Source: Tsuneonella aeria (GTDB lineage Bacteria; Pseudomonadota; Alphaproteobacteria; Sphingomonadales; Sphingomonadaceae). From it: a DNA stretch of 64,000 nt. Location of the stretch: NCBI RefSeq assembly GCF_009827495.1, contig NZ_WTZA01000001.1, forward strand, positions 1,178,001 through 1,242,000, given 5' to 3'. The position numbers and the translations under genes were made by a program. This document shows positions 1 through 64,000 of the stretch, one piece after another. Position 1 is the first letter of the stretch; every line of letters begins with the position of its first letter. The notes beneath the pieces were generated by a model. It saw nothing but the letters and a program-made list of their open reading frames with translations. It had not been told where the DNA came from and ran no database searches.

Positions 1-693
1 GCCCGCAGCGGCGCGCACCATATCGAAGCCGTGCCCCGGCTGACCGAGGCGGAAAGCCCGTTCGACTACGCCGCGCGGGCCCAAGTGCTGATCGTCACGG
101 ACATCCAGCGCGGCGACATTCCCGCGCTCGCCGGTGCGTACGGCCGGATCGTGGAGGCGTGCGGCGGCGGCGTGCTGGGCCTGTTCACCGCGATCCGGCG
201 GATGCGCGCGGTCTATGGCCGGATCGCCGACCGGCTCGCCCGCAGCGGGTTGCCGCTCTACGCCCAGCATGTCGACCCGATCGACACCGGCACGCTGGTG
301 GACATCTTCCGCGACGATCCCGCCGCCTCGCTCCTGGGCACCGACGCCCTGCGCGACGGGGTGGACGTGCCGGGCCATTCGCTGCGCTGCGTGGTGATGG
401 AACAGGTGCCATGGCCTCGCCCCACGATCCTCCACCGCGCGCGGCGGGCGGCGGGCGGCGGTTCGGCCTATGACGACCGGATCATCCGCGCGCGGCTGGC
501 ACAGGCGTTCGGGCGGCTGATCCGTTCGAAAGAGGATCGCGGCCACTTCATCGTCCTGTCGCCCGCGTTCCCCAGCCGCCTGCTCGGCGCCTTCCCGGCC
601 GGTACGCCCGTAGTCCGCTGCACGCTCGATGAGGCTTTACATCGGCTCGCCAACGGTGCCATCGCCCCGGTCACCACGCCCGCCGAAGGATGA
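1..693 (+). CDS. DinG-family ATP-dependent DNA helicase, C-terminal part (5' end outside window)
   Basis: The frame is open from base 1, so this is the C-terminal 230 residues of a longer gene. It matches the second helicase domain (helicase_C_2) of DinG/XPD-like superfamily 2 helicases: GGVLGLFTA, then a GVDVPG segment, then a PWPRP segment and the motif VI-like QAFGRLIRSKEDRG containing the arginine finger. Such proteins unwind DNA with ATP and often carry an Fe-S cluster in the missing N-terminal half. The stop at 691-693 is followed directly by the SixA-like gene. The family is clear. Whether it is DinG itself or a close paralogue cannot be told from the C-terminus. Confidence 0.8.
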   Translation, partial: ARSGAHHIEAVPRLTEAESPFDYAARAQVLIVTDIQRGDIPALAGAYGRIVEACGGGVLGLFTAIRRMRAVYGRIADRLARSGLPLYAQHVDPIDTGTLVDIFRDDPAASLLGTDALRDGVDVPGHSLRCVVMEQVPWPRPTILHRARRAAGGGSAYDDRIIRARLAQAFGRLIRSKEDRGHFIVLSPAFPSRLLGAFPAGTPVVRCTLDEALHRLANGAIAPVTTPAEG

Positions 694-699
694 CCTGAC

Positions 700-1227
700 C
701 TGCCCAAGCTGCTCGGCCTGCTGCGCCACGCGAAGTCCGACTGGGACGACATCGGCATGCGCGATTTCGATCGCGGCCTTAACGATCGCGGGCGCCGCGG
801 AGCGCGGCTGATCGGCGCGCATATCCGCGATCACGGCGTGGCCTGGGGCACGATCGTCGCCAGCCCCGCTGCCCGGGTGCAGCAGACCCTCGCCGAAGCG
901 ATCCCGGGCACCGAACCCCGATGGGACAAACGCGTCTATCTCGCCGACATCGATACCCTGTTCGAAGTACTGAAGGGCGCCGGACCGGCGGACGCCGTGC
1001 TGCTGGCGGGCCACAACCCCGGCCTGCAGGACCTGCTGCTGGCGCTGATCCCCCCGTCGGCGGAGAACGACCTGTTCGATGAAGCGGCGGTCAAGTTCCC
1101 CACGGCGACGTTCGCCATGCTCGAACTCGCGATCGACGACTGGGCGGGACTTGCCAGGGACTGCGGAAAGCTGATCCATTTCGCCCGCCCCCGCGACCTC
1201 GACCCGGCGCTGGGGCCTGAGGACTAG
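700..1227 (+). CDS. SixA-like histidine phosphatase (CTG start)
   Basis: Histidine-phosphatase superfamily protein, about 175 residues. The catalytic RHAKS motif lies at residues 9-13 and a second conserved His in the AGHNPG segment. This combination is typical of SixA-type phosphohistidine phosphatases. The first ATG (757) falls after RHAKS and would remove the active site. In-frame coding starts right after the helicase stop, and a CTG at 700 preceded by GAAGGA (684-690) is the best start, giving MPKLLGLLRHAKS. The spacing suggests co-transcription with the helicase gene. The substrate is unknown. Confidence 0.75.
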   Translation: MPKLLGLLRHAKSDWDDIGMRDFDRGLNDRGRRGARLIGAHIRDHGVAWGTIVASPAARVQQTLAEAIPGTEPRWDKRVYLADIDTLFEVLKGAGPADAVLLAGHNPGLQDLLLALIPPSAENDLFDEAAVKFPTATFAMLELAIDDWAGLARDCGKLIHFARPRDLDPALGPED

Positions 1228-1432
1228 GGAACGGCTCCCATGCGCCGGGCGCGATAGCATCGACAAAGGCGCAGGTATCGCTTCACCGATCGCCCGGTTG
1301 GGAATCGCCGTGCGGATCGTGCGGATGAAGGGAAGTGCTGGTGCCCGATGAGGGACGAAGATGGGCACTCTAATCATTGGCGAATTTTCGTCAGTCAACC
1401 TCGCTGACGTCCGCCTTGCGCCCCCAACTCTG

Positions 1433-1651
1433 TCATTCGGCAACCAGTTCGAGGAACTCGAAAGCGGACGCCACTCGGATACGCTCGGAGCGACAGTTAT
1501 GTCGGACCATCCGGAACGTCTCCTTATAAGCCCGGCCTAGCCCAAGTTGCCCTTCGTTCACCAAGCCAGAAATCGGCACGTGAATGACCGGGGTGTTGGA
1601 CGTTGAAGACTGACCGGAATCTCCCTTCGGCTCGCCGAAAGCGGCCGTTGG
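1433..1651 (-). pseudogene. Possible C-terminal fragment of an unknown protein
   Basis: An open minus-strand frame of 72 codons runs from just after an in-frame TGA (1652-1654) to a TGA at 1433-1435 and has no ATG near its beginning. The encoded residues look protein-like (HVPISGLVNEGQLGLGRAYK, ending in FEFLELVAE) and the codons are plausible for this genome. It is co-oriented with the truncated gene immediately upstream. It may be the tail of a gene damaged by rearrangement, or a short GTG-started gene. Function not recognised; weak call. Confidence 0.25.
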
Positions 1652-1685
1652 TCAAGGTGAGCTTCATGCCAGCGATGCGACCGCA

Positions 1686-2192
1686 CTACATTTCGATCCA
1701 GAGGTGATCGAGCCGAATACCTGCAAGCCCCGAACTGCGAGGGTGAGCAGAAGCGAGGCCCGCCACGCGCGATGGCGGATCATACTCTAGGAGCGACAGC
1801 TTGTCGGCGGCAGACCAGCCCTCGACGGCGTCGCTTTCGAGACCGTCGATCCAGTCGTCGAGCTGGACCGCCCACGAAGGGATGTCTCGCTCCTGCACGT
1901 AGGCGATCATCGCCGCCCGATCGTGCGACGAACCGTGATGTCCCGCCTTGAAGCGTTGCACGCCGCCGGTCGTGCTGAAGCGGCTGTAGAGATATTCGCG
2001 CTCGTCCCGCTTGTGGCCCGTGGGAGTTGGGAGCCGCTTGCATTCGATCGGCAGGAGCGTTTGGTACTCGGTATATTCGCGGCCTTCGATCCAGATGACC
2101 GAGCCGCTCGGCGCGACGGCGAGGTCGATCGCGCGCCGGCCATCGGCGGCGTCAGGCTCTTCGCGCCGCGCGCCCGGATCCGACCTGACCGG
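1686..2192 (-). pseudogene. N-terminally truncated nuclease-like protein
   Basis: The last ~150 residues look genuine: a SVIWIEGREY strand, LLPIECKRL (a strand-turn typical of PD-(D/E)XK nucleases, with the E-x-K pair), then a YLYSRFSTTGGVQRF stretch with the GGVQRF seen in restriction-like or plasmid-mobilisation proteins. Upstream of about 2160-2190 the frame stays open but reads antisense to the plus-strand gene that starts at 2194, so the natural N-terminus is missing. The 5' end given is approximate. I read it as the remnant of a larger nuclease gene cut by rearrangement. The nuclease assignment rests on motif resemblance only. Confidence 0.4.
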
Positions 2193-2193
2193 G

Positions 2194-2598
2194 ATGATGA
2201 CAAACCTGGGACGCTTGCCGATCGAAGCGGCTAACCAGGCGCCCGCGCTCGCGCTGCTCGACAAGCTGGAAGCAATGCTGGCCCGTCCGCCGATCGATAT
2301 CACCACCCATCCGCAGCTGGAGGAAGCCCGCACCCGCAACCTCCGGGCCCAGCGGATGTACGCCGTCTCGAGGGCCGGCAATAGCGACGTCCGCCAAGGT
2401 CCCGACAGCATCAACCCGGCCATGATGGTCGCCCATCTTGCCCGCATGGCGGGCGGTGCGGCCCTCGCCATCGCGGATGTTTGCTTCGAGCCGGATCTCC
2501 ACCAGCAGGCGGTCGCCGCGTGGCATCGCTGGAGTGACGCGCTGTTCGCTCAGTGGCAGCTGTTGCCAGCGACCGTCACGGGCCCGTCGGGCGCCTGA
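2194..2598 (+). CDS. Hypothetical protein, 134 aa
   Basis: Starts at the ATGATG at 2194; the frame is open further upstream but that part lies over the truncated minus-strand gene. The protein is mostly helical, with a conserved-looking centre (LLDKLEAMLARPPIDITTHPQLEEAR) and a C-terminal HQQAVAAWHRWSDALFAQW helix. No family recognised. It is co-oriented with the exonuclease gene 73 bases downstream, and both could be remains of a mobile or conjugative region. The start lacks a clear Shine-Dalgarno sequence, so it too may be 5'-truncated. Confidence 0.45.
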   Translation: MMTNLGRLPIEAANQAPALALLDKLEAMLARPPIDITTHPQLEEARTRNLRAQRMYAVSRAGNSDVRQGPDSINPAMMVAHLARMAGGAALAIADVCFEPDLHQQAVAAWHRWSDALFAQWQLLPATVTGPSGA

Positions 2599-2671
2599 TC
2601 CGACGCAACCCACAACCTGACACGCGCCGGGGGCCGCCATCGCGCGGCCCCGGCGCATCTGGAGACCATCC

Positions 2672-3490
2672 ATGCAAAATCTCGAGCACCTCGAGGCGCG
2701 GCTTCAAGGCGAAGCCAAGGCCTTCACCGCGCGTCGTACCTCTCCCCGGCGATACATCGTCTTCGACATTGAATACGTCTATGATCGGGTGGGGCAGGAG
2801 CGCGCCGACCGTCACGCGGGGGAACAGCAGGCGGTCAACGACAATGCCGGGGACGCCTTCAAAGTGCGCTGGCCGTTCCACCGGGTTGGCTGCATCGTCG
2901 CCCTGGCGATCGCCGTCCTGCCCTCCGGCACAGTGGAGGTCGAGGCGCTCAAGACCTGGTCGCGGCCCGAGATGACCGAAGCCGCCCTCGTTCAGGCCTT
3001 CAGTGCCTTCGTTGCCGCCCGCCCTGGCGCGATGCCGGTGACCTGGGGTGGGGAGTGCAAGGACCTGCCCTCACTCCTGGCCATTGCGATGCGCGAAGGA
3101 ATCGCACTGCCACCTTCGGTCGGTGACCCGCATTGGAAACACGGGCGCATCGACCTGTGCACGCTGCTGTGCGGGAAGGCGAAGAACGTTCACCTCAACG
3201 AGTATGCCCACGCCCAGGGGCTGCCCGCCAAGCTGATGACGAAGAGGGAGCTGGGCAAGGTCGCTGAGCGTGGTCGGTGGTCCGCAGTCCGCCAGCACTG
3301 CGAGGTCGACGTTACGATCGAAGCCATGGTGCTCGTCCGCTGGCTGCTGGCAACGGGGCAACTGAAGGGGACGCGCGCCGCCGTCGATGCCGCGATAGTC
3401 GACCGGGTATCCCAGCTGCGACCCTACCGCCCCGAGCTGCTCCAGGCGATCGCCGGGTTCGGGAGTGTGGGTCTCGACCGGGCTGCGTGA
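2672..3490 (+). CDS. Predicted 3'-5' exonuclease related to the PolB exonuclease domain
   Basis: The 272-residue protein has FDIEYVYD at 31-38 (the D-x-E pair of the ExoI motif), a WGGECKDLPSLL segment in the ExoII position, and IDLCTLL plus CEVDVTIEAMVLVRWL toward the C-terminus. This matches the stand-alone DnaQ-like family named DNA_pol_B_exo2. Such proteins are predicted to degrade single-stranded or mismatched 3' ends, and are often found on mobile elements. The ATG at 2672 is preceded by GGAGACC. Its neighbours are a truncated nuclease-like gene and an unknown gene, consistent with a degraded mobile segment. Confidence 0.7.
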   Translation: MQNLEHLEARLQGEAKAFTARRTSPRRYIVFDIEYVYDRVGQERADRHAGEQQAVNDNAGDAFKVRWPFHRVGCIVALAIAVLPSGTVEVEALKTWSRPEMTEAALVQAFSAFVAARPGAMPVTWGGECKDLPSLLAIAMREGIALPPSVGDPHWKHGRIDLCTLLCGKAKNVHLNEYAHAQGLPAKLMTKRELGKVAERGRWSAVRQHCEVDVTIEAMVLVRWLLATGQLKGTRAAVDAAIVDRVSQLRPYRPELLQAIAGFGSVGLDRAA

Positions 3491-4181
3491 ATGAGGGTGA
3501 AACGATTATGCCGCATCGGTTGGCGGGGGGGCGGTAAGGGCTGCGCGGCAATTCCGTTCGCTGCCCTGCGCTGACATAAAATGCTTGCCTTCGCGAACCG
3601 CGACCATAAATCCGCCCTACCGCGCTCCCCACCGCCAGCCGTTGGCGGCCTGACTTGCCTCAAGGAAGCGCTCAACCGTCGCTGCCGGGCATTACCGCAT
3701 CGACCGTCGAGAGAAGCGAGTCATGAAAGTATTGCGGGCCGGATATTGCCCCCACGCTGCACGATCGCCTCTCCGAAAGGCTTGTCATGCGCATCAACCC
3801 ACGCACCAATACCACACAGCCTGAACTACGATCTGACCAACAAATTCAGACACCGTGTCCGAATTTCGCACGCAAATCGTATGCTAAGGACGAGGCCTCC
3901 AAGCCTCCTCGGCAGATCGGCGTAGCTGACTGTCCGATCATTGCGAGTAACTTGTCAGAACAGTCGGAAGCAGCCGGTGCTCAAAGCCGCGTAATCGTTC
4001 CAACGCCCGCGCTCTGCGCAAACAGGCTTCTCGCGGGAGAATTGTGCGAGCGCCCTCTGCCAACGCTGTACGAAACTCTATCCCTATGGCGCTTTAGCAA
4101 CAATCGGGCGGTTGCCACGCCTTGCGCCGTTCAACCCTAGGCCGATACAATCGCTGTAGTGCTCCACGCGGTGTTTTGCCT
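3491..4181. other. Intergenic region, no supported gene
   Basis: About 690 bases. Plus-strand open frames exist (for example 3787-4140), but their composition is low-complexity and they match no domain I know. GAGGC...GCCTC near 3894-3910 can form a short hairpin. The region separates mobile-element-like debris from the catabolic cluster and may hold the promoter of the sulfotransferase gene. Confidence 0.4.
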
Positions 4182-5330
4182 ATGATTGATTGTGCCTATC
4201 TGCTCGATGAAGCGCGAAGGCGTACCGGACTGGCGGACTTCGGTGATGAATGGCCGCTCGAGAACTGCCGCGAGTTTCTGCGTGTCTTGCAGAACGATCA
4301 ACGCTTGAGCGCGGCCGGCCTGGAAGGGGCCACAATGATGGTCGCACAGGCGTTCGACAATCGCCTGCGCCATATCGAGCTACTGAAGCGGAATCCGGAG
4401 ATCTTCGAAGAAAGAATCGACGTTGCCGCCGTCATTGCAAGCCTTCCCCGCACCGGCAGCACACTGCTTCACCGGATGCTCGCGGCCACCCCGGCGCTGA
4501 CCGCGCCCATCTGGTTCGAGACGCAGAACTACGCGCCTTTCCCAGGCGAAGAGCGTGGCCACAATACGGTTCGGAAGCAATGGGCGCAGGCCTATCTAGA
4601 CCAGATTCTCGCGGCGATGCCGGAATTGCCCTCGATACATCCTCTTGCCGTCGATGCGGCGGATGAGGAAATCCCTGCAATGGGGCTGCTGTTCTCAAGC
4701 CTGCAGATCGAGGGAACCTACTTCGTTCCCGAATTCTCGAACTGGCTCACGCGACACAGCCGCAAACGAGTCTATCCCGAGCTGCGGTCAATCCTCCAGT
4801 CGTGGCAATGGCAGGAGCCTTCGCGCGCGGGTCTGAAGTGGGTCCTGAAAACGCCCGGGCATCTGCTGGCGCTTGACGCCGTTGCCGAAACCTTTCCCGA
4901 CGCCCTCATCGTGATGACTCATCGCGATCCGGTCGACATTCTGCCTTCCTTCGCGAGTCTGACATCCCAGTTCTACCAGGCGACGGGCAATTACGATCCG
5001 CGCGAAATCGGCGATTTCTGGCTTGAGCGGCTCGGAACCCTCCTCGACACGTTCCTCGACATGCGGGCGACGCTCGGAGAGGGGCGGTTTCACGATGTGC
5101 GATACGAAGACTTGCTTGCCGATCCCGTAAGCGAAGGTCTGCAAATCCTCGAGCGCGCGCAAGTGAGTGTGCCGGGCGCCGAAAGCGCCATGCGGCAGTG
5201 GCTGGCCGGTAACAGCCGCGGGCAGCGTCCGCCGCACCAGTACTCGGTCGAGGAGTTCGGATTGACCGAGGATCGCATTCGTGAGCGCTTCTCGCGATAC
5301 AGGGAGCGGTTCATCGATAGTCCGCAATGA
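4182..5330 (+). CDS. Sulfotransferase family protein
   Basis: 382 residues from the ATG at 4182 (MIDCAYLLDEA); an upstream in-frame ATG at 4122 would add a non-conserved leader. The 5'-PSB/PAPS-binding loop ASLPRTGSTLLHRML lies near residue 87, the GLKWVLKTPGHLLALD segment near 220, and the 3'-PB-like THRDPVDILPSF follows. The body matches the bacterial Sulfotransfer_3 family, which transfers sulfate from PAPS to hydroxyl groups. The stop overlaps the next ATG (ATGA), so it is coupled to the EthD gene. In sphingomonads this family clusters with steroid or aromatic degradation genes and TonB receptors; the substrate here is unknown. Confidence 0.7.
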   Translation: MIDCAYLLDEARRRTGLADFGDEWPLENCREFLRVLQNDQRLSAAGLEGATMMVAQAFDNRLRHIELLKRNPEIFEERIDVAAVIASLPRTGSTLLHRMLAATPALTAPIWFETQNYAPFPGEERGHNTVRKQWAQAYLDQILAAMPELPSIHPLAVDAADEEIPAMGLLFSSLQIEGTYFVPEFSNWLTRHSRKRVYPELRSILQSWQWQEPSRAGLKWVLKTPGHLLALDAVAETFPDALIVMTHRDPVDILPSFASLTSQFYQATGNYDPREIGDFWLERLGTLLDTFLDMRATLGEGRFHDVRYEDLLADPVSEGLQILERAQVSVPGAESAMRQWLAGNSRGQRPPHQYSVEEFGLTEDRIRERFSRYRERFIDSPQ

Positions 5331-5896
5331 AGAGCATTGCCTTCATCGCGCGCCCGCCGGCCATGACCCAGCGCGAGTTCGTTACCTACTACGAGACGAC
5401 CCACGCACCCCTGGCGTCGCGACTGCTGGGCTTCGAGCGCTATCGTCGCAATCATGTCCTCTCGGGCGACTTGCTCGGGTTCGCATCGCTGCCCGAATTC
5501 TGGAGCGATGGCGTGACGGTCGCGCAGGCGATGGCCGGGGCTGCGGGAGACGAGCTTCGTGACGACGAACTGCGCTTCATGGACAAGCCCCGGAATCGTG
5601 CGGCGCTGGCAGAGCCGTCCACGACAGGAAGTGCCCAAGGCGAGCAAAGCGCCATCCTGATGAGCGGAGCGGGTGACCGCGAGGCGTTGGCGCAGGTGGT
5701 CCGCGAGGCCGAGGGGCAGCTCGATTGGCTGGAGCCCTTCGATGCCCGCCCGCTTCCGTGCACCGCGATCGGGTTCGTACCCGCGGCGCATCGGCTGAAG
5801 CTGCCGTCTGGCTGGGAACTACTCGGCCGCGGCGAGGTCCTGCGCATCGAGGGCGGCGGAGGACCCCCGGGACCGCAAGTGACGGCGAAATTCTGA
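5327..5896 (+). CDS. EthD-domain protein
   Basis: 189 residues. The N-terminus (MKSIAFIARPPAMTQREFVTYY...THAPLASRL..FERYRRNH) matches the EthD/ferredoxin-like alpha-beta barrel fold, in which the Y-x2-x-HAPL signature is typical. A second weaker repeat begins near SGAGDREALAQVVREAEGQLDW, suggesting a duplicated domain. EthD-like proteins accompany degradation enzymes and transporters, but their biochemical role is usually unknown. Start codon ATG at 5327 overlaps the sulfotransferase stop. The 3' end overlaps the convergent AraC-type regulator gene by 78 bases. Confidence 0.65.
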   Translation: MKSIAFIARPPAMTQREFVTYYETTHAPLASRLLGFERYRRNHVLSGDLLGFASLPEFWSDGVTVAQAMAGAAGDELRDDELRFMDKPRNRAALAEPSTTGSAQGEQSAILMSGAGDREALAQVVREAEGQLDWLEPFDARPLPCTAIGFVPAAHRLKLPSGWELLGRGEVLRIEGGGGPPGPQVTAKF

Positions 5897-6802
5897 CGGC
5901 GTCACGTTGAAGTGTCGCCGGAAGGCATGGGCGAAGCTGGCCTGGCTGACAAAGCCGACCTGGGACGATATCCTCTTGATCGGGATCTGCGATGCGAGCA
6001 GCTGACGAGCGCGCTCGAACCGCACTCGATCGATATATCCCATAACTGTTTCGCCAGTCGAAGCCTTGAACACGCGCATCAGGTGACGCCCGCTGATCCC
6101 GCACATATCCGCCAATTCCGCCAATTCGGGCGGCGCGCCTTCCTGCATCACGCGGGTCTCCATGCGGCGCAACTGCCACGGCGCCAGCCGCATGCCGCGC
6201 GAGGAGGGCTGGCTGGCAAGGTGCCTGACCAGCTCGCCCAGCGCGACGAGCGCCAGTCCGCTCAACAAGGTCGCCTGGGCCAGATCCCTGCGGCCTATTT
6301 CGATCGACATCCGGGTGAAGGTATCCTGCAGCCCGGTGGAACGGATATCGGCCCACCGATCGAAGCTGATGGTATCGAGCGCCTGGGCAATGCTCGGCAT
6401 GCGGCGCCATACTTCGGTATCGAAGCGCAGGATGATCATTTCGCGCCGTCCACTCGGAGGAGAGAACACGTGCAGTGGCGTGTCTGGCGGCAGCGCAAGG
6501 ACTGAGCCGAACGGGCGGAACGAGCGGTGCGAAACTGGATCATCAAACGTACCCAGCGCGGCCCTATCGCTCGTGGGCAGCATGTATACGAGCGTCGGCT
6601 TCGATATCTGATGGAACCGGCGATAACCGCTGCCCGCGTCCTGCTGGAGGTGTTCGACCTCGATTCCGTCCAGTCGAATCCTGGCGGTAGCGCGATACCG
6701 AGCGTCGTCTGCCACTGCTGCATCTCCGGTTTGCCTCCTTTTCGTAGCTGCCGGGCGGAGCGGTGTCGAACCGGAAATGTCGCTCTGGCGACAATCTGAC
6801 AT
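5819..6802 (-). CDS. AraC-family transcriptional regulator
   Basis: 327 residues from the ATG at 6802. The frame continues upstream but there reads antisense to the divergent gene. The C-terminal ~100 residues form the double helix-turn-helix of AraC/XylS: ELADMCGISGRHLMRVFKASTG, then IKRISSQVGFVSQASFAHAFRRHFNVTPSEFRR. The N-terminal ~200 residues resemble the AraC-binding-like domain of OruR/ArgR-type members. It is divergent from the 6878 gene across a 75-base gap, so it probably controls that operon and perhaps the sulfotransferase pair. Its 3' end overlaps the EthD gene tail-to-tail by 78 bases. Effector unknown. Confidence 0.85.
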   Translation of the reverse strand: MSDCRQSDISGSTPLRPAATKRRQTGDAAVADDARYRATARIRLDGIEVEHLQQDAGSGYRRFHQISKPTLVYMLPTSDRAALGTFDDPVSHRSFRPFGSVLALPPDTPLHVFSPPSGRREMIILRFDTEVWRRMPSIAQALDTISFDRWADIRSTGLQDTFTRMSIEIGRRDLAQATLLSGLALVALGELVRHLASQPSSRGMRLAPWQLRRMETRVMQEGAPPELAELADMCGISGRHLMRVFKASTGETVMGYIDRVRFERARQLLASQIPIKRISSQVGFVSQASFAHAFRRHFNVTPSEFRRHLRSRGSSAALDAQDLAAAE

Positions 6803-6877
6803 TCGTGAACTGTACTCCTCGATAGCGACCGCGTTGCGATCCGATAGTCTGCTTGTGCCATTTCGAGGGAGAGGTGT

Positions 6878-8116
6878 GTGAGTAACCCGATTGCGACGCG
6901 CGAGCAGGCCGAATTCGAGGAGCTCGCTCTGCGTGTGCTTGCCGATCCGCGAATGCAGGAGGTCATCGAGGACCGGCGGAAGTATTGGCTGGAGAAGGCG
7001 CAGCCCAACGCGGAAATGCGCGAAGCATTCGAGACGAAGTACGACGAAGTCGTTTTCGGGGCGATTATCTGGTCGCTCAACTCCGATCCCGAACGCCCGG
7101 CGGTCGTTACCATCAGCCGGATTCCGCATCAGCTCGACGGGCAACACATTCCGGGTTCGCGCTGGGGCCTCGATAACCCCGATTCTGTCTACCGCGTCAT
7201 TCCGATCAGCGGCGACGAGCGGTACGTTATTCGCGGGCGGGTTTCTCAACCGCGCCTATCGGAAAACTATTTCACGCTGTGGGACGACCGCATGGGGACC
7301 GTCGATGTCCTCGACGGCAAGTCGCTCACCCTGGATGCCGATGGCCGCTTCGAGATCTTCGTCGACAGCGATCCGGCTGGCGATCGAGCAAACCACATCC
7401 GCTCCGCACCCGGCGCCAAGGAGTTCTACATTCGCGACGTGATCGCCGACTGGAGCGCTGAGCGTCCGAACGAACTGTCGATCGAACCGCTCGGGGGCGC
7501 ACCGGCCAAACCCGCTGCCACGTTCGACGAGCAGGTTGCCGCCGCGCAGGAGATGTTGACGCGCAACATTGACAACACGATGCGCTGGAATGCGCAGGCG
7601 ACGGAGAAGCGCGTCAATGCATTCGATTTCACGATCGATCGAGACAGCGACGGCGCGCTCCGCAACCAGATTTACGTCATGGGGCATTTCGACGTCGGCG
7701 ACGACCGGGCGATGATCATCGAGGTCGGCCTGGGCGGCGCCGGATACTTCCTCGCCCCCATCACCAATATCTGGGGCACGACCAACGATATCGTCCATCG
7801 CACGTCGAGCCTCAACCTGACGCAAGTCGATAACGCTGGCGACGACACGCTAACGCTGGTCCTGTCGAAGCGCGATCCGGGGGTGTGGAACTGGCTGGAT
7901 CCATGCGACATGGGAACCGGCATCCTCACGCTGCGCTGGGCTGAATTCGCAGACGGGCGCCCGGGCGAGGGATTTGGCGCGAAGGGCCGCGTGGTCGACT
8001 TGGCCGATCTGCCAAGAGAACTGGGCGAAGGCCACAGGACCGTGACCCCGGAGGAGCGCGCCGAGCAGCAACGCGCGCGCGCTGAAAGCTATCTCTGGCG
8101 GGTGGCCGAAGGATGA
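6878..8116 (+). CDS. DUF1214-like conserved protein
   Basis: 412 residues from a GTG start with a good ribosome site (GAGGGAGAGG just upstream). Two beta-rich segments follow an N-terminal helical region: RYVIRGRVSQPRLSENYFTLWDD near 120, and a C-terminal part with GDDTLTLVLSKRDPGVWNWLDP. The pattern, including the WNWLDP segment, resembles the DUF1214 family found beside SDRs and sulfotransferases in sphingomonad catabolic clusters. Function unknown. The stop overlaps the SDR start as ATGA (8113). The nearby divergent AraC gene probably regulates it. Confidence 0.5.
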   Translation: MSNPIATREQAEFEELALRVLADPRMQEVIEDRRKYWLEKAQPNAEMREAFETKYDEVVFGAIIWSLNSDPERPAVVTISRIPHQLDGQHIPGSRWGLDNPDSVYRVIPISGDERYVIRGRVSQPRLSENYFTLWDDRMGTVDVLDGKSLTLDADGRFEIFVDSDPAGDRANHIRSAPGAKEFYIRDVIADWSAERPNELSIEPLGGAPAKPAATFDEQVAAAQEMLTRNIDNTMRWNAQATEKRVNAFDFTIDRDSDGALRNQIYVMGHFDVGDDRAMIIEVGLGGAGYFLAPITNIWGTTNDIVHRTSSLNLTQVDNAGDDTLTLVLSKRDPGVWNWLDPCDMGTGILTLRWAEFADGRPGEGFGAKGRVVDLADLPRELGEGHRTVTPEERAEQQRARAESYLWRVAEG

Positions 8117-8943
8117 GTGCGACCTGGCTCATAACGGGATGCTCCACCGGCATCGGGCGAGAAATCGCCATCGCCGCGCTCGAGGCGGGCAACCGCGTCG
8201 CGGTTACCGCGCGCAAGCCGGGTGACGTGGCCGATATCGTCGAACGTTTCGGAGATCGTGCGAAAGCCATCGCGCTCGACGTATCGCGACCCGAATCCGT
8301 GCGTGACGCCCTTGAGGTCACCCGCGAGTGGGCGGGCAACGTGGAAGTGCTCGTCAACAATGCGGGCTACGGATACATCTCGTCGATTGAGGAAGGGTCC
8401 GAGGCCAAGGTCAAGGACTTGTTCGAAGTAAACTTCTTCGGTGCGCTGCGTCTCATCCAGGCCGTCCTGCCAGCGATGCGAGCGGCGCGTTCGGGACGCA
8501 TCATCAACATTTCCTCGCTTGCGGGCCGCATTTCGAACCCCGCGACGGGTTTCTACAGCTCCAGCAAATTTGCCATGGAAGCCATGAGCGAAGCTTTGGC
8601 GCGTGAGGTGGAATCGCTAGGCATTCGCGTAACGGCCCTGGCCCCCGGCATGTTCAGGAGCGATTTCTCGGGTCGTTCGCTCACGACGGGCGATGCGAGC
8701 ATCGAGGACTACCGCGATGGCGTGCACGCCCGGATGGAGCTGGTCAAATCGGTCGACGGCAGGCAGGCCGGCGACCCGGCCAAGCTCGCCGAGATGGTGG
8801 TCAAGCTCGCGGAAATGGCGGCGCCCCCCCTGCAGCTGATCGCCGGTCCCGACGCGTTGGCCGCGATCACCGCTCGAATGGCCGAAAAACAAGCCTCGAT
8901 GGAGCAATTTAGCGAATGGAGCTCCTCTACCAATTTTGACTAG
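8113..8943 (+). CDS. Short-chain dehydrogenase/reductase
   Basis: 276 residues, classical SDR fold. NAD(P)-binding TGCSTGIG is at residues 8-15, NNAGYG near 80, the catalytic Ser in NISSLAG, and YSSSK (Tyr-x3-Lys) near 150. The AR-K segment after beta-2 (VTARKPGDV) suggests NADP(H), by the usual rule. It oxidises or reduces a hydroxyl/carbonyl on an unknown substrate. It is translationally coupled to the DUF1214-like gene and lies 26 bases before the TonB receptor gene, so these are likely one catabolic operon. Confidence 0.85.
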   Translation: MSATWLITGCSTGIGREIAIAALEAGNRVAVTARKPGDVADIVERFGDRAKAIALDVSRPESVRDALEVTREWAGNVEVLVNNAGYGYISSIEEGSEAKVKDLFEVNFFGALRLIQAVLPAMRAARSGRIINISSLAGRISNPATGFYSSSKFAMEAMSEALAREVESLGIRVTALAPGMFRSDFSGRSLTTGDASIEDYRDGVHARMELVKSVDGRQAGDPAKLAEMVVKLAEMAAPPLQLIAGPDALAAITARMAEKQASMEQFSEWSSSTNFD

Positions 8944-8969
8944 CGGCCTGGCAGCACGGGAGAGAACAG

Positions 8970-11282
8970 ATGAGAAAAATTGCGATAACGGCGGTCGCCG
9001 CCCTGCTGGCGGGCACGAGCGTACCGGCACTCGCCCAGGCGGCGCGCGATAGCGAAGAACGCGCCCAGGCCAACGCGCCGATCGAAGAGATCGTGGTCAC
9101 TGCACGCCGGACGGCGGAATCATCTCAGGATGCTCCCGTTTCGCTCACAGCGTTCAGCGCCGATACTGTCGATAAGCTGGGCATCGAAAGCGTGGCGGAT
9201 GTCCCGGCGTACACGCCAAACCTGACGATCTCGGAGCAATCCGCGAGTCTCACCGCGGCATCGATCTACATTCGCGGCGTCGGCAACCAGGAACCCAGCG
9301 CGGTGTCCGAACAGGGTGTGGGCGTCTATCTCGACGGCGTCTATGTCGCGCGCTCGGCTGGCGCCATCTTCGATCTCGTGGATCTGGAGCGGATTGAAGT
9401 CCTTCGGGGGCCGCAAGGCACCCTGTTTGGGCGCAATTCGATCGGGGGTGCGATCCAGCTCATCTCGCGCAGGCCCAGCGAGGACATGGAAGCCGAAATA
9501 CGCGCCGGTTATGGAAGCAACAACGAGTGGCATGGGCGCATCCGCCTCGACAGCGGCCGGTTAGGCCCCTTTGCGGCATCGCTGGCTTATTCGCATCAAC
9601 AGAGAGACGGTTATGTCGACAACCTGTTGACGCCCGCTTCGCACGATCCGGGTGCGATCAATTCTGATGCCATTCTGTTCGCGTTGAACGGCGATTTTGG
9701 CGACGTGACGGTCGACTATCGGCTGGACTGGAATCACCGCACGGGAAATGGTCCCTATTTCCAGCTTCTGGCGGCTACCGATGATTTCCGCCGATTTTTC
9801 GGTGCTTCGCAGACGTTCGGCGGCGATCCCTTCATTATCAGCGACAAACGGTTGGACCAAGGTCTGCAGGCGGGCTTCATCAATCGTGACGGCGAGCTCG
9901 ACTACGGCTCCTCGGCGCGCATCTTCGGAAACAGCCTTACGGTATCCTACGAAGCAAATGAGAACCTGACTCTCAAGTCAATCACAGGATATCGCAAGTT
10001 TTTCCAGGACACTATTTTGACGCTGTCGGGCCAAGGGAACCTGCGCGGCGTGGTGCTCGACCCAGTTACCTACGCGCCCACCATCGCGCCAGTCGTGCCC
10101 TTTGTCGGCAACAACGCCCCGCAGAACCAGTGGCAGTTCAGCCAGGAATTGCAGGCACTGTTCGACTTCGACACGCTCAGCTTCGTGACCGGCATGTTCT
10201 ATTTCTACGAGAGGGCGGACGAGTTCAACCGGCAGGGACTGACCTTCGTGCTGCCCGGCGGGCAAGCCGGCCTCAACCTCAGCCCGACGCAGGCCTTCGG
10301 CGGCGCGACCGAGTCCATGGCGGCTTTCGGGCAGGCGACGTGGAAGCCTGCTGCCCTCCAGGAGCGCCTCGAACTGACCGCCGGGGTGCGCTTCACCGGC
10401 GACCGTAAGACGATCAACCTTGTCGGTGACGTCATACCGGCCGTGCGCGGCAAGGTCGAATACGAGAACGTTTCCTGGCTCGGCTCTGCGTCCTATCGTT
10501 TCAGCGATCAGGCGCTGGCGTATGTCCGCGTTTCGACCGGGTATCGCTCGGGGGGGATCAATCCGCGCACCAACGTCATCAACATCTTCGAGCCCGAAGA
10601 CGTCATCTCTTACGAGGCGGGGCTGAAAACCGATCTCTTCAATCGCAGGTTGCGTTTCAACCTTTCGGCATTCCAGACCGATTACGACAACCTGCAGATC
10701 CAGCAATTCACCGCTGGTACCGGCGGTGCGACCGCCAGGATCGTGAACGCGGGCAAGGTACGTTACCGCGGCGTGGAGGCCGAGGCTACGATCGTACCCG
10801 TGGATGGGCTGACCTTCACCGGGTCGATCGGCTACCTCGATCCGACGTACAAGACGTTCCTCTACCGCGATCCGGTCACCGACCAGGTCATAAACGTCGC
10901 CGACGAGGCGCGCTTGCCTCAGACCGCGAAATTCAACGCGCATGCCGGTGCAGAGTATCGGACCCCGGTCGGCATTGGCGAGCTGTCGGCCCGGCTCGAC
11001 TATTCGTATCGCAGCACGGTGTATTATTTTGCGCTCGATCGGGTGAACCCGTTCAACCGCGAGGTGCGGTCGCGTCCTGACCACAACCTGCGGGCGCGGG
11101 TGGCGTTGTCCGAGATATCCCTGGGCGACCATGCCGCACTGGAGGTCTCCGCTTTCGGAAACAACCTGACCAACCAGGAAAACATCGATTTCGGCATCGA
11201 TTTTGGCGCCCTGGGCTTCGGGGGCGCGAGCTTCAAGCGGCCCCGCACGTTCGGGATCGAACTGAAAGCCAACTATCGGTGA
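8970..11282 (+). CDS. TonB-dependent outer-membrane receptor
   Basis: 770 residues with a signal peptide (MRKIAITAVAALLAGTSVPALAQA, cleavage near 24) and a TonB box (EEIVVTARR) near 32. The plug domain has IYIRGVGNQ, GVYLDGVYVARS and LRGPQGTLFGRNSIGGAI. A long beta-barrel follows and ends in a typical aromatic C-terminus (GIELKANYR). This belongs to the large sphingomonad receptor group associated with aromatic or steroid compounds rather than classic siderophore receptors. It energises uptake across the outer membrane through TonB-ExbBD. The GTGA overlap at 11279-11282 couples it to the MFS gene. Confidence 0.9.
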   Translation: MRKIAITAVAALLAGTSVPALAQAARDSEERAQANAPIEEIVVTARRTAESSQDAPVSLTAFSADTVDKLGIESVADVPAYTPNLTISEQSASLTAASIYIRGVGNQEPSAVSEQGVGVYLDGVYVARSAGAIFDLVDLERIEVLRGPQGTLFGRNSIGGAIQLISRRPSEDMEAEIRAGYGSNNEWHGRIRLDSGRLGPFAASLAYSHQQRDGYVDNLLTPASHDPGAINSDAILFALNGDFGDVTVDYRLDWNHRTGNGPYFQLLAATDDFRRFFGASQTFGGDPFIISDKRLDQGLQAGFINRDGELDYGSSARIFGNSLTVSYEANENLTLKSITGYRKFFQDTILTLSGQGNLRGVVLDPVTYAPTIAPVVPFVGNNAPQNQWQFSQELQALFDFDTLSFVTGMFYFYERADEFNRQGLTFVLPGGQAGLNLSPTQAFGGATESMAAFGQATWKPAALQERLELTAGVRFTGDRKTINLVGDVIPAVRGKVEYENVSWLGSASYRFSDQALAYVRVSTGYRSGGINPRTNVINIFEPEDVISYEAGLKTDLFNRRLRFNLSAFQTDYDNLQIQQFTAGTGGATARIVNAGKVRYRGVEAEATIVPVDGLTFTGSIGYLDPTYKTFLYRDPVTDQVINVADEARLPQTAKFNAHAGAEYRTPVGIGELSARLDYSYRSTVYYFALDRVNPFNREVRSRPDHNLRARVALSEISLGDHAALEVSAFGNNLTNQENIDFGIDFGALGFGGASFKRPRTFGIELKANYR

Positions 11283-12562
11283 TACACGTGAAGCCTGGAG
11301 CCGGGGACCGCAGGGTAACACCGGGGGGCGCATACCCCGATGGGCAGAAGCTGAACCGGCGACACCTGGAGCTTTTGGTGCTGCTCGGCTTCGTACTGAT
11401 GTTCGAGGGGTTTGACATCAGCCTGACCAGCGTTGTGTTGCCTTACGTCGGATCAGACTTCGGCATCACGACGCCGGCGCTCGGGCGGGCAGTCGCGGCA
11501 ATTGCCGCGGGCTCGATTGTTGCGGTTTTTCTGATCCGGCTTGCCGACCGGTTCGGACGCAGGCCCATCCTCCTAATCGCGGCAGGTGGTTTCTCGATTG
11601 GCTCGCTGCTCACGGTGCTTGCTCCCGATATCGAGAGCTACGTGGCGATACAGTTCGTTACACGAATGCTGATGGTTTCACTCGTCAGCCTGGCCTATCT
11701 CGTGGTAAGCGAAACGCTGCCGCCGCCGCTACGCGGGCGGGCTAACGGCTTGTTGGGGGCAGTCGCCAGCATGGGGGCAGCACTGCCTTTCCTAATGCTG
11801 AAGCCAGCGCTCGAGACCGAAATGGGCTGGCGGCTGTTGTTCGTCGTGGGATCCGCCCCGCTGATCATCCTGCCGTTGTTGTTCATCAGAGTGAAGGAGA
11901 CGCCAGTTTGGGCCGAAATGCAGGCGTCAAACAACAATCGCATCACCATGCGGACAGAGTTCGTGCAGCTCGTCACATCGAAGTTTCGCCAGCGTTTCGC
12001 GGCGATGAGCGCGCTCTGGTTCATCATCAATTTCGCCAGTGCGGCCGGTACCGTGTTCTTTACCTACTACGTCACGCAGGAGCGGGGCTGGTCCACTACA
12101 GAGCTCATGGCCATCGCCCCGCTCAGCCTGTTGGGCGCGTTTATCGGCTATATCGGCGCCGGCGCACTGGCGGATTGGATCGGGAGAAGGCCGACCATCG
12201 CGTCATTCCTGTTCCTGTACGGGGTTCTGACCCTGATCTGCTATTCTGCAGAGGATAGTGCTGTCATCACAGCCAGCTTCGTCGGCCTCCAGGCCATGCT
12301 TGGGTTGTGGATGATCTGTTTCACCCTGAACAGCGAGCTATTCCCCACCGAATTGCGCGCCGCAGCCAACGGTTGGTCGCATAATATGGTAGGTCGATGG
12401 GGGGCGGTCGTCGCGCCCTTGCTTCTCGGCGAACTTAGCGCGCTTCTCGGCGGGACAGCCTCGGCCGCAATGGCCTTGGCCGTTGTGCCCTGGCTGGGCA
12501 TACCGCTCATCCTGTTCGCACTCCCGGAAACCAAGGCAATTCGTTTGGATGAACAGCCATGA
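11279..12562 (+). CDS. MFS transporter (aromatic acid/sugar porter-like)
   Basis: 427 residues and about 12 transmembrane segments. The first helix carries MFEGFDISLTSVVLP, the D-containing motif of aromatic acid:proton symporters. The loop 2-3 motif (RLADRFGRRPIL) and its repeat (GALADWIGRRPTI) are both present. It starts at GTG 11279, overlapping the receptor stop; a second GTG at 11288 is possible. The pairing with a TonB receptor suggests that it carries the imported compound across the inner membrane. Substrate not identifiable. Confidence 0.8.
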   Translation: MIHVKPGAGDRRVTPGGAYPDGQKLNRRHLELLVLLGFVLMFEGFDISLTSVVLPYVGSDFGITTPALGRAVAAIAAGSIVAVFLIRLADRFGRRPILLIAAGGFSIGSLLTVLAPDIESYVAIQFVTRMLMVSLVSLAYLVVSETLPPPLRGRANGLLGAVASMGAALPFLMLKPALETEMGWRLLFVVGSAPLIILPLLFIRVKETPVWAEMQASNNNRITMRTEFVQLVTSKFRQRFAAMSALWFIINFASAAGTVFFTYYVTQERGWSTTELMAIAPLSLLGAFIGYIGAGALADWIGRRPTIASFLFLYGVLTLICYSAEDSAVITASFVGLQAMLGLWMICFTLNSELFPTELRAAANGWSHNMVGRWGAVVAPLLLGELSALLGGTASAAMALAVVPWLGIPLILFALPETKAIRLDEQP

Positions 12563-12690
12563 GTGATGCGGCGGGAAGCGGCTGATGGATACATCCAACC
12601 GCAGTCCGCATGATTGGACATACCGCAAGGCATCAAGGCTGCTTATCTTCTAGCAGAAGATCGCTTGCTGAGTAAATTACGAGAGGCGGG

Positions 12691-12945
12691 TCAAGCAGAT
12701 ACCGGTTCGGGAATCGCGCAGGCCGCGTCAACGCCCAGCACATGAGCGACGCGGCCTAGGCCCATCCAGCCCGCGATGCAGTAGCTAAGATCGACGATCT
12801 CGGTATCGGCGAACGCGGACTTGAACTCGCTCCAGAATTCCTCGTCGCCGGCGATGCCCTTCGGGTCACGGCCCATCCCTTCGGCATAGCGCACCGCAAG
12901 CAGTTCACGCGCGGTCAGCCCGCTCTGGTCGCCCTCGAGGTGTGA
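12691..12945 (-). pseudogene. Truncated carboxymuconolactone decarboxylase/AhpD-like fragment
   Basis: The C-terminal ~85 residues read LTARELLAVRYAEGMGRDPKG...FADTEIVDLSYCIAGWMGLGRV...LGVD. This matches the end of the CMD/AhpD family. The family's N-terminal CxxC-bearing half is absent. The frame leaves recognisable similarity at about 12945, exactly where a truncated plus-strand gene begins, so the two define a rearrangement junction. A shorter GTG-started reading (12894) exists but is unlikely to be functional. Confidence 0.6.
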
Positions 12946-13397
12946 TGACCAACGGCCCAGCTCCGGATGAGGCCTTGTCGAGCCAGACCGAGCCAGGGGT
13001 ATCGCATGGACCGACCACGCTCAAACTCGGGTACGAGCGCCTGTCGGGCGATGGGCGCACCGCCCTTCAGACACCGCTGGCGACGCTGCACGCCTTCAAT
13101 GGCTGGGCAGACAAGTTCCTGACGACGCCGGCCGGCGGCTTACGCGACGTTTATGTCGATGTTGGGCACATCTTCCCCAAGGCCACCCCTGCAATCGGCG
13201 GTGCGAGCCTACGGATCGCCTTCCATGATTTCCGGTCTACCCGGGGTGATCTACACTACGGGCGGGAATGGAACGTGATGGCCGCTTATCCCGTCGCGCC
13301 CTGGCTGACCGGAATGATCAAGGCTGCTCGATACAAAGCCGACACCTTTGGAGCCGATACGACCAAGGTATGGGCTCAACTGGAAGCGCGATTCTGA
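12942..13397 (+). pseudogene. Truncated alginate-export-type outer-membrane protein, C-terminal part
   Basis: Residues from about 23 on (LKLGYERLSGDG...FQTPLATLHAFNGWADKFLTTPAGGLRDVYV) strongly resemble the last third of the alginate_exp porin family, ending in a beta-strand with terminal Phe (WAQLEARF). Full members are ~400-450 residues; this has 151, and the first ~22 residues are unrelated. The gene has lost its signal peptide and most of the barrel. It abuts the truncated CMD gene head-to-head, marking a deletion or insertion scar at the left edge of the nitrate module. Confidence 0.65.
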
Positions 13398-13406
13398 TCA
13401 CGGCGC

Positions 13407-14165
13407 TCAGGCGCCATCGGCCAGACCTTCTAGCGCCGCCACGTCGAGCAGTTCGACGCAGCTGAGCGTCACCAGCCGTACTAACCGCCGGTTCCGCAGC
13501 TGGCTCAATACCCGGCTGACGGTTTCCTTGGTCAAGCCAAGGTAATCGGCGATATCGGCCCGGCTCATCGGCAAGGCCATATGCGCCACATCGTGGCCGA
13601 CAATCCGTTCATAACGCTGATGCAGATATAGCAGGAACGATGCCACCCGCTCCATCGCGGTCTTTCGGCCAAGGACAATGAATTGCTGCTGCGCCGCGGC
13701 CAGTTCGTGCCGCGCACTGTCAAGCAGACTGTCTTTCAGCACCGCATTGCGATTGACGTAATCTTCGAAGCGGCTGCGTTCGAACGCCCATAAACGTGCC
13801 GGCTCCAACGCTTCGGCCGTCATCTCGTGGTCTGTGCCAAGGGCCATGCCGATAAAATCACCCGGCAAGGTGAAGCCGGTTATCTGACGGCGTCCGTCAG
13901 CCATCAGGCGATAAAGCCGCAAAGACCCGGCAACCAAAGTGTAAACCTGCCCGGCCCGGTCACCCTGGTGGAACAACGGCGCACCAGACTCTACCAGGCG
14001 ATCTATCCCCATGGTCCGCAACTCGGACAATTGATTGCATTTAAGGGCGTGGAACATCGAAACCCGTCGCACTTCACACGGGTAACAGGGATGATCCGCC
14101 GGAAGAGGAGCAGCTTTCAGGACACGCGCATGGGCCGTGTCGATAGAGTGGGCATAGTCCAGCAC
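13407..14165 (-). CDS. Crp/Fnr-family regulator, FNR-like
   Basis: 252 residues from a GTG start. The N-terminus has CYPC (C27, C30) and C43. A cyclic-nucleotide-like beta-roll follows (LVESGAPLFHQGDRAGQVYTLVAGSLRLYR). The helix-turn-helix is MSRADIADYLGLTKETVSRVLSQL, whose E-x-SR recognition helix fits FNR boxes (TTGAT-N4-ATCAA). The central cysteine that completes the 4Fe-4S site in E. coli FNR is absent (ARLWAFERS at that place), so oxygen sensing, if any, must differ. It is the last gene of the nar direction, 66 bases after the 75-aa gene. It probably regulates the two FNR-type boxes at 25,404 and 31,896. Confidence 0.85.
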   Translation of the reverse strand: MLDYAHSIDTAHARVLKAAPLPADHPCYPCEVRRVSMFHALKCNQLSELRTMGIDRLVESGAPLFHQGDRAGQVYTLVAGSLRLYRLMADGRRQITGFTLPGDFIGMALGTDHEMTAEALEPARLWAFERSRFEDYVNRNAVLKDSLLDSARHELAAAQQQFIVLGRKTAMERVASFLLYLHQRYERIVGHDVAHMALPMSRADIADYLGLTKETVSRVLSQLRNRRLVRLVTLSCVELLDVAALEGLADGA

Positions 14166-14231
14166 AGGTTTCGCGCAAGCATATGCCAGCGCGAGCCAAA
14201 ACTGTCGAGCAGCAAAACCCGTGACGGCAGG

Positions 14232-14459
14232 TTACCCGAATATGTAGAGCGCCGCGAGCACCACAGAGATAATCACCGCGAGTAGCCAGATCGCGGGCCA
14301 CGGATTGGCCTGGTGCTCATCAACTGACACGCTCTCGAGCGGGGCGATCGGACGATCATCAGTCCTTCCATCGCCGTGATCCTTTATAATTCGCGGAGTG
14401 AGCGGGGCATTGTCGGCCGCGAGCGTCTGTTCGGCGGAGGTCGGGTATGGCTTGGTCAT
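14232..14459 (-). CDS. Small single-span membrane protein in the nar operon
   Basis: 75 residues from the ATG at 14459, preceded by an AAGGAG ribosome site. A polar N-terminal ~50 residues is followed by one C-terminal transmembrane helix (PWPAIWLLAVIISVVLAALYIFG). The start overlaps the stop of the upstream 111-aa gene by 4 bases, so translation is coupled to narGHJI-ppiC. Unknown family. A membrane accessory role in nitrate respiration is inferred from context only. Confidence 0.6.
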   Translation of the reverse strand: MTKPYPTSAEQTLAADNAPLTPRIIKDHGDGRTDDRPIAPLESVSVDEHQANPWPAIWLLAVIISVVLAALYIFG

Positions 14460-14791
14460 TGGACGCTCCTTAAGGACGCTACACCAGATGGCAGCGCGGA
14501 ATGGGCAGAACAAGGCTGCTGGGCAAGACGCCAGTCGATCATAGCGGCAAGGCAGGCAAGGCCGGGATCGGCTGCGTCGCGAACGTAGCTGATCAGGGTG
14601 GTCCAATCCTCGTCACTCGCGGCACGGCTGAAATCGGCCACCGCAAGTCGAGCGGCGCGGGCGGGCGACATCTGCTCTGCGCGCGCGAGCCGCTCAAGCG
14701 CGGAAGCGCATTGCGGGCCAGCTTGATCGAGCCACGACTGGATATCCGAGCCGGCAGTGCGGGCGGCAGCCAGATAATCGCCCAGCATCAT
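14456..14791 (-). CDS. Hypothetical 111-aa protein in the nar operon
   Basis: Soluble, helical protein (MMLGDYLAAARTAGSDIQSW...RLARAEQMSPARAARLAVADFSRAASDEDWTTLISYVRDAADPG). Four-base overlaps on both sides place it firmly in the nar operon, between ppiC and the small membrane protein. No domain recognised. The C-terminal ~20 residues overlie the 75-aa gene's ribosome site. A role with the reductase or its maturation is a guess from position. Confidence 0.55.
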   Translation of the reverse strand: MMLGDYLAAARTAGSDIQSWLDQAGPQCASALERLARAEQMSPARAARLAVADFSRAASDEDWTTLISYVRDAADPGLACLAAMIDWRLAQQPCSAHSALPSGVASLRSVQ

Positions 14792-15735
14792 GCCGCCAGC
14801 GTCCCCGCGCGAGCATCGCCCACGGGCGCCTGATCGAGAGCGATGCCTTCAATCTCGGCCTCGTCGGCCAGCTCCTGCACCAGCCGCATGGCGGCCACGG
14901 TCCAGGCGCGCGCCTCGAGCAGATCGGCGATCTTGGGCTTTACCACTTCGAACGGCAACGTGCGGCCCTCGATGATCCGGTCGAGCCGGATGACGTGCCA
15001 ACCGTGGCGTGATCGCACTGGTTCGCGGTTAACCGTGCCCACCGGGGTGCGCTCAATGTGGGTCTGCACTTCGGCCACCAGATCACCGCGCCGCAATTGG
15101 CCGAGTGACCCTTCCTGTTGGGCTGACGGGCATCCGGAAAACTCCCTCGCCGCTTCAGCAAAGGTCGCACGCTCATCGCCTACTTCGGCGATAATCGTCC
15201 GGGCCTGCTGCTCGGCTGCAGCCCAGGCGTCGTCATCCCCGGCGCCTTCGGGTTCGATCAGGATGTGCGATGCTTCGTACAGTGTCGGCGTGCGGAACCG
15301 GAAAGCCTGCGCATCATAGGTTCGGCGGCATTCCTCTTCCGAGGGGACGGCCGTGCCGGCGACATCGTCGAGCAGGCTGCGGATCAATGCTTCGTCATCA
15401 ACCAGCGGCTTTCCGGCTTCGTCGGTCTCGCGTACCGGGGCGCAGCCACGCCGTGCCGCTTCACGCAGCAACAGATGCCGCACGACAAGGGCCTGCGCCG
15501 CGGCGCGCCAGGCGCTTTCACCGTCAGGCGACGGGTGATGCGGCATTTCCTCTGCGATCTGTTCTGCCGTAATCTCGACCCCGTCGATCCGGACTTCGGC
15601 AAACGCCGATAATGGGGGGCGCTGTTCTTCCGCCCCACCGCACCCGTGCGACTGGCAGGCTGACGGCATCGCCTGGTCAACCGGCGGGAGCGGCGGCGCC
15701 GCGATATTGATAACGTCGAGCGTGCGGGCCATCAC
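14788..15735 (-). CDS. Parvulin-type peptidyl-prolyl isomerase of the nar operon
   Basis: 315 residues. The C-terminal half carries a PpiC/rotamase domain: YEASHILIEPEG near 150, then CPSAQQEGSLGQLRRGDLV and VRSRHGWHVIRLDRI. The N-terminal half is a SurA/NifM-like helical chaperone part. No signal peptide is evident, so it acts in the cytoplasm. Parvulin genes directly after narI are known in several proteobacterial nar operons and are thought to assist assembly. It overlaps narI by 4 bases (ATGA). Confidence 0.8.
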   Translation of the reverse strand: MMARTLDVINIAAPPLPPVDQAMPSACQSHGCGGAEEQRPPLSAFAEVRIDGVEITAEQIAEEMPHHPSPDGESAWRAAAQALVVRHLLLREAARRGCAPVRETDEAGKPLVDDEALIRSLLDDVAGTAVPSEEECRRTYDAQAFRFRTPTLYEASHILIEPEGAGDDDAWAAAEQQARTIIAEVGDERATFAEAAREFSGCPSAQQEGSLGQLRRGDLVAEVQTHIERTPVGTVNREPVRSRHGWHVIRLDRIIEGRTLPFEVVKPKIADLLEARAWTVAAMRLVQELADEAEIEGIALDQAPVGDARAGTLAA

Positions 15736-16514
15736 TGCACCTCCTCGGTCATCGCCCGGGCGCTGGCACTGCCGCCAGAATAGACCGGTGTCCCGACCGG
15801 CAACGCGGCGCGCGGCGGTGCGCCTTTGCCGCGGCGGGTCCGCACGATTTGATAGCCCGGGCGCAGCAAGTACCAGATCGGCGCGCTGAACACGTGCACC
15901 AACCGTGTGAACGGTGTCAGCAGGAACAGCGTCAGCCCCAGCACGATGTGGAGTTTGTATACGATGTGGGTGTTGACGATGTAGGCCGCCGATCCCGGTT
16001 GCAGGGTCAGCAAGCCGTTCGCCCAGGCCATGAAATTGACCATTTCGCGGCCGTCGACGTGCTGCAGTGTCCAGTAGGTTGTCGAAAGGCCCAGTGCGAT
16101 CTGCAGCCAGATCAGCACCAGCACGACGATGTCAAGCGTAGCTGAACTGCGCCGGATGCGCGGATCGAACAGGCGGCGGTGGAGCAGCAGCGATGCGCCA
16201 ATGAAGGCCACGATGCCAGCAATCCCGCCTGCGACCAGTGCCAGAATCTGCTTCGACTGGTGCGAGATACCCAGATAATCCACGACGCCAATGGGGGTTA
16301 GGAGACCGACAAAATGGCCGCCAAGCAGCACCAGGATGCCCATGTGGAACAGGTTCGATCCCAGCATCATCTGTTTGCGGCGCAGAAACTGGCTCGATTG
16401 GGACCGCCAGGAATACTGGTTTGTATCGAACCGCAGGATGGAGCCTATCACCATCACCGTGACCGCGAGGTAGGGATACCAGCCAAACAGCAGATAGTGC
16501 ACGAATTCACGCAT
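15732..16514 (-). CDS. narI: Respiratory nitrate reductase gamma subunit (cytochrome b)
   Basis: 260 residues, five transmembrane helices. The four haem-ligand histidines line up with E. coli NarI: H57, H67, H189 and H207. It takes electrons from quinol at the periplasmic side and passes them through two b haems to NarH. A C-terminal extension of ~30 residues (PPRAALPVGTPVYSGG...) is longer than in E. coli. Overlaps narJ by 8 bases and ppiC by 4. Confidence 0.95.
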   Translation of the reverse strand: MREFVHYLLFGWYPYLAVTVMVIGSILRFDTNQYSWRSQSSQFLRRKQMMLGSNLFHMGILVLLGGHFVGLLTPIGVVDYLGISHQSKQILALVAGGIAGIVAFIGASLLLHRRLFDPRIRRSSATLDIVVLVLIWLQIALGLSTTYWTLQHVDGREMVNFMAWANGLLTLQPGSAAYIVNTHIVYKLHIVLGLTLFLLTPFTRLVHVFSAPIWYLLRPGYQIVRTRRGKGAPPRAALPVGTPVYSGGSASARAMTEEVQ

Positions 16515-17268
16515 GAGTGGTCTCCTCGGCGCCGTCAGGGATGCCTTTCTCGGGGCTCTTGCCGGCGCGGTTCGCGGCGCGGATGCGGGCGATCACGCCG
16601 GTTGGCCCGCCATTGTCGTAGGCAGCAGTACCGAAGCTGACGGGCGCTTCCTCCCACAGCTCATCGATCGTCTTGCTTTCGTCCTCGGCAAAGGCCTGGC
16701 CGATCTGCTCCAGCTTTTCGGCATCGGGCTTGGCATCAGCCAGACTGACGAGTGCTGCGAGGACGCCCGAATAGGGTGTGCCGCGCTGTTCGAGCCGCTC
16801 GGCCAGCACGGTCAGGACGTCGATCGGCTGCCGCAACCAGTCGCGCGCCTCGACAGGATCGAGCGTGGCGGTGAATTCCAAGAACAGCGGGAGGTAATCC
16901 GGTAGTTCGTTGGTCTTCATTTCCAGACCGTGACGAATGTATTCAAGGCCAAGATCGCTCATCGCCTGGCCACGATCCTTGTTGTCGCCGTGGACGTGCT
17001 CGAACAGGTGCAGAGACAGGCGCCGGGTACTGTCGAACAGCTCGCTGTAATCGGCTTGCAGATCAAACAAATCGCGCGTGGCGAGCGCATTGAGCAGTGG
17101 CTCTAACCCCGCCTGGGCAGAGGCGGACAGCGCCGTCTCCTGTGCCATCGCGTGACGCAATTCGGGAACTGCGGTCTGCAAGTCCGAGCTGGGATAGCCC
17201 AGCAAAGCGGCGAGCGAGCGCAAAGTAAGAGCCATCGTCGGCGGTTTGCGTGTGAGGCCCAGCATCAC
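16507..17268 (-). CDS. narJ: Nitrate reductase assembly chaperone
   Basis: 253 residues, all-helical TorD/NarJ family. Characteristic segments are LRSLAALLGYPSSDLQ, SELFDSTRRLSLHLFEHVHGD (the conserved Y-x-LFD..R..SL.L..H region near 75-95) and ELPDYLPLFLEF. NarJ binds the NarG N-terminus and helps molybdenum cofactor and Fe-S insertion before membrane docking. The start overlaps narH by 4 bases. Confidence 0.93.
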   Translation of the reverse strand: MMLGLTRKPPTMALTLRSLAALLGYPSSDLQTAVPELRHAMAQETALSASAQAGLEPLLNALATRDLFDLQADYSELFDSTRRLSLHLFEHVHGDNKDRGQAMSDLGLEYIRHGLEMKTNELPDYLPLFLEFTATLDPVEARDWLRQPIDVLTVLAERLEQRGTPYSGVLAALVSLADAKPDAEKLEQIGQAFAEDESKTIDELWEEAPVSFGTAAYDNGGPTGVIARIRAANRAGKSPEKGIPDGAEETTHA

Positions 17269-18788
17269 ATCGCCTCCCGCTTGACCGGCTTGCCCGGCTG
17301 CGCCTTGGCACCGCCAAACAATGACGGCGTGCGCCCTTCGGTGACCTCGCCAAAGCCGAACCCAGCCGCACCGCGAAGAACGTAGGCATCTTCCTCGAAC
17401 TCACGGTGCGCGGTGGGTATGACGTAGCGGTCTTCATAAGCGGCCAGCGCCATGATCCGGTACATCTCGTCGATGGTCCTGCCCGTCAGACCGACGCGCT
17501 CTGCGATCGATTCGTCGGCAATGCCGTGTACGCGCTTGCCGCGCATGTAAGACCGCATCGCCAGCATCCGTTCAAGCCCGGTGGCAATCGGCGCCTCGTC
17601 GCCAGCGGTCAGCAGGTTGGCGAGGTAGCGCAGCGGAATGCGCAAGGATCGAACATCCGGCATCCCATCGCGTTCGGCGATCTTCCCAGCTTCAGCAGCC
17701 GACTGAATGGGGGAAAGGGGCGGCACGTACCAGACCATTGGCAACGTGCGGTATTCCGGGTGCAGCGGGAAGGCGACCTTCCATTCGACCGCCATCTTGT
17801 ACACCGGAGAGCGCATCGCCGCCTCGATCCACGCTTCGGGTATGCCGTCCTTGCGAGCCTGCGCCTGAACCGCCGGATCGTGTGGATCGAGGAACATCGA
17901 CAGCTGCTGTGGATAAAGATCCTTGGGATCGGGTGTCGATGCGACTTCCTCCACCCGGTCTGCATCATAAAGCACGACGCCCAGATAGCGGATGCGGCCG
18001 ACGCAGGTTTCCGAACACACCGTCGGCTGGCCGGTTTCGATCCGGGGATAGCAAAAGATGCACTTTTCCGATTTGCCACTCGCCCAGTTGTAATAGATTT
18101 TCTTGTACGGGCAGGCCGAGACGCACATCCGCCAGCCGCGACATTTTTCCTGATCGATCAGGACGATGCCATCCTCATCCCGCTTGTAGATCGCGCCCGA
18201 AGGGCACGCGGCAAGACACGTCGGGTTGAGGCAATGTTCGCACAGGCGTGGCAGATACATCAGGAAGGTCTTTTCAAACTCCCCGTAAATCTCCTTTTCG
18301 ACTCCGGCGAAGTTGTAATCGGCAGAGCGCTTTTCAAACTCGCCGCCCAGCATGTCTTCCCAGTTGCCCGACCATTCGATCTTGTTGAGCTGTTCGCCGG
18401 TCAGCAACGAGCGCGGCCGCGCCGTTGGCTGGGCCGGGAGCTCGGGAGCCGATTGCAGCCAGTCGTAGTCAAAGGTGTAAGGTTCGTAGAAATCATCGAT
18501 TTCCGGCAGGCTGGGGTTGGCGAAGATCTTGGACAGGATGCGCCATTTGCTCCCCAAGCGCGGCTCGATCTTGCCATTGGCGCGGCGATGCCAGCCGCCT
18601 TTCCAGCGTTCCTGGTTTTCCCAATCCTTGGGATAGCCGATGCCGGGCTTCGATTCGACGTTGTTGAACCAGGCGTATTCCACGCCTTCTCGGTTGGTCC
18701 AGACGTTCTTGCAGGTGATCGAGCAGGTGTGGCAGCCGATGCACTTGTCGAGATTGAGGACCATCGGGATCTGGGCGCGGATCTTCAT
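17265..18788 (-). CDS. narH: Respiratory nitrate reductase beta subunit
   Basis: 507 residues with the full set of Fe-S ligands: C16, C19, C22, C26; C183, C186, C191, C195; C216, C222, C226 with Trp219 in place of the fourth Cys (the 3Fe-4S centre); and C243, C246, C258, C262. It passes electrons from the NarI haems to NarG. Length and motif spacing match E. coli NarH closely. Four-base overlaps with narG and narJ show strict coupling. Confidence 0.96.
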   Translation of the reverse strand: MKIRAQIPMVLNLDKCIGCHTCSITCKNVWTNREGVEYAWFNNVESKPGIGYPKDWENQERWKGGWHRRANGKIEPRLGSKWRILSKIFANPSLPEIDDFYEPYTFDYDWLQSAPELPAQPTARPRSLLTGEQLNKIEWSGNWEDMLGGEFEKRSADYNFAGVEKEIYGEFEKTFLMYLPRLCEHCLNPTCLAACPSGAIYKRDEDGIVLIDQEKCRGWRMCVSACPYKKIYYNWASGKSEKCIFCYPRIETGQPTVCSETCVGRIRYLGVVLYDADRVEEVASTPDPKDLYPQQLSMFLDPHDPAVQAQARKDGIPEAWIEAAMRSPVYKMAVEWKVAFPLHPEYRTLPMVWYVPPLSPIQSAAEAGKIAERDGMPDVRSLRIPLRYLANLLTAGDEAPIATGLERMLAMRSYMRGKRVHGIADESIAERVGLTGRTIDEMYRIMALAAYEDRYVIPTAHREFEEDAYVLRGAAGFGFGEVTEGRTPSLFGGAKAQPGKPVKREAM

Positions 18789-21700
18789 CGGGCATTCTCC
18801 TTGGCGCCGGTTCGTAGTGCGGCCGCGCTGGCCTCTGCCTTGTCGAACCAGTTCACCGCGCTCATCTTGCGGACGATTACGAACTCGTCGCGGTTCGCCC
18901 CCACGGTGCCATAATAGTTGAAGCCATAGGCGAGCTGGACATAGCCGCCGATCATGTGGGTCGGCTTCATGTTGATGCGGGTCACCGAATTGTGGATCCC
19001 GCCGCGCAGGCCGGTGACTTCGGACCCCACGGTGTTCACCAGCTTCTCCTGGGCGTGATACATGATCGCGCTGCCCGGCATGATCCGCTGCGACACAATC
19101 GCCCGCGCAGTCAACGCGCCGTTGATATTGTACACCTCGATCCAGTCATTGTCGACGATGCCTGCTTCGCGCGCATCATCCTCGCTGATCCACACCGCCG
19201 GCCCGCCGCGGTTGAGTGACAGCATGATGAGGTTTTCGGTATAAGTCGAATGGATGCCCCATTTCTGGTGCGGGGTCAGGATGTTAAGCTGGATTTCCTT
19301 GTTACCGTTGGGCAGCTTGCCCAGCACCTGACGCACCGTGCGGGTATCGATCGGAGGGCGCCAGGTGACGAAGCCTTCACCAAACGCGCGCATCCACTGG
19401 TGATCCTGATAAAGCGATTGCCGCCCGGTCAGCGTCCGCCACGGGATGAGCTCGTGAACATTGGTATAGCCCGCGTTGTAGCAGACATGCTCGCTTTCGA
19501 TCCCTGACCAGGTGGGCGAAGAGATGATCTTGCGCGGCTGGGACACGATGTCGCGGAAGCGGATTTTTTCTTCTTCCTTGCCCTCGGCCAGATGGACGTG
19601 ATCGCGCCCGGTCGTCTCGCCCAAGGCCTGCCACGCCTTTACCGCGATCTCGCCATTGGTTTCGGGCGCCAGCATGAGGATCGTTTCGCACGCATCGATA
19701 TCGCTATCGATGCGCGGCCGTCCGGCGGTTGCCTCCTGAAGCGAGGTGCCGTTGAGCGCAGCAAGCAGCGCAACCTCGTGCTTGGTGTCCCAGTTGATGC
19801 CCTTCGACCCGTTGCCCAGCTTCTCCAGCGCAGGGCCGAGCGAGGTGAACCGGGCGAAAGTTGCCGGGTAATCGCGTTCAATCACATGGATGCTCGCCAT
19901 CGTCCGGCCCGGGATGGGTTCGCATTCGCCCCGGCCCCAGTCGCGCGGATCGAACGGCTGCGCGATCTCGTTCGGGCTGTCGTGCTGGATCGGATTGAGT
20001 ACCACGTCGGTTTCGACGCCCAGCACTTCAGGCGCAACGCGTGAGAACGCTTCGGCAATACCGCGGAAAATCGCCCAGTCGCTGCGCGCTTCCCATGCCG
20101 GGTCCACTGCCGCGGTCAGCGGGTGGATGAAGGGGTGCATGTCGGTCGTGTTGAGGTCGTTCTTCTCGTACCATGTCGCGGTTGGCAGAACGATGTCGGA
20201 ATAAAGGCTGGTGGTCGACATGCGGAAGTCGATGTTGACCATCAGGTCCAGCTTCCCTTCCGGCGCCTCGTCATGCCAGACGACTTCCTGGGGCGCCACG
20301 ACGCCGCTTTCCGGGCCGTCGACGCCCAGCACGCCGTGCATTGAGCCAACCAGGTGCTTGAGGAAATATTCGTGGCCCTTGCCGCTCGCCCCCAGCACGT
20401 TCGAGCGCCAGAAGAACATGTTGCGTGGCCAGTTGCGCGGGTTGTCGGGATCCTTGTTGGCAAACTCAAGCTCACCCGATTGCAGCTTGGCCGGGATCGC
20501 CGTGCTCGCGTTCTCACCCGACGCCTTCAGCGCGGCGCCAACATCAAGCGGATTTTGGTGTAGCTGCGGCGCTGAAGGCAGCCAGCCCATCCGTTCGGCC
20601 CGCACGTTATAATCGATGATCGAGCCGGACCAGTCACCCTTGGGTGCCACAGGCGAGATGATGTCGTCGACGGTCATCGTCTCATAGCGCCATTGATCGG
20701 TATGGGCGTAAAAGAAGCTGGTCGAATTCATCTGGCGCGGTGGGCGAACCCAGTCGGTTGCCATCGCCAGCGGCAGCCAGCCGGTCTGCGGGCGCAGCTT
20801 TTCCTGGCCGACATAATGCGACCAGCCGCCGCCCGACTGGCCGATGCAGCCACACATCACGAGCAGTGCGATGATCCCGCGATAGCTCATGTCCATGTGG
20901 TACCAGTGGTTGAGCCCTGCCCCCAGGATCACCATCGAGCGGCCCATGGTGGCATCGGCATTGGCGGCGAATTCGCGCGCCGTCTGGATAATCGCGGCGC
21001 GCGGCACGCCGGTCACCCGCTCGGCCCACGCGGGGGTGAACGGAGTGTCGTCGTCGAACGACGTGGCGACATTGGCCCCGCCAAACCCGCGGTCGACCCC
21101 GTAATTGGCGCAGAACAGATCGAATACGGTGGCCACCATCGCACGCTCGCCATTGGCCAGCACCATTTCGCGGACTGGCACGTTGCGATCGAGCACCTCA
21201 TCGTGATCCGTGGCGACAAAGCCATTCGTCGCCTCGGCCCCAAAATAGGGGAAACCGACCGCGACGATCTGGTCATGATCATCTTTCAGCGTAGTGCGCA
21301 GTTTTAGCGGATTGCCGTCGCGGTCGGTCTCGGCGAGGTTCCACTGGCCCTTTTCGCCCCAGCGATGCCCCGCGGTCCCGAGCGGGCACACCGCCTCGCC
21401 GTCCGCATCGTTAAGCGCGACCGGCTTCCATTCGGGGTTCTCGCTCTCCCCCAGAGCGCCTTGGAAATCCGACGCACGCAAATGCCGGTCAGCGACATAG
21501 CGGCCACCCTGTTGGGTCAGCTTTACCAGGAATGGGAAATCACTGTATTTGCGCGTGTAGTCAGTAAAATAGTCCGAAATCCGGTCGACGTAGAATTCCT
21601 TGAGCACGACATGCCCGAGCGCCAGCGCCAGCGCCGCGTCCGTCCCCTGCTTGGGATGGAGCCACATGTCCGAAAACTTGGCCGCCTCGTTGTAATCGGG

Positions 21701-22543
21701 CGAGATGACCACGCTCTTGGTTCCGCGGTAACGCGCCTCGGTATAGAAATGCGCATCAGGCGTCCGCGTCATCGGCACGTTTGAGCCCCAGACGAGCAGG
21801 AAGCTGGAATTGTACCAGTCGGCGCTTTCCGGGACGTCAGTCTGTTCGCCCCATGTCTGCGGGCTGGAGGGTGGCAGGTCGCAGTACCAGTCGTAAAAGC
21901 TCAGCACCGTGCCGCCAATCAACGACAGATAGCGGCTGCCAGCGGCGTAGCTGATCATGGACATCGCGGGAATGGGAGAGAAACCGGCAACGCGATCCGG
22001 CCCATATTCGCGGATGGTATAGGCATTCGCCGCCGCAATGATCTCGTTTACCTCTTCCCAGCTGGACCGGACCAGACCGCCGCGCCCGCGCCGCTTGATC
22101 CAATCGCCACGCTTGTCCGTGTCAGACACGATCGCGGCCCAGGCGGCGACCGGGTTCATCGTTTCGCGCGCCTTGCGCCAATGTCCGAGCAGGCGAGCGC
22201 GGACCATCGGGTATTTCACCCGCGTACCCGAATAGAGATACCAGCTGTAGCTGGCCCCGCGCGGGCAGCCGCGCGGTTCGTGATTGGGGAGGTCAGGTCG
22301 GGTGCGGGGATAATCGGTCTGCTGGGTCTCCCAGGTGACGATGCCCCCCTTGACGTAGATTTTCCACGAACACGATCCTGTGCAGTTCACCCCATGCGTC
22401 GAGCGCACGATCTTGTCCGCCGCCCAGCGCTTGCGATAGGCGTCCTCCCACTGGCGCGATTCATCGGTGGTGATGCCGTGCCCGTCGGAAAAGCTGTCCT
22501 GCATCCGCCGGAAGAAGGTCAGCCGGTCAAGAAAATGGCTCAT
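18785..22543 (-). CDS. narG: Respiratory nitrate reductase alpha subunit (Mo-bisMGD)
   Basis: 1252 residues, the full family length. FS0 cluster ligands H50, C54, C58 and C93 and the molybdenum ligand D222 (YDWYCDLPP) are at the E. coli positions. It reduces nitrate to nitrite on the cytoplasmic side of the membrane. Mo-bisMGD would be supplied by the moa/moe/mob genes nearby. It starts 11 bases after the narK stop. No frameshift or missing segment seen. Confidence 0.97.
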   Translation of the reverse strand: MSHFLDRLTFFRRMQDSFSDGHGITTDESRQWEDAYRKRWAADKIVRSTHGVNCTGSCSWKIYVKGGIVTWETQQTDYPRTRPDLPNHEPRGCPRGASYSWYLYSGTRVKYPMVRARLLGHWRKARETMNPVAAWAAIVSDTDKRGDWIKRRGRGGLVRSSWEEVNEIIAAANAYTIREYGPDRVAGFSPIPAMSMISYAAGSRYLSLIGGTVLSFYDWYCDLPPSSPQTWGEQTDVPESADWYNSSFLLVWGSNVPMTRTPDAHFYTEARYRGTKSVVISPDYNEAAKFSDMWLHPKQGTDAALALALGHVVLKEFYVDRISDYFTDYTRKYSDFPFLVKLTQQGGRYVADRHLRASDFQGALGESENPEWKPVALNDADGEAVCPLGTAGHRWGEKGQWNLAETDRDGNPLKLRTTLKDDHDQIVAVGFPYFGAEATNGFVATDHDEVLDRNVPVREMVLANGERAMVATVFDLFCANYGVDRGFGGANVATSFDDDTPFTPAWAERVTGVPRAAIIQTAREFAANADATMGRSMVILGAGLNHWYHMDMSYRGIIALLVMCGCIGQSGGGWSHYVGQEKLRPQTGWLPLAMATDWVRPPRQMNSTSFFYAHTDQWRYETMTVDDIISPVAPKGDWSGSIIDYNVRAERMGWLPSAPQLHQNPLDVGAALKASGENASTAIPAKLQSGELEFANKDPDNPRNWPRNMFFWRSNVLGASGKGHEYFLKHLVGSMHGVLGVDGPESGVVAPQEVVWHDEAPEGKLDLMVNIDFRMSTTSLYSDIVLPTATWYEKNDLNTTDMHPFIHPLTAAVDPAWEARSDWAIFRGIAEAFSRVAPEVLGVETDVVLNPIQHDSPNEIAQPFDPRDWGRGECEPIPGRTMASIHVIERDYPATFARFTSLGPALEKLGNGSKGINWDTKHEVALLAALNGTSLQEATAGRPRIDSDIDACETILMLAPETNGEIAVKAWQALGETTGRDHVHLAEGKEEEKIRFRDIVSQPRKIISSPTWSGIESEHVCYNAGYTNVHELIPWRTLTGRQSLYQDHQWMRAFGEGFVTWRPPIDTRTVRQVLGKLPNGNKEIQLNILTPHQKWGIHSTYTENLIMLSLNRGGPAVWISEDDAREAGIVDNDWIEVYNINGALTARAIVSQRIMPGSAIMYHAQEKLVNTVGSEVTGLRGGIHNSVTRINMKPTHMIGGYVQLAYGFNYYGTVGANRDEFVIVRKMSAVNWFDKAEASAAALRTGAKENAR

Positions 22544-22554
22544 CAGTCAATCCT

Positions 22555-25344
22555 TCAAGCAGTAGCAGGGCGCGCGGCGCGGCCCTCGACGGAACGGAGT
22601 AGGCCGCGCGGACCCGAATAAGCGACGAATGTCAGCACCGCGCAGCTGACGAAGAAGGCGAAGAATCCCCACAGCGCGGCGTTGGCGGTGCCAGTCATTG
22701 CGATTGACGAGCCGTAAGCCTTGGGGATGTAGAAGGCCCCGTACGCCGCAATGGCCGAAGTGAAGCCGATGATTGCCGCGCCTTCGAGCTCGGCCGCGAC
22801 GCGCTGTTCGTCGGCCGAGAGCTGCGGCGCCAGGCGCGGCATTTCGGTGCGCATGATGTTGGGGATCATCTGGAAGGTCGAGGCGTTGCCCACCCCGCTG
22901 GCAAAGAAGAGCAAGATGACCATGGCGAAGAAGCCCCAGAAATCGCGAGCGTTGAGGAACCAGATCATCCCCCCGATCGCCCCCATCATCACCAAGAAGA
23001 CGAGGAACGTCACCCGCGCACCCCCGAACTTGTCAGACACCCAACCGGTCAGTGCCCGTGACAGGGCCCCCACCAGCGGCCCGATGAAGGCATATTTGAG
23101 GATGTCGATTTCTGGGAACACCAATTTGGTCAACAGCGGGAAACCCGCCGACATGCCGATGAAGGTGCCGAATGTGCCGGTATAAAGCCAGCACATCAGC
23201 CAGGTATGCTTGCGCCCAAAAATGGCTGCCTGATCAGCGAACGACGACTTGGCCGAGGCGATGTCATTCATACCGAACAGCGCTGCGATTGTGCCGATCA
23301 GAATCAGCGGCACCCACACGAACCCGGCATTCTGCAGGTAGAGCGCGGCGCCTGTATCCGCCGCCTGTGATTGCCCGCCCAGCGTGCCGAACAGCCCCAT
23401 GGTAACGACCACCGGAACGAGGAACTGCATCGCACTGACGCCCAGATTGCCGAACCCGGCATTGATGGCGAGCGCGTTGCCCTTTTCCGCCTTGGGAAAA
23501 AAGAAACTGATGTTCGACATCGACGAGGCAAAGTTGCCGCCGCCAAAGCCGCACAACAGTGCCAGTACCAGGAAAATGAAATACGGCGTCTGCGGGTTCT
23601 GCACCGCGTATCCAATTCCCAGTGCCGGGATCAGCAGCGAGGCCGTACTGAGCGCAGTCCACATCCGGCCGCCAAAGATCGGCACCAAAAAGCTATAGAA
23701 GATGCGCAGTGTCGCGCCCGAAAGCCCCGGTAGTGCAGCCAGCCAGAACAGCTGATCGGTGGTGAAGTTGAACCCGATAGCTGGCAGCTTGGCGACCACT
23801 ACGCTCCACACCATCCACACCGCAAAGGCGAGGAACAGGTTGTAGGTCGAAATCCACAGGTTTCGGCGGGCAACCGGTCGGCCCGACGATTGCCAGAACG
23901 CAGGATCTTCGGGCTGCCAGTCGACCAGGGTATGTGCTGCCAGCCGCTCAGCACGCGCCTGCTGGGCTGGCGTGGGGATGCCGACCGCAGCGGCAGGTTC
24001 TGATGCGACAGGGAAGGTTTCGGTATACTGTTCGCCCAGCCCCTTCATTTCGGGCAGGTCGGTGACTTCGTTGAAGCGGCCATCGATGGCGTGGGTGCGT
24101 TCCATGTGCTGGATCGCGAAGTGCATCCAGACCAGCGACACCGAAGAGATCAGGAACAACAGGGCAAAGCTGCTCGTCCAGATGCCCGTGAGGTCGAGCA
24201 TGACGCCGAATACCAACGGCAGTACGAAGCCGCCCAACCCTCCGATCATCCCGACAAGGCCGCCAACCGCGCCCACGCGGTTTGGGTAATAGACCGGGAT
24301 GTGCTTGTAGACCGCGGCTTTGCCAAGGCTCATGAAAAAGCCCAGCGCGAAGATCGCAATCAGGAAGGGCACCAGCCCCATCTGGGTCGAAAACTCGATC
24401 GGCCCCTTATTTCCGGCAATGATGTAATGCGTCGGCGGATAGCTGAGCAGAAATGTGCACAGCGCCGACACGCCAAAAGTCCAGTACAGCACGCGTCGCG
24501 CGCCAAACTTGTCGGACAGGTGGCCACCATAAATGCGGAACAGACTGGCGGGCACCGAATAGAACGCCGCAAGCATCCCCGCCTGTTTCACCGTCATGCC
24601 GTAAACGCCCATGACGTAACGCGGCAGCCAGAGCGACAGCGCGACAAAAGCTCCGAACACGAAGAAGTAATAAAGCGAAAAGCGCCAGACCTGCACGTTA
24701 CGCAGCACCTTGAGCTGTTCGCGCATGGGTTCGGGACGCACGCCGGCAGCTTGTCGGGCCCTCAACTGCGGGTCTTCAGGCGCCAAAAGATAGAACAGCA
24801 CGCCGATCAATAGCAACGCTGCCGCCCAGACTTGAGCCACTGTCGTCCAGCCAGCCGCAACCATCACGAATGGAGCCAAGAACTTTGTGACCGCCGCGCC
24901 GACGTTGCCTGCACCGAAAATGCCGAGCGCCGTCCCCTGCTTGCCTGCCGGATAAAAGGTCGAAACGTAAGCGATGCCGACCGAGAACGCGCCGCCTGCA
25001 ATGCCGACACCGAGCGCGGCGAGCAGCAGCATCGGATAAGTCGTGGCAAACGAGGTAAGGAAGGTGGCGATCGCCCCGGCGATCATCACCAGCGCCAGAA
25101 TGCGGCGTCCGCCAAACTGGTCCGCCCAAACCCCCAGCGCGACCCGCACCAGTGAACCGGTTAGGATCGGCGTGCCAGCCAGCAAGCCGAACTGTGTCTC
25201 TGAAAGACCAAGCTGTTCCTTGATCTGGATGCCGATGATCGCAAAGATCGTCCAGGCCGCAAAACAGGCGGTAAAGGCAATCGTGCTCAACCAAGTGGCC
25301 CGCGCCGCGCCGGCCGCCGGGCTGGTGAGAGGAGCGGTGGTCAT
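22555..25344 (-). CDS. narK: NarK1-NarK2 fusion nitrate/nitrite transporter
   Basis: 929 residues, two complete MFS halves of 12 helices each. Domain 1 (1-430) has the nitrate-signature-like FGAGNVGAAVTKF and GAVGGLVGMIGGLGGFVLPL and resembles NarK1 nitrate/proton symporters. A ~70-residue polar linker follows (430-500). Domain 2 (500-929) has NAGFGNLGVSAMQFLVP and resembles NarK2 nitrate/nitrite exchangers. Fused NarK of this type is known in Paracoccus and related bacteria. It is the first gene of the nar operon; an FNR-type box centres 66 bases upstream of the ATG. Confidence 0.93.
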   Translation of the reverse strand: MTTAPLTSPAAGAARATWLSTIAFTACFAAWTIFAIIGIQIKEQLGLSETQFGLLAGTPILTGSLVRVALGVWADQFGGRRILALVMIAGAIATFLTSFATTYPMLLLAALGVGIAGGAFSVGIAYVSTFYPAGKQGTALGIFGAGNVGAAVTKFLAPFVMVAAGWTTVAQVWAAALLLIGVLFYLLAPEDPQLRARQAAGVRPEPMREQLKVLRNVQVWRFSLYYFFVFGAFVALSLWLPRYVMGVYGMTVKQAGMLAAFYSVPASLFRIYGGHLSDKFGARRVLYWTFGVSALCTFLLSYPPTHYIIAGNKGPIEFSTQMGLVPFLIAIFALGFFMSLGKAAVYKHIPVYYPNRVGAVGGLVGMIGGLGGFVLPLVFGVMLDLTGIWTSSFALLFLISSVSLVWMHFAIQHMERTHAIDGRFNEVTDLPEMKGLGEQYTETFPVASEPAAAVGIPTPAQQARAERLAAHTLVDWQPEDPAFWQSSGRPVARRNLWISTYNLFLAFAVWMVWSVVVAKLPAIGFNFTTDQLFWLAALPGLSGATLRIFYSFLVPIFGGRMWTALSTASLLIPALGIGYAVQNPQTPYFIFLVLALLCGFGGGNFASSMSNISFFFPKAEKGNALAINAGFGNLGVSAMQFLVPVVVTMGLFGTLGGQSQAADTGAALYLQNAGFVWVPLILIGTIAALFGMNDIASAKSSFADQAAIFGRKHTWLMCWLYTGTFGTFIGMSAGFPLLTKLVFPEIDILKYAFIGPLVGALSRALTGWVSDKFGGARVTFLVFLVMMGAIGGMIWFLNARDFWGFFAMVILLFFASGVGNASTFQMIPNIMRTEMPRLAPQLSADEQRVAAELEGAAIIGFTSAIAAYGAFYIPKAYGSSIAMTGTANAALWGFFAFFVSCAVLTFVAYSGPRGLLRSVEGRAARPATA

Positions 25345-25403
25345 CGCGAAGGAGCCTTTCGATCGGGAGCGATGATGGCATAGAGGCGCCTGCGCCGCGC
25401 CAA

Positions 25404-25417
25404 GTGATGCAGATCAA
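25404..25417 (-). promoter_or_regulatory. FNR-type box between narK and moaD
   Basis: On the minus strand the site reads TTGATctgcATCAC, 9 of 10 matches to the FNR consensus TTGAT-N4-ATCAA. Its centre lies 66 bases upstream of the narK ATG and 57 bases upstream of moaD on the other side. A class II promoter (site at -41.5) would put the narK transcript start near 25,369. One site could serve both divergent operons. Confidence 0.7.
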
Positions 25418-25467
25418 ACCTGCCACCTGGCATCACTTTATGGACGCCGCTTGGCCCGGAGGAACTG

Positions 25468-25722
25468 ATGACTCAGCGCGCAATCACGCTTTACGGCAAA
25501 TTGGCCGATGTTCTGGGCGCGCAGGTGCTGGTTGATGGCGGCGATTCGAGAGAGCCGGTCGCGGCCATCCGCGCGCGACTCGCCGCCTTTGATTCCCGGC
25601 TGGCCGACCTCCTTTCGGATCGCCGGGTGCGCGCCTGCGTGGCCGGCACTATGGCGGCGGACGACATGGAGGTGGGCCCGGGGCAAGGAGTGGAGTTCAT
25701 TCCGGTGGTATCAGGCGGATGA
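25468..25722 (+). CDS. moaD: Molybdopterin synthase small subunit
   Basis: 84 residues, ubiquitin-like beta-grasp fold ending in the obligatory Gly-Gly (FIPVVSGG) that is thiocarboxylated. It donates sulfur to precursor Z in complex with MoaE. A clear GGAGG ribosome site lies before the ATG. The stop overlaps moaE (ATGA). No moeB (adenylating enzyme) is seen in the window, so that step must come from elsewhere. Confidence 0.9.
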   Translation: MTQRAITLYGKLADVLGAQVLVDGGDSREPVAAIRARLAAFDSRLADLLSDRRVRACVAGTMAADDMEVGPGQGVEFIPVVSGG

Positions 25723-26183
25723 TGACTGCCCGCTTGGCGCTCAGCCCGTTCGATCCCGACGCTGAACTCGCGCAGCTGACCGCTGCGGCACCCGGCGCAG
25801 GGGGAATCGTCAGCTTCGTCGGCCTGGTGCGCGGCGAGGGGGACCGCGTGGACACGTTGCATCTTGAGCACCATCCGGTTCTGACTCAGCGATCGCTTGA
25901 TGATATTGCCCGCGAGGCCATCGATCGGTTCGAAATCGCGGCCGCTCATGTCGTCCACCGCGCCGGCACCCTATTGCCGGGCGAGCCGATCGTATTTGCC
26001 GGTGCCGCCTCGCGCCATCGCCGCGATGCATTTCTGGCCACAGACTTCATGATGGACCGGCTCAAGACCGAAGCCGTTTTCTGGAAGCGCGAAACAGGCG
26101 CCGGCGGAACACGCTGGGTCGAACCGCGGGACGAGGACACCGCCGATGTCGGCCGTTGGAACACGGCGCCGAGAAAATCATGA
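25719..26183 (+). CDS. moaE: Molybdopterin synthase catalytic subunit
   Basis: 154 residues with GGIVSFVGLVRGE near 28, the LEHHP segment, VVHRAGTLLPGEPIVFAGAASRHR and the catalytic-lysine segment MDRLKTEAVFWKRE near 120. With MoaD it converts cyclic pyranopterin monophosphate to molybdopterin. Coupled to moaD by a 4-base overlap; moaB starts 9 bases later. Confidence 0.93.
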   Translation: MMTARLALSPFDPDAELAQLTAAAPGAGGIVSFVGLVRGEGDRVDTLHLEHHPVLTQRSLDDIAREAIDRFEIAAAHVVHRAGTLLPGEPIVFAGAASRHRRDAFLATDFMMDRLKTEAVFWKRETGAGGTRWVEPRDEDTADVGRWNTAPRKS

Positions 26184-26192
26184 GGATGCGGA

Positions 26193-26729
26193 ATGAGCGG
26201 GATTGACCAGCGCGCGACGTTCTATCCGCTGCAAATCGCGGTGTTGACTGTGTCCGACACGCGGGATGCGGCGACGGACACCTCTGGCGCTCTGCTCGTA
26301 GCCAAATTGACAGGAGCCGGTCACGTTCTGGCAGGCAAGGCTATCGTCAAGGACGAGGTCACGGAAATCCGCGCGCAGGTGCAGACGTGGGTGGCGGACC
26401 CGGCGGTCGACGTGATTATCTCCACCGGGGGCACCGGCTTTTCCCCGCGGGATGTGACGCCCGAGGCCGTCAAGCCGCTGTTCCGCCGCGAGATGGACGG
26501 GTTTGCGGTGCTGTTCCATCAGGTCAGCCTGCAGACTGTGGGCGTCGCCACCCTGCAATCGCGCGCCTTTGCCGGGCAGATAGAGGATACCTTCATGTTC
26601 TGCCTGCCCGGCTCCAACGGAGCTTGCCGGGATGGCTGGGAAAATATCCTCGCACTTGAACTCGACAGCCGGCACAAGCCCTGCTCACTGGCCGGCATGG
26701 TTCCGCGCTTGCGGCACGTCTGCGCATGA
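26193..26729 (+). CDS. moaB: MoaB/MogA-type molybdopterin adenylyltransferase
   Basis: 178 residues with the family motifs [16 protein letters not shown] near 17 and [17 protein letters not shown] near 72, followed by LPGS near 138. MoaB/MogA proteins adenylate molybdopterin before molybdenum insertion by MoeA. Starts at the ATG at 26193 with GAGGATGCGGA upstream; overlaps moaC by 4 bases. Confidence 0.9.
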
Positions 26730-27202
26730 GCGGCGGCGATCTCACGCACATCGACGCCGGGGGACGCGCGACGATGGTCGATGTCGGCGACAAGCTGGTC
26801 ACCGCCCGCCGCGCCGTGGCGCAGGGCACCTTGCGCTGTGCGGCGGCAACGCTGGACGCGGTAACCGGTGGAACGGCACCCAAGGGTGCTGTGATCTCCA
26901 CCGCCGAGCTCGCCGGGATCATGGCCGCCAAGCGCACCGCCGACCTTATCCCGCTGTGCCATCCACTGCCTTTGACCAAGGCGGTGGTCGTGATCGCGAT
27001 CGATCCTGCGCTGCCCGGCTTCACGGTGAAGGCGACCATTGCCACGCAGGGACAGACCGGGGTGGAGATGGAGGCCCTGACCGCGGTGTCGGTCGCCTGC
27101 CTGACGCTGTTTGACATGCTGAAGGCAATCGACCGGACGATGGTGATCGGCGACATCGCGGTTGCAGAAAAGACCGGAGGGAAAAGCGATTGGCCGGACT
27201 GA
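26726..27202 (+). CDS. moaC: Cyclic pyranopterin monophosphate synthase
   Basis: 158 residues matching MoaC throughout: [45 protein letters not shown] (active-site LCHPLPLTK near 80), and [23 protein letters not shown] with the catalytic Lys. Works with MoaA to form cPMP from GTP. Overlaps moaB by 4 and moeA by 13 bases. Confidence 0.95.
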
Positions 27203-28377
27203 TTTCCCTAGACGAGGCGCTGGCGCGGATGCTTGCGGTGGCACTGCCACTTGACGCTGAATCCGTCGCGACCGTCGATGCGTTCGATCGCGTGCTGGCC
27301 GCCCCGGTGGTCGCCGCCATAGACGCGCCGCGCGCGGACAGTTCGGCGATGGATGGATACGCGGTGCGCCGTGCCGATTTGTCAGTCATGCCCGCGCGCC
27401 TAGTGGTGGTGGGCGAAAGTTACGCCGGCACCGCAGCGCCGCCCGCCCTTGCCACCGGCAAGGCTGTTCGGATTTTCACCGGCGCGCCGTTGCCTACCGG
27501 GGCCGACCATGTTGTCGTTCAGGAGAACTGCGACCGGGACGGCGACGTTGTAACTGTGCGGGAAGCGGGCGATGGCAACGTACGGCTGCGCGCCGGTGAC
27601 TTTGACCTGGGCGACGTCTTGCTGGCCGCCGGAACGCGCCTGGGTGCCGGTGCGCTGGTGGTCGCTGCCGGAGCCGATCTGGCCGAAGTGAAAGTGGTCC
27701 GCCAACCGTGTGTCGTGATCCTCGGTACGGGGGACGAGCTGGTATCGCCCGGTTCCGCGCGCGAGCGGCCGGGCACGATCCCGGAAAGCCTGTCACCGGC
27801 GCTGGCCGGGCTTGTGATCGCAGCGGGCGGCAAGGTCACACGCCGCGAGCAGCTCGCTGACGATCTGTCCACGCTCACCGCCATCGCAATCCGGGCGATC
27901 GAGGAGGCGGACCTTGTCATCGTGACCGGCGGCGCGTCGGTGGGGGCGCGTGATTTCGCAAAGCCGATGTTCGGCCCCGCGCTCGACTTCGTATTCAACA
28001 AGGTGGCGATGAAGCCGGGGAAGCCGGTGTGGCTCGGCCGGGTGGGCGGCACGCTGGTGCTGGGCCTTCCCGGCAATCCCAGTTCGGCGCTGGTCACCGC
28101 GCGCCTGTTCATGACCCCGCTGGTCGCCGGGCTGGCCGGACGCGATGCGGCTGGCAGTTTGGTCTGGCAGACGGCCATGCTCGGAGCCGAGCTGCCGGCC
28201 AACGGCGCGCGTGAAACATTGTTGCGGGCGCGCTGGGACGGCGACCTGCTGGTCCCGCTCATCAGTCAGGATTCGAGCAGCCAACTGATGCTGGCAAGCG
28301 CCGCCGCGCTGATCCGCCGTCCTGCGAATGCGCCCGCCATCGGGGCCGGCGCGCCCGCTGACTATATGCCGTTCTGA
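27190..28377 (+). CDS. moeA: Molybdopterin molybdenumtransferase
   Basis: 395 residues from a TTG start at 27190 inside the end of moaC. Domain order is as in Moe[17 protein letters not shown] near 45, [18 protein letters not shown] near 95, ILGTGDELV near 177, [11 protein letters not shown] near 240 and [10 protein letters not shown] near 293. It inserts molybdate into adenylated molybdopterin. Its 3' end overlaps the convergent mobA gene by 16 bases. Confidence 0.95.
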
Positions 28378-28949
28378 AATGCCATTTCAGCGGCGGCAAT
28401 CGCCGCATGGTCGTTGAGGTTGGCAAATGGATCGCGGCCCGCCACGGGCCATTCGACGGGAACGGCGCTGATGGCTCGCAAAGCGCCCCGCACCGATTTG
28501 TTTTGCCCTGCGGACCATGCTGACAGGCGCGGGAGCTCTGCGACGGGCCAGTAAGCGCATACTGCGTGCCATTGACCCTCAGACGCGGCCACGGTGGCGC
28601 CAAGATTGGCTGCGTCAGATAACCGTACACACAAGTCGTGTGGCAACCATGGCGCGTCGACCGGGGCAGTCACCACACCGTCGAACCCCCTCTCGGCGGC
28701 GTAATCAAGCGCGCCGAGCACGCCGGCCAGCGGCCCGTCTACGCCAGGCCGGTCCAACGCCAACGCGACGCCCGGCGGCCAAGCCATTTGACGCGGTGAT
28801 CGCACGGCCAGCACCACGGGCAGTGCTTGCGTTCGGGCCCAGACCAGCGAGCGCTCCAGCAAGGTCACGCCGCCGATCATGGCCAGCGGCTTGTTCCCAC
28901 CCATGCGCCGCCCGTCGCCGCCCGCGAGGATCGCCAGCAGCGCGTTCAT
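28362..28949 (-). CDS. mobA: Molybdenum cofactor guanylyltransferase
   Basis: 195 residues from the ATG at 28949; the frame is open upstream but that part belongs to the previous gene. The nucleotidyltransferase signature LAGGDGRRMGGNKPLAMIGG lies at 8-27, and VVTAPVDAPWLP near 90 carries the metal-binding Asp. It converts Mo-MPT to the guanine dinucleotide form used by NarG. ATGA overlap with the preceding TauE gene. Confidence 0.9.
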   Translation of the reverse strand: MNALLAILAGGDGRRMGGNKPLAMIGGVTLLERSLVWARTQALPVVLAVRSPRQMAWPPGVALALDRPGVDGPLAGVLGALDYAAERGFDGVVTAPVDAPWLPHDLCVRLSDAANLGATVAASEGQWHAVCAYWPVAELPRLSAWSAGQNKSVRGALRAISAVPVEWPVAGRDPFANLNDHAAIAAAEMAFQNGI

Positions 28950-29680
28950 GTCAGGATGAGCTTTAACCCGGCGATGAACAGCACGGCGGCCAGCAGCCGC
29001 ATCAGCACGGTGCGGCCGACGATCCGCGCGCCCAGCCGCGATCCGATTACGCCACCCAGCGCCACCGCTAGAGCCAGCCACCCGACCCCTTGTGGCAACG
29101 CGCCAACAGCGCCCAGATTACCAGCCAGGCCGGCTGCCGAATTGACAAAGATGAACCCCGCGCTCACCGCCGCCGTGGTGCGCGCCGCCGCCCAGCCGGT
29201 GGCGAGGAGCAGTGGCGACAGGAAAATCCCGCCGCCGGTGCCGGTGAGCCCTGCCAAGAGGCCAAGGCCAGCACCTGCTCCCGCCAGCACCGGCGTGCGC
29301 GGTGCGGCAGGCGCGGCGGTGTGCGGCTTCCACGCAAACTGCGCTGCAGCCACCAGCAGAACCGCTCCCACCAGCGGGCGATAGATTTCCGCTGGCAGGT
29401 CGATCTGTCCGCCCAGGTAGGCCAGCGGCATCGCTGGCAGCGCGACCGACACGAACAGCCGCCAGTCGAAATGCCCGGCCCGCGCATACGTCGCCAGCGC
29501 GATGGCCGATACGACAAGGTTCAGCGTCAGCGCGACAGGCCGCATGATGTCTGGGGCGATCCCCGCCAGCGCCACGATTGCCAGATAAGCCGAGGCCCCG
29601 CCGTGCCCCACCGCACTGTAGAGGATCGCGGCAAGGCCCATCGCGATCGCCAGCGCGGCCAGCACTTCGCCGCTCATCAA
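28946..29680 (-). CDS. TauE/SafE-family membrane permease
   Basis: 244 residues, about seven or eight transmembrane helices, with the family hallmark GHGGASAYLAIVALAG near 27 and the internal repeat GLTGTGGGIFLSPLLLATGWAAARTTAAVSAGFIFVNSAAG near 145. TauE/SafE proteins are exporters of sulfite or organosulfur anions. Lodged in a coupled nnrS-moaA-tauE-mobA operon, it could move an anion linked to molybdenum cofactor metabolism (for example sulfur oxyanions). That is inference. Confidence 0.85.
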   Translation of the reverse strand: MMSGEVLAALAIAMGLAAILYSAVGHGGASAYLAIVALAGIAPDIMRPVALTLNLVVSAIALATYARAGHFDWRLFVSVALPAMPLAYLGGQIDLPAEIYRPLVGAVLLVAAAQFAWKPHTAAPAAPRTPVLAGAGAGLGLLAGLTGTGGGIFLSPLLLATGWAAARTTAAVSAGFIFVNSAAGLAGNLGAVGALPQGVGWLALAVALGGVIGSRLGARIVGRTVLMRLLAAVLFIAGLKLILT

Positions 29681-30690
29681 CCGCCGGTAACGCTCATATG
29701 CCGGGTGCTTGCCGGTCGGGAGAGGTCGAATTGATGGCGCTCGGGTTTGCCGCCGAGCAAGCGGTCAAGCGCTGCCGCGACGGCCACCGGTCCGCCATCG
29801 CGCAGAATGTCGCGCAGTTCGACCTTTTGGTCGTGGCCCAAGCAGCCATAGACGGTGCCCGTGGCAGCGATGCGGATGCGGTTACAGCCGGCGCAGAAAT
29901 TGTGGCTCATCGGGGTGATCAGCCCCAGCCGGATGCCACTTTCTCCGACATCGTAGTAGCGCGCCGGGCCGCTGGTGCGGTGCATGCTCGCGGTCAGCGT
30001 CCAGCCCTGCTGCAAATGCGCCAGAACGGTGTCGAGGGCGAGGTAGCGTTCGGGCCGGTGATCCTCCACCTCGCCTAGCGGCATGGTCTCGATGAGCGTA
30101 AGGTCAAAGCCGCGCGTGCCGCACCAGGCCAGCATGGCGTCGAATTCGTCCTCATTGACGCCCGCCAGCGCCATCATGTTGATCTTGATCGCCAGCCCTG
30201 CCTCGGCAGCGGTTTGAATCCCGCCCAGCACCTGGCCCAGATCACCGCGCCGGGTAATATAAGCAAACCGCTCTGGATCAAGGCTGTCGAGGCTGACGTT
30301 GATCCTTCGCACCCCGGCATCGAACAAGGCGCGGGCATGATGCGCCAGCTGCGTGCCGTTGGTGGTGAGCGTCAGCTCGTCCAGCCCGCTCCCGATGCGC
30401 GCGCCCAGCCGGTCGATCAGCCACATGACATCGCGCCGCACCAGTGGCTCGCCACCGGTCAGGCGGATGCGCCGCACGCCGCGTTCGATCAGAACATGGG
30501 CCAGCGCCAGCATCTCTTCATAGCTCAGTAGGTCACGGCGGGGCATGAACGTCATCCGCTCGGCCATGCAATATCGGCAGCGCAGGTCGCAGCGGTCGGT
30601 CACAGACAGGCGGACATAACTAATGCGCCGGCCGAAGCTGTCGACCATCGGGCGCCGGCTGGCATCAAGGCGGTCGATCATCCGGGTCAT
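29677..30690 (-). CDS. moaA: GTP 3',8-cyclase (radical SAM)
   Basis: 337 residues from the ATG at 30690, inside the nnrS stop. The radical-SAM motif C34-x3-C38-x2-C41 (CDLRCRYC) and LTGGEPLVRRD are in place, and so is the C-terminal second cluster, HNFCAGCNRIRIAATGTVYGCLG. It ends in a Gly-Gly (SVTGG), the tail needed for activity in this family. It performs the first step of molybdopterin synthesis. The frame reads open far upstream over nnrS, but that is not coding for MoaA. Confidence 0.95.
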   Translation of the reverse strand: MTRMIDRLDASRRPMVDSFGRRISYVRLSVTDRCDLRCRYCMAERMTFMPRRDLLSYEEMLALAHVLIERGVRRIRLTGGEPLVRRDVMWLIDRLGARIGSGLDELTLTTNGTQLAHHARALFDAGVRRINVSLDSLDPERFAYITRRGDLGQVLGGIQTAAEAGLAIKINMMALAGVNEDEFDAMLAWCGTRGFDLTLIETMPLGEVEDHRPERYLALDTVLAHLQQGWTLTASMHRTSGPARYYDVGESGIRLGLITPMSHNFCAGCNRIRIAATGTVYGCLGHDQKVELRDILRDGGPVAVAAALDRLLGGKPERHQFDLSRPASTRHMSVTGG

Positions 30691-31862
30691 CGGGCCGGGT
30701 CGCTGATATGCGCGCGCGTCAGAATGGGCCAGTAGAGGACAAGAAACAGCGCAAAGCCGCCCGCCCACAAGGTCGCGGACAAATGAATGGGCGCGATACC
30801 GGCCCAATATCCGGCTGCGGCGATCACCCGCACCACGGCGCCGACAAGTACCAGTGCATAAGCGGCCGTGAGCATAGGCCCGGCAGCCAACGGACGGCCG
30901 GTATGGCCCAGACTTGCGCGGCTCATCACGGCGAGGATCAACAGCCCGGCACCGCCGGCGCCCAGCGCGTGCACTCCGGCCGAACGCGGCAGAGCCGGGT
31001 CGATCACCCCCGACCCCAGCAACAGCAGGGCGACTGGCAGCCACAGATAAGCCAGGTGCAGCACCGCCACCAGCGGATCGGCCAGCGTGCGCCAGCCCTG
31101 CCACCGCGACAGCCGCCACAAATGGGCAGCACCCAGCGCCATCAAGCCCCAGCCCAGCAGCGGCGGGGCGACACCGAACGCCCATAACCCTAGCAACAGC
31201 GCCGTGGCAGCCACTATCACCAGATCCGGCTTTGTCGGCATGACCGGATGCGGCGGGGCCTTGCCGACTTTGACCAGCCAGTTCCGGGTAAAGGCGGGGA
31301 TGATCCGCCCGCCGATCAGGCTCATCAGCACGGCGATCAACGCCAGCCCGGCGCGCCACCCGGTGTCATTATCCGCGATGAGCCTTGCGATCACGGCCAG
31401 GTCCGCAACGCTTGCCGCACCGACGAGGGCCACCGCCAACGCGATCGGCATATTGCGATTGCCTGATGCATTTATTTCGCGCGCGGCAAAACCGGCCACA
31501 ACCAAGAACAGGGTCCCTTCTGCGACCATCGCCATCCCCGGCTCGCCGAAAAGGAACGCGACGCGAACAGCAAGCCAAAGCGCCGCGAGCGCGGCCACAG
31601 ACCAGCCAGCCAGCAACTTCCGGCCGGTCCAATTGGCGATAGCAGTCAGCATGAAGCCTATTACCGCTGCGCCGGCGAACCCGAAGATCATCTCGTGCCG
31701 GTGCCACGCCAGCGCATCGCCAGCTGGAGCAGGCACGTTCGCACCGCTGAACACCGCCGCCCAAAGAGGTAGCGCCACCACCGCCAGCAGCGCCGCGCCC
31801 AGGAAAAATGGTCGGAAAGCGCCGCGCAGTGTCGGCGAGATTGCGGATGAGGCTGAACCCAT
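30687..31862 (-). CDS. nnrS: NnrS family membrane protein
   Basis: 391 residues, about 12 transmembrane helices, with the family's AWHRHEMIFGFAGAAVIGFMLTAIANWTG segment near 50-80 and GGRIIPAFTRNWL near 185. NnrS is a haem/copper membrane protein linked to the nitric oxide response in denitrifiers. No nir or nor gene is in the window, so it may protect against NO produced from nitrite. An FNR-type box centres only ~40 bases before the ATG, and no strong ribosome site is visible. First gene of the nnrS-moaA-tauE-mobA operon. Confidence 0.9.
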   Translation of the reverse strand: MGSASSAISPTLRGAFRPFFLGAALLAVVALPLWAAVFSGANVPAPAGDALAWHRHEMIFGFAGAAVIGFMLTAIANWTGRKLLAGWSVAALAALWLAVRVAFLFGEPGMAMVAEGTLFLVVAGFAAREINASGNRNMPIALAVALVGAASVADLAVIARLIADNDTGWRAGLALIAVLMSLIGGRIIPAFTRNWLVKVGKAPPHPVMPTKPDLVIVAATALLLGLWAFGVAPPLLGWGLMALGAAHLWRLSRWQGWRTLADPLVAVLHLAYLWLPVALLLLGSGVIDPALPRSAGVHALGAGGAGLLILAVMSRASLGHTGRPLAAGPMLTAAYALVLVGAVVRVIAAAGYWAGIAPIHLSATLWAGGFALFLVLYWPILTRAHISDPAR

Positions 31863-31895
31863 GAGAGGAACCTAGTCTTGAAAGGTTCCGAGCGG

Positions 31896-31909
31896 TTGAT
31901 CCAGATCAT
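31896..31909 (-). promoter_or_regulatory. FNR-type box upstream of nnrS
   Basis: Reads TTGATccagATCAT on the plus strand, 9 of 10 to TTGAT-N4-ATCAA; the site is palindromic. Its centre is 40.5 bases upstream of the nnrS ATG, close to the -41.5 class II FNR position. A leaderless or nearly leaderless nnrS transcript would therefore follow if this site activates it. Confidence 0.65.
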
Positions 31910-32241
31910 ATTGTAGAGCCACGGCATGCCCTTCGCGATTTCAAGCAGCCACTTGGACGCCTGCGCACACATGTGGAACGCAAACCGCTCTTAATCAGCG
32001 GGTCCTAGGTTCGAGCCGTAGTGCGCCTACCGTCTTCTCCCCACGATTACATGGTCTTGGCGGGAGCCAAGCGGGCCCCTCCCTTGGAGCTCTTGCGGAC
32101 GTTCAACCGGATTTCTAACGCACATTGGCGCGTGGGCTGGTGCGCGGGTTGGAGGCGAAAACGATGACCACAGACGAGGAGAAAGCCCTGTATGCGGGGG
32201 CTGTGAACTATGCGAACGCGGTGCCCATTTTTGACCGTGGG
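31910..32241. other. Intergenic stretch between nnrS promoter and att copy A
   Basis: Contains the tRNA-Lys-like fragment and otherwise no supported gene. A plus-strand frame from about 32119 to the stop inside att copy A (with MTTDEEKALYAGAVNYANAV at 32164) looks weakly protein-like and could be the tail of a disrupted gene. No family recognised. Confidence 0.3.
31985..32031 (+). repeat. tRNA-Lys-like 3' half (degenerate, probable old attachment site)
   Basis: From the anticodon loop on, the sequence follows a bacterial tRNA-Lys(CUU): CTCTTAATC, GGGTCCTAG, GTTCGAG in the T loop, then an acceptor-like GTGCGCCT and ACC. No 5' half precedes it, and the T stem has one mismatch, so it cannot be a functional tRNA. 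A 3' tRNA half without its 5' half is what integration of a mobile element leaves behind. It lies just beyond the nitrate module, whose right edge it may mark. Confidence 0.5.
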
Positions 32242-32285
32242 TGGTGCCGCTTACAGGACTCGAACCTGTGACCCCATCATTACGA
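32242..32285 (-). repeat. att copy A: 3' half of tRNA-Thr(CGU)
   Basis: On the minus strand these 44 bases run from the anticodon loop (TCGTAA) through the T arm (GGTTCGAGTCC) and acceptor (AAGCGGC) to ACCA, as in tRNA-Thr with anticodon CGU. No matching 5' tRNA half lies to the right. The same 44 bases recur at 60,287 and 62,267. Tyrosine-integrase attachment sites typically cover exactly this part of a tRNA gene. The similarity of copies A and C continues ~215 bases to the right (32,286-32,500). Confidence 0.85.
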
Positions 32286-32774
32286 ATGGTAGAGAGCTCC
32301 GCGTAAAACGCCATAAATATCAACAAGATCGTGCCTAAGGCAGCTGGTAGCCATTTCCCCACCCAAACATGACCCAACCGGAGGAAAGTCCGGATTTTCG
32401 GCATTTCCTAATGAAAGCGCTTTAGCTCAACACGTCACGGTGAACTGACCCGGTCTCTGCCCGGCGAAAGTCGGCTTAGCGCCCTCATGTCGGTCATTCC
32501 GGCGACCCGAGCCAATGCCTAAAAGCTGTCGTTCGTTCATCTTGATAATAGCGGCAGCTACGCGCCCTCATAGCGGCCATAAAGTCAGGCGAGGACAAGC
32601 CTGAAAGCTGCCGTTCCAAAGTTTCGTCTGATTGAGGAAAATAAGCCTTCAATCGCAGTAGGTCGGAAAATGTTCTTCGCGATGCGTTTTGGTCGCTGAA
32701 GTGAGGCGCATCAAATCCTCGTTAAGCTCGGCTTTGCCGTAACGTGACCGTGCACGAATTAGATTGCTCCTTCC
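32286..32774. repeat. Non-coding arm adjoining att copy A
   Basis: The first ~215 bases are a diverged direct copy of 62,311-62,525; for instance both contain AAAGTCCGGA, CGGCATTTCCTA/CGGCGTTTCCTA and TGACCCGGTCTC. The rest holds short repeats of the AGCTGTCGTTC / AGCTGCCGTTCC kind and no open frame I would call a gene. Confidence 0.6.
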
Positions 32775-34361
32775 TTATGATTTTCGGATGAGCACCACCC
32801 CAGCAATCACAAGCGCGCCGCCAGCCAGAAGCCAGGATTGATCGACAAGCAATGCGCTAGCCACGATCAATGCGGCAGCTAGAGGGCCTTTCAAGGACTG
32901 ACGCTCATTGCGAAGTCCTGCGAGTTGCTCGACACTGAGCGGATCGAGCTGAACCGGCACATATCCTGACTTTGCGATCGAGTTCGCAGTGGCAAGTATG
33001 TCGGGCAAGGACGCCGACAACCCCAGCAGCTGACCGCGAAGTTTCTTCAAACCCGACCGAGCGCTAGCGAGCGAGAACCGCTCGGCGAGAAGCTCCGTCA
33101 TGATCGGCCGGGTGTCCTCGGCAATGTTATAGTCGGGTGCCAGTGATCGGACGACACCCTCTGCCGTAAGCAAGGTACGCAGAAGGATAGCCAGATCGGG
33201 TGGCAGGACCAGTTGATAATCCCGCAAAAGATCGAAAACGCGGGAAAAAATTTGCGAGAACTCGATTCCAGAAAGCACGGTCCCCCTGAACTCTCCGATC
33301 AAATGATCGAGATCCACCGCGAGCGCATCGCGATCCACCTTCGGCGCCCCCGCCCATGCGAGCAGGACATCCGCGACTTCGCTCGTTTCCTCGCCAGCGA
33401 TCGCAAGCACGAGCCGAACGATCTCGTCGCGCCTCGTCTTGGTGAGAGTCCCGACTGATCCGAAGTCGATGAAGCCGACATCCTGCTCGCCGATCAGGAA
33501 GACGTTACCGGGATGGGGGTCGCCGTGAAATTCGCCGTTCAGGATGATCATCCGCAGGACAGCGTTGGCATAGCTTTTAGCGAAGGCCGCCACCCACGGG
33601 TCGCCCGATGGGCTGCCCAGCGAAGACGCGGGCCTGCCGTACAGGCGTTCCTGAACGTTCACCCGCAGCCCGGTCAGTTCCCAATGAATGGCCGGGGTCC
33701 TGACGCCGATGGTTTCGAGATATGCGCCGATCCGCTCGCAGGCTCGGGATTCCGCAGCGAGGTCCATCTCCCAGGCAAGATTGCGGCCGAAGGTCCGCAG
33801 AAACTCGACTGGCCGGTAGCGCGCGATGTCCGGCGACCGTGCTTCCACGATCCCGGCAAGGCGTATAAGGAGGCGCACATCGGCTTCCATCCGCGCGGCG
33901 GTGCCCGGGCGGCGAACCTTCACGATGACCTCGCTACCGTCTCGCAGCTTGGCGGAATAGGTCTGTGCAATCGAGGCGGACGCCAAAGGCTGTTCGTCGA
34001 ATTCCGCAAAGTCGTTCCGCCAGTCCTCACCCCAGCTTGAAGCAAGTACGGGCTCGATATCTGCGAAGCGCACTGGCGACACCTGATCGTGCAGGGTTGA
34101 GAATGCAGTGATCCAGTGTTCGGTAAACAGATCGCTTCGGGTGGCGAGGAGCTGCCCCAGCTTTATACCAACTGGCCCGATGTCACGAAGGAACGCGACA
34201 ACTGCGGCCGGGCGAAATTCGCGAGGGTCGATGACATTGTTCGAAGAGGGAATAAACCCGAGGGCTCCGGCGAGATTCTTCGCGCCGTGCCTCATTAGGA
34301 TTTGGCCGATCTCCGCGGCGCGAGCGATGCTGCCGATAGGCTTATCCGGGGGCGATGCCAT
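32775..34361 (-). CDS. UbiB/ABC1-type atypical kinase
   Basis: 528 residues from the ATG at 34361, next to the MarR stop. The UbiB hallmarks are present: GPVGIKLGQLLATRSDL (KxGQ motif), the Ala-rich nucleotide loop PLASASIAQTYSAKL, VIVKVRRPG with the catalytic-lysine equivalent, HGDPHPGN and the DFG-type VGFIDFGSVG. A C-terminal double transmembrane anchor follows (LAAALIVASALLVDQSWLLAGGALVIAGVVLI). The family aids ubiquinone synthesis or lipid transport in an ATPase-dependent way. A copy beside a MarR/efflux locus is probably a paralogue of the housekeeping gene. Confidence 0.85.
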   Translation of the reverse strand: MASPPDKPIGSIARAAEIGQILMRHGAKNLAGALGFIPSSNNVIDPREFRPAAVVAFLRDIGPVGIKLGQLLATRSDLFTEHWITAFSTLHDQVSPVRFADIEPVLASSWGEDWRNDFAEFDEQPLASASIAQTYSAKLRDGSEVIVKVRRPGTAARMEADVRLLIRLAGIVEARSPDIARYRPVEFLRTFGRNLAWEMDLAAESRACERIGAYLETIGVRTPAIHWELTGLRVNVQERLYGRPASSLGSPSGDPWVAAFAKSYANAVLRMIILNGEFHGDPHPGNVFLIGEQDVGFIDFGSVGTLTKTRRDEIVRLVLAIAGEETSEVADVLLAWAGAPKVDRDALAVDLDHLIGEFRGTVLSGIEFSQIFSRVFDLLRDYQLVLPPDLAILLRTLLTAEGVVRSLAPDYNIAEDTRPIMTELLAERFSLASARSGLKKLRGQLLGLSASLPDILATANSIAKSGYVPVQLDPLSVEQLAGLRNERQSLKGPLAAALIVASALLVDQSWLLAGGALVIAGVVLIRKS

Positions 34362-34365
34362 GATT

Positions 34366-34857
34366 TTACTCAGCCCCGGCCCGGAGTTGGTCCAGATTTT
34401 TCGATACCCTTTCAAGAATCTGCTGCAACGTTCGCTTCTCGTCGGCGGCAATGTCGCGCCAAAGCAGATCATGAAGCCTATCCGCGGAGCCTCTCAGTTC
34501 GGGCAGCAGATCGTCAAGCTGCTCCGTGAGGATGAGCTGCCACGCTCGCCGATCCGTCTCAGCTCGAAGTCTTTTCATCAGCCCGCGTGCGCAAAGACCT
34601 GCAACCACCTGGCCGATGGTCGCTGATTCCAGTTCCAGTTTCTTGGCGATTTCAGCCTGCGTAAGGGCAGGATCGCGAAGAAGTTGTCCGATGATCCTCC
34701 ACTGTGTCTGATTGAGACCGATCCTGGCGACCCTCGCATCGTACACTCTGCGCGCGCCGCGACTGATCTCGTCCATAAGATAGAGAATGCGGTCATCATC
34801 GTTGATGACCTTCTGCCGACGCTGAGACCGTGACATGGTATCTGGTTTTTCATCCAT
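34366..34857 (-). CDS. MarR-family transcriptional regulator
   Basis: 163 residues, winged-helix MarR fold: TQWRIIGQLLRDPALTQAEIAKKLELESATIGQVVAGLCARGLMKRLRAETDRRAWQLILTEQ, the usual helix-turn-helix plus wing with the D-x-R-A/R pair. It is divergent from the EmrA/EmrB/outer-membrane operon (126-base gap). A candidate operator sits in this gap and again before the hydrolase gene at 40,475. Probably represses efflux and hydrolase genes until a ligand binds. Confidence 0.9.
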   Translation of the reverse strand: MDEKPDTMSRSQRRQKVINDDDRILYLMDEISRGARRVYDARVARIGLNQTQWRIIGQLLRDPALTQAEIAKKLELESATIGQVVAGLCARGLMKRLRAETDRRAWQLILTEQLDDLLPELRGSADRLHDLLWRDIAADEKRTLQQILERVSKNLDQLRAGAE

Positions 34858-34901
34858 AGCGCTGTGTAGTCGGATAGCCTCGGATGCCCAAATGCAAACT
34901 G

Positions 34902-34918
34902 CTAAATGCCTTTACTAT
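34902..34918 (-). promoter_or_regulatory. Candidate MarR operator, copy 1
   Basis: The minus strand reads ATAGTAAAnnnATTTAG, partly palindromic. The same 17-base pattern, identical outside the central three bases, occurs at 40,503-40,519. It lies 44 bases before the MarR ATG and 64 bases before the EmrA ATG, a usual place for a divergent MarR site. Confidence 0.55.
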
Positions 34919-34982
34919 CTGACTCACGGCTCATAGGGCGCGAGACGCGTTCACCTTTTACTGAGGCTGCCGAAAGAGTCAG

Positions 34983-36110
34983 ATGACCGATAACTCCAAC
35001 CAACCGGAGCAGGAGGGCACAACCCCAACGAAACCGCAATCGCGGCGTGGCTTGCGCATCGTGCTAATCATCGTTGGTCTTGCCGTGCTGCTTGGCGGGA
35101 TCTGGTGGTACTACCGGCACGTAACCTACGGACAGTACATGCAGACGACCGATAACGCCTATGTCGCTGCCGACAGCGTCGTTATCTCTTCCAAGGTAGC
35201 GGGATACGTCGAAGAGGTCTTCGTGGGGGAGAACGAGCAGGTTGCTCGCGGCGGAGCCCTCGTACAACTGGATCTGCGGGATTATCAGGCGCAAGCGCAA
35301 CAGGCGCGCGCACAGATCGCTGCGACCCTGGCCGGTGCCGACACAATCCGTTCTCAGGTAGCCGAACAGGATGCAGCCATTCGCCAGGCGCGGGGCCAAC
35401 TCGCCGCCGCGCGCGCAGCACTGGACCTCGCGAACGACCAGGTGGCGCGATATCGGCCCCTTGCCGCGACAGGAGCCGAACCGCGGGAAAAGCTCGACCA
35501 GTATGAGGCGCAGGCGCGGCAAGCGCGGGCCGAACTCGTCGCCGCGCAGGCGGCGGTGGCTGCCGCGACCGCGCGCCGAGGGACCCTGTTCGAGCAGATC
35601 AACCAGACCCAGGCGCAGGCGGACGCTGCTCGCGCTCAGCTGGAAACAGCCGACCTTACGGTTGAATCGACCTTGCTGCGCGCCAGCAAGGCCGGCCGCG
35701 TCGGCGATCTCTCGGTGAGGGTGGGCCAGTTCGTGCAACCGGGTCAACGTTTGATGACGGTGGTTCCGGTAAGGGCGATCTACGTGACGGCAAACTTCAA
35801 GGAAACGCAGGTCGGCCTCATCCGGGCCGGCCAGAGCGTCAGGCTCGAAGTTGACGCCCTGCCAGACCTTGAGATCGCGGGACGAGTGGACAGCATATCG
35901 CCGGGAACGGGCGCGGAATTTTCCATCCTCCCCCCCGAAAATGCCACCGGCAACTTTACCAAGATCGTTCAACGGATACCCGTCCGCATCGCTATCGATG
36001 CTCCCCCTGAAGTGCGGCGTCTGCTCGTTCCCGGGATGTCGGTAGTGGCTACGGTCGACACCCGGAATGCTGCCGGCGAATTGGAAGAGATCTCGAGTCG
36101 GACTCAATGA
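34983..36110 (+). CDS. EmrA/HlyD-type periplasmic adaptor
   Basis: 375 residues: one N-terminal transmembrane anchor (LRIVLIIVGLAVLLGGIWWYYR, 24-45), then the membrane-fusion domain starting TTDNAYVAADSVVISSKVAGYVEEVFV, a long alpha-hairpin (100-220, QARAQIAATLAGAD..), and the beta-barrel part (VTANFKETQVGLIRAGQSVRLEVDA). It bridges the inner-membrane MFS pump and the outer-membrane channel. The stop overlaps the next ATG. Confidence 0.9.
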   Translation: MTDNSNQPEQEGTTPTKPQSRRGLRIVLIIVGLAVLLGGIWWYYRHVTYGQYMQTTDNAYVAADSVVISSKVAGYVEEVFVGENEQVARGGALVQLDLRDYQAQAQQARAQIAATLAGADTIRSQVAEQDAAIRQARGQLAAARAALDLANDQVARYRPLAATGAEPREKLDQYEAQARQARAELVAAQAAVAAATARRGTLFEQINQTQAQADAARAQLETADLTVESTLLRASKAGRVGDLSVRVGQFVQPGQRLMTVVPVRAIYVTANFKETQVGLIRAGQSVRLEVDALPDLEIAGRVDSISPGTGAEFSILPPENATGNFTKIVQRIPVRIAIDAPPEVRRLLVPGMSVVATVDTRNAAGELEEISSRTQ

Positions 36111-37678
36111 CCGAGATAATGGCAGCGCAGGACACTTCGATCGGGCCGGCCGGGAGCCGAAAGAACGCAGACGTGACTGCCTGGGTCGCTGTGGCCGCGG
36201 GCGCGCTTGGCGCCATGCTCGCGACGCTGGACATATCAATCGTCAATTCCGCACTCCCCGTCATTCAGGGCGAGATCGGTGCCACAGGCGCCGAAGGCAC
36301 CTGGATTGCTACGTCATTTCTCGTTGCTGAGATTGTCGTCATTCCACTGAGCGCTTGGCTGGAACGGCTGTTCGGTCTGCGAACCCTCCTCATCATCGCG
36401 GTTAGCGCGTTCACCGCATTTTCTGTGCTATGCGGTGTAGCCACCGACCTTACGACCATGATCATCGGCCGAACGGGCCAGGGCTTCATGGGCGGAGTCC
36501 TCATTCCGACCGCAATGACTATTGTGGCTAAACGATTGCCGCCGCACCAACAGCCAATCGGAATGGCCCTGTTCGGCATGACTGTGGTTCTTGGCCCCGT
36601 GATGGGGCCATTGATCGGCGGCTGGCTGACCGAGAACCTGAGCTGGCACTATGCCTTTTTCGTCAATGTGCCTGTCTGCGCAATCCTGCTGCTCTTGCTG
36701 TTTATCGGGCTGCCTCACGAGAAGCCCAAGTGGCAATATCTCACGGACGCCGATTGGGCTGGCATTCTCGGGCTGATCCTCGGACTGGGCGGTCTGACTG
36801 TTGTACTCGAGGAAGGGCACCGTGAGGAATGGTTCGAGTCCTCACTCATTCGCTGGCTAACGGTGGTGACTATTATCGGCTTTGCCTGTTTGATTTACGG
36901 ACAAGTGAAAGCGCGCAAGCCGGTCTTGAAACTTCGGCTTCTGCTCAATCGACAGTTCGCCAGCGTCGCGATCATGGCGCTCGCCCTGGGCATGGTGATG
37001 TATGGTTCGACCTATGTAATTCCGCAGTTTCTGGCGATCATCTCTGACTATAATGCTTTTCAGACGGGACTAGTCATCTTCTGGATGGGTGTCCCGGCCT
37101 TTCTCCTGATGCCGGTTCTGCCCGTGATGATCCGCAAGGTGGACATCCGAATTGCCGTCGGCACCGGAATGCTGCTGATGGCGATCAGCTGCTTTGTCAG
37201 CACGAGTCTGACCGCCGAATCCGGCGGCGCTGTCTTCACTGAAAGTCAGCTTATTCGCGGGGCCGGAATGGTACTTGTGATGATGTTCCTGAACCAGGCA
37301 ACGGTTGCGTCGGTGGCCAAGGAAGACGCGGGCGATGCCTCGGGCATTTTCAACGCGGCCCGCAATCTTGGCGGATCATTCGCCCTCTCGGCCCTCGCTT
37401 CGTTCCAGGACCAGCGAATTTGGCACCATACGAGGCGCATGGAAGAAACGCTGAATGCGAACAGCGTTTCGCTGCAGACCTATCTCGACGGACTGGCGCG
37501 AAGCCTGGGCGATATGGAACGAGCGATGGCGGCACTCGGCGGCACTCTCCAGCGCGAAGCGTTCATCATGACCTACAATGACGTCTTTCTGGTGATGGGA
37601 CTTCTCACACTCGCGACGGTCCCGCTTGCCCTGTTCCTCAAGCCGCTCCCGAAAAATGTCTCCCTTTCGATGCACTGA
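36107..37678 (+). CDS. DHA2-family MFS drug exporter (EmrB-like)
   Basis: 523 residues, 14 transmembrane helices. The DHA2 motif LATLDISIVNSALPVIQGEIG lies at 32-53; FVAEIVVIPLSAWLERLFGLR and GRTGQGFMGG follow, and helix 5 has the antiporter motif GPVMGPLIGGWLTENLSW. It exports hydrophobic compounds using proton motive force and is coupled to the EmrA gene by a 4-base overlap. Substrate unknown. Confidence 0.9.
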   Translation: MTEIMAAQDTSIGPAGSRKNADVTAWVAVAAGALGAMLATLDISIVNSALPVIQGEIGATGAEGTWIATSFLVAEIVVIPLSAWLERLFGLRTLLIIAVSAFTAFSVLCGVATDLTTMIIGRTGQGFMGGVLIPTAMTIVAKRLPPHQQPIGMALFGMTVVLGPVMGPLIGGWLTENLSWHYAFFVNVPVCAILLLLLFIGLPHEKPKWQYLTDADWAGILGLILGLGGLTVVLEEGHREEWFESSLIRWLTVVTIIGFACLIYGQVKARKPVLKLRLLLNRQFASVAIMALALGMVMYGSTYVIPQFLAIISDYNAFQTGLVIFWMGVPAFLLMPVLPVMIRKVDIRIAVGTGMLLMAISCFVSTSLTAESGGAVFTESQLIRGAGMVLVMMFLNQATVASVAKEDAGDASGIFNAARNLGGSFALSALASFQDQRIWHHTRRMEETLNANSVSLQTYLDGLARSLGDMERAMAALGGTLQREAFIMTYNDVFLVMGLLTLATVPLALFLKPLPKNVSLSMH

Positions 37679-37688
37679 GCCCGAGATT

Positions 37689-39149
37689 ATGCGCCACTTG
37701 CTACCACCGCTTGTCACCATCGCCTTGCTAGCTGGATGCACGGCAGGGCCCGATTATGCAGGCCCCCCGGAAGTTCTGTCAGCAGACACCGGCGATCGCT
37801 TTGTGCGCGCTGGCAGTGATGTGAGCGCATCTGATTTGGTTGTCGCTCAATGGTGGCTGCTGCTCGGCGATCCCGAGTTGACGCGGCTGGTGGAGGCTGC
37901 GCTGTCCGGCAACCCCTCGCTCGCCGCAGCGCAGGCGCGCATTGCCCAGGCACGGGCATCCATCAGGCAAGACCGTGCGAGTCGAATGCCATCGCTTGGG
38001 GCACAGGCCACCACCGTGCAGGGCCGGCTTCCTGGTCTCGACCTTCAAGGCGGGGCGCCCCCCCCGTCAGAGCAAACCAATTCCGACGCAGAAACCGATG
38101 ACTCGCTCAGCTTTTACAATGTGGGCCTTAACGCGAACTGGGAGCTGGAGTTCGCCGGTGGCTCGCGCAGGCGCATTGAGGCCAGCAATGCCCAAGCTGC
38201 TGCAACGGTGGCCAACGCAGAGGACGCAAAGGTCCAGTTGACTGCCCAAGTGGCCAGCACCTACGTCAATTTGCGGGAGGCCCAATTCCGCGCAGAGCAA
38301 TTTGAGGCGCAGATTTCGTTGCAGGAAGAGATCCTGGCGCTGACATACCAACGCTATCAGCGCGGTGCATTGCCGCTTTTCCCGGTAGGCACCGCGAATG
38401 CCGAACTGGAGATGCTCAAGTCACAACTTGCCGAAGCTGAAGCGGATATCGCAGTCCTGTCTGATGCACTCGCTATACTGACCGGACAGGTGCCGGGATC
38501 AGTTGATGCAGCGCTCACGACTGCGCATTCCATTCCCATGCCGCCAGAGCAGGTCGCGATCGGCGATCCGGCAAGCCTGGTGGCGCGTCGGCCTGACATA
38601 AGGGCGGCCGAACGGTCTCTTGCCGCGTCGACGGCGCGGATCGGGGTGGCCGAGGCGGCGCGGTTCCCGAAATTGTCCTTCACGGGGATCCTGGGCCTCG
38701 GCGGATCCTCGTTGGACGACGTTGTCGATGTCGGCGATTTCTCCGCACTCGCGATCCCACGCCTCCAGTGGAATTTTCTGGATTTCGGCAGGGTAGACGC
38801 TGCGATCGACCAAGCCGGGGCGGCGCGCAACGAAGCAGTCGCCAATTACCAGCAGACGGTGCTTCTGGCACTGCAAGACGCCGAACGTGCCTTGGCTCGC
38901 TTCGGCCAGCAGCGTGTGGCGCTCGCTGCCAGTATGCAAATCAAGAAGCAGGCTGACGGCGCGGCGGACCTGAACCGCCAACGTTTTGCCGCAGGAGCGA
39001 TCTCGAAGGCTGACCTCAACCGGGCCCTGCGAGAACAGCAGCAGGCCTCAGCAGACCTCGTCCGGGCAAAAGGTGCCCTTACGCTGGCGTGGATCGCGCT
39101 GCAGAAGTCGCTGGGCCTTGGGTGGCAAGAGCCTGTTCGAGATCAATAG
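37689..39149 (+). CDS. NodT-family outer-membrane efflux lipoprotein
   Basis: 486 residues from the ATG at 37689, with a lipoprotein signal (LVTIALLAGC, Cys near 17). Two tandem OEP repeats of long helices follow; the conserved VARRPDIRAAERSLAASTARIGVAEAARFPKLSFTG segment lies near 295. It forms the trimeric outer-membrane channel of the EmrAB-type pump. Its 3' end overlaps the convergent thioesterase gene by 71 bases. Confidence 0.88.
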   Translation: MRHLLPPLVTIALLAGCTAGPDYAGPPEVLSADTGDRFVRAGSDVSASDLVVAQWWLLLGDPELTRLVEAALSGNPSLAAAQARIAQARASIRQDRASRMPSLGAQATTVQGRLPGLDLQGGAPPPSEQTNSDAETDDSLSFYNVGLNANWELEFAGGSRRRIEASNAQAAATVANAEDAKVQLTAQVASTYVNLREAQFRAEQFEAQISLQEEILALTYQRYQRGALPLFPVGTANAELEMLKSQLAEAEADIAVLSDALAILTGQVPGSVDAALTTAHSIPMPPEQVAIGDPASLVARRPDIRAAERSLAASTARIGVAEAARFPKLSFTGILGLGGSSLDDVVDVGDFSALAIPRLQWNFLDFGRVDAAIDQAGAARNEAVANYQQTVLLALQDAERALARFGQQRVALAASMQIKKQADGAADLNRQRFAAGAISKADLNRALREQQQASADLVRAKGALTLAWIALQKSLGLGWQEPVRDQ

Positions 39150-39573
39150 TCCCGCCGCGCTGATCAAGTGATCCGGTTGACGAGAAGTAGGCGCCCCTGC
39201 CGCTGGCGACCAACTTGCCGTCGGGCTCGAGAACCCGGGTTTCCGCCACCGAAATCTGTCGCCCGAGCTTCACGATCTGTCCGTGAGCAGTGAGAGGTCC
39301 TGAGGTTGCAGAACGGTGGTAATTGACATGCAGATCGGCCGTCGCTCTCGCCGCGACGCCCGCCGCAAGCAGAGTATAAAGCCCGGTGAGGTCGACCAGT
39401 GAAGCCAGGATCCCTCCATGCGCCGACCCAATCATAGGGTTCGACACGATCTCTTCGCGCCATGGCATGGTGATCGCGATTCCCTGGTCGGAGCATGTTG
39501 CAATCTCCAGCCCAAGCCATCGGTGAAACGGCGCTATATGCAGCATTTCCTGCAAGCTCTCTCGATCGATCAT
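39079..39573 (-). CDS. PaaI-type hotdog thioesterase
   Basis: 164 residues, hotdog fold: MIGSAHGGILASLVDLTGLYTL near 48-69 is the PaaI/YdiI signature with the catalytic Asp region, followed by TADLHVNYHRSAT. Hydrolyses acyl-CoA thioesters; substrate not predictable. The C-terminal ~24 residues overlie the NodT gene end and may be non-conserved. Coupled to the hydrolase gene by ATGA. Confidence 0.85.
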   Translation of the reverse strand: MIDRESLQEMLHIAPFHRWLGLEIATCSDQGIAITMPWREEIVSNPMIGSAHGGILASLVDLTGLYTLLAAGVAARATADLHVNYHRSATSGPLTAHGQIVKLGRQISVAETRVLEPDGKLVASGRGAYFSSTGSLDQRGGTIDLEQALATQGPATSAARSTPA

Positions 39574-40475
39574 AGCTCCCTCGTCCCCTGTGGCTGAGCC
39601 GTATCGCGAGAGTGATGGCGCCCTAGGAAATCGACGATAGCGGCGGAAAAGGCATCGTTCGCATCGCCCACGACCATGTGCGTGGCATCGGCAATATCGG
39701 TGTATTCTGCATGGGGGACGAGTTGTCGCAGATGCAAAACGGCCTCTTCGGAAACAAGATCGCTAGAGCCGCCTCGGATGAGGTGAAGCGGAAGCGTGAG
39801 ATTCGCCGCAGCTTGGCTCAGCATTGCCGATTGACGTTCTTGGCTGTCTGGGTCGCCTTGTCTGGCTGACATTATATTACGGATAAACACAGGGTCCCAG
39901 TGCCAATAGAAGCGCCCATCCGGCTTCTGCCTCAGATAGTTTTTCAGACCTTCGCTCGCGCCCCGCCTGGGACTATGCGGCATGTAGCGAGCGATCACGT
40001 CGGCCGCCTCCTCTGGTGAGGCGAAGCCGCTATCGACATGCTCTTCCATGAAACCAACCACGCGCATCACACCGCTAGGCTCCATGCGCGGGGCAATGTC
40101 GACCAATGTGAGTGAAGCAAAGCTACCTGGAGCAAGCTCCCCTGCGGCAATCAGTCCGGCGAGCCCGCCCAGTGAAGCGCCGACCAGCGCTGGCTTCTGG
40201 TCCAGGCGCGACGCTGCAGCGACCAGATCCGCCGCGAAGTCGCGCATTTCATAAGCTCCGCATGGAGACCAATCGCTGTCTCCGTGACCGCGCATGTCGA
40301 AGGCGATTGCGCGAAAGCCGGCTTGAGCCAGCTCGCTGACCACCCTTCTCCACGCGCGCCGTGTCTGCCCGCCGCCGTGCGCAAGAAGGACGGGTATGGC
40401 GTAGGCATCCCCCTCAGCCTCGGCTGTAAGAGAAATCGCGCCTGCGCCCTCAATCGTAAAGGTTTCTCTCGCCAT
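39570..40475 (-). CDS. Alpha/beta hydrolase
   Basis: 301 residues with HGGGQTRRAWRRV (oxyanion part) near 34, FDMRGHGDSDWSP, the nucleophile elbow VGASLGGLAG (Ser near 100), a cap region and the catalytic-His segment IADATHMVVGDANDAF near 268. Likely an esterase, lactonase or epoxide-type hydrolase. It shares a candidate MarR operator with the efflux operon, so substrate detoxification and efflux may be co-regulated. Confidence 0.85.
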   Translation of the reverse strand: MARETFTIEGAGAISLTAEAEGDAYAIPVLLAHGGGQTRRAWRRVVSELAQAGFRAIAFDMRGHGDSDWSPCGAYEMRDFAADLVAAASRLDQKPALVGASLGGLAGLIAAGELAPGSFASLTLVDIAPRMEPSGVMRVVGFMEEHVDSGFASPEEAADVIARYMPHSPRRGASEGLKNYLRQKPDGRFYWHWDPVFIRNIMSARQGDPDSQERQSAMLSQAAANLTLPLHLIRGGSSDLVSEEAVLHLRQLVPHAEYTDIADATHMVVGDANDAFSAAIVDFLGRHHSRDTAQPQGTREL

Positions 40476-40502
40476 CTCTGGATGGTAGGAAAGGCGCGCT
40501 AA

Positions 40503-40519
40503 ATAGTAAACCGATTTAG
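40503..40519 (+). promoter_or_regulatory. Candidate MarR operator, copy 2
   Basis: ATAGTAAAccgATTTAG on the plus strand, the counterpart of ATAGTAAAggcATTTAG at 34,902-34,918 (minus). It begins 28 bases upstream of the hydrolase ATG, a position where a bound repressor would block the promoter. Confidence 0.55.
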
Positions 40520-40775
40520 TTTGTGGCTCTCGGCTCCGTGTTGGCTGTCCTGCAAGGGCGTTTTAACGACGGCAAAGGTCTATACCAAGAGGGGTTTCTC
40601 CAGATCATTGTCTAATGCACCGGCTTGCGATTCGGTCAGCAGTCGCTGTCCGCTTAATCCGCTCAAAGATATAAAAGCTGCCTTTCCGCTTCCGGCCCAG
40701 GACTCGCCGATTGTGCCCTCGCCCGGGTCCGGCAACAGGACGCCCGAGCGAGGTGGTTAGGAGCGTCAGGAATCA
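40520..40775. other. Intergenic, between hydrolase promoter and nested element
   Basis: No supported gene. Contains short repeat-like pieces (CTGTCCGCTTAATCCGCTCAAAG, TGCCTTTCCGCTTCCGGCCC) similar in style to the small palindromic repeats elsewhere in this interval. A left end of the nested integrase element should lie near here, but I see no tRNA-like att sequence. Confidence 0.35.
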
Positions 40776-41135
40776 TCAGATAGATCGATGATGGCCGTTC
40801 GGCACGTTCCATGGCGGACTACGCTCGTCGAGCATTGCCGCCAGCATCTGCAAGATTGCTTCCGCCGGCCCGTCGATCACAGTGATCTGCATCTGGATTT
40901 CAGCCCGGTGCTTGTAAAGCATCTGGCCGGCGTGGTGCCGCTGGCCTGTGCCCTTCGGGCTTCGGTAGGCCGATAGGCGCGGCCCGATGCCGCCTTTGGC
41001 CGCGTGCCCGAGGAACATCGTTTCTCCGCGCAGGCGGGCGCGGATCAGGCCGGTCGCCTTGGAAAGCCCGACCAGGCGGGCGGTATGCCAGTTCGAAATA
41101 GTGACCCATCGGATGGATTGCTCGATGTTGCGCAT
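40776..41135 (-). CDS. Hypothetical protein next to integrase, 119 aa
   Basis: From the ATG at 41135 (MRNIEQSIRWVTISNW), with GGGAG upstream. The centre (RGETMFLGHAAKGGIGPRLSAYRSPKGTGQRHHAGQML) faintly recalls the core of GIY-YIG-like nucleases, but the GIY/YIG pair itself is not seen. It is co-oriented with and downstream of the integrase gene, the usual place for small element-specific proteins. Function unknown. Confidence 0.5.
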   Translation of the reverse strand: MRNIEQSIRWVTISNWHTARLVGLSKATGLIRARLRGETMFLGHAAKGGIGPRLSAYRSPKGTGQRHHAGQMLYKHRAEIQMQITVIDGPAEAILQMLAAMLDERSPPWNVPNGHHRSI

Positions 41136-41212
41136 GTGTGGTGACTCCCAAAAAAAATACGAAAACGAAAAAAACCCCACGAACCAGCTTCAAACTGGCC
41201 CGTGCGGTTAGA

Positions 41213-42367
41213 TTATGAGTTGTTGCCGTTCATTTTGGCCGCGCCGGCCTCAACCGCCGCCATCAAAGTAGAATTGGCGAGGTGACTATAGCGTTGGCTT
41301 GACGCTACATTCTTGTGCCCGAGTATTTTTCCAACGGCGAATAAATCGACTCCGGCATTCACCATAAAGCTGGCCGCCGAATGCCTTAGGCTGTGAGGCG
41401 TTATATCAGGCAACCCCGCCAGTCTTCGCGCGGTGTCGAAGGGATGCTTCAGGTCGGTGTACGGCTTCCTCGTGGCCGGGTTAGGAACGAGCCAAGGGCA
41501 GTTGTCGAAGCGGGGCAGCCGATCGATGACGTCTAGAGCCGCCCGGGACAGGGGCACGTGCCGGCCGCTGCCGTTCTTGGTCATAGGCAGGAACAGCGAC
41601 TGACGCCCGTGATCGACGTGCTCCCAGCGCGCGTCCAACAGTTCGCGCTTTCTCAATCCGGTTAGCAAAAACAGCGTGATGAGGTTCGCGAGCTGCGGGT
41701 TCTTTGACTGCTCCGCCGCCGATATGAGCCGGGCAGCCTCGGCGGGGGTCAGGTACCGATCGCGCACGTTGTTGAAGCGTTCTCGTGGGATACCCTGCAC
41801 CGGATTCGCCGCAACCAAGCCACGCTTGACGGCCAGCTGGAACGAGCGGCCCAGCGTTACCTTGAGCTTCTCCACGGTCGCCGGTGCCAAGCCCGCCTTG
41901 CGTTTCTCCGCCAGCCACTTGGCGATATCCTGCGTGGAGATCGCGTCGGCTCGCTCGCGGGCAAAACGAGGTAACAGGTGCACGCGGATCACCCGTTCGA
42001 CGTTCTCCGGCCGCCGAAGGTGCAGCTGGGCATACTCAAGGTGCATGGCCGCGAGATCGGCGTAGGTCGGCACCGCCTTCTTCTCAGCCTTCTGAGCTGC
42101 CGGATCGCCGCCCATGATGACCTCGGCTCGCCACTTCTTGGCGATCTTCTGCGCCTCGGAGAAGCTCACATCGCCGTAAGGCGCTATACGTCGTTGCTTG
42201 AGCTTCCCGTAAGCATCCTGGTACCTGAACTCATAGCTCTTGTAGCCCGACTGGTGGCAGGCCAGCGTGAAGCCGGTCGTCGACAGGTCGTAGTAATCGG
42301 TGCGCTTTTTGCCCGGCTCGCACTGGGCGGTCAGGCAGAAAGCGTGGTCTAGTTTAACTTTGGGCAT
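41213..42367 (-). CDS. Tyrosine-recombinase integrase (P4-like)
   Basis: 384 residues. The N-terminal DUF4102/arm-binding region has FRYQDAYGKLKQRRIAPYGDVSFSEAQ; SAM-like core-binding helices follow. The catalytic residues are R239 (TGLRKREL), H325-x2-R328 (HSLRH), H351 (LGHKN) and Y360 (RYSH). All are present, so it should be active. It lies ~9 kb from the nearest tRNA-Thr att copy rather than beside one, so it probably belongs to a nested element. Confidence 0.93.
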   Translation of the reverse strand: MPKVKLDHAFCLTAQCEPGKKRTDYYDLSTTGFTLACHQSGYKSYEFRYQDAYGKLKQRRIAPYGDVSFSEAQKIAKKWRAEVIMGGDPAAQKAEKKAVPTYADLAAMHLEYAQLHLRRPENVERVIRVHLLPRFARERADAISTQDIAKWLAEKRKAGLAPATVEKLKVTLGRSFQLAVKRGLVAANPVQGIPRERFNNVRDRYLTPAEAARLISAAEQSKNPQLANLITLFLLTGLRKRELLDARWEHVDHGRQSLFLPMTKNGSGRHVPLSRAALDVIDRLPRFDNCPWLVPNPATRKPYTDLKHPFDTARRLAGLPDITPHSLRHSAASFMVNAGVDLFAVGKILGHKNVASSQRYSHLANSTLMAAVEAGAAKMNGNNS

Positions 42368-42539
42368 TTCGAATTTCCTTTGTTTGTGTGGGGTTGATGC
42401 CGAACACAGGATCGCCGCGTGGCCGCGGGCGGAGTCCAGGGCCGGTGGATGGCCCGACGGGCCGTGAGCTTAGTGGAAAGGCAATCCGGCCGATGGCTGC
42501 CGGCACGTGTCCGCACCGGCAGGCGTCATCAGCTCCAGA

Positions 42540-45182
42540 CTAGTCGAAGCTTCGCTGCCCCTCCCGGGGGCTGTTCGAAGCCGGCAGACCCGGCGAAGGG
42601 GGTGGAACCAAGGTTGCTGATCCGCCGACCTCCACCACGCGCCACGCGTTGCGCTCGCGGCTTTCCGCCTTCTCGAGACGCAGGCCGCCAACCGGTCGGC
42701 CGCAGTTGCGTTTCAGGTAGTGACCCAGCTTCATCTTGTTGACGGGCCCGCCCTCTACGAACGGGAGGTCCTCCAACGCTTCGAGCAGATCGCCCTCAGC
42801 GTCGGCCACCAGCACCCTTAGCGTAACTGGCTTGCTGGCTAGGCGCGCGTGCCAAGCATGAAGAAGCCGACCAAGTGCGACCACATCGGGGTCGTCACGA
42901 AGCTGCTCGATCAGACCTTCGGCGGGATCGTCCAGGCCCAGCCAGACCAGCGGCTGTCGGCACAGCTCCGACCACCGCCCACCGTAGCTGGCGAGCGGCG
43001 ATATATCCGATTTGGGGCTTCCCGCGGCCAACCACGCTTCAACCACGGTCAGAACGTCTGCCACGTACGCTTCGCGGTTCGCTTCGACGGCGGCCAGCGG
43101 ATCACCCTCGTATCTGATGGTCACGGGGCTCTCGTCGCCGGTGTCGAGGTCGATGACGACCACACGGCGGCAAAGATCGCCTGTCGGCCCGGTGTTATTA
43201 CCGGAGCCGAGAACTAGCACGTCGGTGCTGACCGTCGCCATTTTGGAGACGCCCAAGATTCGATCTGTCATCGTGGGCGAAGTGAGCAACCGATTGACGG
43301 CTCCGAATGGACGCCAGTCCAGAGCCATGTCGTCGAAGTCGATCACCGCCGGCGCTTCGATTAAGGCGGCCAGGAGCACCTTCGTGGCCTCCTCCTCGGA
43401 ACGCGGGTAGCTGACCTTTGCAGGGTGGCCCGCACCCGCGAACCGCGCGATGACGTCCGACAGCAACGATTTTCCCGAACCGGGCGAAGGCGCCCTGATG
43501 TGGAAGGCGGGTGCCCTTCCCAGGCCCGGCCTAAGCGCGGCGGTGAACATCGCGGCTAAGGCGGTCGCCTTGTCGCGGGGGGTGGCGAACCGAAACTCGC
43601 GGAGCAGTTCACTAAGCCGGCCCAGCGCCGCGCGCGCGTTGGCCTCAGTGGGCTCTGCCCGCTTGAAGGCCGCGCCCTCGAACGCGCAGTACAGCTGCGA
43701 TCGCGGGTCGTAGCCGCTCGCAGTTACCAGGCGACCGTCGCGCCCCAACATCGGCTGCCGCGCGATGCCTCGTAGCGCCGGGAGATGGTCATACGTCTGC
43801 ATCTGCAGCAGCAGCCGGATCACGTTGGGCTGCGGGTTCGTGCGGACCCAGTTCTGCGGGCTGCTCTTGTCGTACCGTTCCCATTCCGCGGCCCCGGAGA
43901 GCGCTAAGGTAAGATCGGCGTCGGTCTGGGGGACAAGGCCGACTCCGCCGGTCACCGGGTCCGTACCCACCTTTACGATCAGCCCGCCGGCCTGAAAGTA
44001 CTGGCCGGTGTCAGCCAGCACCAGCTGCGCGGCGTTCACCATCGACTCGAGCTCGCCTTCGACGGTCCGGATACGCGGCCTGTTGCGAACGTCGCTCCTG
44101 TTAAGTTCGAACAGCTCGAGCAGGTCCTTCAGCTTGTATCGATCGCTGTGTGAGTGATGGCATTTGAAGCCGCCCAACGGATGCGCTCGAGACGGCTCGA
44201 AGAAGCAGGCGCCGTTGTCCGGACCGGTGTGCTCGGCTACCCATGGACAGGTGATGTCATGCTTGCCGGGCTCCTTTTCGGTCTTGTGAAGGCCAGCCGT
44301 TTTAAGCGCTGCAACAACCGGGTTCTCGGGACTCGCGGGGATGAACACTTCGGGACTGATACCGGGTACCGCGTTACGTGCTAGCCGCTGGCGAGGTGAC
44401 CCGGCCACCGGCACCCGAGCCGGCTGCGTTGTGCGGTCAGGCACCAGGCGATCAACAAGATCCTCGAGATCATACTCTACGTCGGGGTTCCACTCGGTGA
44501 GCCTGCACTGGAACGGGCTTCCCCGCTCATCGCGGTGCTTCGCCTTGCCGTTGACGCCGTTGGGCAGCCGCACCCACCGGGCCAGGCCCAGGGCGCCCGC
44601 GTCGCAAAGACCAGCCCCTGCGACCGCTTGCTGGGCGTCCTCGATAAGCTCGGAACTCGTTTCAGGCTGAGCGAGCACAAACCCGAGCTGAAAGTTGCCT
44701 TCGCTTGTCTCCAGCGCCCAGGTTGGCGTGACGCCAATCGGCGGTTGGCCCGCTTTCGTGCCCACGTCGTCGAGCACCAGCGCGTGGTATGCCGCCGCGC
44801 AGTCCTTCCTGGCCTTGATCGATCCATCGGCTGCCGCGTGAAAGCTCGAGCAGTTGAAGTAGTTGTTGAGCCCGGCTTCGCAGACCGCTTCGACCCGGAC
44901 AGCATCGTGCGGTTGCCAGCCGCCTTGGCCGGGATCGCCGGCTTTCGCAGCGACGGCGGCGTGGGCGCCATCCGGCAGATGCCTAAAGACCACAGCGAGG
45001 AAGTCGGAGTTGGTGAGCGCGATGGGCGGTGCGCCTGCCTCACCCCCTTTCCCGGCTCTGCCTGCTTCCGGCGCCTGATCGACCGCCGCCTGTGGGCTTC
45101 TAGTCTTAGGCGCTCTGAGATGTGCCGCCCGCGAGGTTACCGGGTGGGCGTTGTCGTTCGGTAGAGTTTGATCATCCGCCAT
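42540..45182 (-). CDS. Primase-helicase of a mobile element
   Basis: 880 residues. An N-terminal RepB-like primase domain spans about 55-250, with LVLDDVG (Asp138-Asp139) as the probable metal-binding pair. A cysteine/histidine-rich segment (C312, C326, C341, H342, H343) looks like a zinc finger. An ATPase domain has Walker A PSPGSGKS at 565-572 and Walker B VIDFDD at 613-618. Such proteins start replication of phage satellites and integrative plasmids. AAGGA lies before the ATG. With the integrase it forms the core of an autonomous element. Confidence 0.75.
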   Translation of the reverse strand: MADDQTLPNDNAHPVTSRAAHLRAPKTRSPQAAVDQAPEAGRAGKGGEAGAPPIALTNSDFLAVVFRHLPDGAHAAVAAKAGDPGQGGWQPHDAVRVEAVCEAGLNNYFNCSSFHAAADGSIKARKDCAAAYHALVLDDVGTKAGQPPIGVTPTWALETSEGNFQLGFVLAQPETSSELIEDAQQAVAGAGLCDAGALGLARWVRLPNGVNGKAKHRDERGSPFQCRLTEWNPDVEYDLEDLVDRLVPDRTTQPARVPVAGSPRQRLARNAVPGISPEVFIPASPENPVVAALKTAGLHKTEKEPGKHDITCPWVAEHTGPDNGACFFEPSRAHPLGGFKCHHSHSDRYKLKDLLELFELNRSDVRNRPRIRTVEGELESMVNAAQLVLADTGQYFQAGGLIVKVGTDPVTGGVGLVPQTDADLTLALSGAAEWERYDKSSPQNWVRTNPQPNVIRLLLQMQTYDHLPALRGIARQPMLGRDGRLVTASGYDPRSQLYCAFEGAAFKRAEPTEANARAALGRLSELLREFRFATPRDKATALAAMFTAALRPGLGRAPAFHIRAPSPGSGKSLLSDVIARFAGAGHPAKVSYPRSEEEATKVLLAALIEAPAVIDFDDMALDWRPFGAVNRLLTSPTMTDRILGVSKMATVSTDVLVLGSGNNTGPTGDLCRRVVVIDLDTGDESPVTIRYEGDPLAAVEANREAYVADVLTVVEAWLAAGSPKSDISPLASYGGRWSELCRQPLVWLGLDDPAEGLIEQLRDDPDVVALGRLLHAWHARLASKPVTLRVLVADAEGDLLEALEDLPFVEGGPVNKMKLGHYLKRNCGRPVGGLRLEKAESRERNAWRVVEVGGSATLVPPPSPGLPASNSPREGQRSFD

Positions 45183-45584
45183 GGGATGTTCCTTCTTCTT
45201 GCCCGCTCACCGAGCGGGGCAGCCAAATCGCTCCGTCGTTGCTGGCTGTTGCGCGAAGAAGATGTCTCTCAGAGCCGGGGTCACTGCACCGGAGCGTGCG
45301 TGAAGCGGACGGCAAAGAGCCCGGTGCAAGGGATGGTACCCAGGCAACAGGAAGTCGGATGTCGAAGGAGAAGTCAGAGCCCGCAGGGCCGGCGATGAGT
45401 CATCGCACGCGGGAGTCCAGAGATAGGGTCGCTTTCCGCGCTGTCAATTGGCGCCGGTCGGGTACGCCCGAAACAAAGTTGGCAGAGGGGGAAAGGGGGA
45501 GGCCCGGTCCAGGGCCAGCTGAAGCGTGCGCGCCGCCCCCTTCCTCTGCGCGGTTTGCGGGACCGAAGCCCTGCAATTCCTGTG
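45183..45584. other. Non-coding region upstream of the primase gene
   Basis: About 400 bases without a supported gene. GCCCGCTC-ac-cGAGCGGGGC at 45,198-45,217 is a near-perfect inverted repeat just upstream of the primase start and could be an operator or replication-associated hairpin. Short G-rich and GGGGGA runs follow around 45,486-45,505. Confidence 0.35.
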
Positions 45585-45971
45585 CTATGTAGCGCAATGC
45601 TTCCGGCATAACGCGACAAGCCCCGATCGGTCCGGTCCGGAGTTCTTCACTAACAAGATGTATGCGAACTCGGTCCCTATCGTGTGCAACAGTTCGAAGA
45701 CCGCCTCGGTGCGGTGATACTCAAGGCGGTCCCACCACGCCAGAAACTCGCCATCAGGATCGCCTAGGGGACCTACGATTGGATCGAACCCTAGGAGGTC
45801 CCCCAACGCCTCCGCGCTGTCGCCAGGTTCGACCAGAGCGATGCACGTAACTTGCCAGAGCCCCACCGCCTTGGCCCTATCGGCAAGTCGGCTGAGCAGC
45901 TCACGCAATTCAGGTTCATTGATCTCGTCGAGCGTGGCGCGCAGGCTAGGATCGTCTAATACGATGTTCAT
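45585..45971 (-). CDS. Hypothetical protein, 128 aa (nested element)
   Basis: From the ATG at 45971; the frame is open upstream without a better start. Compact alpha/beta protein: LSRLADRAKAVGLWQVTCIALVEPGDSAEALGDLLGF, then DGEFLAWWDRLEYHRTEAVFELLHTIGTEFAYILLV. The CIALVEPGD segment recalls a family of small proteins carried by sphingomonad and rhizobial integrative elements. Function unknown. The next gene has the same general layout, so the two may be distant paralogues. Confidence 0.5.
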   Translation of the reverse strand: MNIVLDDPSLRATLDEINEPELRELLSRLADRAKAVGLWQVTCIALVEPGDSAEALGDLLGFDPIVGPLGDPDGEFLAWWDRLEYHRTEAVFELLHTIGTEFAYILLVKNSGPDRSGLVALCRKHCAT

Positions 45972-46054
45972 GTTTTGTTCTCCATTGGTTAAAAAGAGAG
46001 CGCCAAGGCGTTGCCCGGGCACTTCGGTGACCGACCGATGTCTGCTTGTGGTGG

Positions 46055-46339
46055 TCAAAGGCGAGACAGAATGATCCACCCACAACCGCTCTGATCGGTG
46101 ACGAAGACCTGCTCGCGAAAGCCGACGACCGGATGGTCATCCTGGAATTCAAAAGCGTACGGATCGAGACCCAGGCTCGCCGGCGTCTCACGCCCCTCGC
46201 AGATCGCGATCGCGGCAATGTCCTCGAACTCGTAATCGGCAAGGCGCTCAAGGTGCGGCCTGATGATCCCCTCGGTCTCGCGGCCGAGCGGTGTCGCGAG
46301 GAAGGTGTCAACCTCCCCCGCAGTGCGTAGAATAATCAT
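46055..46339 (-). CDS. Hypothetical protein, 94 aa (nested element)
   Basis: Start chosen at the ATG at 46339 (MIILRTAGEVD) because GGAG lies at proper distance; an ATG at 46354 is also possible. Layout: LERLADYEFEDIAAIAICEGRET, then a VGFREQVFVTDQSGCGWIIL beta pair. It is arranged like the 128-aa neighbour. Unknown function; a role in element control or defence is only a guess from position. Confidence 0.5.
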   Translation of the reverse strand: MIILRTAGEVDTFLATPLGRETEGIIRPHLERLADYEFEDIAAIAICEGRETPASLGLDPYAFEFQDDHPVVGFREQVFVTDQSGCGWIILSRL

Positions 46340-46360
46340 GGGGAGATTCTCCATACGAAG

Positions 46361-46391
46361 AAGGGCCCCGCGGATCGCTCCGGGGGCCCTT
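46361..46391 (-). terminator. Hairpin downstream of the exported-protein gene
   Basis: AAGGGCCCC (46361-46369) pairs perfectly with GGGGCCCTT (46383-46391) across a 13-base loop. It lies 26 bases past the stop of the minus-strand gene that ends at 46417. T-richness after the stem is weak (CTTCTTCG), so termination would be moderate. Confidence 0.5.
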
Positions 46392-46416
46392 GTGGATTGT
46401 CGATGTTTGGTCGGCT

Positions 46417-47079
46417 TTAGCAGTAACGGAATTCGAGTCTGGGCGTCGGATCGTAGCCGGCCTGTTGCTTCAAAATCGGCTCCAAGAAGCGACGCAAAAC
46501 CGCCTCACTGCGCGGCAAGACATCTCTGCGCATGAGTAACTTGTTGGCGTTCTCGACCGCCTCGGGCTGGAGGCGCTGTTGCAGCTTCAGCAGGGCCGTC
46601 TTCTCGTCGACGAGGTACCCGCTATCCAACACCTGGTAGCTCTTTAGACGTACCGACGGCTGCGCGATGAGCTGGGGCCGCCGCAGGGTGACGACCAACT
46701 TTTCGGGACCGCCCGAAACGGCGAAGTTACCCGGAGCGAGGTTCAATCCGATCGGGTACTCGACGTGGTACGTCACGCGCACGCGGGCCCTTGAGGTGGG
46801 AAGCGGCGTGTAGGCGATGGACTTCTCGAGGTGCTGATCGCGCACGATGTCCTGCGCCAGGGTCAGTGTTAGGAGACTCGCCTTCTCGGCGAGTGCGCTT
46901 TTGACGATGGCTTCATAATCAACCGACCGCCGCCTCACGATCAAGCCGTCGTCGACTCCCTCACCTGCGGGCGACATGCGCGGCGGGGTTGGGAACTCCC
47001 AGCCGCTATGCGACAGGTACAGACTGCTAGCCGTCAGGGCGAAAACCGAGGTGGACGCGAGAATTGTTCGTGCTCTCAT
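46417..47079 (-). CDS. Putative exported/anchored protein (DUF4230-like)
   Basis: 220 residues from the ATG at 47079 (MRARTILASTSVFALTASSLYLS, a signal or N-terminal anchor). The body has ARVRVTYHVEYPIGLNLAPGNFAV, KLVVTLRRPQLIAQPSV and a helical C-terminus with RFLEPILKQQAGYDPTPRLEFRY. The order (strands with LVV-x-L-x-P-x, then long helices) resembles the DUF4230 family. Function unknown. It is divergent from the uracil-DNA-glycosylase-like gene. Confidence 0.45.
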   Translation of the reverse strand: MRARTILASTSVFALTASSLYLSHSGWEFPTPPRMSPAGEGVDDGLIVRRRSVDYEAIVKSALAEKASLLTLTLAQDIVRDQHLEKSIAYTPLPTSRARVRVTYHVEYPIGLNLAPGNFAVSGGPEKLVVTLRRPQLIAQPSVRLKSYQVLDSGYLVDEKTALLKLQQRLQPEAVENANKLLMRRDVLPRSEAVLRRFLEPILKQQAGYDPTPRLEFRYC

Positions 47080-47118
47080 TGAGTAAACCTTCGTTGGTGG
47101 CAGCCCCAGCGCGAGGAG

Positions 47119-47132
47119 GCCTCTCGAGAGGC
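47119..47132. promoter_or_regulatory. Perfect 14-bp palindrome between divergent genes
   Basis: GCCTCTCGAGAGGC lies 40 bases upstream of the minus-strand gene start (47079) and 120 bases before the plus-strand gene (47252). Its symmetry and place suggest a dimeric operator; no obvious cognate regulator is adjacent. Confidence 0.35.
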
Positions 47133-47251
47133 GCCGATGGCACCTCCTTATAAGCTGCCCCAATTCTCGCGTTATATCAGTATGTTAGAGAGATATGTGC
47201 TCGATCGCGCCCCCGAGCGCACCGCGTGAAAACTCTCTATAGGAAGACTTG

Positions 47252-47893
47252 ATGATGAGCCCCGAGCAGCCAAGAGCCATGAGGAACCCCGCCGTCCGCG
47301 CGGCAAGGCTGGCCGCACTATACGAGCGCCACATCGCACCACTGACGGACTTCGTGCATTGGTTGCGAGCTAGAGACAGCAACGAATACCCCTACTTCGA
47401 TCCGGCCGATGGAGGCGTGGAGGCCTCAATCCTATTCCTGCTGGAGAAGCCGGGACCGATGACCGTGCCCGAGGGTAAGGGTCTACGGCAGGGCTCAGGG
47501 TTCATCAGCCGGGACAACGACGATCCCACCGCTGAGGCATCATTTCGGTTCTACCGAGAGGCAGGAGTCGATCGGCAGCAGTCGGTCATCTGGAACGTGA
47601 TCCCCGGCTGGAACGGCACCATTAAAGTCGCACCGGCGGAGCTTAGGGCAGGCGTAGAGGACCTCGCGACGGTGCTTGAGCTACTCTCCAGGCTGAACAC
47701 GATTGTGCTGGTGGGCAGGAAGGCCGCACGGGCCGAGCCGCTTATTCGGCAGCTGGGAGACTACGCCATATTCAACTCGGCACATCCGTCAGGGCAGGTC
47801 AGAGCCGGCAACCCTCACCTGTGGGCTGAAATTCCGGTAACCTGGAAAGCTGCGTGGGAGGAAACTCTCCGTCGCCTCCGATCCGAACACTAG
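47252..47893 (+). CDS. Uracil-DNA glycosylase-superfamily-like protein
   Basis: 213 residues. Segments ILFLLEKPGPMT near 60, FISRDNDDPTAEASFRFYREAGVDR, VIWNVIPGWNG near 110, TIVLVGRKAAR near 150 and SAHPSGQVRAGNPHLW near 178 follow the UDG fold order (active-site strand, NxxP-like NVIPGW, VLVG and HPS loops). Typical UDG catalytic GQDPY is absent, so it may be an inactive or divergent member. Such proteins recur on mobile elements, possibly as anti-phage or self-protection factors. Start at 47252 (AGGAAG upstream); a TTG at 47249 and an ATG at 47255 are also possible. Confidence 0.6.
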   Translation: MMSPEQPRAMRNPAVRAARLAALYERHIAPLTDFVHWLRARDSNEYPYFDPADGGVEASILFLLEKPGPMTVPEGKGLRQGSGFISRDNDDPTAEASFRFYREAGVDRQQSVIWNVIPGWNGTIKVAPAELRAGVEDLATVLELLSRLNTIVLVGRKAARAEPLIRQLGDYAIFNSAHPSGQVRAGNPHLWAEIPVTWKAAWEETLRRLRSEH

Positions 47894-47982
47894 GCGCTCT
47901 GCAGATCGAGAAGCGACAGGCGGGGAACAAACAGCGCACAGCAGCTAGTAAGCGTGTCTCGGTGGGGGTATGATGCCCTCCG

Positions 47983-48846
47983 ATGAACGGCTCTTCGAAC
48001 ACCAGACAATATTACAGCGTGCGGACTGCGAAGAACCCAGCCGACGCGCAGCTCACGTTCGAGCTGCTAAAGACGATGTTTCAGTCAGTGTATTCCCAGT
48101 TGAGTGGAAAGGACTACTTCCACGAGGCATTCGGGTTTTACTGTGTGGATGCTGAGGATGTGCCCGGCACGGTAGGGAGCGATGTCGCCAACTATGTGCT
48201 GTTCCGTACTCGAAAGCAGCTTTGGCCGATACCCGACCACATCGATGAGCTCGGCGAAAGTGATCTATTCGATCTGATCGAGTTTCTCTTCGACCATGTA
48301 AGCAAGCCCCTCGAAGGCAGCTTCCACTCTCATATGGGGTGCGGCATGCATTGGGAGACATTCGACAAGGAGGCCGGGCGCACCGAATACTGCTCCATGC
48401 TAAATCCGCTGCTTGCGAGCTATGGCCCCGGCTTTGAGCTGAATAATCGGGGCGAGATAATGCAAACTGGGCCGCGCGAGCTTGGCAACCTGCTTCGCGC
48501 CGACCCGCCTTCCGAGGACGGGACCGTGCGCTCACGTATACGAGCAGCAGTCGACTGTTTTCAGCGCTATGGAAGTAGCATTGAGGACCGCCGTCACGCT
48601 GTACGCGACCTCGCGGATGTGCTCGAGAAGCTGCGTCCCCGAGCGAAGACCGTGTTGAGGAGCAAGGACGAGGATGATCTCTTCAACCTCGCCAACAACT
48701 TCGGCATCAGGCATCTGAACGACAGGCAAAAAAGTGATTACGATCCAGCGGTTTGGTTGAGCTGGATGTTCTATCACTACCTGGCAACGATCTTTGCCGT
48801 CCTGCACCTCCTCGAGCGGAAGCCGAAGGGCGAACGTAAGCCATAA
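47983..48846 (+). CDS. Hypothetical protein with AbiJ/DUF7014-like C-terminus
   Basis: 287 residues. The C-terminal part (DDLFNLANNFGIRHLNDRQKSDYDPAVWLSWMFYHYLATIFAVLHLL) closely follows a conserved helical domain that I recall at the end of abortive-infection-like proteins. The N-terminal ~190 residues are unassigned. It follows the glycosylase-like gene in the same direction (89-base gap), and both could be cargo of the nested element. A defence role is inferred from family resemblance and location only. Confidence 0.5.
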   Translation: MNGSSNTRQYYSVRTAKNPADAQLTFELLKTMFQSVYSQLSGKDYFHEAFGFYCVDAEDVPGTVGSDVANYVLFRTRKQLWPIPDHIDELGESDLFDLIEFLFDHVSKPLEGSFHSHMGCGMHWETFDKEAGRTEYCSMLNPLLASYGPGFELNNRGEIMQTGPRELGNLLRADPPSEDGTVRSRIRAAVDCFQRYGSSIEDRRHAVRDLADVLEKLRPRAKTVLRSKDEDDLFNLANNFGIRHLNDRQKSDYDPAVWLSWMFYHYLATIFAVLHLLERKPKGERKP

Positions 48847-48923
48847 GCCTCTAACCAATAGCGCGTTCAGCTGTTCATTCAGCAAACGTCCGGTTCCGAT
48901 GTTCTGGCGTTCTTCAGCGGACC

Positions 48924-48948
48924 GTCCGCTTACGACCCCATTGCGGAC
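48924..48948. repeat. Small palindromic repeat, copy 1
   Basis: GTCCGC-N13-GCGGAC with the inner sequence TTACGACCCCATT. Related copies lie at 52,240, 54,774 and 56,387. Intergenic, short stem-loop; perhaps a REP-like element. Confidence 0.5.
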
Positions 48949-48954
48949 ATTGGG

Positions 48955-49071
48955 CTATTGCGCAGTGTAACCACCATCCACAGCGAGGACCGCTCCCGTA
49001 ATGTAGCTCGCGGCGGGCGACGCAAGGAAGACAAAGGGCGCAGCGATCTCATCCACAATACTCAGCGCAAA
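48955..49071 (-). pseudogene. C-terminal fragment of a short-chain dehydrogenase
   Basis: The last ~38 residues (VDEIAAPFVFLASPAASYITGAVLAVDGGYTAQ) are the classical SDR C-terminus with the GAVLAVDGG strand. Everything upstream, including the NAD-binding and Y-x3-K parts, is missing; at about 49,071 the sequence changes to a universal-stress-protein fragment on the other strand. Confidence 0.7.
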
Positions 49072-49236
49072 GGCGCACCGATCGGCGAGACCTTGCAGAA
49101 CGCGGCAATCGAGGAGGGCGCTGACATGCTGGTCATGGGCGCCTTTGGCCATTCGAGGCTCGCTGAATTTATCTTAGGCGGCGCCACGAGGGATATCCTA
49201 GACCGGCCTAGTCTCCCTGTGTTGCTTTCGCATTGA
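49072..49236 (+). pseudogene. C-terminal fragment of a universal stress protein
   Basis: IGETLQNAAIEEGADMLVMGAFGHSRLAEFILGGATRDILDRPSLPVLLSH is the end of a UspA domain (ATP-binding G-x2-G-x9-G(S/T) motif: MGAFGHSRLAEFILGGAT). The N-terminal half is absent, replaced by the truncated SDR on the opposite strand. A start at 48958 is formally possible, but its leader reads antisense to the SDR fragment. Confidence 0.7.
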
Positions 49237-49869
49237 GATTCGCGCGCCGCGCAAGAGAGCTGCCAAGTTCGCTGGACGCTTGCTGCTACTGGCTGAATAG
49301 CTGGTAATGGAAACGCACGTTTTCAGGCTCCGGAGCGGCATCATCCGTCTGAACAACCCATCTCGCAGTATGTAGTGATGGAATAATGACGCGGCCGCAT
49401 GGATGCCAATGAGCCAGTAGCCGATCGTGCCACCGAATTTGTGAATTTCTTCGGTCCGCTCCGCAAGCTCCTCGTTCTCGGCGACCAGGGCGGGCAGATC
49501 GAACCCAAAGAAGGGAATGGTTTCGCCCTCTGCGCTGAGAATCAACCATCCGGCGATCGGCATGCCAATCATGAAAACGTATAGCGCCAGATGGGTGGCC
49601 CTGGCCAAGGCTTGCCGCCATGCCGGTTCGTCGGTCAACGAGAGTGGCGTTCCCCATACGAGCTTTGCTCCAATTCTGATCCAGACGAGCGCAAGCACCG
49701 ATAAGCCCAGCATGAAGTGCCACATTTTCAGTGCTTCACGCAGGTCGCTGCCCTTGGGGTAAAACTCGCGGAACTCGATCGCAGCATAAACACCAGCGAT
49801 CAAAATCAGCATCAGCCAATGCAAAGCGATCGATGTAAAGCTATATCGATCGTTGGCTCTGGGTCGCAT
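49198..49869 (-). CDS. Cytochrome b561, C-terminus altered
   Basis: From the ATG at 49869 (MRPRANDRYSFTSIALHW). Four-helix di-haem membrane protein of the bacterial CybB type: ALHWLMLILIAGVY, MWHFMLGLSVLALVWIR, HLALYVFMIGMPIAGW and FGGTIGYWLIGIHAAASLFHHYILRDGLFRRMMP with His ligands. Normal members end near RRMMP (about 180 aa); this frame continues ~43 unrelated residues to 49198, over the Usp fragment. The natural end may have been lost at the rearrangement, or a frameshift removed it. Confidence 0.75.
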   Translation of the reverse strand: MRPRANDRYSFTSIALHWLMLILIAGVYAAIEFREFYPKGSDLREALKMWHFMLGLSVLALVWIRIGAKLVWGTPLSLTDEPAWRQALARATHLALYVFMIGMPIAGWLILSAEGETIPFFGFDLPALVAENEELAERTEEIHKFGGTIGYWLIGIHAAASLFHHYILRDGLFRRMMPLRSLKTCVSITSYSASSSKRPANLAALLRGARISMRKQHRETRPV

Positions 49870-50129
49870 CACCGACTCCTCCTGATCTGACTCTTCTGCC
49901 TTAAAGTGCCAGGTGGCGTTGACACAGATCATCGCAGCAGCCGGAAGGCAGCAGGAATGGAAGCCTTGTCGCGTGCTCAACTCCATCTTTGGGGAGAGGC
50001 GAGCGGCAGGCAATCGTCTGGCTGTGAGCTTTCCTCCTTTCGTGCCATGAGAGAGCATGCAATCAACCACTGAACGCAATTTTGCATTGCCGACCGCCCG
50101 AGAAGCTTGATGGCGTGGCAGCCGCTACG

Positions 50130-51362
50130 ATGAGCGAGGGTGGACAAGCGCCGGCAGGCACCGGGCTCGTGCGCTCGCTGACATTGACCCACGCTGTTCT
50201 ATATGGCGTCGGGGTAACTATCGGCGCAGGGATCTACGTGCTGGTGGGCGTTGCGGCCGGCAAAAGCGGGATGCATGCTCCGCTGGCCTTTCTCGCGGCG
50301 GCGATTGCCATGGGCTTCACTGCCGCATCCTTTGCCGAGCTCGGGACACGCATGCCGGTGAGCGCCAGCGAGGCGGCCTACGTCGAAGCCGCCTTCCACC
50401 GAAAATGGCTGAGCCTGGGCATGGGCCTGCTGGTTGTCCTTACCGCAACGGTTTCGGGCGCGACCATAAGCTCGGGAAGCGCGGGCTATGTAGCGATCTT
50501 CGTCGATCTTCCCGCTTCATCGATTATCGCCTGCGTAGTTCTTCTCATGGGAGCCGTGGCGTGCCTCGCCACCACTCAATCCATCGCAGTGGCCGGCCTC
50601 ATGACGCTCGTCGAAGTCGGCGGCCTGCTTGTCATCATTGCAGTGGGCTTCGCCAACGGCGCCACAGAGGTGGAGCGAATTCCGGAGATGATCCCGTCCC
50701 TTGGCGATAGCACGGCTTGGTTTGCAGTGGGTGGAACTACCCTCATCGCCGTGTTTGCGTTTGTTGGCTTCGAGCATATCGTGAATGTGGCGGAGGAGCT
50801 GGAAAATCCCTCGCGCACGCTCCCGCGAGCCCTCTTTCTGACGTTGGCCATCACCGCCGTTTTATATGGTCTGGTCGTGTGGACCGCCGTAACCGCCATG
50901 CCGCCGGAGGATCTCGCCAAATCATCCGCGCCTCTTGCGGCGGTCTATGAAAGGCTTACCGGCCAACCGCCCCATTTCATGAGCGTGATTGCCATTGTGG
51001 CAACGCTGAACGGAGTGGTGGTCCACATGATCATGATCGCGCGGGTTCTCTACGGCCTATCGCACCAGGGGATGTTGCCGGCTCCGCTTGCTCGAGTGAA
51101 CCCGGTCACCCGAACACCGCTCGCGGCCACCGCCGTCGCAGTAAGCGCGATTCTCGGGCTATCGCTTTTTGTGCCTCTGGAAGGGTTAGCCGCGTGGGCC
51201 GCACGCGGAACCTTGTTGATTTTCGCAGGCATCAATCTGGCGTTGATCAACATCAAACGCCGGGGTGCACCGGCGAGTGATGGGGTCTTTCATTGTCCCG
51301 CACCCATCGCTTACATGGGGCTGATACTCACGATGCTTTTATTGATCCTCGATCTCTTCTAA
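50130..51362 (+). CDS. APC-family amino-acid permease
   Basis: 410 residues from the ATG at 50130 (MSEGGQAPAG); a TTG at 50082 would add 16 residues. Twelve helices; the APC signature LYGVGVTIGAGIYVLVG lies near 25-41, and GFEHIVNVAEELENPSRTLPRAL near 225 is the conserved loop before helix 7. Likely imports an amino acid or polyamine. Unlinked to its neighbours by function. Confidence 0.85.
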   Translation: MSEGGQAPAGTGLVRSLTLTHAVLYGVGVTIGAGIYVLVGVAAGKSGMHAPLAFLAAAIAMGFTAASFAELGTRMPVSASEAAYVEAAFHRKWLSLGMGLLVVLTATVSGATISSGSAGYVAIFVDLPASSIIACVVLLMGAVACLATTQSIAVAGLMTLVEVGGLLVIIAVGFANGATEVERIPEMIPSLGDSTAWFAVGGTTLIAVFAFVGFEHIVNVAEELENPSRTLPRALFLTLAITAVLYGLVVWTAVTAMPPEDLAKSSAPLAAVYERLTGQPPHFMSVIAIVATLNGVVVHMIMIARVLYGLSHQGMLPAPLARVNPVTRTPLAATAVAVSAILGLSLFVPLEGLAAWAARGTLLIFAGINLALINIKRRGAPASDGVFHCPAPIAYMGLILTMLLLILDLF

Positions 51363-51439
51363 TAGACCCTGGTGCCGCCCAGTCCATCCTCGTGCGATAA
51401 GCCTTTCCCATTCCGTGTCGCTTACGTAGTCTCTTGAGG

Positions 51440-51808
51440 ATGAAAACGATCGCCGCCTTTTGCGTATCCGGGTTGCTGGCAGGCTGCCAGATCGCTTCCC
51501 CAGAGGCCAGCGTTGCTGGTGGTCTGCCGGTGGGGTCGCTCAAGCAGAACTCGCCGGAGTGGCGGGGACAGAAGCTTGCCGTGAATCGATGCTCGGATTG
51601 CCACTCCGTAGGCTATGCCGAGACTTCTCCACTACCGGCTGCCCCTAGCTTCTCGGCGATCGCCAACACGCCCGACCTGTCCAGGGTTACTCTGACGGCG
51701 TGGATGAAGAACCACCGGAACTACCCTGAGGAGATGTATTTCGAGATTCCAGCCGAGCACATCGACGATCTCACGGCATATATACTTACGCTTCGCAGGG
51801 CGGACTAA
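51440..51808 (+). CDS. Small c-type cytochrome lipoprotein
   Basis: 122 residues from the ATG at 51440. A lipoprotein signal (LLAGC, Cys near 17) is followed by one haem motif CSDCH near 52 and a C-terminal Met in PEEMYFEIPAEHIDDLTAYI, a likely axial ligand. Typical of monohaem class I cytochromes attached to the periplasmic face. A TTG at 51434 is an alternative start. Confidence 0.75.
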   Translation: MKTIAAFCVSGLLAGCQIASPEASVAGGLPVGSLKQNSPEWRGQKLAVNRCSDCHSVGYAETSPLPAAPSFSAIANTPDLSRVTLTAWMKNHRNYPEEMYFEIPAEHIDDLTAYILTLRRAD

Positions 51809-51845
51809 CTACGGATCGCCTGACGCCGGACCCGAGGAGGAACCA

Positions 51846-52220
51846 ATGCTGGAACTCATCGACTCTCCTGACGACGTGATAGCACTCACAGTCTCCGGGA
51901 AAATCACAGGTGCAGACTTGAGCATCGTCATGGACCGCCTCGACGAAGTGATGGCTGCGCATCAGAAAGTCCATGTTTTTGTCGAGTCCCGATCGCTTGA
52001 CGGCATCGAGCTGTCAGGTCTTCCAAACTACATGGCGCGGGCGGTGCCATTGTTTGGCAAATTGAACCGCTTTGGCCGCGTGGCGGTTGTAGCAGACCAG
52101 TCGTGGGTGCGAGCGGGCGCCAAGCTTGAAAGCTTTGTGCTGCCGAACATAAGCTACCGCACTTACATGCCGAGTGAGCGCGATGACGCATTAGCGTGGG
52201 TCGTTCGCAGTTCTAATTGA
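51846..52220 (+). CDS. SpoIIAA-like/STAS-type protein
   Basis: 124 residues, alpha/beta fold of the SpoIIAA-like family (PF11964 type): VIALTVSGKITGADLSIVMDRLDEVM, HVFVESRSLDGIELSG and VAVVADQSWVRAGAKLESF. These small proteins are stress-associated in many alphaproteobacteria; role unknown. A good GAGGA site precedes the ATG. Confidence 0.7.
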   Translation: MLELIDSPDDVIALTVSGKITGADLSIVMDRLDEVMAAHQKVHVFVESRSLDGIELSGLPNYMARAVPLFGKLNRFGRVAVVADQSWVRAGAKLESFVLPNISYRTYMPSERDDALAWVVRSSN

Positions 52221-52239
52221 ATAGCGGAAGCGTCGGCCA

Positions 52240-52274
52240 GTCCGCTTTCCACCCAATTACGGCATTAGCGGATA
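52240..52274. repeat. Small palindromic repeat, copy 2
   Basis: GTCCGCTTTCCACCCAATTA... with GCGGATA at its end, followed by a second degenerate unit (TTTCCGACCCATTGCAGAC, to about 52300). Same family as 48,924, 54,774 and 56,387. Confidence 0.45.
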
Positions 52275-52346
52275 GCGTTCGTTTCCGACCCATTGCAGAC
52301 CTTTGCTAATCAGCTAGGCTGAGGGCTTGAGACAGAGGGGGCATCT

Positions 52347-54155
52347 ATGTCGAGCGGTCTCTTAGCGTCGTCCTGTGGGATGAGATTTCTGCTCTTCGTG
52401 GCGTGCTCTTTCCTGCTTCCTAGTGCCGCGAGCGCTACTGGCACATTGACAATCCGGAACATCACGATCGTCGACCCCGTCGACGGAACGCGATCCGCCC
52501 AGGACGTCGTCATCCAGAATGATCGGATCGTCGCCATCACTGCGACCGGCGCGAAGTCGAGCGAAGCGCTCGGTGAAACGACAGTCGTCGACGGAACCGG
52601 CAAATACCTCATTCCTGGGCTGTGGGACATGCATGGCCATGTGTCCGACGAAGCTTCGGGGCCGCTCTACATCCTCAATGGCGTCACGGGCGTGCGCCAG
52701 ATCATGGGTCACAGCCTAAGCTACGCCTGGCGGCACCGGAAGCTCGAGGCCACTCCCGCGATGCCGCGCATGTACCTCGGCAGCACACTTGTCGACGGTA
52801 AGCCGGCTCACGTCCCCGGCTCGATTGAAGTGAGCAGCATCGATGAGGCGCGGCAAGCGGTGCGCACCGTAAAGAGCTCCGGAGCCGAATTCCTCAAAAT
52901 CTACAGCAAGGTGCCCGCCGATGCATATGAGGCGCTGATCGATGAGGCGCGGAAGCTCGATGTGCGGGTGGAAGGCCACGTGCCCGATTCGGTTTCATGG
53001 GCCAGCGTGGCGAAGGATGGGAAGCAACGGAGCATTGAGCATCTCTGGGGCTTGCCTCGGTGGGTAGCGAGCAACGCCGAGAACCTGTCTGAGCGCACGG
53101 CGAAGTTTTACGAGGGCGTGACCTGGGGTGGAACGCTGACCCCAGAGCAGCAGAAGCGCACGATCGAGCTCCAGAATGAGGCTTACGACAACTTCGATCC
53201 AAGGCGCTTCGCAGACCTCGTTCGCGACCTGAAGCGCAATCGGGTGTGGCAGTCGCCGACGCTGATCGTCTGGGAGACGCGCATCCGCGAAACAGATCCT
53301 GCGCTGGCAAAGGACCCGCGCCTCGCCTTGATCCCGCAATGGATGCGCGAATTCTGGAAGTGGAAGGTTGGAAACGACGGAAATGGTGAACCTGCCGCGC
53401 GGGCCCTTAGTGAGCGCAGACACAAGTTCAACCTCGACAGGTTGCGGGAGATGCACGCTTCCGGCGTGCCGATCCTAGCCGGAACCGACTCGCCGCTGCC
53501 ATACAACCTGCCCGGCTGGTCGTTGCACGACGAGCTGGCGCTGCTCGTCGAGGCGGGTCTCACGCCGAAGGAAGCGCTGCAGGCGGCGACCTCGAATGCC
53601 GGTCAGTTTATCGGGCGGAACGACATCGGCCGCGTACGGCCTGGCGCAATTGCTGACCTGGTGATTACTACAGCCGATCCGACAGTCGATATTCGCAACA
53701 CGCGCAAGATCGACGCAGTCATCATCGGAGGCCGGTTGATCGACCGCACGGCGCGTGACGCTGCTTTCCAACAGCTCAAGCGCAAGTTCGCTGCACCGAC
53801 CGCGGCTGCCGCCCTGACGGAAGCTTTCAAAGACGGTGGGCTCGCTGCGGCGATCGCGACATACGAAGAAGTCTGTCCTGCACCCGATGCGGTTCGAGAT
53901 TGCTCCCCTATCGATGCAGTAGAGTACACATTGGCTCCTCTCGTCCTAGAGAGCCCTGAGAAGGACAGGTTCGGCACGCTTGTCGATTGGGCCGAACGGC
54001 GCTTTCCGGACGATGTGGAAGTGCAGACGTGGGTAGCCCTCGAGCAAAAGAAGGCGTCACGTCCGGACCGATCGAAAGCCGCCTTACAACGAGCTTTGCA
54101 ACTTGCTCCTGGCAGCCCGTTCCTGCTGCATCACCTTCAACTGCTCAAGGATTGA
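52347..54155 (+). CDS. Secreted metal-dependent amidohydrolase
   Basis: 602 residues. A signal sequence (FLLFVACSFLLPSAASA) begins at the internal Met12; ATG 52347 has a strong AGAGGGGG site, so either could start it. TIM-barrel amidohydrolase with LIPGLWDMHGHV (HxH pair near 90), KIYSKV with the possible bridging Lys, VEGHVPD, a second His near 228 (SIEHLWG) and GTDSPLPYNLPG near 380. The C-terminal ~100 residues (QTWVALEQKKASRPDRSKAALQRALQLAPGSPFLLHHLQLL) look TPR-like. Substrate unknown; related members hydrolyse peptides or imides. Confidence 0.8.
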   Translation: MSSGLLASSCGMRFLLFVACSFLLPSAASATGTLTIRNITIVDPVDGTRSAQDVVIQNDRIVAITATGAKSSEALGETTVVDGTGKYLIPGLWDMHGHVSDEASGPLYILNGVTGVRQIMGHSLSYAWRHRKLEATPAMPRMYLGSTLVDGKPAHVPGSIEVSSIDEARQAVRTVKSSGAEFLKIYSKVPADAYEALIDEARKLDVRVEGHVPDSVSWASVAKDGKQRSIEHLWGLPRWVASNAENLSERTAKFYEGVTWGGTLTPEQQKRTIELQNEAYDNFDPRRFADLVRDLKRNRVWQSPTLIVWETRIRETDPALAKDPRLALIPQWMREFWKWKVGNDGNGEPAARALSERRHKFNLDRLREMHASGVPILAGTDSPLPYNLPGWSLHDELALLVEAGLTPKEALQAATSNAGQFIGRNDIGRVRPGAIADLVITTADPTVDIRNTRKIDAVIIGGRLIDRTARDAAFQQLKRKFAAPTAAAALTEAFKDGGLAAAIATYEEVCPAPDAVRDCSPIDAVEYTLAPLVLESPEKDRFGTLVDWAERRFPDDVEVQTWVALEQKKASRPDRSKAALQRALQLAPGSPFLLHHLQLLKD

Positions 54156-54260
54156 ACGGACCGGCACTGGCCCGGCGCTCCGCATGATTGGACGTCCGCC
54201 TGCCCACCGACAGCAGAGGCTCGACGCACCACGCATCATCGCCGCTGAAGGGGAATGATC

Positions 54261-54888
54261 ATGAAGCAGATGATTTTCTTGTTGACGTTGGCAGCGGTGA
54301 CGGCGGGCGCATGCGTTCCGGTGCGGAATGACGGATCGTCGCTAACGCATCAGACTGCTCTGCTCGCAGCTAACTCCGAATATGACCTTGCCATTGTCCA
54401 AGCGGACGCGGCTGCTCTCGATCAAATCTACGCCGACGATTTCTCGTTCGTCGGCGACAACGCTGAGCTACGGAACAAAGGAAGAGCAAATCAGGCAGAT
54501 GACGGGCGGATCCATACGGCTGCTCTATGCGCGGAGCGATGAAATAGTAGTGAGGCGTCTCGGTCCTGACCATGCGCTGCTCACGGGACGCTTCACCGGT
54601 CGGTATCGAACCGGCGCCCATGACGTCAGTTTCGTCGAGCGATATAGCAGTGTCTGGAGGCGCCACGGCACACGATGGCGCTTGCGCCACGAGCATTCGA
54701 GCTTTGTGCCTGAGCCGGCCACTGAGCGCTCGGGTGCGCTTCCCGCCCAAAGGGACATTAGCGGCGGTTCAATGTCCGCTTTCCACCCTCTTTTGGGCCA
54801 TTCGTGTATCTGCGAGCGGAACTGGAAAGCAGACCGCCGTCTACTGAAGCAGAGTGAGTGCGTAGCGAACCACATCTTCGGCAGGTAG
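54261..54888 (+). pseudogene. DUF4440/NTF2-like protein with a frameshift
   Basis: Frame 1 from the ATG at 54261 gives a signal-like N-terminus (LAAVTAGACVP) and SEYDLAIVQADAAALDQIYADDFSFVGDNAELRNK. The match then continues in the next frame: KEEQIRQMTGGSIRLLYARSDEIVVRRLGPDHALLTGRFTGRYRTG...FVERYSSVWRRHGTRWRLRHEHSS. The break is at 54,480-54,481 (AAAGGAAGAG where AAAGAAGAG would keep frame), a single extra G. It may be a true pseudogene or a sequencing error. Confidence 0.7.
54774..54800. repeat. Small palindromic repeat, copy 3
   Basis: TGTCCGCTTTCCACCCTCTTTTGGG, with a related unit ~35 bases upstream (GCGCTTCCCGCCCAAAGGGACATTAGCGG). Lies within the 3' end of the frameshifted gene. Same family as 48,924, 52,240 and 56,387. 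Confidence 0.4.
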
Positions 54889-55188
54889 GGGCTTAGATAA
54901 CACTGGCGCATCGAGCCCGCGCAGAAACTCACCCACCCGGTTCAAGTCGCCCGTGTGGAGAACGAAGGGGATGCCTCTCCGCTTGAGCTCGGCGGCAGTT
55001 CGCTCACAGGTTTGCCCATGTCCAAGGTTCACGTCGAGCACGGCGCCCGCGAACACATTCTGATCGAGAGCGTCGAGAGCCTGATCGCAGGTGCTCGCGG
55101 TGACCGCGTCAGCACCCTCGTCCTCGAACGCGAACTTCAGATCCATTGCGATTAGAGGTTCATCTTCCACTATCAGGAAGCAGGTCAT
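54841..55188 (-). CDS. Stand-alone receiver domain
   Basis: 115 residues, CheY-like receiver only: acidic pair VEDEP (7-11), phosphoacceptor D52 (AVLDVNLG), Thr79 (LHTGD) and Lys99 (LSKPL). No output domain. It directly follows the LOV histidine kinase gene (14-base gap) on the same strand, so it is the likely phosphoryl partner. Single receivers of this kind in alphaproteobacteria relay signals in general stress or light pathways. Confidence 0.88.
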   Translation of the reverse strand: MTCFLIVEDEPLIAMDLKFAFEDEGADAVTASTCDQALDALDQNVFAGAVLDVNLGHGQTCERTAAELKRRGIPFVLHTGDLNRVGEFLRGLDAPVLSKPLPAEDVVRYALTLLQ

Positions 55189-55202
55189 TCGATTGCTCCT
55201 GA

Positions 55203-56276
55203 TCAGCGAGCTAAGGGAAGAGAGATTTGCACCCGGAGACCGTCAGGCTCCCAGGTGGTGTCGAGGAAACCATGCGAATGCGTGAGCAACGTCCGGGCGA
55301 TATTAAAACCAGTTCCCGTGGATTGGGGCTCGCCGCTGACCCCAGGCCCGCCTTGCTCCTTCCAGTCCACTACCAACGTTGCCCTGTCGTGCCGGTCGGT
55401 GTCGTGGCGCCAGGAGACATCGATCCGTCCAGTATCGGAGGAGAGCGCTCCATACTTCGTCGCATTCGTTGCCAGCTCGTGGAGCGTGAGCCCGATGGCC
55501 GAGATGGCGTTCGGCTCGGTTCGGACGGTATCGCCAGTGCAATGGATGCGGTCGCCCTCGGGATCGTAGGGCTGCAGCACTGCTCGAATGGCCTGGCCAA
55601 CCTCGATCGTGCCCATAAATGCATCGTCGAGCGTGGGCTCGTAGGACCGTCCCAAAGCCTGGATGCGATCGTTGATCTTCTTGGACACGGGACGCGCATC
55701 CATGGCCCGCCCGGTGATGTTTACGATGCCGCCGATGACAGCAAAAACATTCTTCAACCGGTGGGAGACCTCACGTGCCATCGCCTTGGCGTGGCGTTCC
55801 TCAGCCCTAGCTTCATGGATGTCGGTTACATCCCACTGGCTGCCGAAGAAGTATTTGAGCTTGCCATCGGTGTCGTAGATTGGGCCGAGGTGGAGCGCAT
55901 TCCAGAACGTCGAGCCGTCCTTGCGGTAATTTAAAATTTCGAACACCGCCACGTCCTCGTCGCGGATGGCGTCGCGCATCTTGGCAACCTGGCGTGGATC
56001 GCTCTTCGGGCCTTGGAGGAAGCGGCAGTTGCGGCCGAGTATCTCCTTCGAGGTGTAGCCGGTAAGCTCCTCGAAAGCGGCGTTGCAAAAGATAATCGGG
56101 TCGTCGTCCTGGTTCGGATCGGTCAGGCAGATTGCCATGCGCGTCTGCGCCATAGCCTGCTCGAACAGCAGGCCCGACGCGCCTTCAAAGGGCTCGTAGG
56201 GCTTTGCTGTCCTTTGCGGTAGCGAGGACGCTTGGTGCGCGTCGGTTGGCGGATCGCCATTCTTAGGTGAAGTCAT
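55203..56276 (-). CDS. LOV-domain HWE/HisKA_2 histidine kinase
   Basis: 357 residues from the ATG at 56276. The PAS/LOV domain carries the canonical flavin-adduct Cys in GRNCRFLQG (C84), with LNYRKDGSTFWNAL and YFFGSQWDVT after it. The dimerisation helix has the phosphoacceptor EVSHRLKN (H172) and the N-box LHELATNATKYGAL (N271); WKEQGG is the HWE-type W-x-E. Blue light should form a cysteinyl-flavin adduct and change kinase activity, as in Erythrobacter LOV kinases. Paired with the receiver gene just downstream. Confidence 0.92.
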   Translation of the reverse strand: MTSPKNGDPPTDAHQASSLPQRTAKPYEPFEGASGLLFEQAMAQTRMAICLTDPNQDDDPIIFCNAAFEELTGYTSKEILGRNCRFLQGPKSDPRQVAKMRDAIRDEDVAVFEILNYRKDGSTFWNALHLGPIYDTDGKLKYFFGSQWDVTDIHEARAEERHAKAMAREVSHRLKNVFAVIGGIVNITGRAMDARPVSKKINDRIQALGRSYEPTLDDAFMGTIEVGQAIRAVLQPYDPEGDRIHCTGDTVRTEPNAISAIGLTLHELATNATKYGALSSDTGRIDVSWRHDTDRHDRATLVVDWKEQGGPGVSGEPQSTGTGFNIARTLLTHSHGFLDTTWEPDGLRVQISLPLAR

Positions 56277-56386
56277 TGCACATCGTCTTGCGCTCTTGGG
56301 CGAGCGCGCGGGCGCCGCATGAACATACCGGTGCGACAACGCGATTCAATTTCGCCCGTTCCCATGGGCGACCGCGCTCGGGCTAC

Positions 56387-56412
56387 GACCGCTTTCCACC
56401 CTAACTGCGGAC
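56387..56412. repeat. Small palindromic repeat, copy 4
   Basis: GACCGCTTTCCACCCTAACTGCGGAC: half-sites (GACCGC / GCGGAC) around the shared inner sequence TTTCCACCC. Intergenic, upstream of the LOV kinase gene. Confidence 0.45.
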
Positions 56413-56987
56413 GTTTGAGACTATCGCTGCTGCGCCTGTAAGCTGACCGTCAGCTTCTTTCGCCCACTGGCCAAAAGTCGTCAGGCAGCAAACGACCCCA
56501 TGGCTGCCATCCGAGCACGAGTAGGTTCGGCACCGCCCTTCCAAAGATTCGCTCAACGTGGAGCAAGCACTCAAACCCGTGGTCATCACCTCGCCATTTT
56601 CAGAGCGTCACCTGCAAGTTCATGCAGAGGCCCTTGTTCGTGTCGTAGCGAGCCCGGTGAGCGGGATGGGCAATTTGACGTTGAGGTCAATCCGCGGATG
56701 ATGGCGATCCTGAAACCACCGATGGCCGAAGCAACCGAGCCGCTGCCAACCCGCCTAACAAATTGTCTACAAAGCTGCCAACAACATCGGCGTAGATCAG
56801 CATATCATTCAAGCACGCCAATTGCGAGGACCCGTCGTAGCGCAGCTCGCCGAGCCAACGATCCCCTTGTCAGCTAGGTGCACCTGGCCTGCCGGTTTTG
56901 GCGTCAATCAGCAGGAAGGAACCAACCTTTGAGGCGGGTCGCCGCAAGCTCTGCTTCGGTTCTTTCGACGAGCAATAGGTTTAATCT
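56413..56987. other. Intergenic region, no clear gene
   Basis: About 575 bases. A plus-strand stretch at 56,555-56,690 (KPVVITSPFSERHLQVHAEA in one frame) looks faintly protein-like but has no start and ends quickly; it may be a gene remnant. Nothing else supported. Confidence 0.3.
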
Positions 56988-57311
56988 CTATCGATGCGGG
57001 CCCGAATTGGCATCGTGGAGGAGCAGCATGCGCACGAGCTTCGCGACAGGGCGCGGAACGCCGATCCGCCCGTCAAGCCAGAGGCTTACAGTCGAGCGAT
57101 CCACGCCAATCGCGCCAGCCAGCGCCGACTGCGTCTGGTAGCCGAGTGCGTCCATAGCTAAGCGCAATTCGTCGGGCAGCATCGATGCGAGCAATGGGTC
57201 CATTTTCAGCGTGCTGACGCAGGTCGAAAGCTTCGCAGGTGCGGAATTTTCCGCGCCCGAAGGCTGTTGGTGTGAACTTTTCACAAAACCATTGCAGCTC
57301 GCAGCATCCAT
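56988..57311 (-). CDS. Small helix-turn-helix protein
   Basis: 107 residues from the ATG at 57311, preceded by AGAGGGGG. The C-terminal half (LPDELRLAMDALGYQTQSALAGAIGVDRSTVSLWLDGRIGVPRPVAKLVRML) is an XRE-type helix-turn-helix. The long upstream extension of this frame is antisense to glnK and amtB and not real. It is divergent from glnK across a 171-base gap and could regulate that operon; no partner known. Confidence 0.7.
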   Translation of the reverse strand: MDAASCNGFVKSSHQQPSGAENSAPAKLSTCVSTLKMDPLLASMLPDELRLAMDALGYQTQSALAGAIGVDRSTVSLWLDGRIGVPRPVAKLVRMLLLHDANSGPHR

Positions 57312-57391
57312 AAATCCCCCTCTTTTCAAATCCTTGCAAAGCGAAACCGACCGTCGCCTCTCCGGATTGACGATTGTCCGAAATTTGTGCG

Positions 57392-57442
57392 ATGCACCAT
57401 AAATATCAAGACTAAGTCCCATCAAGCAATACTGAGGTGCAT
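57392..57442. promoter_or_regulatory. Inverted half-sites upstream of glnK
   Basis: ATGCACC at 57392-57398 and GGTGCAT at 57436-57442 are perfect inverted copies, centre to centre 44 bases (about four helical turns), ending 40 bases before the glnK ATG. The halves match the NtrC core (TGCACC / GGTGCA) but with wider spacing than the usual site. A sigma-54 promoter is not evident. Confidence 0.35.
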
Positions 57443-57482
57443 CGCTGCTGTTTCTGAAATCTTGTTTCCGAAAGGGGGAGCA

Positions 57483-57821
57483 ATGAAGCTGATTGTCGCA
57501 ATCATAAAACCGTTCAAACTTGACGAGGTGGTCGACGCCCTCTCCGGAATTGGCGTTCAGGGCCTCACGGTGTCGGAAGTCAGCGGTTTCGGCCGACAAA
57601 AGGGCCACACCGAGGTCTATCGCGGAGCCGAATACACGACGAGCTTTGTTCCCAAGATCCGCATCGAGACTGTCGTGGCCGATGAAGTTGCGCCAAACGC
57701 GATCGAAGCCATCGCTTCCGTCGCGAAGACCGAAGCGATCGGCGACGGCAAGATCTTCACGCTTGATGTCTTGTCCGCGCTGCGAATCCGCACCGGCGAA
57801 ACTGACGAAACCGCGCTTTGA
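57483..57821 (+). CDS. glnK: P-II nitrogen regulatory protein
   Basis: 112 residues from the ATG at 57483 (GGGGGAGCA before it). Complete P-II: MKLIVAIIKPFKLDEVVDAL, T-loop GRQKGHTEVYRGAEY with the uridylylated Tyr51, B-loop KTEAIGDGKIFTLDV and C-loop RIRTGETDETAL. It reports glutamine/2-oxoglutarate status and gates AmtB. The amtB gene starts 11 bases downstream, the normal glnK-amtB arrangement. Confidence 0.93.
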   Translation: MKLIVAIIKPFKLDEVVDALSGIGVQGLTVSEVSGFGRQKGHTEVYRGAEYTTSFVPKIRIETVVADEVAPNAIEAIASVAKTEAIGDGKIFTLDVLSALRIRTGETDETAL

Positions 57822-57832
57822 GGGAGCCAGGC

Positions 57833-59173
57833 ATGACCAGAATATCTGTAAGGTCGATCGTCGCAGTAAGCACTGCCGCATTTGTCGCAACGCCCGCTTT
57901 CGCCCTTCAGGCACCAGTCAAAACGGCTGAGCTCGCGGCGAACATCGCCAAGGGCGATACCGCATTCATGATCTTGGCCACTGTGCTTGTGATGGCGATG
58001 ATCGTGCCCGGCCTCGCCCTGTTTTATGGCGGCCTTGCACGCACCAAGAACATGGCCTCGGTCCTCACGCAGGTCATGGGGGTAGCCGCGCTGACGATGA
58101 TCATCTGGGTCACCTACGGCTATTCGATGGTTTTCGGCGATACGCATAACGCCTTCATCGCCGATTTCGGAAAGGCTTTCTTGCGGGGAGTTACCCCCGA
58201 TTCAGGTGCTGCGACCTTCACCGAGGGGGTGGAGATCCCCGAGTATATCTTCATCGCTTTCCAGATGACCTTCGCCGCGATCACTGCCGCGCTGGTTGTT
58301 GGCGGCACCATGGAAAGGGCCAAGTTTGCGACCATGATAGTGTTCACCGCAATCTGGCTGACGATCGTCTATTTTCCAATCGCGCATATGGTATGGGCGA
58401 CCGGCGGCCTAATCTACGAATGGGGTGCTCTTGACTTTGCGGGCGGCACCGTTGTGCACATCAACGCGGGCGTTTCCGCTTTGATTGGCTGCCTGATTCT
58501 CGGCAAGCGCATCGGTTATCCTAAAGAGCCCATGCCCCCGCACTCACTGACCATGACGCTGATCGGCACCGGGCTCCTGTGGGTGGGCTGGTTCGGCTTT
58601 AATGGTGGTTCGGAACTCGAAGCGGACGGCGTCGCCTCGCTCGCGGTGCTCAACACCTTCGTCGCCACCGCGGCGGGCGTGCTGTTCTGGATGCTAGGCG
58701 AGGCGCTATCGGGCCGCAAGGGGTCGCTGCTGGGCGCCTGTTCGGGAGCTATCGCCGGCCTCGTTGCCGTCACGCCTGCGGCGGGTAATAGCGGGCCGTT
58801 CGGCGCGATCATCCTCGGCGGTGTCGCCGCACTGGTGTGCTTCTGGTTCGTGACCATGCTCAAGCCAAAGCTTGGACTGGACGACACGGCCGACGTCTTC
58901 GGCATCCATGGCGTTGGCGGAATCGTGGGTTCGCTCGGCACGGCCTTCACCATGCTGCCTACGCTGGGGGGACCCGGTAATGCGGAATACGATGCGGGCA
59001 ACCAGTTCGTGATCCAGACAATGGCCGTGGGCGTCGCGATTGTCTGGGCGGGCGTGGGTGCCGCAATCGCCTTTCTCATCGCCAAGCGGGTGACCGGCGG
59101 GCGCGTCTCCGAACAGATCGAGCGCGATGGCCTCGACCTCGGCGAGCATGGGGAACGCGCCTACAATTACTGA
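57833..59173 (+). CDS. amtB: Ammonium transporter
   Basis: 446 residues from the ATG at 57833 (GAGGGAGCC upstream; a TTG at 57818 is less likely). A signal-like N-terminus is followed by 11 helices with DTAFMILATVLVMAMIVPGLALFYGG, FTAIWLTIVYFPIAHMVW, the twin-His pair (HINAGVSA and DVFGIHGVGGIVGS) and WFGFNGGS. Conducts ammonia/ammonium and is blocked by GlnK. Operon with glnK and the TorF-like gene. Confidence 0.95.
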   Translation: MTRISVRSIVAVSTAAFVATPAFALQAPVKTAELAANIAKGDTAFMILATVLVMAMIVPGLALFYGGLARTKNMASVLTQVMGVAALTMIIWVTYGYSMVFGDTHNAFIADFGKAFLRGVTPDSGAATFTEGVEIPEYIFIAFQMTFAAITAALVVGGTMERAKFATMIVFTAIWLTIVYFPIAHMVWATGGLIYEWGALDFAGGTVVHINAGVSALIGCLILGKRIGYPKEPMPPHSLTMTLIGTGLLWVGWFGFNGGSELEADGVASLAVLNTFVATAAGVLFWMLGEALSGRKGSLLGACSGAIAGLVAVTPAAGNSGPFGAIILGGVAALVCFWFVTMLKPKLGLDDTADVFGIHGVGGIVGSLGTAFTMLPTLGGPGNAEYDAGNQFVIQTMAVGVAIVWAGVGAAIAFLIAKRVTGGRVSEQIERDGLDLGEHGERAYNY

Positions 59174-59244
59174 TCACACGAAAAAACCGGCAGGGCCGCG
59201 ATCCCGGCGACAAAGATCCAGGACGCGGACTCTCCAGGATGAGT

Positions 59245-59255
59245 GGGGGGGGGGG
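59245..59255 (+). repeat. Run of 11 G in the leader of the TorF-like gene
   Basis: An uninterrupted tract of 11 G lies 24 bases before the start codon, between amtB and the outer-membrane protein gene. Long homopolymers slip during replication and, in a 5' leader, can vary expression. It is also a frequent sequencing-error site. Confidence 0.5.
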
Positions 59256-59279
59256 AACAATTCAATAGGGGGAATGATA

Positions 59280-60047
59280 ATGCGTTTTTCTCGAGTTGCC
59301 CAGGCGGCTTTGCTCGCCACGACGACGATCACGATGGCCGGCTCAGCGCTGGCCCAGGATATTCTTGATCCGCGGACCACCGACGCGGATTCGCCGGGAG
59401 CCGCCGAGTCAGGCCCGGTATCAATCAGCGCTAACGTTAGCCTCGTCAGCGATTATCGCTTCCGCGGGGTCTCCTTTTCCGCAGAGGATCCGGCGATCCA
59501 GGGCGGAGTGGATTTCAGCCACAAGAGCGGCTTTTATCTCGGTACCTGGGCCTCCTCGGTCGAGGACAGCGCGCTTTACGGCAACACCGAGATTGACATC
59601 TATGCGGGCTGGTCAGGCGATGTCGCGCCCGAATTTAGCATCGATGCGGGCCTCCTCTACTATTTTTATCCCAACGGCGACGACCTTGCGGGCGACAGCG
59701 GCTATTTCGAACCCTACGCCTCGCTCACTAAAGCGCTTGGGCCGGTCGAAGCCACTGTCGGAGCGGCGTACGCTTTCGAACAGGGCTCCGCGCTTCCGAG
59801 CGACAACATCTACGTCTACGGTGATCTAAGTGCAGGCATTTCGGAAACGCCGCTCACCCTATCGGCGCATTTGGGCCATTCAGAAGGCAGCCTCGACTAT
59901 GGCTCGGGCGGCTACCTCGATTGGTCGCTAAGCGCTAGTTACTCTCTTGACATCCTGACCCTTGGGATTGCCTATGTGGATACGGACCTGCCCGATATTG
60001 CCGGTCAGAACTCGACCATCCTGTTCAGCATTGGCGCCGCCTTCTGA
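59280..60047 (+). CDS. TorF-like outer-membrane porin
   Basis: 255 residues from the ATG at 59280 (AGGGGG ribosome site; ATG 59274 overlaps it). Signal peptide MRFSRVAQAALLATTTITMAGSALAQ, then VSISANVSLVSDYRFRGVSFS, the hallmark of the TorF/gcw_chp family, and regular beta-strands ending in AAF. Predicted outer-membrane barrel that appears beside glnK-amtB in sphingomonads, perhaps admitting ammonium or small nitrogen compounds (inference). Confidence 0.85.
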   Translation: MRFSRVAQAALLATTTITMAGSALAQDILDPRTTDADSPGAAESGPVSISANVSLVSDYRFRGVSFSAEDPAIQGGVDFSHKSGFYLGTWASSVEDSALYGNTEIDIYAGWSGDVAPEFSIDAGLLYYFYPNGDDLAGDSGYFEPYASLTKALGPVEATVGAAYAFEQGSALPSDNIYVYGDLSAGISETPLTLSAHLGHSEGSLDYGSGGYLDWSLSASYSLDILTLGIAYVDTDLPDIAGQNSTILFSIGAAF

Positions 60048-60557
60048 GCAATCGCCTTTGGTCGTCAGTTCTGACCGATGCGCGGCTCGTCGTCCTGCAC
60101 CGGCGGTGGTCCATCTTCCTGGTCCCATCGCCGAAAACCGCCTGTCCGCCATCGGCGCAAAATCTGTCTTGCGGCAACCGCTTCGAACGGCAGAAAGCCA
60201 CCCAAACTCGGACCTTAAGGGTGCTCGCTGGTGACCCAGCCGAAGGGCCTCTCCGCTTGACCCAGTGGATTTCCCTGCTGAAAGACTGGTGCCGCTTACA
60301 GGACTCGAACCTGTGACCCCATCATTACGAACTTGAACGTTTTCATGGCTTTCAGAAGGCTTCCGAACGCGTTCCTGGGGAACGAGCTTTCAGGAGAGCC
60401 CTCAATCGAACGCTGCTTAGCGCATCTTCAAAACGCTGAATCGGCGAAAGAAAGCTGAAGGACCGGAGACGCTGACGCTCGCGGCTCTGGTGTCGCTCGA
60501 CAGAAATCTGCGGAAATCGCTTCTGACCCGATCATCAAGTATGATGCGTCGGGAAGC
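60048..60557. other. Intergenic region containing att copy B
   Basis: No gene supported. Left of the core, GGATTTCCCTGCTGAAAG matches GGATTTGCCTGCTGAAAG left of copy C; right of the core the sequence is unlike copies A and C. A plus-strand frame at 60490-60738 is antisense to the HEPN-like gene and rejected. Confidence 0.5.
60287..60330 (-). repeat. att copy B: 3' half of tRNA-Thr(CGU)
   Basis: The same 44 bases as 32,242-32,285 and 62,267-62,310, running from anticodon loop to ACCA on the minus strand. Here similarity to the other copies stops exactly at the anticodon loop, defining the likely exchange point. Confidence 0.85.
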
Positions 60558-61016
60558 TCAGACCTTGGCACGGCTCCTAGCTATCCAGAGGGGGACCTTC
60601 TCAGACACTTCGGTGAGGGTTGCCAACAGGCGGTTCAGCTCAGAGGTCACAGAGGGCTCTGGATCATATCGCGTGAGGAGATACTCACGGGTCTTCGAGA
60701 GCGTTTCCAGATGCAGCACTGTGCGCTTACGCAATTGAAGCCCCTCCCCGAGTGCCAACGCAGTTCTTGAGCCTAGGTCATGGTGCAGGCCTCTGACCCT
60801 CCCGGCCGGCTGACCTGCGGCGAGAAGAAGCGCGTTGAGGTACAACTCGACGGCGTGAATGGCGACCATGCGGAAAGGCGCACGAGACAGCGGTTGGCGC
60901 CGTCTGCCGCACTCGACTAGCTTTTCAGCTGCCTGCCGGTACTCCCGTGCGAGCTCAAGGACTTGCTCAGCCGTTGCCCTCTCGCCGGGGTAGAACTTCT
61001 GACCCTCGACCGTCAT
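60558..61016 (-). CDS. HEPN-like protein
   Basis: 152 residues, all-helical: ATAEQVLELAREYRQAAEKLVECG, then FRMVAIHAVELYLNALLLAAGQPAGRVRGLHHDLGSRTALA, the layout of HEPN (a helix with AE-x-YLKA-like residues, then HDL). The R-x4-6-H ribonuclease motif is not obvious. HEPN proteins often act as toxins or RNases in toxin-antitoxin and defence systems. It lies alone with one other gene between att copies B and C. Confidence 0.5.
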   Translation of the reverse strand: MTVEGQKFYPGERATAEQVLELAREYRQAAEKLVECGRRRQPLSRAPFRMVAIHAVELYLNALLLAAGQPAGRVRGLHHDLGSRTALALGEGLQLRKRTVLHLETLSKTREYLLTRYDPEPSVTSELNRLLATLTEVSEKVPLWIARSRAKV

Positions 61017-61229
61017 GCTGGAGGATTACGCTCGAGTGGCCGAACACTTCGCTAACGGCCGCTAAGCCGCGTGGGGCGGTCCTTTCGCAAAACGACCCCA
61101 AAGCTGCCAAAGGGCGAGAAGGGATCGAGGCGGTGCACCACCGCTCGAGAAGAACTTTCGGGTCGTCATGCGAAGGTGTAGTCGAAAGTGGTACTTTAGG
61201 CCATTCGGAAGGCCGAGAGGTGTCAAAAA

Positions 61230-61961
61230 ATGAGTCCTGCTGTTCCTAACCGGCTTCCGGGGAACGTCCTTCGAATCTCGGTCGACACTGTTGACCCAGT
61301 CCCGGCCAAAGCCCTTCTGGCTTGGGCTGGCAACATAGTTAGCTTTCTCGAAAGCCTGGACGAGTTTCCTGGTGACGCGACAGTGTCGGTCCGCCACGTT
61401 GGAAGTGGCTCTTCCGTCGCCGAACTCGTCTTTTTGGGAATTGGAGCCATGGGCGCCTCACTCAGCGCAATCTCGGCTGTTGGTCTGTTGGCGATTGCCT
61501 ACCAAAAGTCGCTCGAGGATGGCCACCCTCAGACCGCCTCTCCCCTTGTTTCTATAGTCAATGTCTATGGGGGCTCGACAGTCACTGTCAGCCACGGCGA
61601 CGAGGAACCGCTCGTCGTTTATTTGGAAAATGTCCCTGGCTACGAGGAAATTGACTGGGAAAACAGCGCTGGTCTGCCGGGCGTTCAGGTTCAAAAGCTT
61701 CGTGCTCTCGAGAATGCCGAAGCTTTGCAACGACCCGACCGGCCCGCCCTCCTTGTCGGCTCTTTCCTCAGAAAGCTTGATGGCACTCTGATTTTCGAGA
61801 ATCGGATAACGGGCGATCAACTTCTGGCAGTCACGCTAGATGATGACGCGGATGCAGTGGTTCCTCTCGGCGACCTGATCGTTGTTCGAGGCAGTATCGG
61901 CTCGAACGACATTCTCTCGGTGGAAACCATCGAATATATTGAACCGATTCCCACCGCCTAA
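61230..61961 (+). CDS. Unknown membrane-associated protein, 243 aa
   Basis: From the ATG at 61230 (GAGAGGTG upstream). N-terminal ~65 residues (LRISVDTVDPVPAKALLAWAGNIVSFLESLDEF), one hydrophobic stretch AELVFLGIGAMGASLSAISAVGLLAIAYQ (68-96), then a beta-rich C-terminal part (VYGGSTVTVSHGDEEPLVVYLENVPG; FENRITGDQLLAVTLDDDADAVVPLGDLIVVRG). No family recognised. Divergent from the HEPN-like gene; together they are the whole coding content between att copies B and C. Confidence 0.55.
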   Translation: MSPAVPNRLPGNVLRISVDTVDPVPAKALLAWAGNIVSFLESLDEFPGDATVSVRHVGSGSSVAELVFLGIGAMGASLSAISAVGLLAIAYQKSLEDGHPQTASPLVSIVNVYGGSTVTVSHGDEEPLVVYLENVPGYEEIDWENSAGLPGVQVQKLRALENAEALQRPDRPALLVGSFLRKLDGTLIFENRITGDQLLAVTLDDDADAVVPLGDLIVVRGSIGSNDILSVETIEYIEPIPTA

Positions 61962-62266
61962 AGGGTCGCTTACGCCGCGCTCTGAGGTCGATCTTGGGCT
62001 GCGAGCCGAACACGTCCGACGGAAAGCGAACAAAAGGGAGGACGTTTTCCACTCATTTCCGGAGTTAGGGGCCCGACGCTCGATCTGCTGAGAGCTGAAG
62101 TTCAGAAACCGCCTTAGCCTTAGAAGAAGAAGCTCGATGGGTTTTAAGTGGGTATAGCGTGGGTCAGCGTCGGAATCCGGCTCAAAACGCCCCAAACACT
62201 ACCCAAGCTACCTTCCAAGCCGAAAGGCCGTTGAGCATAAGACTCTGGATTTGCCTGCTGAAAGTC

Positions 62267-62310
62267 TGGTGCCGCTTACAGGACTCGAACCTGTGACCCC
62301 ATCATTACGA
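62267..62310 (-). repeat. att copy C: 3' half of tRNA-Thr(CGU)
   Basis: Identical 44-base core to copies A and B. To its right the minus strand reads CTCTCTAC before the anticodon loop instead of a pairing 5' anticodon stem, so it is not an intact tRNA either. The right arm (to ~62,525) is a diverged direct repeat of the arm at copy A. Confidence 0.85.
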
Positions 62311-62580
62311 ATGGTAGAGAGCGATGCGGAAAAAGCTATAAGTATCAATCAAATCGTGACTACGGCGGCTAGTAGCCTCTGCCCCACCCAATCATGACCC
62401 AAATCGATGAAAGTCCGGAATTTCGGCGTTTCCTACTGAATAAGCGTTAGCTCAACCTCTCTCGGTAATCTGACCCGGTCTCGGCCCGGCGAAGGTCGGC
62501 TTTGCGCCCCTAAGCTGTCATCCCGGGAACTGTTTCTTCGTCCCGATAGCGGTCGTTTGACGGCGAAGATCGTTCTGACC

Positions 62581-62610
62581 TGCTCGCCTGCTCGCCTGCT
62601 CGCCTGCTCC
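62581..62610 (+). repeat. Short tandem repeat TGCTCGCC
   Basis: Three exact copies of the 8-mer TGCTCGCC followed by a degenerate fourth (TGCTCCCG). Non-coding; may be variable in copy number. Confidence 0.6.
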
Positions 62611-62715
62611 CGCGTCGCGAACGCGGTGCGCAATTGCGGATGTCGAGTCGGCCAGGAAAGATCGGCTCTCCGCAGTCAGGACAGAACATGGCTGTTCCTT
62701 CTCATCGAAGTTCTC

Positions 62716-63177
62716 TCACATGACCGTCGCGCTGATGATTGCGATCGCTATTCCGAAGAACGCAACGGCTACGGGCACGATCAGTACCTGGCCGTAGACT
62801 TCGCTGCGGGTCAGGGGGCCGAACGCGGTCTGGAGGATGGCTCCGGTGCGCTGCAACGGACTGTCGGGTTGGGCCGGACCCTGGCGCAGGAGGGCCCGCG
62901 CAGTTCCGAAGAACATCGCGACATAGAACGCAGAGATCGCAATCGCGAACGTCGCACTTGCTCCGCCGGTCGCACCGAGCAGGGCGAGCAAAAAGACCAC
63001 GTAGGAACCGATCATCGTAATCCAGACGGCGGAGGGAAGCTCGAATAGCCGCGATTCCGGCGCAAGCACTCGCACGTTGTCGTTTGCTTCGGTTTCGACG
63101 ACGAGCGACGGACCCGGCGTACCGGTGCGAATGTCCCGAACCGGGTCAAGCTGCGAGCGGAGAAGTGCTTCAGGCAT
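62716..63177 (-). CDS. Hypothetical membrane protein, 153 aa
   Basis: Three transmembrane helices (VWITMIGSYVVFLLALLGAT; FAIAISAFYVAMFFGTARALL; VLIVPVAVAFFGIAIAIISATV) after a ~45-residue polar N-terminus. The start overlaps the truncated haemoglobin stop by 8 bases, so the two are co-translated. Family unknown; a role with the globin (NO or oxygen handling at the membrane) is inference. Confidence 0.6.
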   Translation of the reverse strand: MPEALLRSQLDPVRDIRTGTPGPSLVVETEANDNVRVLAPESRLFELPSAVWITMIGSYVVFLLALLGATGGASATFAIAISAFYVAMFFGTARALLRQGPAQPDSPLQRTGAILQTAFGPLTRSEVYGQVLIVPVAVAFFGIAIAIISATVM

Positions 63178-63670
63178 GAGGTAGGTCCTTTCCTGCGCGC
63201 CCGGCGGCCAATCCGTCGCGGCGCATTGCGATTGCTGTCAAAAGGCTGTCGGCGATCATCCGGGCGCGTCCCCCGACGAGTTGGGTCGCCTCGCGGTCAC
63301 CCTCTGCCTCGCGGAGCGTTTCGTAGAAGAGTTCAAGCCAACGAGCGAAGTGTTGCAGTTCGAGGCCCGGGATCGCGAGGTGCTTGAGCATCGGGTTGCC
63401 CGAGAACTCGCCGCTGTTGTGCAGGACCGAACGCCAGAAGGTCTTCATGCGCGCCAGGTGCGGAGGCCAGTCGGCAATCCGCTCGGCGAAGATCGGACCG
63501 AGCAGGTCGTCCTCGCGGATCTTTCCGTAGAAATTCTCCACCAGATCATCGATGAATTCGGCATCCACTCCGATGGATTCAGCAGCTTCGCGCTTCTCGG
63601 CACGCTTGAGCGCTGCAATCTCGCGGGTGTCGGGTCGCTCCTCTTCCGGAAGCGCAGATTGCATGGTCAT
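63170..63670 (-). CDS. Group III truncated haemoglobin
   Basis: 166 residues. The 2-on-2 globin core of group III: IDDLVENFYGKIREDDLLGPIFAERIADWPPHLARMKTFWRSVL, then NPMLKHLAIPGLELQHFARWLELFYETL with the proximal His. An N-terminal ~35-residue extension precedes it. Such globins bind O2 and NO. Overlaps both neighbours (DUF1971 upstream by 4 bases, membrane protein downstream by 8), forming one operon. Confidence 0.88.
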   Translation of the reverse strand: MTMQSALPEEERPDTREIAALKRAEKREAAESIGVDAEFIDDLVENFYGKIREDDLLGPIFAERIADWPPHLARMKTFWRSVLHNSGEFSGNPMLKHLAIPGLELQHFARWLELFYETLREAEGDREATQLVGGRARMIADSLLTAIAMRRDGLAAGRAGKDLPHA

Positions 63671-64000
63671 GCCCCGTCCCCTTCAGGGCGTTCGTCGGCT
63701 TGTAGTGGACCGGTCGGCTCCCGCAGGAACCGGACGTGGAAGCGCACCTCGCCAACGGGTTCGACACGGTGCAGGATCGTGGGCTCGACGATACCCGCGT
63801 CACCGCCAGCCACGAGAGTCTGTCCGCGATCCGCCCGGCGGGGGTCGGTCACCAGGTAGCGGAGCTGTCCGCTCTCGATTTCGATCAGGCCCCAGACTCC
63901 TTCTTTCGTCGAGTGATCGCTCAGCAACCCTGCGGGAACGGTCGTTTCGGTGAAAGTCGCGGTTTGTTTGTAGTCCTCTAGGCCGGGGGGAAGCGCGGGT
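63667..64000 (-). CDS. DUF1971 (TehB-associated) domain protein, 5' end outside window
   Basis: The frame is open to base 64000. From the edge it reads LPPGLEDYKQTATFTETTVPAGLLSDHSTKEGVWGLIEIESGQLRYLVTD, the DUF1971 domain found alone or fused to the tellurite methyltransferase TehB; P-x-LL-x-DHSTK-x-GVWG is its hallmark. A TTG at 63927 is not the real start. Coupled to the globin gene by ATGA. Confidence 0.8.
   Translation of the reverse strand, partial: PALPPGLEDYKQTATFTETTVPAGLLSDHSTKEGVWGLIEIESGQLRYLVTDPRRADRGQTLVAGGDAGIVEPTILHRVEPVGEVRFHVRFLREPTGPLQADERPEGDGA

Follow-up and report, generated by a model that had tools for sequence, protein, structure and literature searches.

Stacks of islands at RNA genes are already known, and the tycheposons of Prochlorococcus offer one possible comparison; the stack described here adds a large, split case. 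It lies in a 64,000-nucleotide stretch of Tsuneonella aeria (positions 1,178,001 to 1,242,000 of contig C1, NZ_WTZA01000001.1), which we call the window. No published account of it was found in a literature search, with subscription journals outside its reach.

Several described systems share parts of this layout. The ssrA arrays of Dehalococcoides likewise consist of several islands in a row behind one RNA gene, with copies of that gene's 3' end at the boundaries, and those of the islands that lack integration genes are proposed to be mobilizable in cis by accretion (PMC3146451). They involve a serine recombinase, a tmRNA and a 20-bp repeat, whereas the locus here has tyrosine integrases, tRNA-Thr and a 45-bp repeat, and its stack no longer stands beside the RNA gene. 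GI1-GI3 of Bordetella petrii also stand in tandem at tRNA genes and encode related integrases, and their single and composite excision was demonstrated by PCR (PMC2717098). They are clc-like elements, whereas the islands here have no relaxase in the proteins scanned. Up to six copies of SGI1 can stand in tandem at one attachment site, but such arrays, at thdF or at a second site, repeat a single element, whereas the segments here are mostly different elements (PMC2297512). Experimental evidence for inversions via a tyrosine integrase is reported for Thermococcus (PMC5495485); these resemble the present case in tying large inversions to a mobile element's integrase, although the second exchange here has only four shared bases. 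As with the tDNA islands found by Islander, a regenerated target and a displaced fragment flag the island ends, but the present locus differs in having the two ends of its newest island on different contigs (PMC4383910). Methods that require both ends to be close would therefore presumably miss it.

At this locus one tRNA gene is represented by several 3' pieces in the same orientation, and an intact tRNA gene stands at the proximal end only if the proposed inversion is undone; the locus is classed here as a tandem array parted from its tRNA gene. It represents a large stack of unlike islands, with cargo assigned by homology to respiration, efflux and anti-phage functions, that appears to be kept at one tRNA gene mainly through integrases of a single subfamily. 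It is also an explicit example of an array separated from its tRNA gene through an apparent inversion, of which the newest island was a breakpoint. Searches for a tRNA gene beside its displaced fragment would presumably overlook such arrays.

Displaced copies of the tRNA-Thr(CGU) 3' half

The first-pass annotation had placed three tRNA-Thr 3' halves in one orientation at 32,242, 60,287 and 62,267, and the coordinates confirm this. The length it gave, 44 bases, is one short, though the repeat is real: the six copies on C1 and the intact gene have in common an exact block of 45 bases, which runs from the anticodon loop to CCA (tRNA positions 32-76). Taken singly, the displaced copies match the intact gene over 46-49 bases. 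An exact repeat of 45 bases is far beyond chance, and a reversed-pattern control for the tRNA core gave 0 matches across 11 genomes. The copies in the window and the intact gene are as follows.

32242..32286, minus strand: displaced tRNA-Thr(CGU) 3' half, copy 1, the most distal and probably the oldest; distal boundary of segment S1
60287..60331, minus strand: displaced 3' half, copy 2; boundary of S1 and S2
62267..62311, minus strand: displaced 3' half, copy 3; boundary of S2 and S3
C2:412,394-412,469: intact tRNA-Thr(CGU), 76 bases, on another contig than the stack and beside part of island E

All three window copies thus read as the reverse complement of the tRNA 3' half on the plus strand. 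None of the displaced copies has a true 5' half when compared with the 76-base gene on C2, as the annotation had also held; a 71-base 'tRNA-Thr' called by ARAGORN at 32242-32312 takes island DNA as its 5' half. To the right of copy 3, C1 holds three further copies (C1:1256924, 1270348 and 1286478; window-equivalent 78,924, 92,348 and 108,478), then part of a sixth island, then core genes. The stack therefore comprises six exact 45-base copies in one orientation, which bound five segments of 28.0 (S1), 2.0 (S2), 16.7 (S3), 13.4 (S4) and 16.1 kb (S5). The annotation had the first two spacings right, at 28.0 and 2.0 kb, and the third segment leaves the window to end at window-equivalent 78923. 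The expectation that the intact tRNA-Thr would lie to the right of the window failed: it was not found in 60 kb of C1 on that side, where only a tRNA-Gly was seen, and the gene lies intact on C2. Taken literally, its absence downstream is an outcome that the annotation had named as refuting; the split of island E would explain this absence, and the insertion reading is kept.

Segments, integrases and the tRNA-Thr site in relatives

The features of the segments within the window are listed here.

32287..60286: segment S1, 28.0 kb, with efflux genes (MarR, HlyD, MFS, OEP), integrase and primase-like protein; further cargo, named by Pfam matches, is an amino-acid permease, amidohydrolase, sensor kinase and ammonium transporter
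32287..32400, minus strand: S1 distal end, two TTGGGT-type motifs 11 bases apart
40776..41135, minus strand: 119-aa protein adjoining the S1 integrase, 85% identical to its S3 counterpart
41213..42367, minus strand: S1 tyrosine integrase (Phage_integrase and Arm-DNA-bind_3)
42540..45182, minus strand: 880-aa RepB-primase-domain protein of S1, 54% identical to the S3 copy
45585..46339, minus strand: two small genes (128 and 94 aa), a common module with relatives in S3 and S5
60157..60286, minus strand: S1 tRNA-side end, TGGGT-type motifs
60332..62266: segment S2, 2.0 kb, without integrase; tRNA-side motif present, distal motif absent
61230..61961, plus strand: S2 cargo protein, 243 aa, a near-orphan with two relatives besides itself
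62137..62266, minus strand: S2 tRNA-side end, motif present
62312..62420, minus strand: S3 distal end, resembling the S1 distal end
62716..63670, minus strand: first genes of S3, a 153-aa protein and a globin-like protein of 166 aa

Tyrosine integrases are found in S1, S3, S4 and S5 and are mutually related (42-92% identical); none was found in the 2.0 kb of S2. The segments also share end motifs. TGGGT-type motifs occur 48-61 bases past the tRNA end in all five segments and in the islands of three relatives (G003, G008 and G009), and 79-91 bases ahead of the distal core in S1, S3, S4, S5, G008 and G009; the distal motif is absent in S2, E and G003, and island E is without the common end motifs. 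The motif was picked after inspection and has a chance of about 0.0015 per 8 bases. Integrases in four of the five segments, the common arm-like ends and islands at tRNA-Thr(CGU) in relatives sustain the earlier proposal of repeated integrase insertion at one tRNA gene.

For comparison with phage satellites (PICI/P4-like), in which an integrase goes with a primase or helicase gene, RepB-primase proteins are present in S1 and S3 and a VapE-like protein in S5; a scan of S2 and of 8 of the 13 S4 proteins showed no such replication gene. Beyond the window S3 carries an alternative oxidase and two-component genes. As to integrative conjugative or mobilizable elements, which have relaxase or type IV secretion genes, Pfam scans found no relaxase among 18 of 26 S1, 2 S2, 6 of 19 S3, 8 of 13 S4 and 8 of 16 S5 proteins, counts that rest on genes from a simple in-house caller; an S5 HerA protein reached 20.6 bits against TrwB_AAD_bind (cut-off 20.5), far weaker than its HerA match. 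The 119-aa S1 protein has no match in Pfam or PHROG, and the 10 proteins run against PHROGs gave no match to phage structural or packaging genes. A phage origin of the integrases was considered and rejected: 24 viral-contig loci were found, with identity of 36% at most. No viral contig searched held the exact 41-base core or a relative of the S2 protein.

Among 11 genomes of the genus, with two core variants, extra copies number six in the source genome, two in G005, one each in G003, G008 and G009, and none in six. One of these six, G001, cannot be judged, its contig stopping 199 bases past the tRNA in an island-like arm. Thus sites without extra copies or differently filled exist in the genus, as a comparison proposed in the annotation would have it (extra copies in 4 of 10 others). 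G003, G008 and G009 each have an island with a related integrase at tRNA-Thr(CGU), and related-integrase islands occur near tRNA-Thr(CGU) 3' halves in other Sphingomonadales. Such a 3' half lies near related integrases at 5 of 9 loci with 52-62% identity, and at 0 of 6 with 39% or less. The tRNA-Thr of G005, G001 and G004 differs at four bases from the main core. In G005, the two displaced copies have arms like those of islands and are separated by 5.6 kb on contig C3, away from the contig that carries its tRNA; genes called in the present stack had no match in the G005 and G001 stretches (tblastn, E 1e-10).

The split island and the proposed order of events

Island E, of about 10.5 kb, is split between the two contigs. 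Its first 3.3 kb come after the tRNA-Thr on C2. The remaining 7.1 kb, which carry a divergent integrase of 416 aa without stops, come after the last copy on C1. The two parts (C2:412572-414661 and C1:1289559-1292993) match two parts of one island in G009, at 95 and 98%, which there sits in the ordinary way at tRNA-Trp. At the break, E is joined to a GST-like gene that is cut here but uninterrupted in relatives, with four shared bases (assembled junctions at C1:1293665 and C2:415814). The broken neighbours are adjacent in all five relatives compared, with one extra gene between them in G004, and in G003 and G002 the homologies across the break overlap at base level by 4-8 bases. Among the in-genome matches listed for a whole E, only short or weak ones occur, the longest 423 bases at 67% (C1:1458277-1458699). 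Integron attC recombination was also considered at the breakpoint, as AACGACCCCATTGCGGAC repeats flank both sides. Two AACGACCCCATTGCGGAC-type repeats folded on both strands no better than shuffles (z -0.2 to 0.5) and E is cut 80-300 bases from the nearest ones, so repeat recombination was dropped as the cause.

The split island and the reciprocally cut gene together imply an inversion. It seems to span about 1.25 Mb, close to half of the chromosome, nearly symmetric about parB, and to cut through the newest island, parting the stack from the tRNA gene. We propose that one subfamily of tyrosine integrases targets the part of tRNA-Thr(CGU) from the anticodon loop to the 3' end, repeatedly. Each insertion would restore the tRNA with island DNA and push the earlier 3' half and earlier islands outward, giving an order of arrival, from oldest to newest, of S1, S2, S3, S4 and S5, with S2 as an integrase-less remnant or passenger. 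Island E, with its divergent integrase, would have been inserted last. E and the GST-like gene elsewhere on the chromosome would then have swapped partners at the four shared bases, by whatever enzyme, in an inversion of about 1.25 Mb that left tRNA-Thr with 3.3 kb of E on C2 and 7.1 kb of E with the stack on C1. We give this whole reading a probability of about 0.84; the islands may also be mobile at present.

The same final structure is predicted by a reverse order of events, in which a rare exchange first brought an excised circle of E into the GST gene, and integrase action between its att site and tRNA-Thr then flipped 1.25 Mb. The exact core junctions, the E integrase without stops and the att-site inversion by integrase reported in Thermococcus (PMC5495485) speak for it, but its first step, the integration of a circle outside an att site, is less frequent than ordinary integration, and E is placed ordinarily at tRNA-Trp in G009. 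We regard this order as unlikely. Somewhat less likely still is the fuller claim that E's own integrase, with E in the GST gene and its att site recombining with the tRNA-Thr stack 1.25 Mb away, flipped the chromosome and that the 45-base cores still allow reversal; if so, stacked att copies would be switch points for origin-symmetric inversions.

A misjoin, with the stack really ending at an intact tRNA-Thr and the neighbourhoods on C1 and C2 wrongly connected, is very improbable. The case was judged from one two-contig assembly of one isolate, with fold-back contig ends; yet a misjoin would need to break E and GST each at one point, leave flanks that still match relatives with only 4-8 bases of overlap, and centre the segment 5 kb from parB by accident. 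Listed in-genome matches to the junction stretches, from 40 first-look candidates scored per genome, reach at most 118 bases at 76% for the C2 join and 44 bases for the C1 join. That a composite circle left tRNA-Thr and inserted elsewhere on C1 would account for the unusual neighbourhood on either side of the stack, but would leave unexplained both the E halves at tRNA and stack and the reciprocal GST cut, and we consider it more improbable again. Passive duplication of a tRNA fragment, with the copies no scars of integration, could appeal to S2, which has no integrase; it runs against the integrases in four of five segments, the common end motifs and single islands of the same layout in three relatives, and is hardly credible.

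Chromosome layout around the proposed inversion

In the preferred reading, insertion at tRNA-Thr followed by inversion, the midpoint of the inverted segment lies 5.3 kb from parB, taken as a proxy for the origin, and the size of the inversion assumes that C1 and C2 follow each other, in that order, in a single circular chromosome. Being nearly symmetric about parB, the inversion would link island growth to replication-balanced genome rearrangement. A second, weaker ParB match is found on C2. Fission of the chromosome into two circles is less likely because the end of C2 and the start of C1 neighbour each other, 2.8-4.5 kb apart, in three of five relatives (G003, G004 and G002), with both markers matched; for the link of the C1 end to the C2 start, the C2-start marker matched 0 of 5 genomes. 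Both contigs terminate in inverted fold-back overlaps, and no Rfam match that would make rRNA the cause of the gaps was found in 25.5 kb of contig ends or in the window.

Mapping the inversion from markers alone was not possible because the order of genes has been extensively rearranged within the genus; 16 of 25 markers matched at least one of five genomes. In G004, G002, G006 and G009, and not in G003, a core block stands 5-68 kb downstream of tRNA-Thr. Here the same block is at C1:1386108-1391808, about 100 kb past the stack and on the wrong side. The far side of the stack is thus also not its usual neighbour, and at least one more rearrangement is needed.

Displaced tRNA-Thr halves and the segments between them

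Exact 3' halves of tRNA-Thr(CGU) occur in one orientation at window positions 32242, 60287 and 62267, as the first-pass annotation had noted, and searching the complete assembly (2.75 Mb on two contigs, C1 and C2, with the window corresponding to C1:1178001-1242000) locates further copies on C1, beyond the window, at 1256924, 1270348 and 1286478. The repeat itself stands; its length, put at 44 bases, is corrected to 45 (tRNA positions 32-76), a core common to all six C1 copies and the intact gene. That gene had been expected to the right of the window, where the three further copies are found instead; the seventh match, on C2, falls within an intact 76-base tRNA-Thr(CGU) adjoining tRNA-Cys. 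The sole other assembly match to the core, 79% identical, is a tRNA-Arg gene. The tRNA called by ARAGORN at window 32242-32312 has a 5' half made of island DNA.

The copies bound five segments, S1 (most distal and presumably oldest) to S5, the first two of which have the sizes proposed earlier (28.0 and 2.0 kb).

Segments bounded by C1 copies: length; tyrosine integrase (identity to S1); proteins covered by the Pfam scan; cargo from Pfam/PADLOC matches. Genes are calls of a simple in-house gene caller.
S1; 28,045 bases; one; 18 of 26; efflux genes, transporters, sensor kinase
S2; 1,980 bases; none found; 2; see text
S3; 16,657 bases; one (92%); 6 of 19; alternative oxidase, globin-like protein, two-component system
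S4; 13,424 bases; one (43%); 8 of 13; LysR regulator, Cons_hypoth698 protein, transposase
S5; 16,130 bases; one (52%); 8 of 16; Schlafen-type helicase (scanned as 449 of 645 aa, cut by the locus end), SIR2 and HerA proteins

A divergent integrase, 26% identical to that of S1, lies just past the last C1 copy. S1, S3 and S5 have in common parts of one module, made up of the integrase, a protein of 119-130 aa and small genes. RepB-primase-domain proteins are also encoded by S1 and S3, and a VapE-like protein by S5. The segments are lower in GC (0.57-0.62) than the core DNA to the left of the window (0.68); the immediate flanks are at 0.635 and 0.643. The S2 cargo protein (window 61230-61961) has, besides itself, two relatives among 5.8 billion proteins at the sensitivity used.

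Island stacks at RNA genes are already known from Dehalococcoides ssrA arrays (PMC3146451), Bordetella petrii (PMC2717098) and SGI1 (PMC2297512), and the six-island tRNA-Thr stack, from what is probably a sphingomonad, is a large new member of this group. A nitrate-respiration cluster adjoins the stack at window 12700-31900, and parts of it also flank the tRNA-Thr island of G008, another genome of the genus, in reversed orientation. Its features are:
17265-18788, narH-like gene
18785-22543, narG-like gene
22555-25344, fused MFS protein
within 12700-31900, molybdenum cofactor genes and NnrS

The divided newest island and an apparent inversion

Past the intact tRNA-Thr, C2:412572-414661 is 95% identical to G009:2075925-2077980, and past the last copy and its integrase, C1:1289559-1292993 is 98% identical to G009:2084223-2080789, reversed. 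In G009 both stretches belong to one island at tRNA-Trp, so that E, the sixth and newest island, is a single island in two pieces here. Elsewhere in this genome, the matches to E among those listed are only short or weak (longest 423 bases, 67%). The displaced Trp fragment of the G009 island, read by eye, has about 7 differences in 44 bases and was missed by the pattern search. While the E body (L011:4653-10993; G009:C1 2075827 to about 2085750) is 95-98% identical between tRNA-Thr here and tRNA-Trp in G009, the integrases are only 36% identical; by these identities, the island would seem to have exchanged its integration module. A repeat of 15-21 bases recurs near small genes inside E (C2:414996 and 415694; C1:1292979 and 1293360; G009:2078799 and 2079706); no attC-like fold was found in the two repeats that were folded.

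Beyond the E pieces lie core genes B on C2 (from 415814) and A on C1 (from 1293665), which are adjacent in all five relatives given (G003, G004, G002, G006 and G009), with an extra gene between them in G004. The A and B homologies overlap by 4-8 bases where they meet (compared base by base for G003 and G002), within a GST-like gene whose first 12 codons are on C2 and the remainder on C1. Both parts abut E, with CAGC common to the junctions. The exchange between E and this gene is reciprocal, with no loss visible, and may have arisen by chance at 4 bases or with integrase assistance. Reading by eye shows a perfect inverted repeat of 11 bases, CTACGGACACC / GGTGTCCGTAG, across the C2 junction (L012, about 415735-415860), with one arm within GST and the other within E.

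The markers for the end of C2 and the start of C1 both matched in only three of five relatives searched (G003, G004 and G002), where they are separated by 2.8-4.5 kb. If the two contigs form a single chromosome, C1 followed by C2, the exchange amounts to an inversion of 1,246,766 bases or, equivalently, of the remainder. ParB serves as an origin marker. The midpoint of the inverted stretch is 5.3 kb from a strong parB match (arms of 618 and 629 kb), a proximity expected by chance in about 1% of cases on a simple geometric estimate. Less usual for such a stack is its separation from the tRNA gene, brought about by an apparent inversion that ran through island E. Another ParB match, weaker and on C2 (257108-257650), within a 753-aa open frame near three C2 integrase genes, perhaps belongs to another integrated element. 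At its end, each contig repeats its own beginning as an inverted near-copy (76 and 125 bases; L014-L017), a pattern like that of fold-back read artefacts.

Some points fit poorly. G004, G002, G006 and G009 have a core block 5-68 kb downstream of tRNA-Thr, where G003 does not have it. In this genome the block occupies C1:1386108-1391808, and in relatives the core DNA from the left side of the window (C1:1158001-1178000) is placed past it. The stack's distal flank has therefore also undergone rearrangement, perhaps at an earlier time. The genus as a whole shows strongly shuffled gene order.

Island ends and islands in relatives

A TGGGT-type motif, picked after inspection and with a chance of about 0.0015 per 8-base stretch, stands 48-61 bases past the tRNA end in all five S segments and in the G003, G008 and G009 islands. 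It recurs 79-91 bases before the distal core in S1, S3, S4, S5, G008 and G009, twice at an 11-base spacing in S1, S3 and S5; no distal motif was found in S2, E or G003. These motifs look like integrase arm sites. S2 has the motif at the tRNA side only, as would a deletion chimera, and its absence from both ends of E is in line with the differing integrase.

Among the 11 genomes of the genus, extra core copies number six here, two in G005 and one each in G003, G008 and G009. None was found in G002, G004, G006, G007, G010 or G001 with two core variants, used because G001, G004 and G005 carry a tRNA-Thr with 4 differing bases; the G001 zero is not interpretable, as its contig stops 199 bases past the tRNA, inside an S-segment-like arm. 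The two displaced variant-core 3' halves in the G005 draft (C3:107796 and 113372; L115), 5.6 kb apart and on a different contig from its tRNA-Thr, are possibly a second stack. In each of G003, G008 and G009, one island lies between tRNA-Thr and the displaced copy; the integrases are 62% identical to S1 (G003) and 83% and 80% to S4 (G008 and G009). One S5 protein is 94.6% identical to its G003 island counterpart, above the 79% identity of the tRNA-Thr locus DNA, which fits recent transfer.

Of 15 loci with related integrases, five of the nine at 52-62% identity (Sphingopyxis twice, Sphingomonas, Novosphingobium and a Rhodospirillales MAG) have a tRNA-Thr(CGU) 3' half; none was found in the locus DNA examined for the other four or for the six at 39% identity or less. 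In a Sphingopyxis MAG (L079), 6 of 41 bases, located in the T arm, differ between the tRNA-Thr 3' half (994-1069) and the displaced copy (18786), suggesting an island origin for the present 3' half of that gene.
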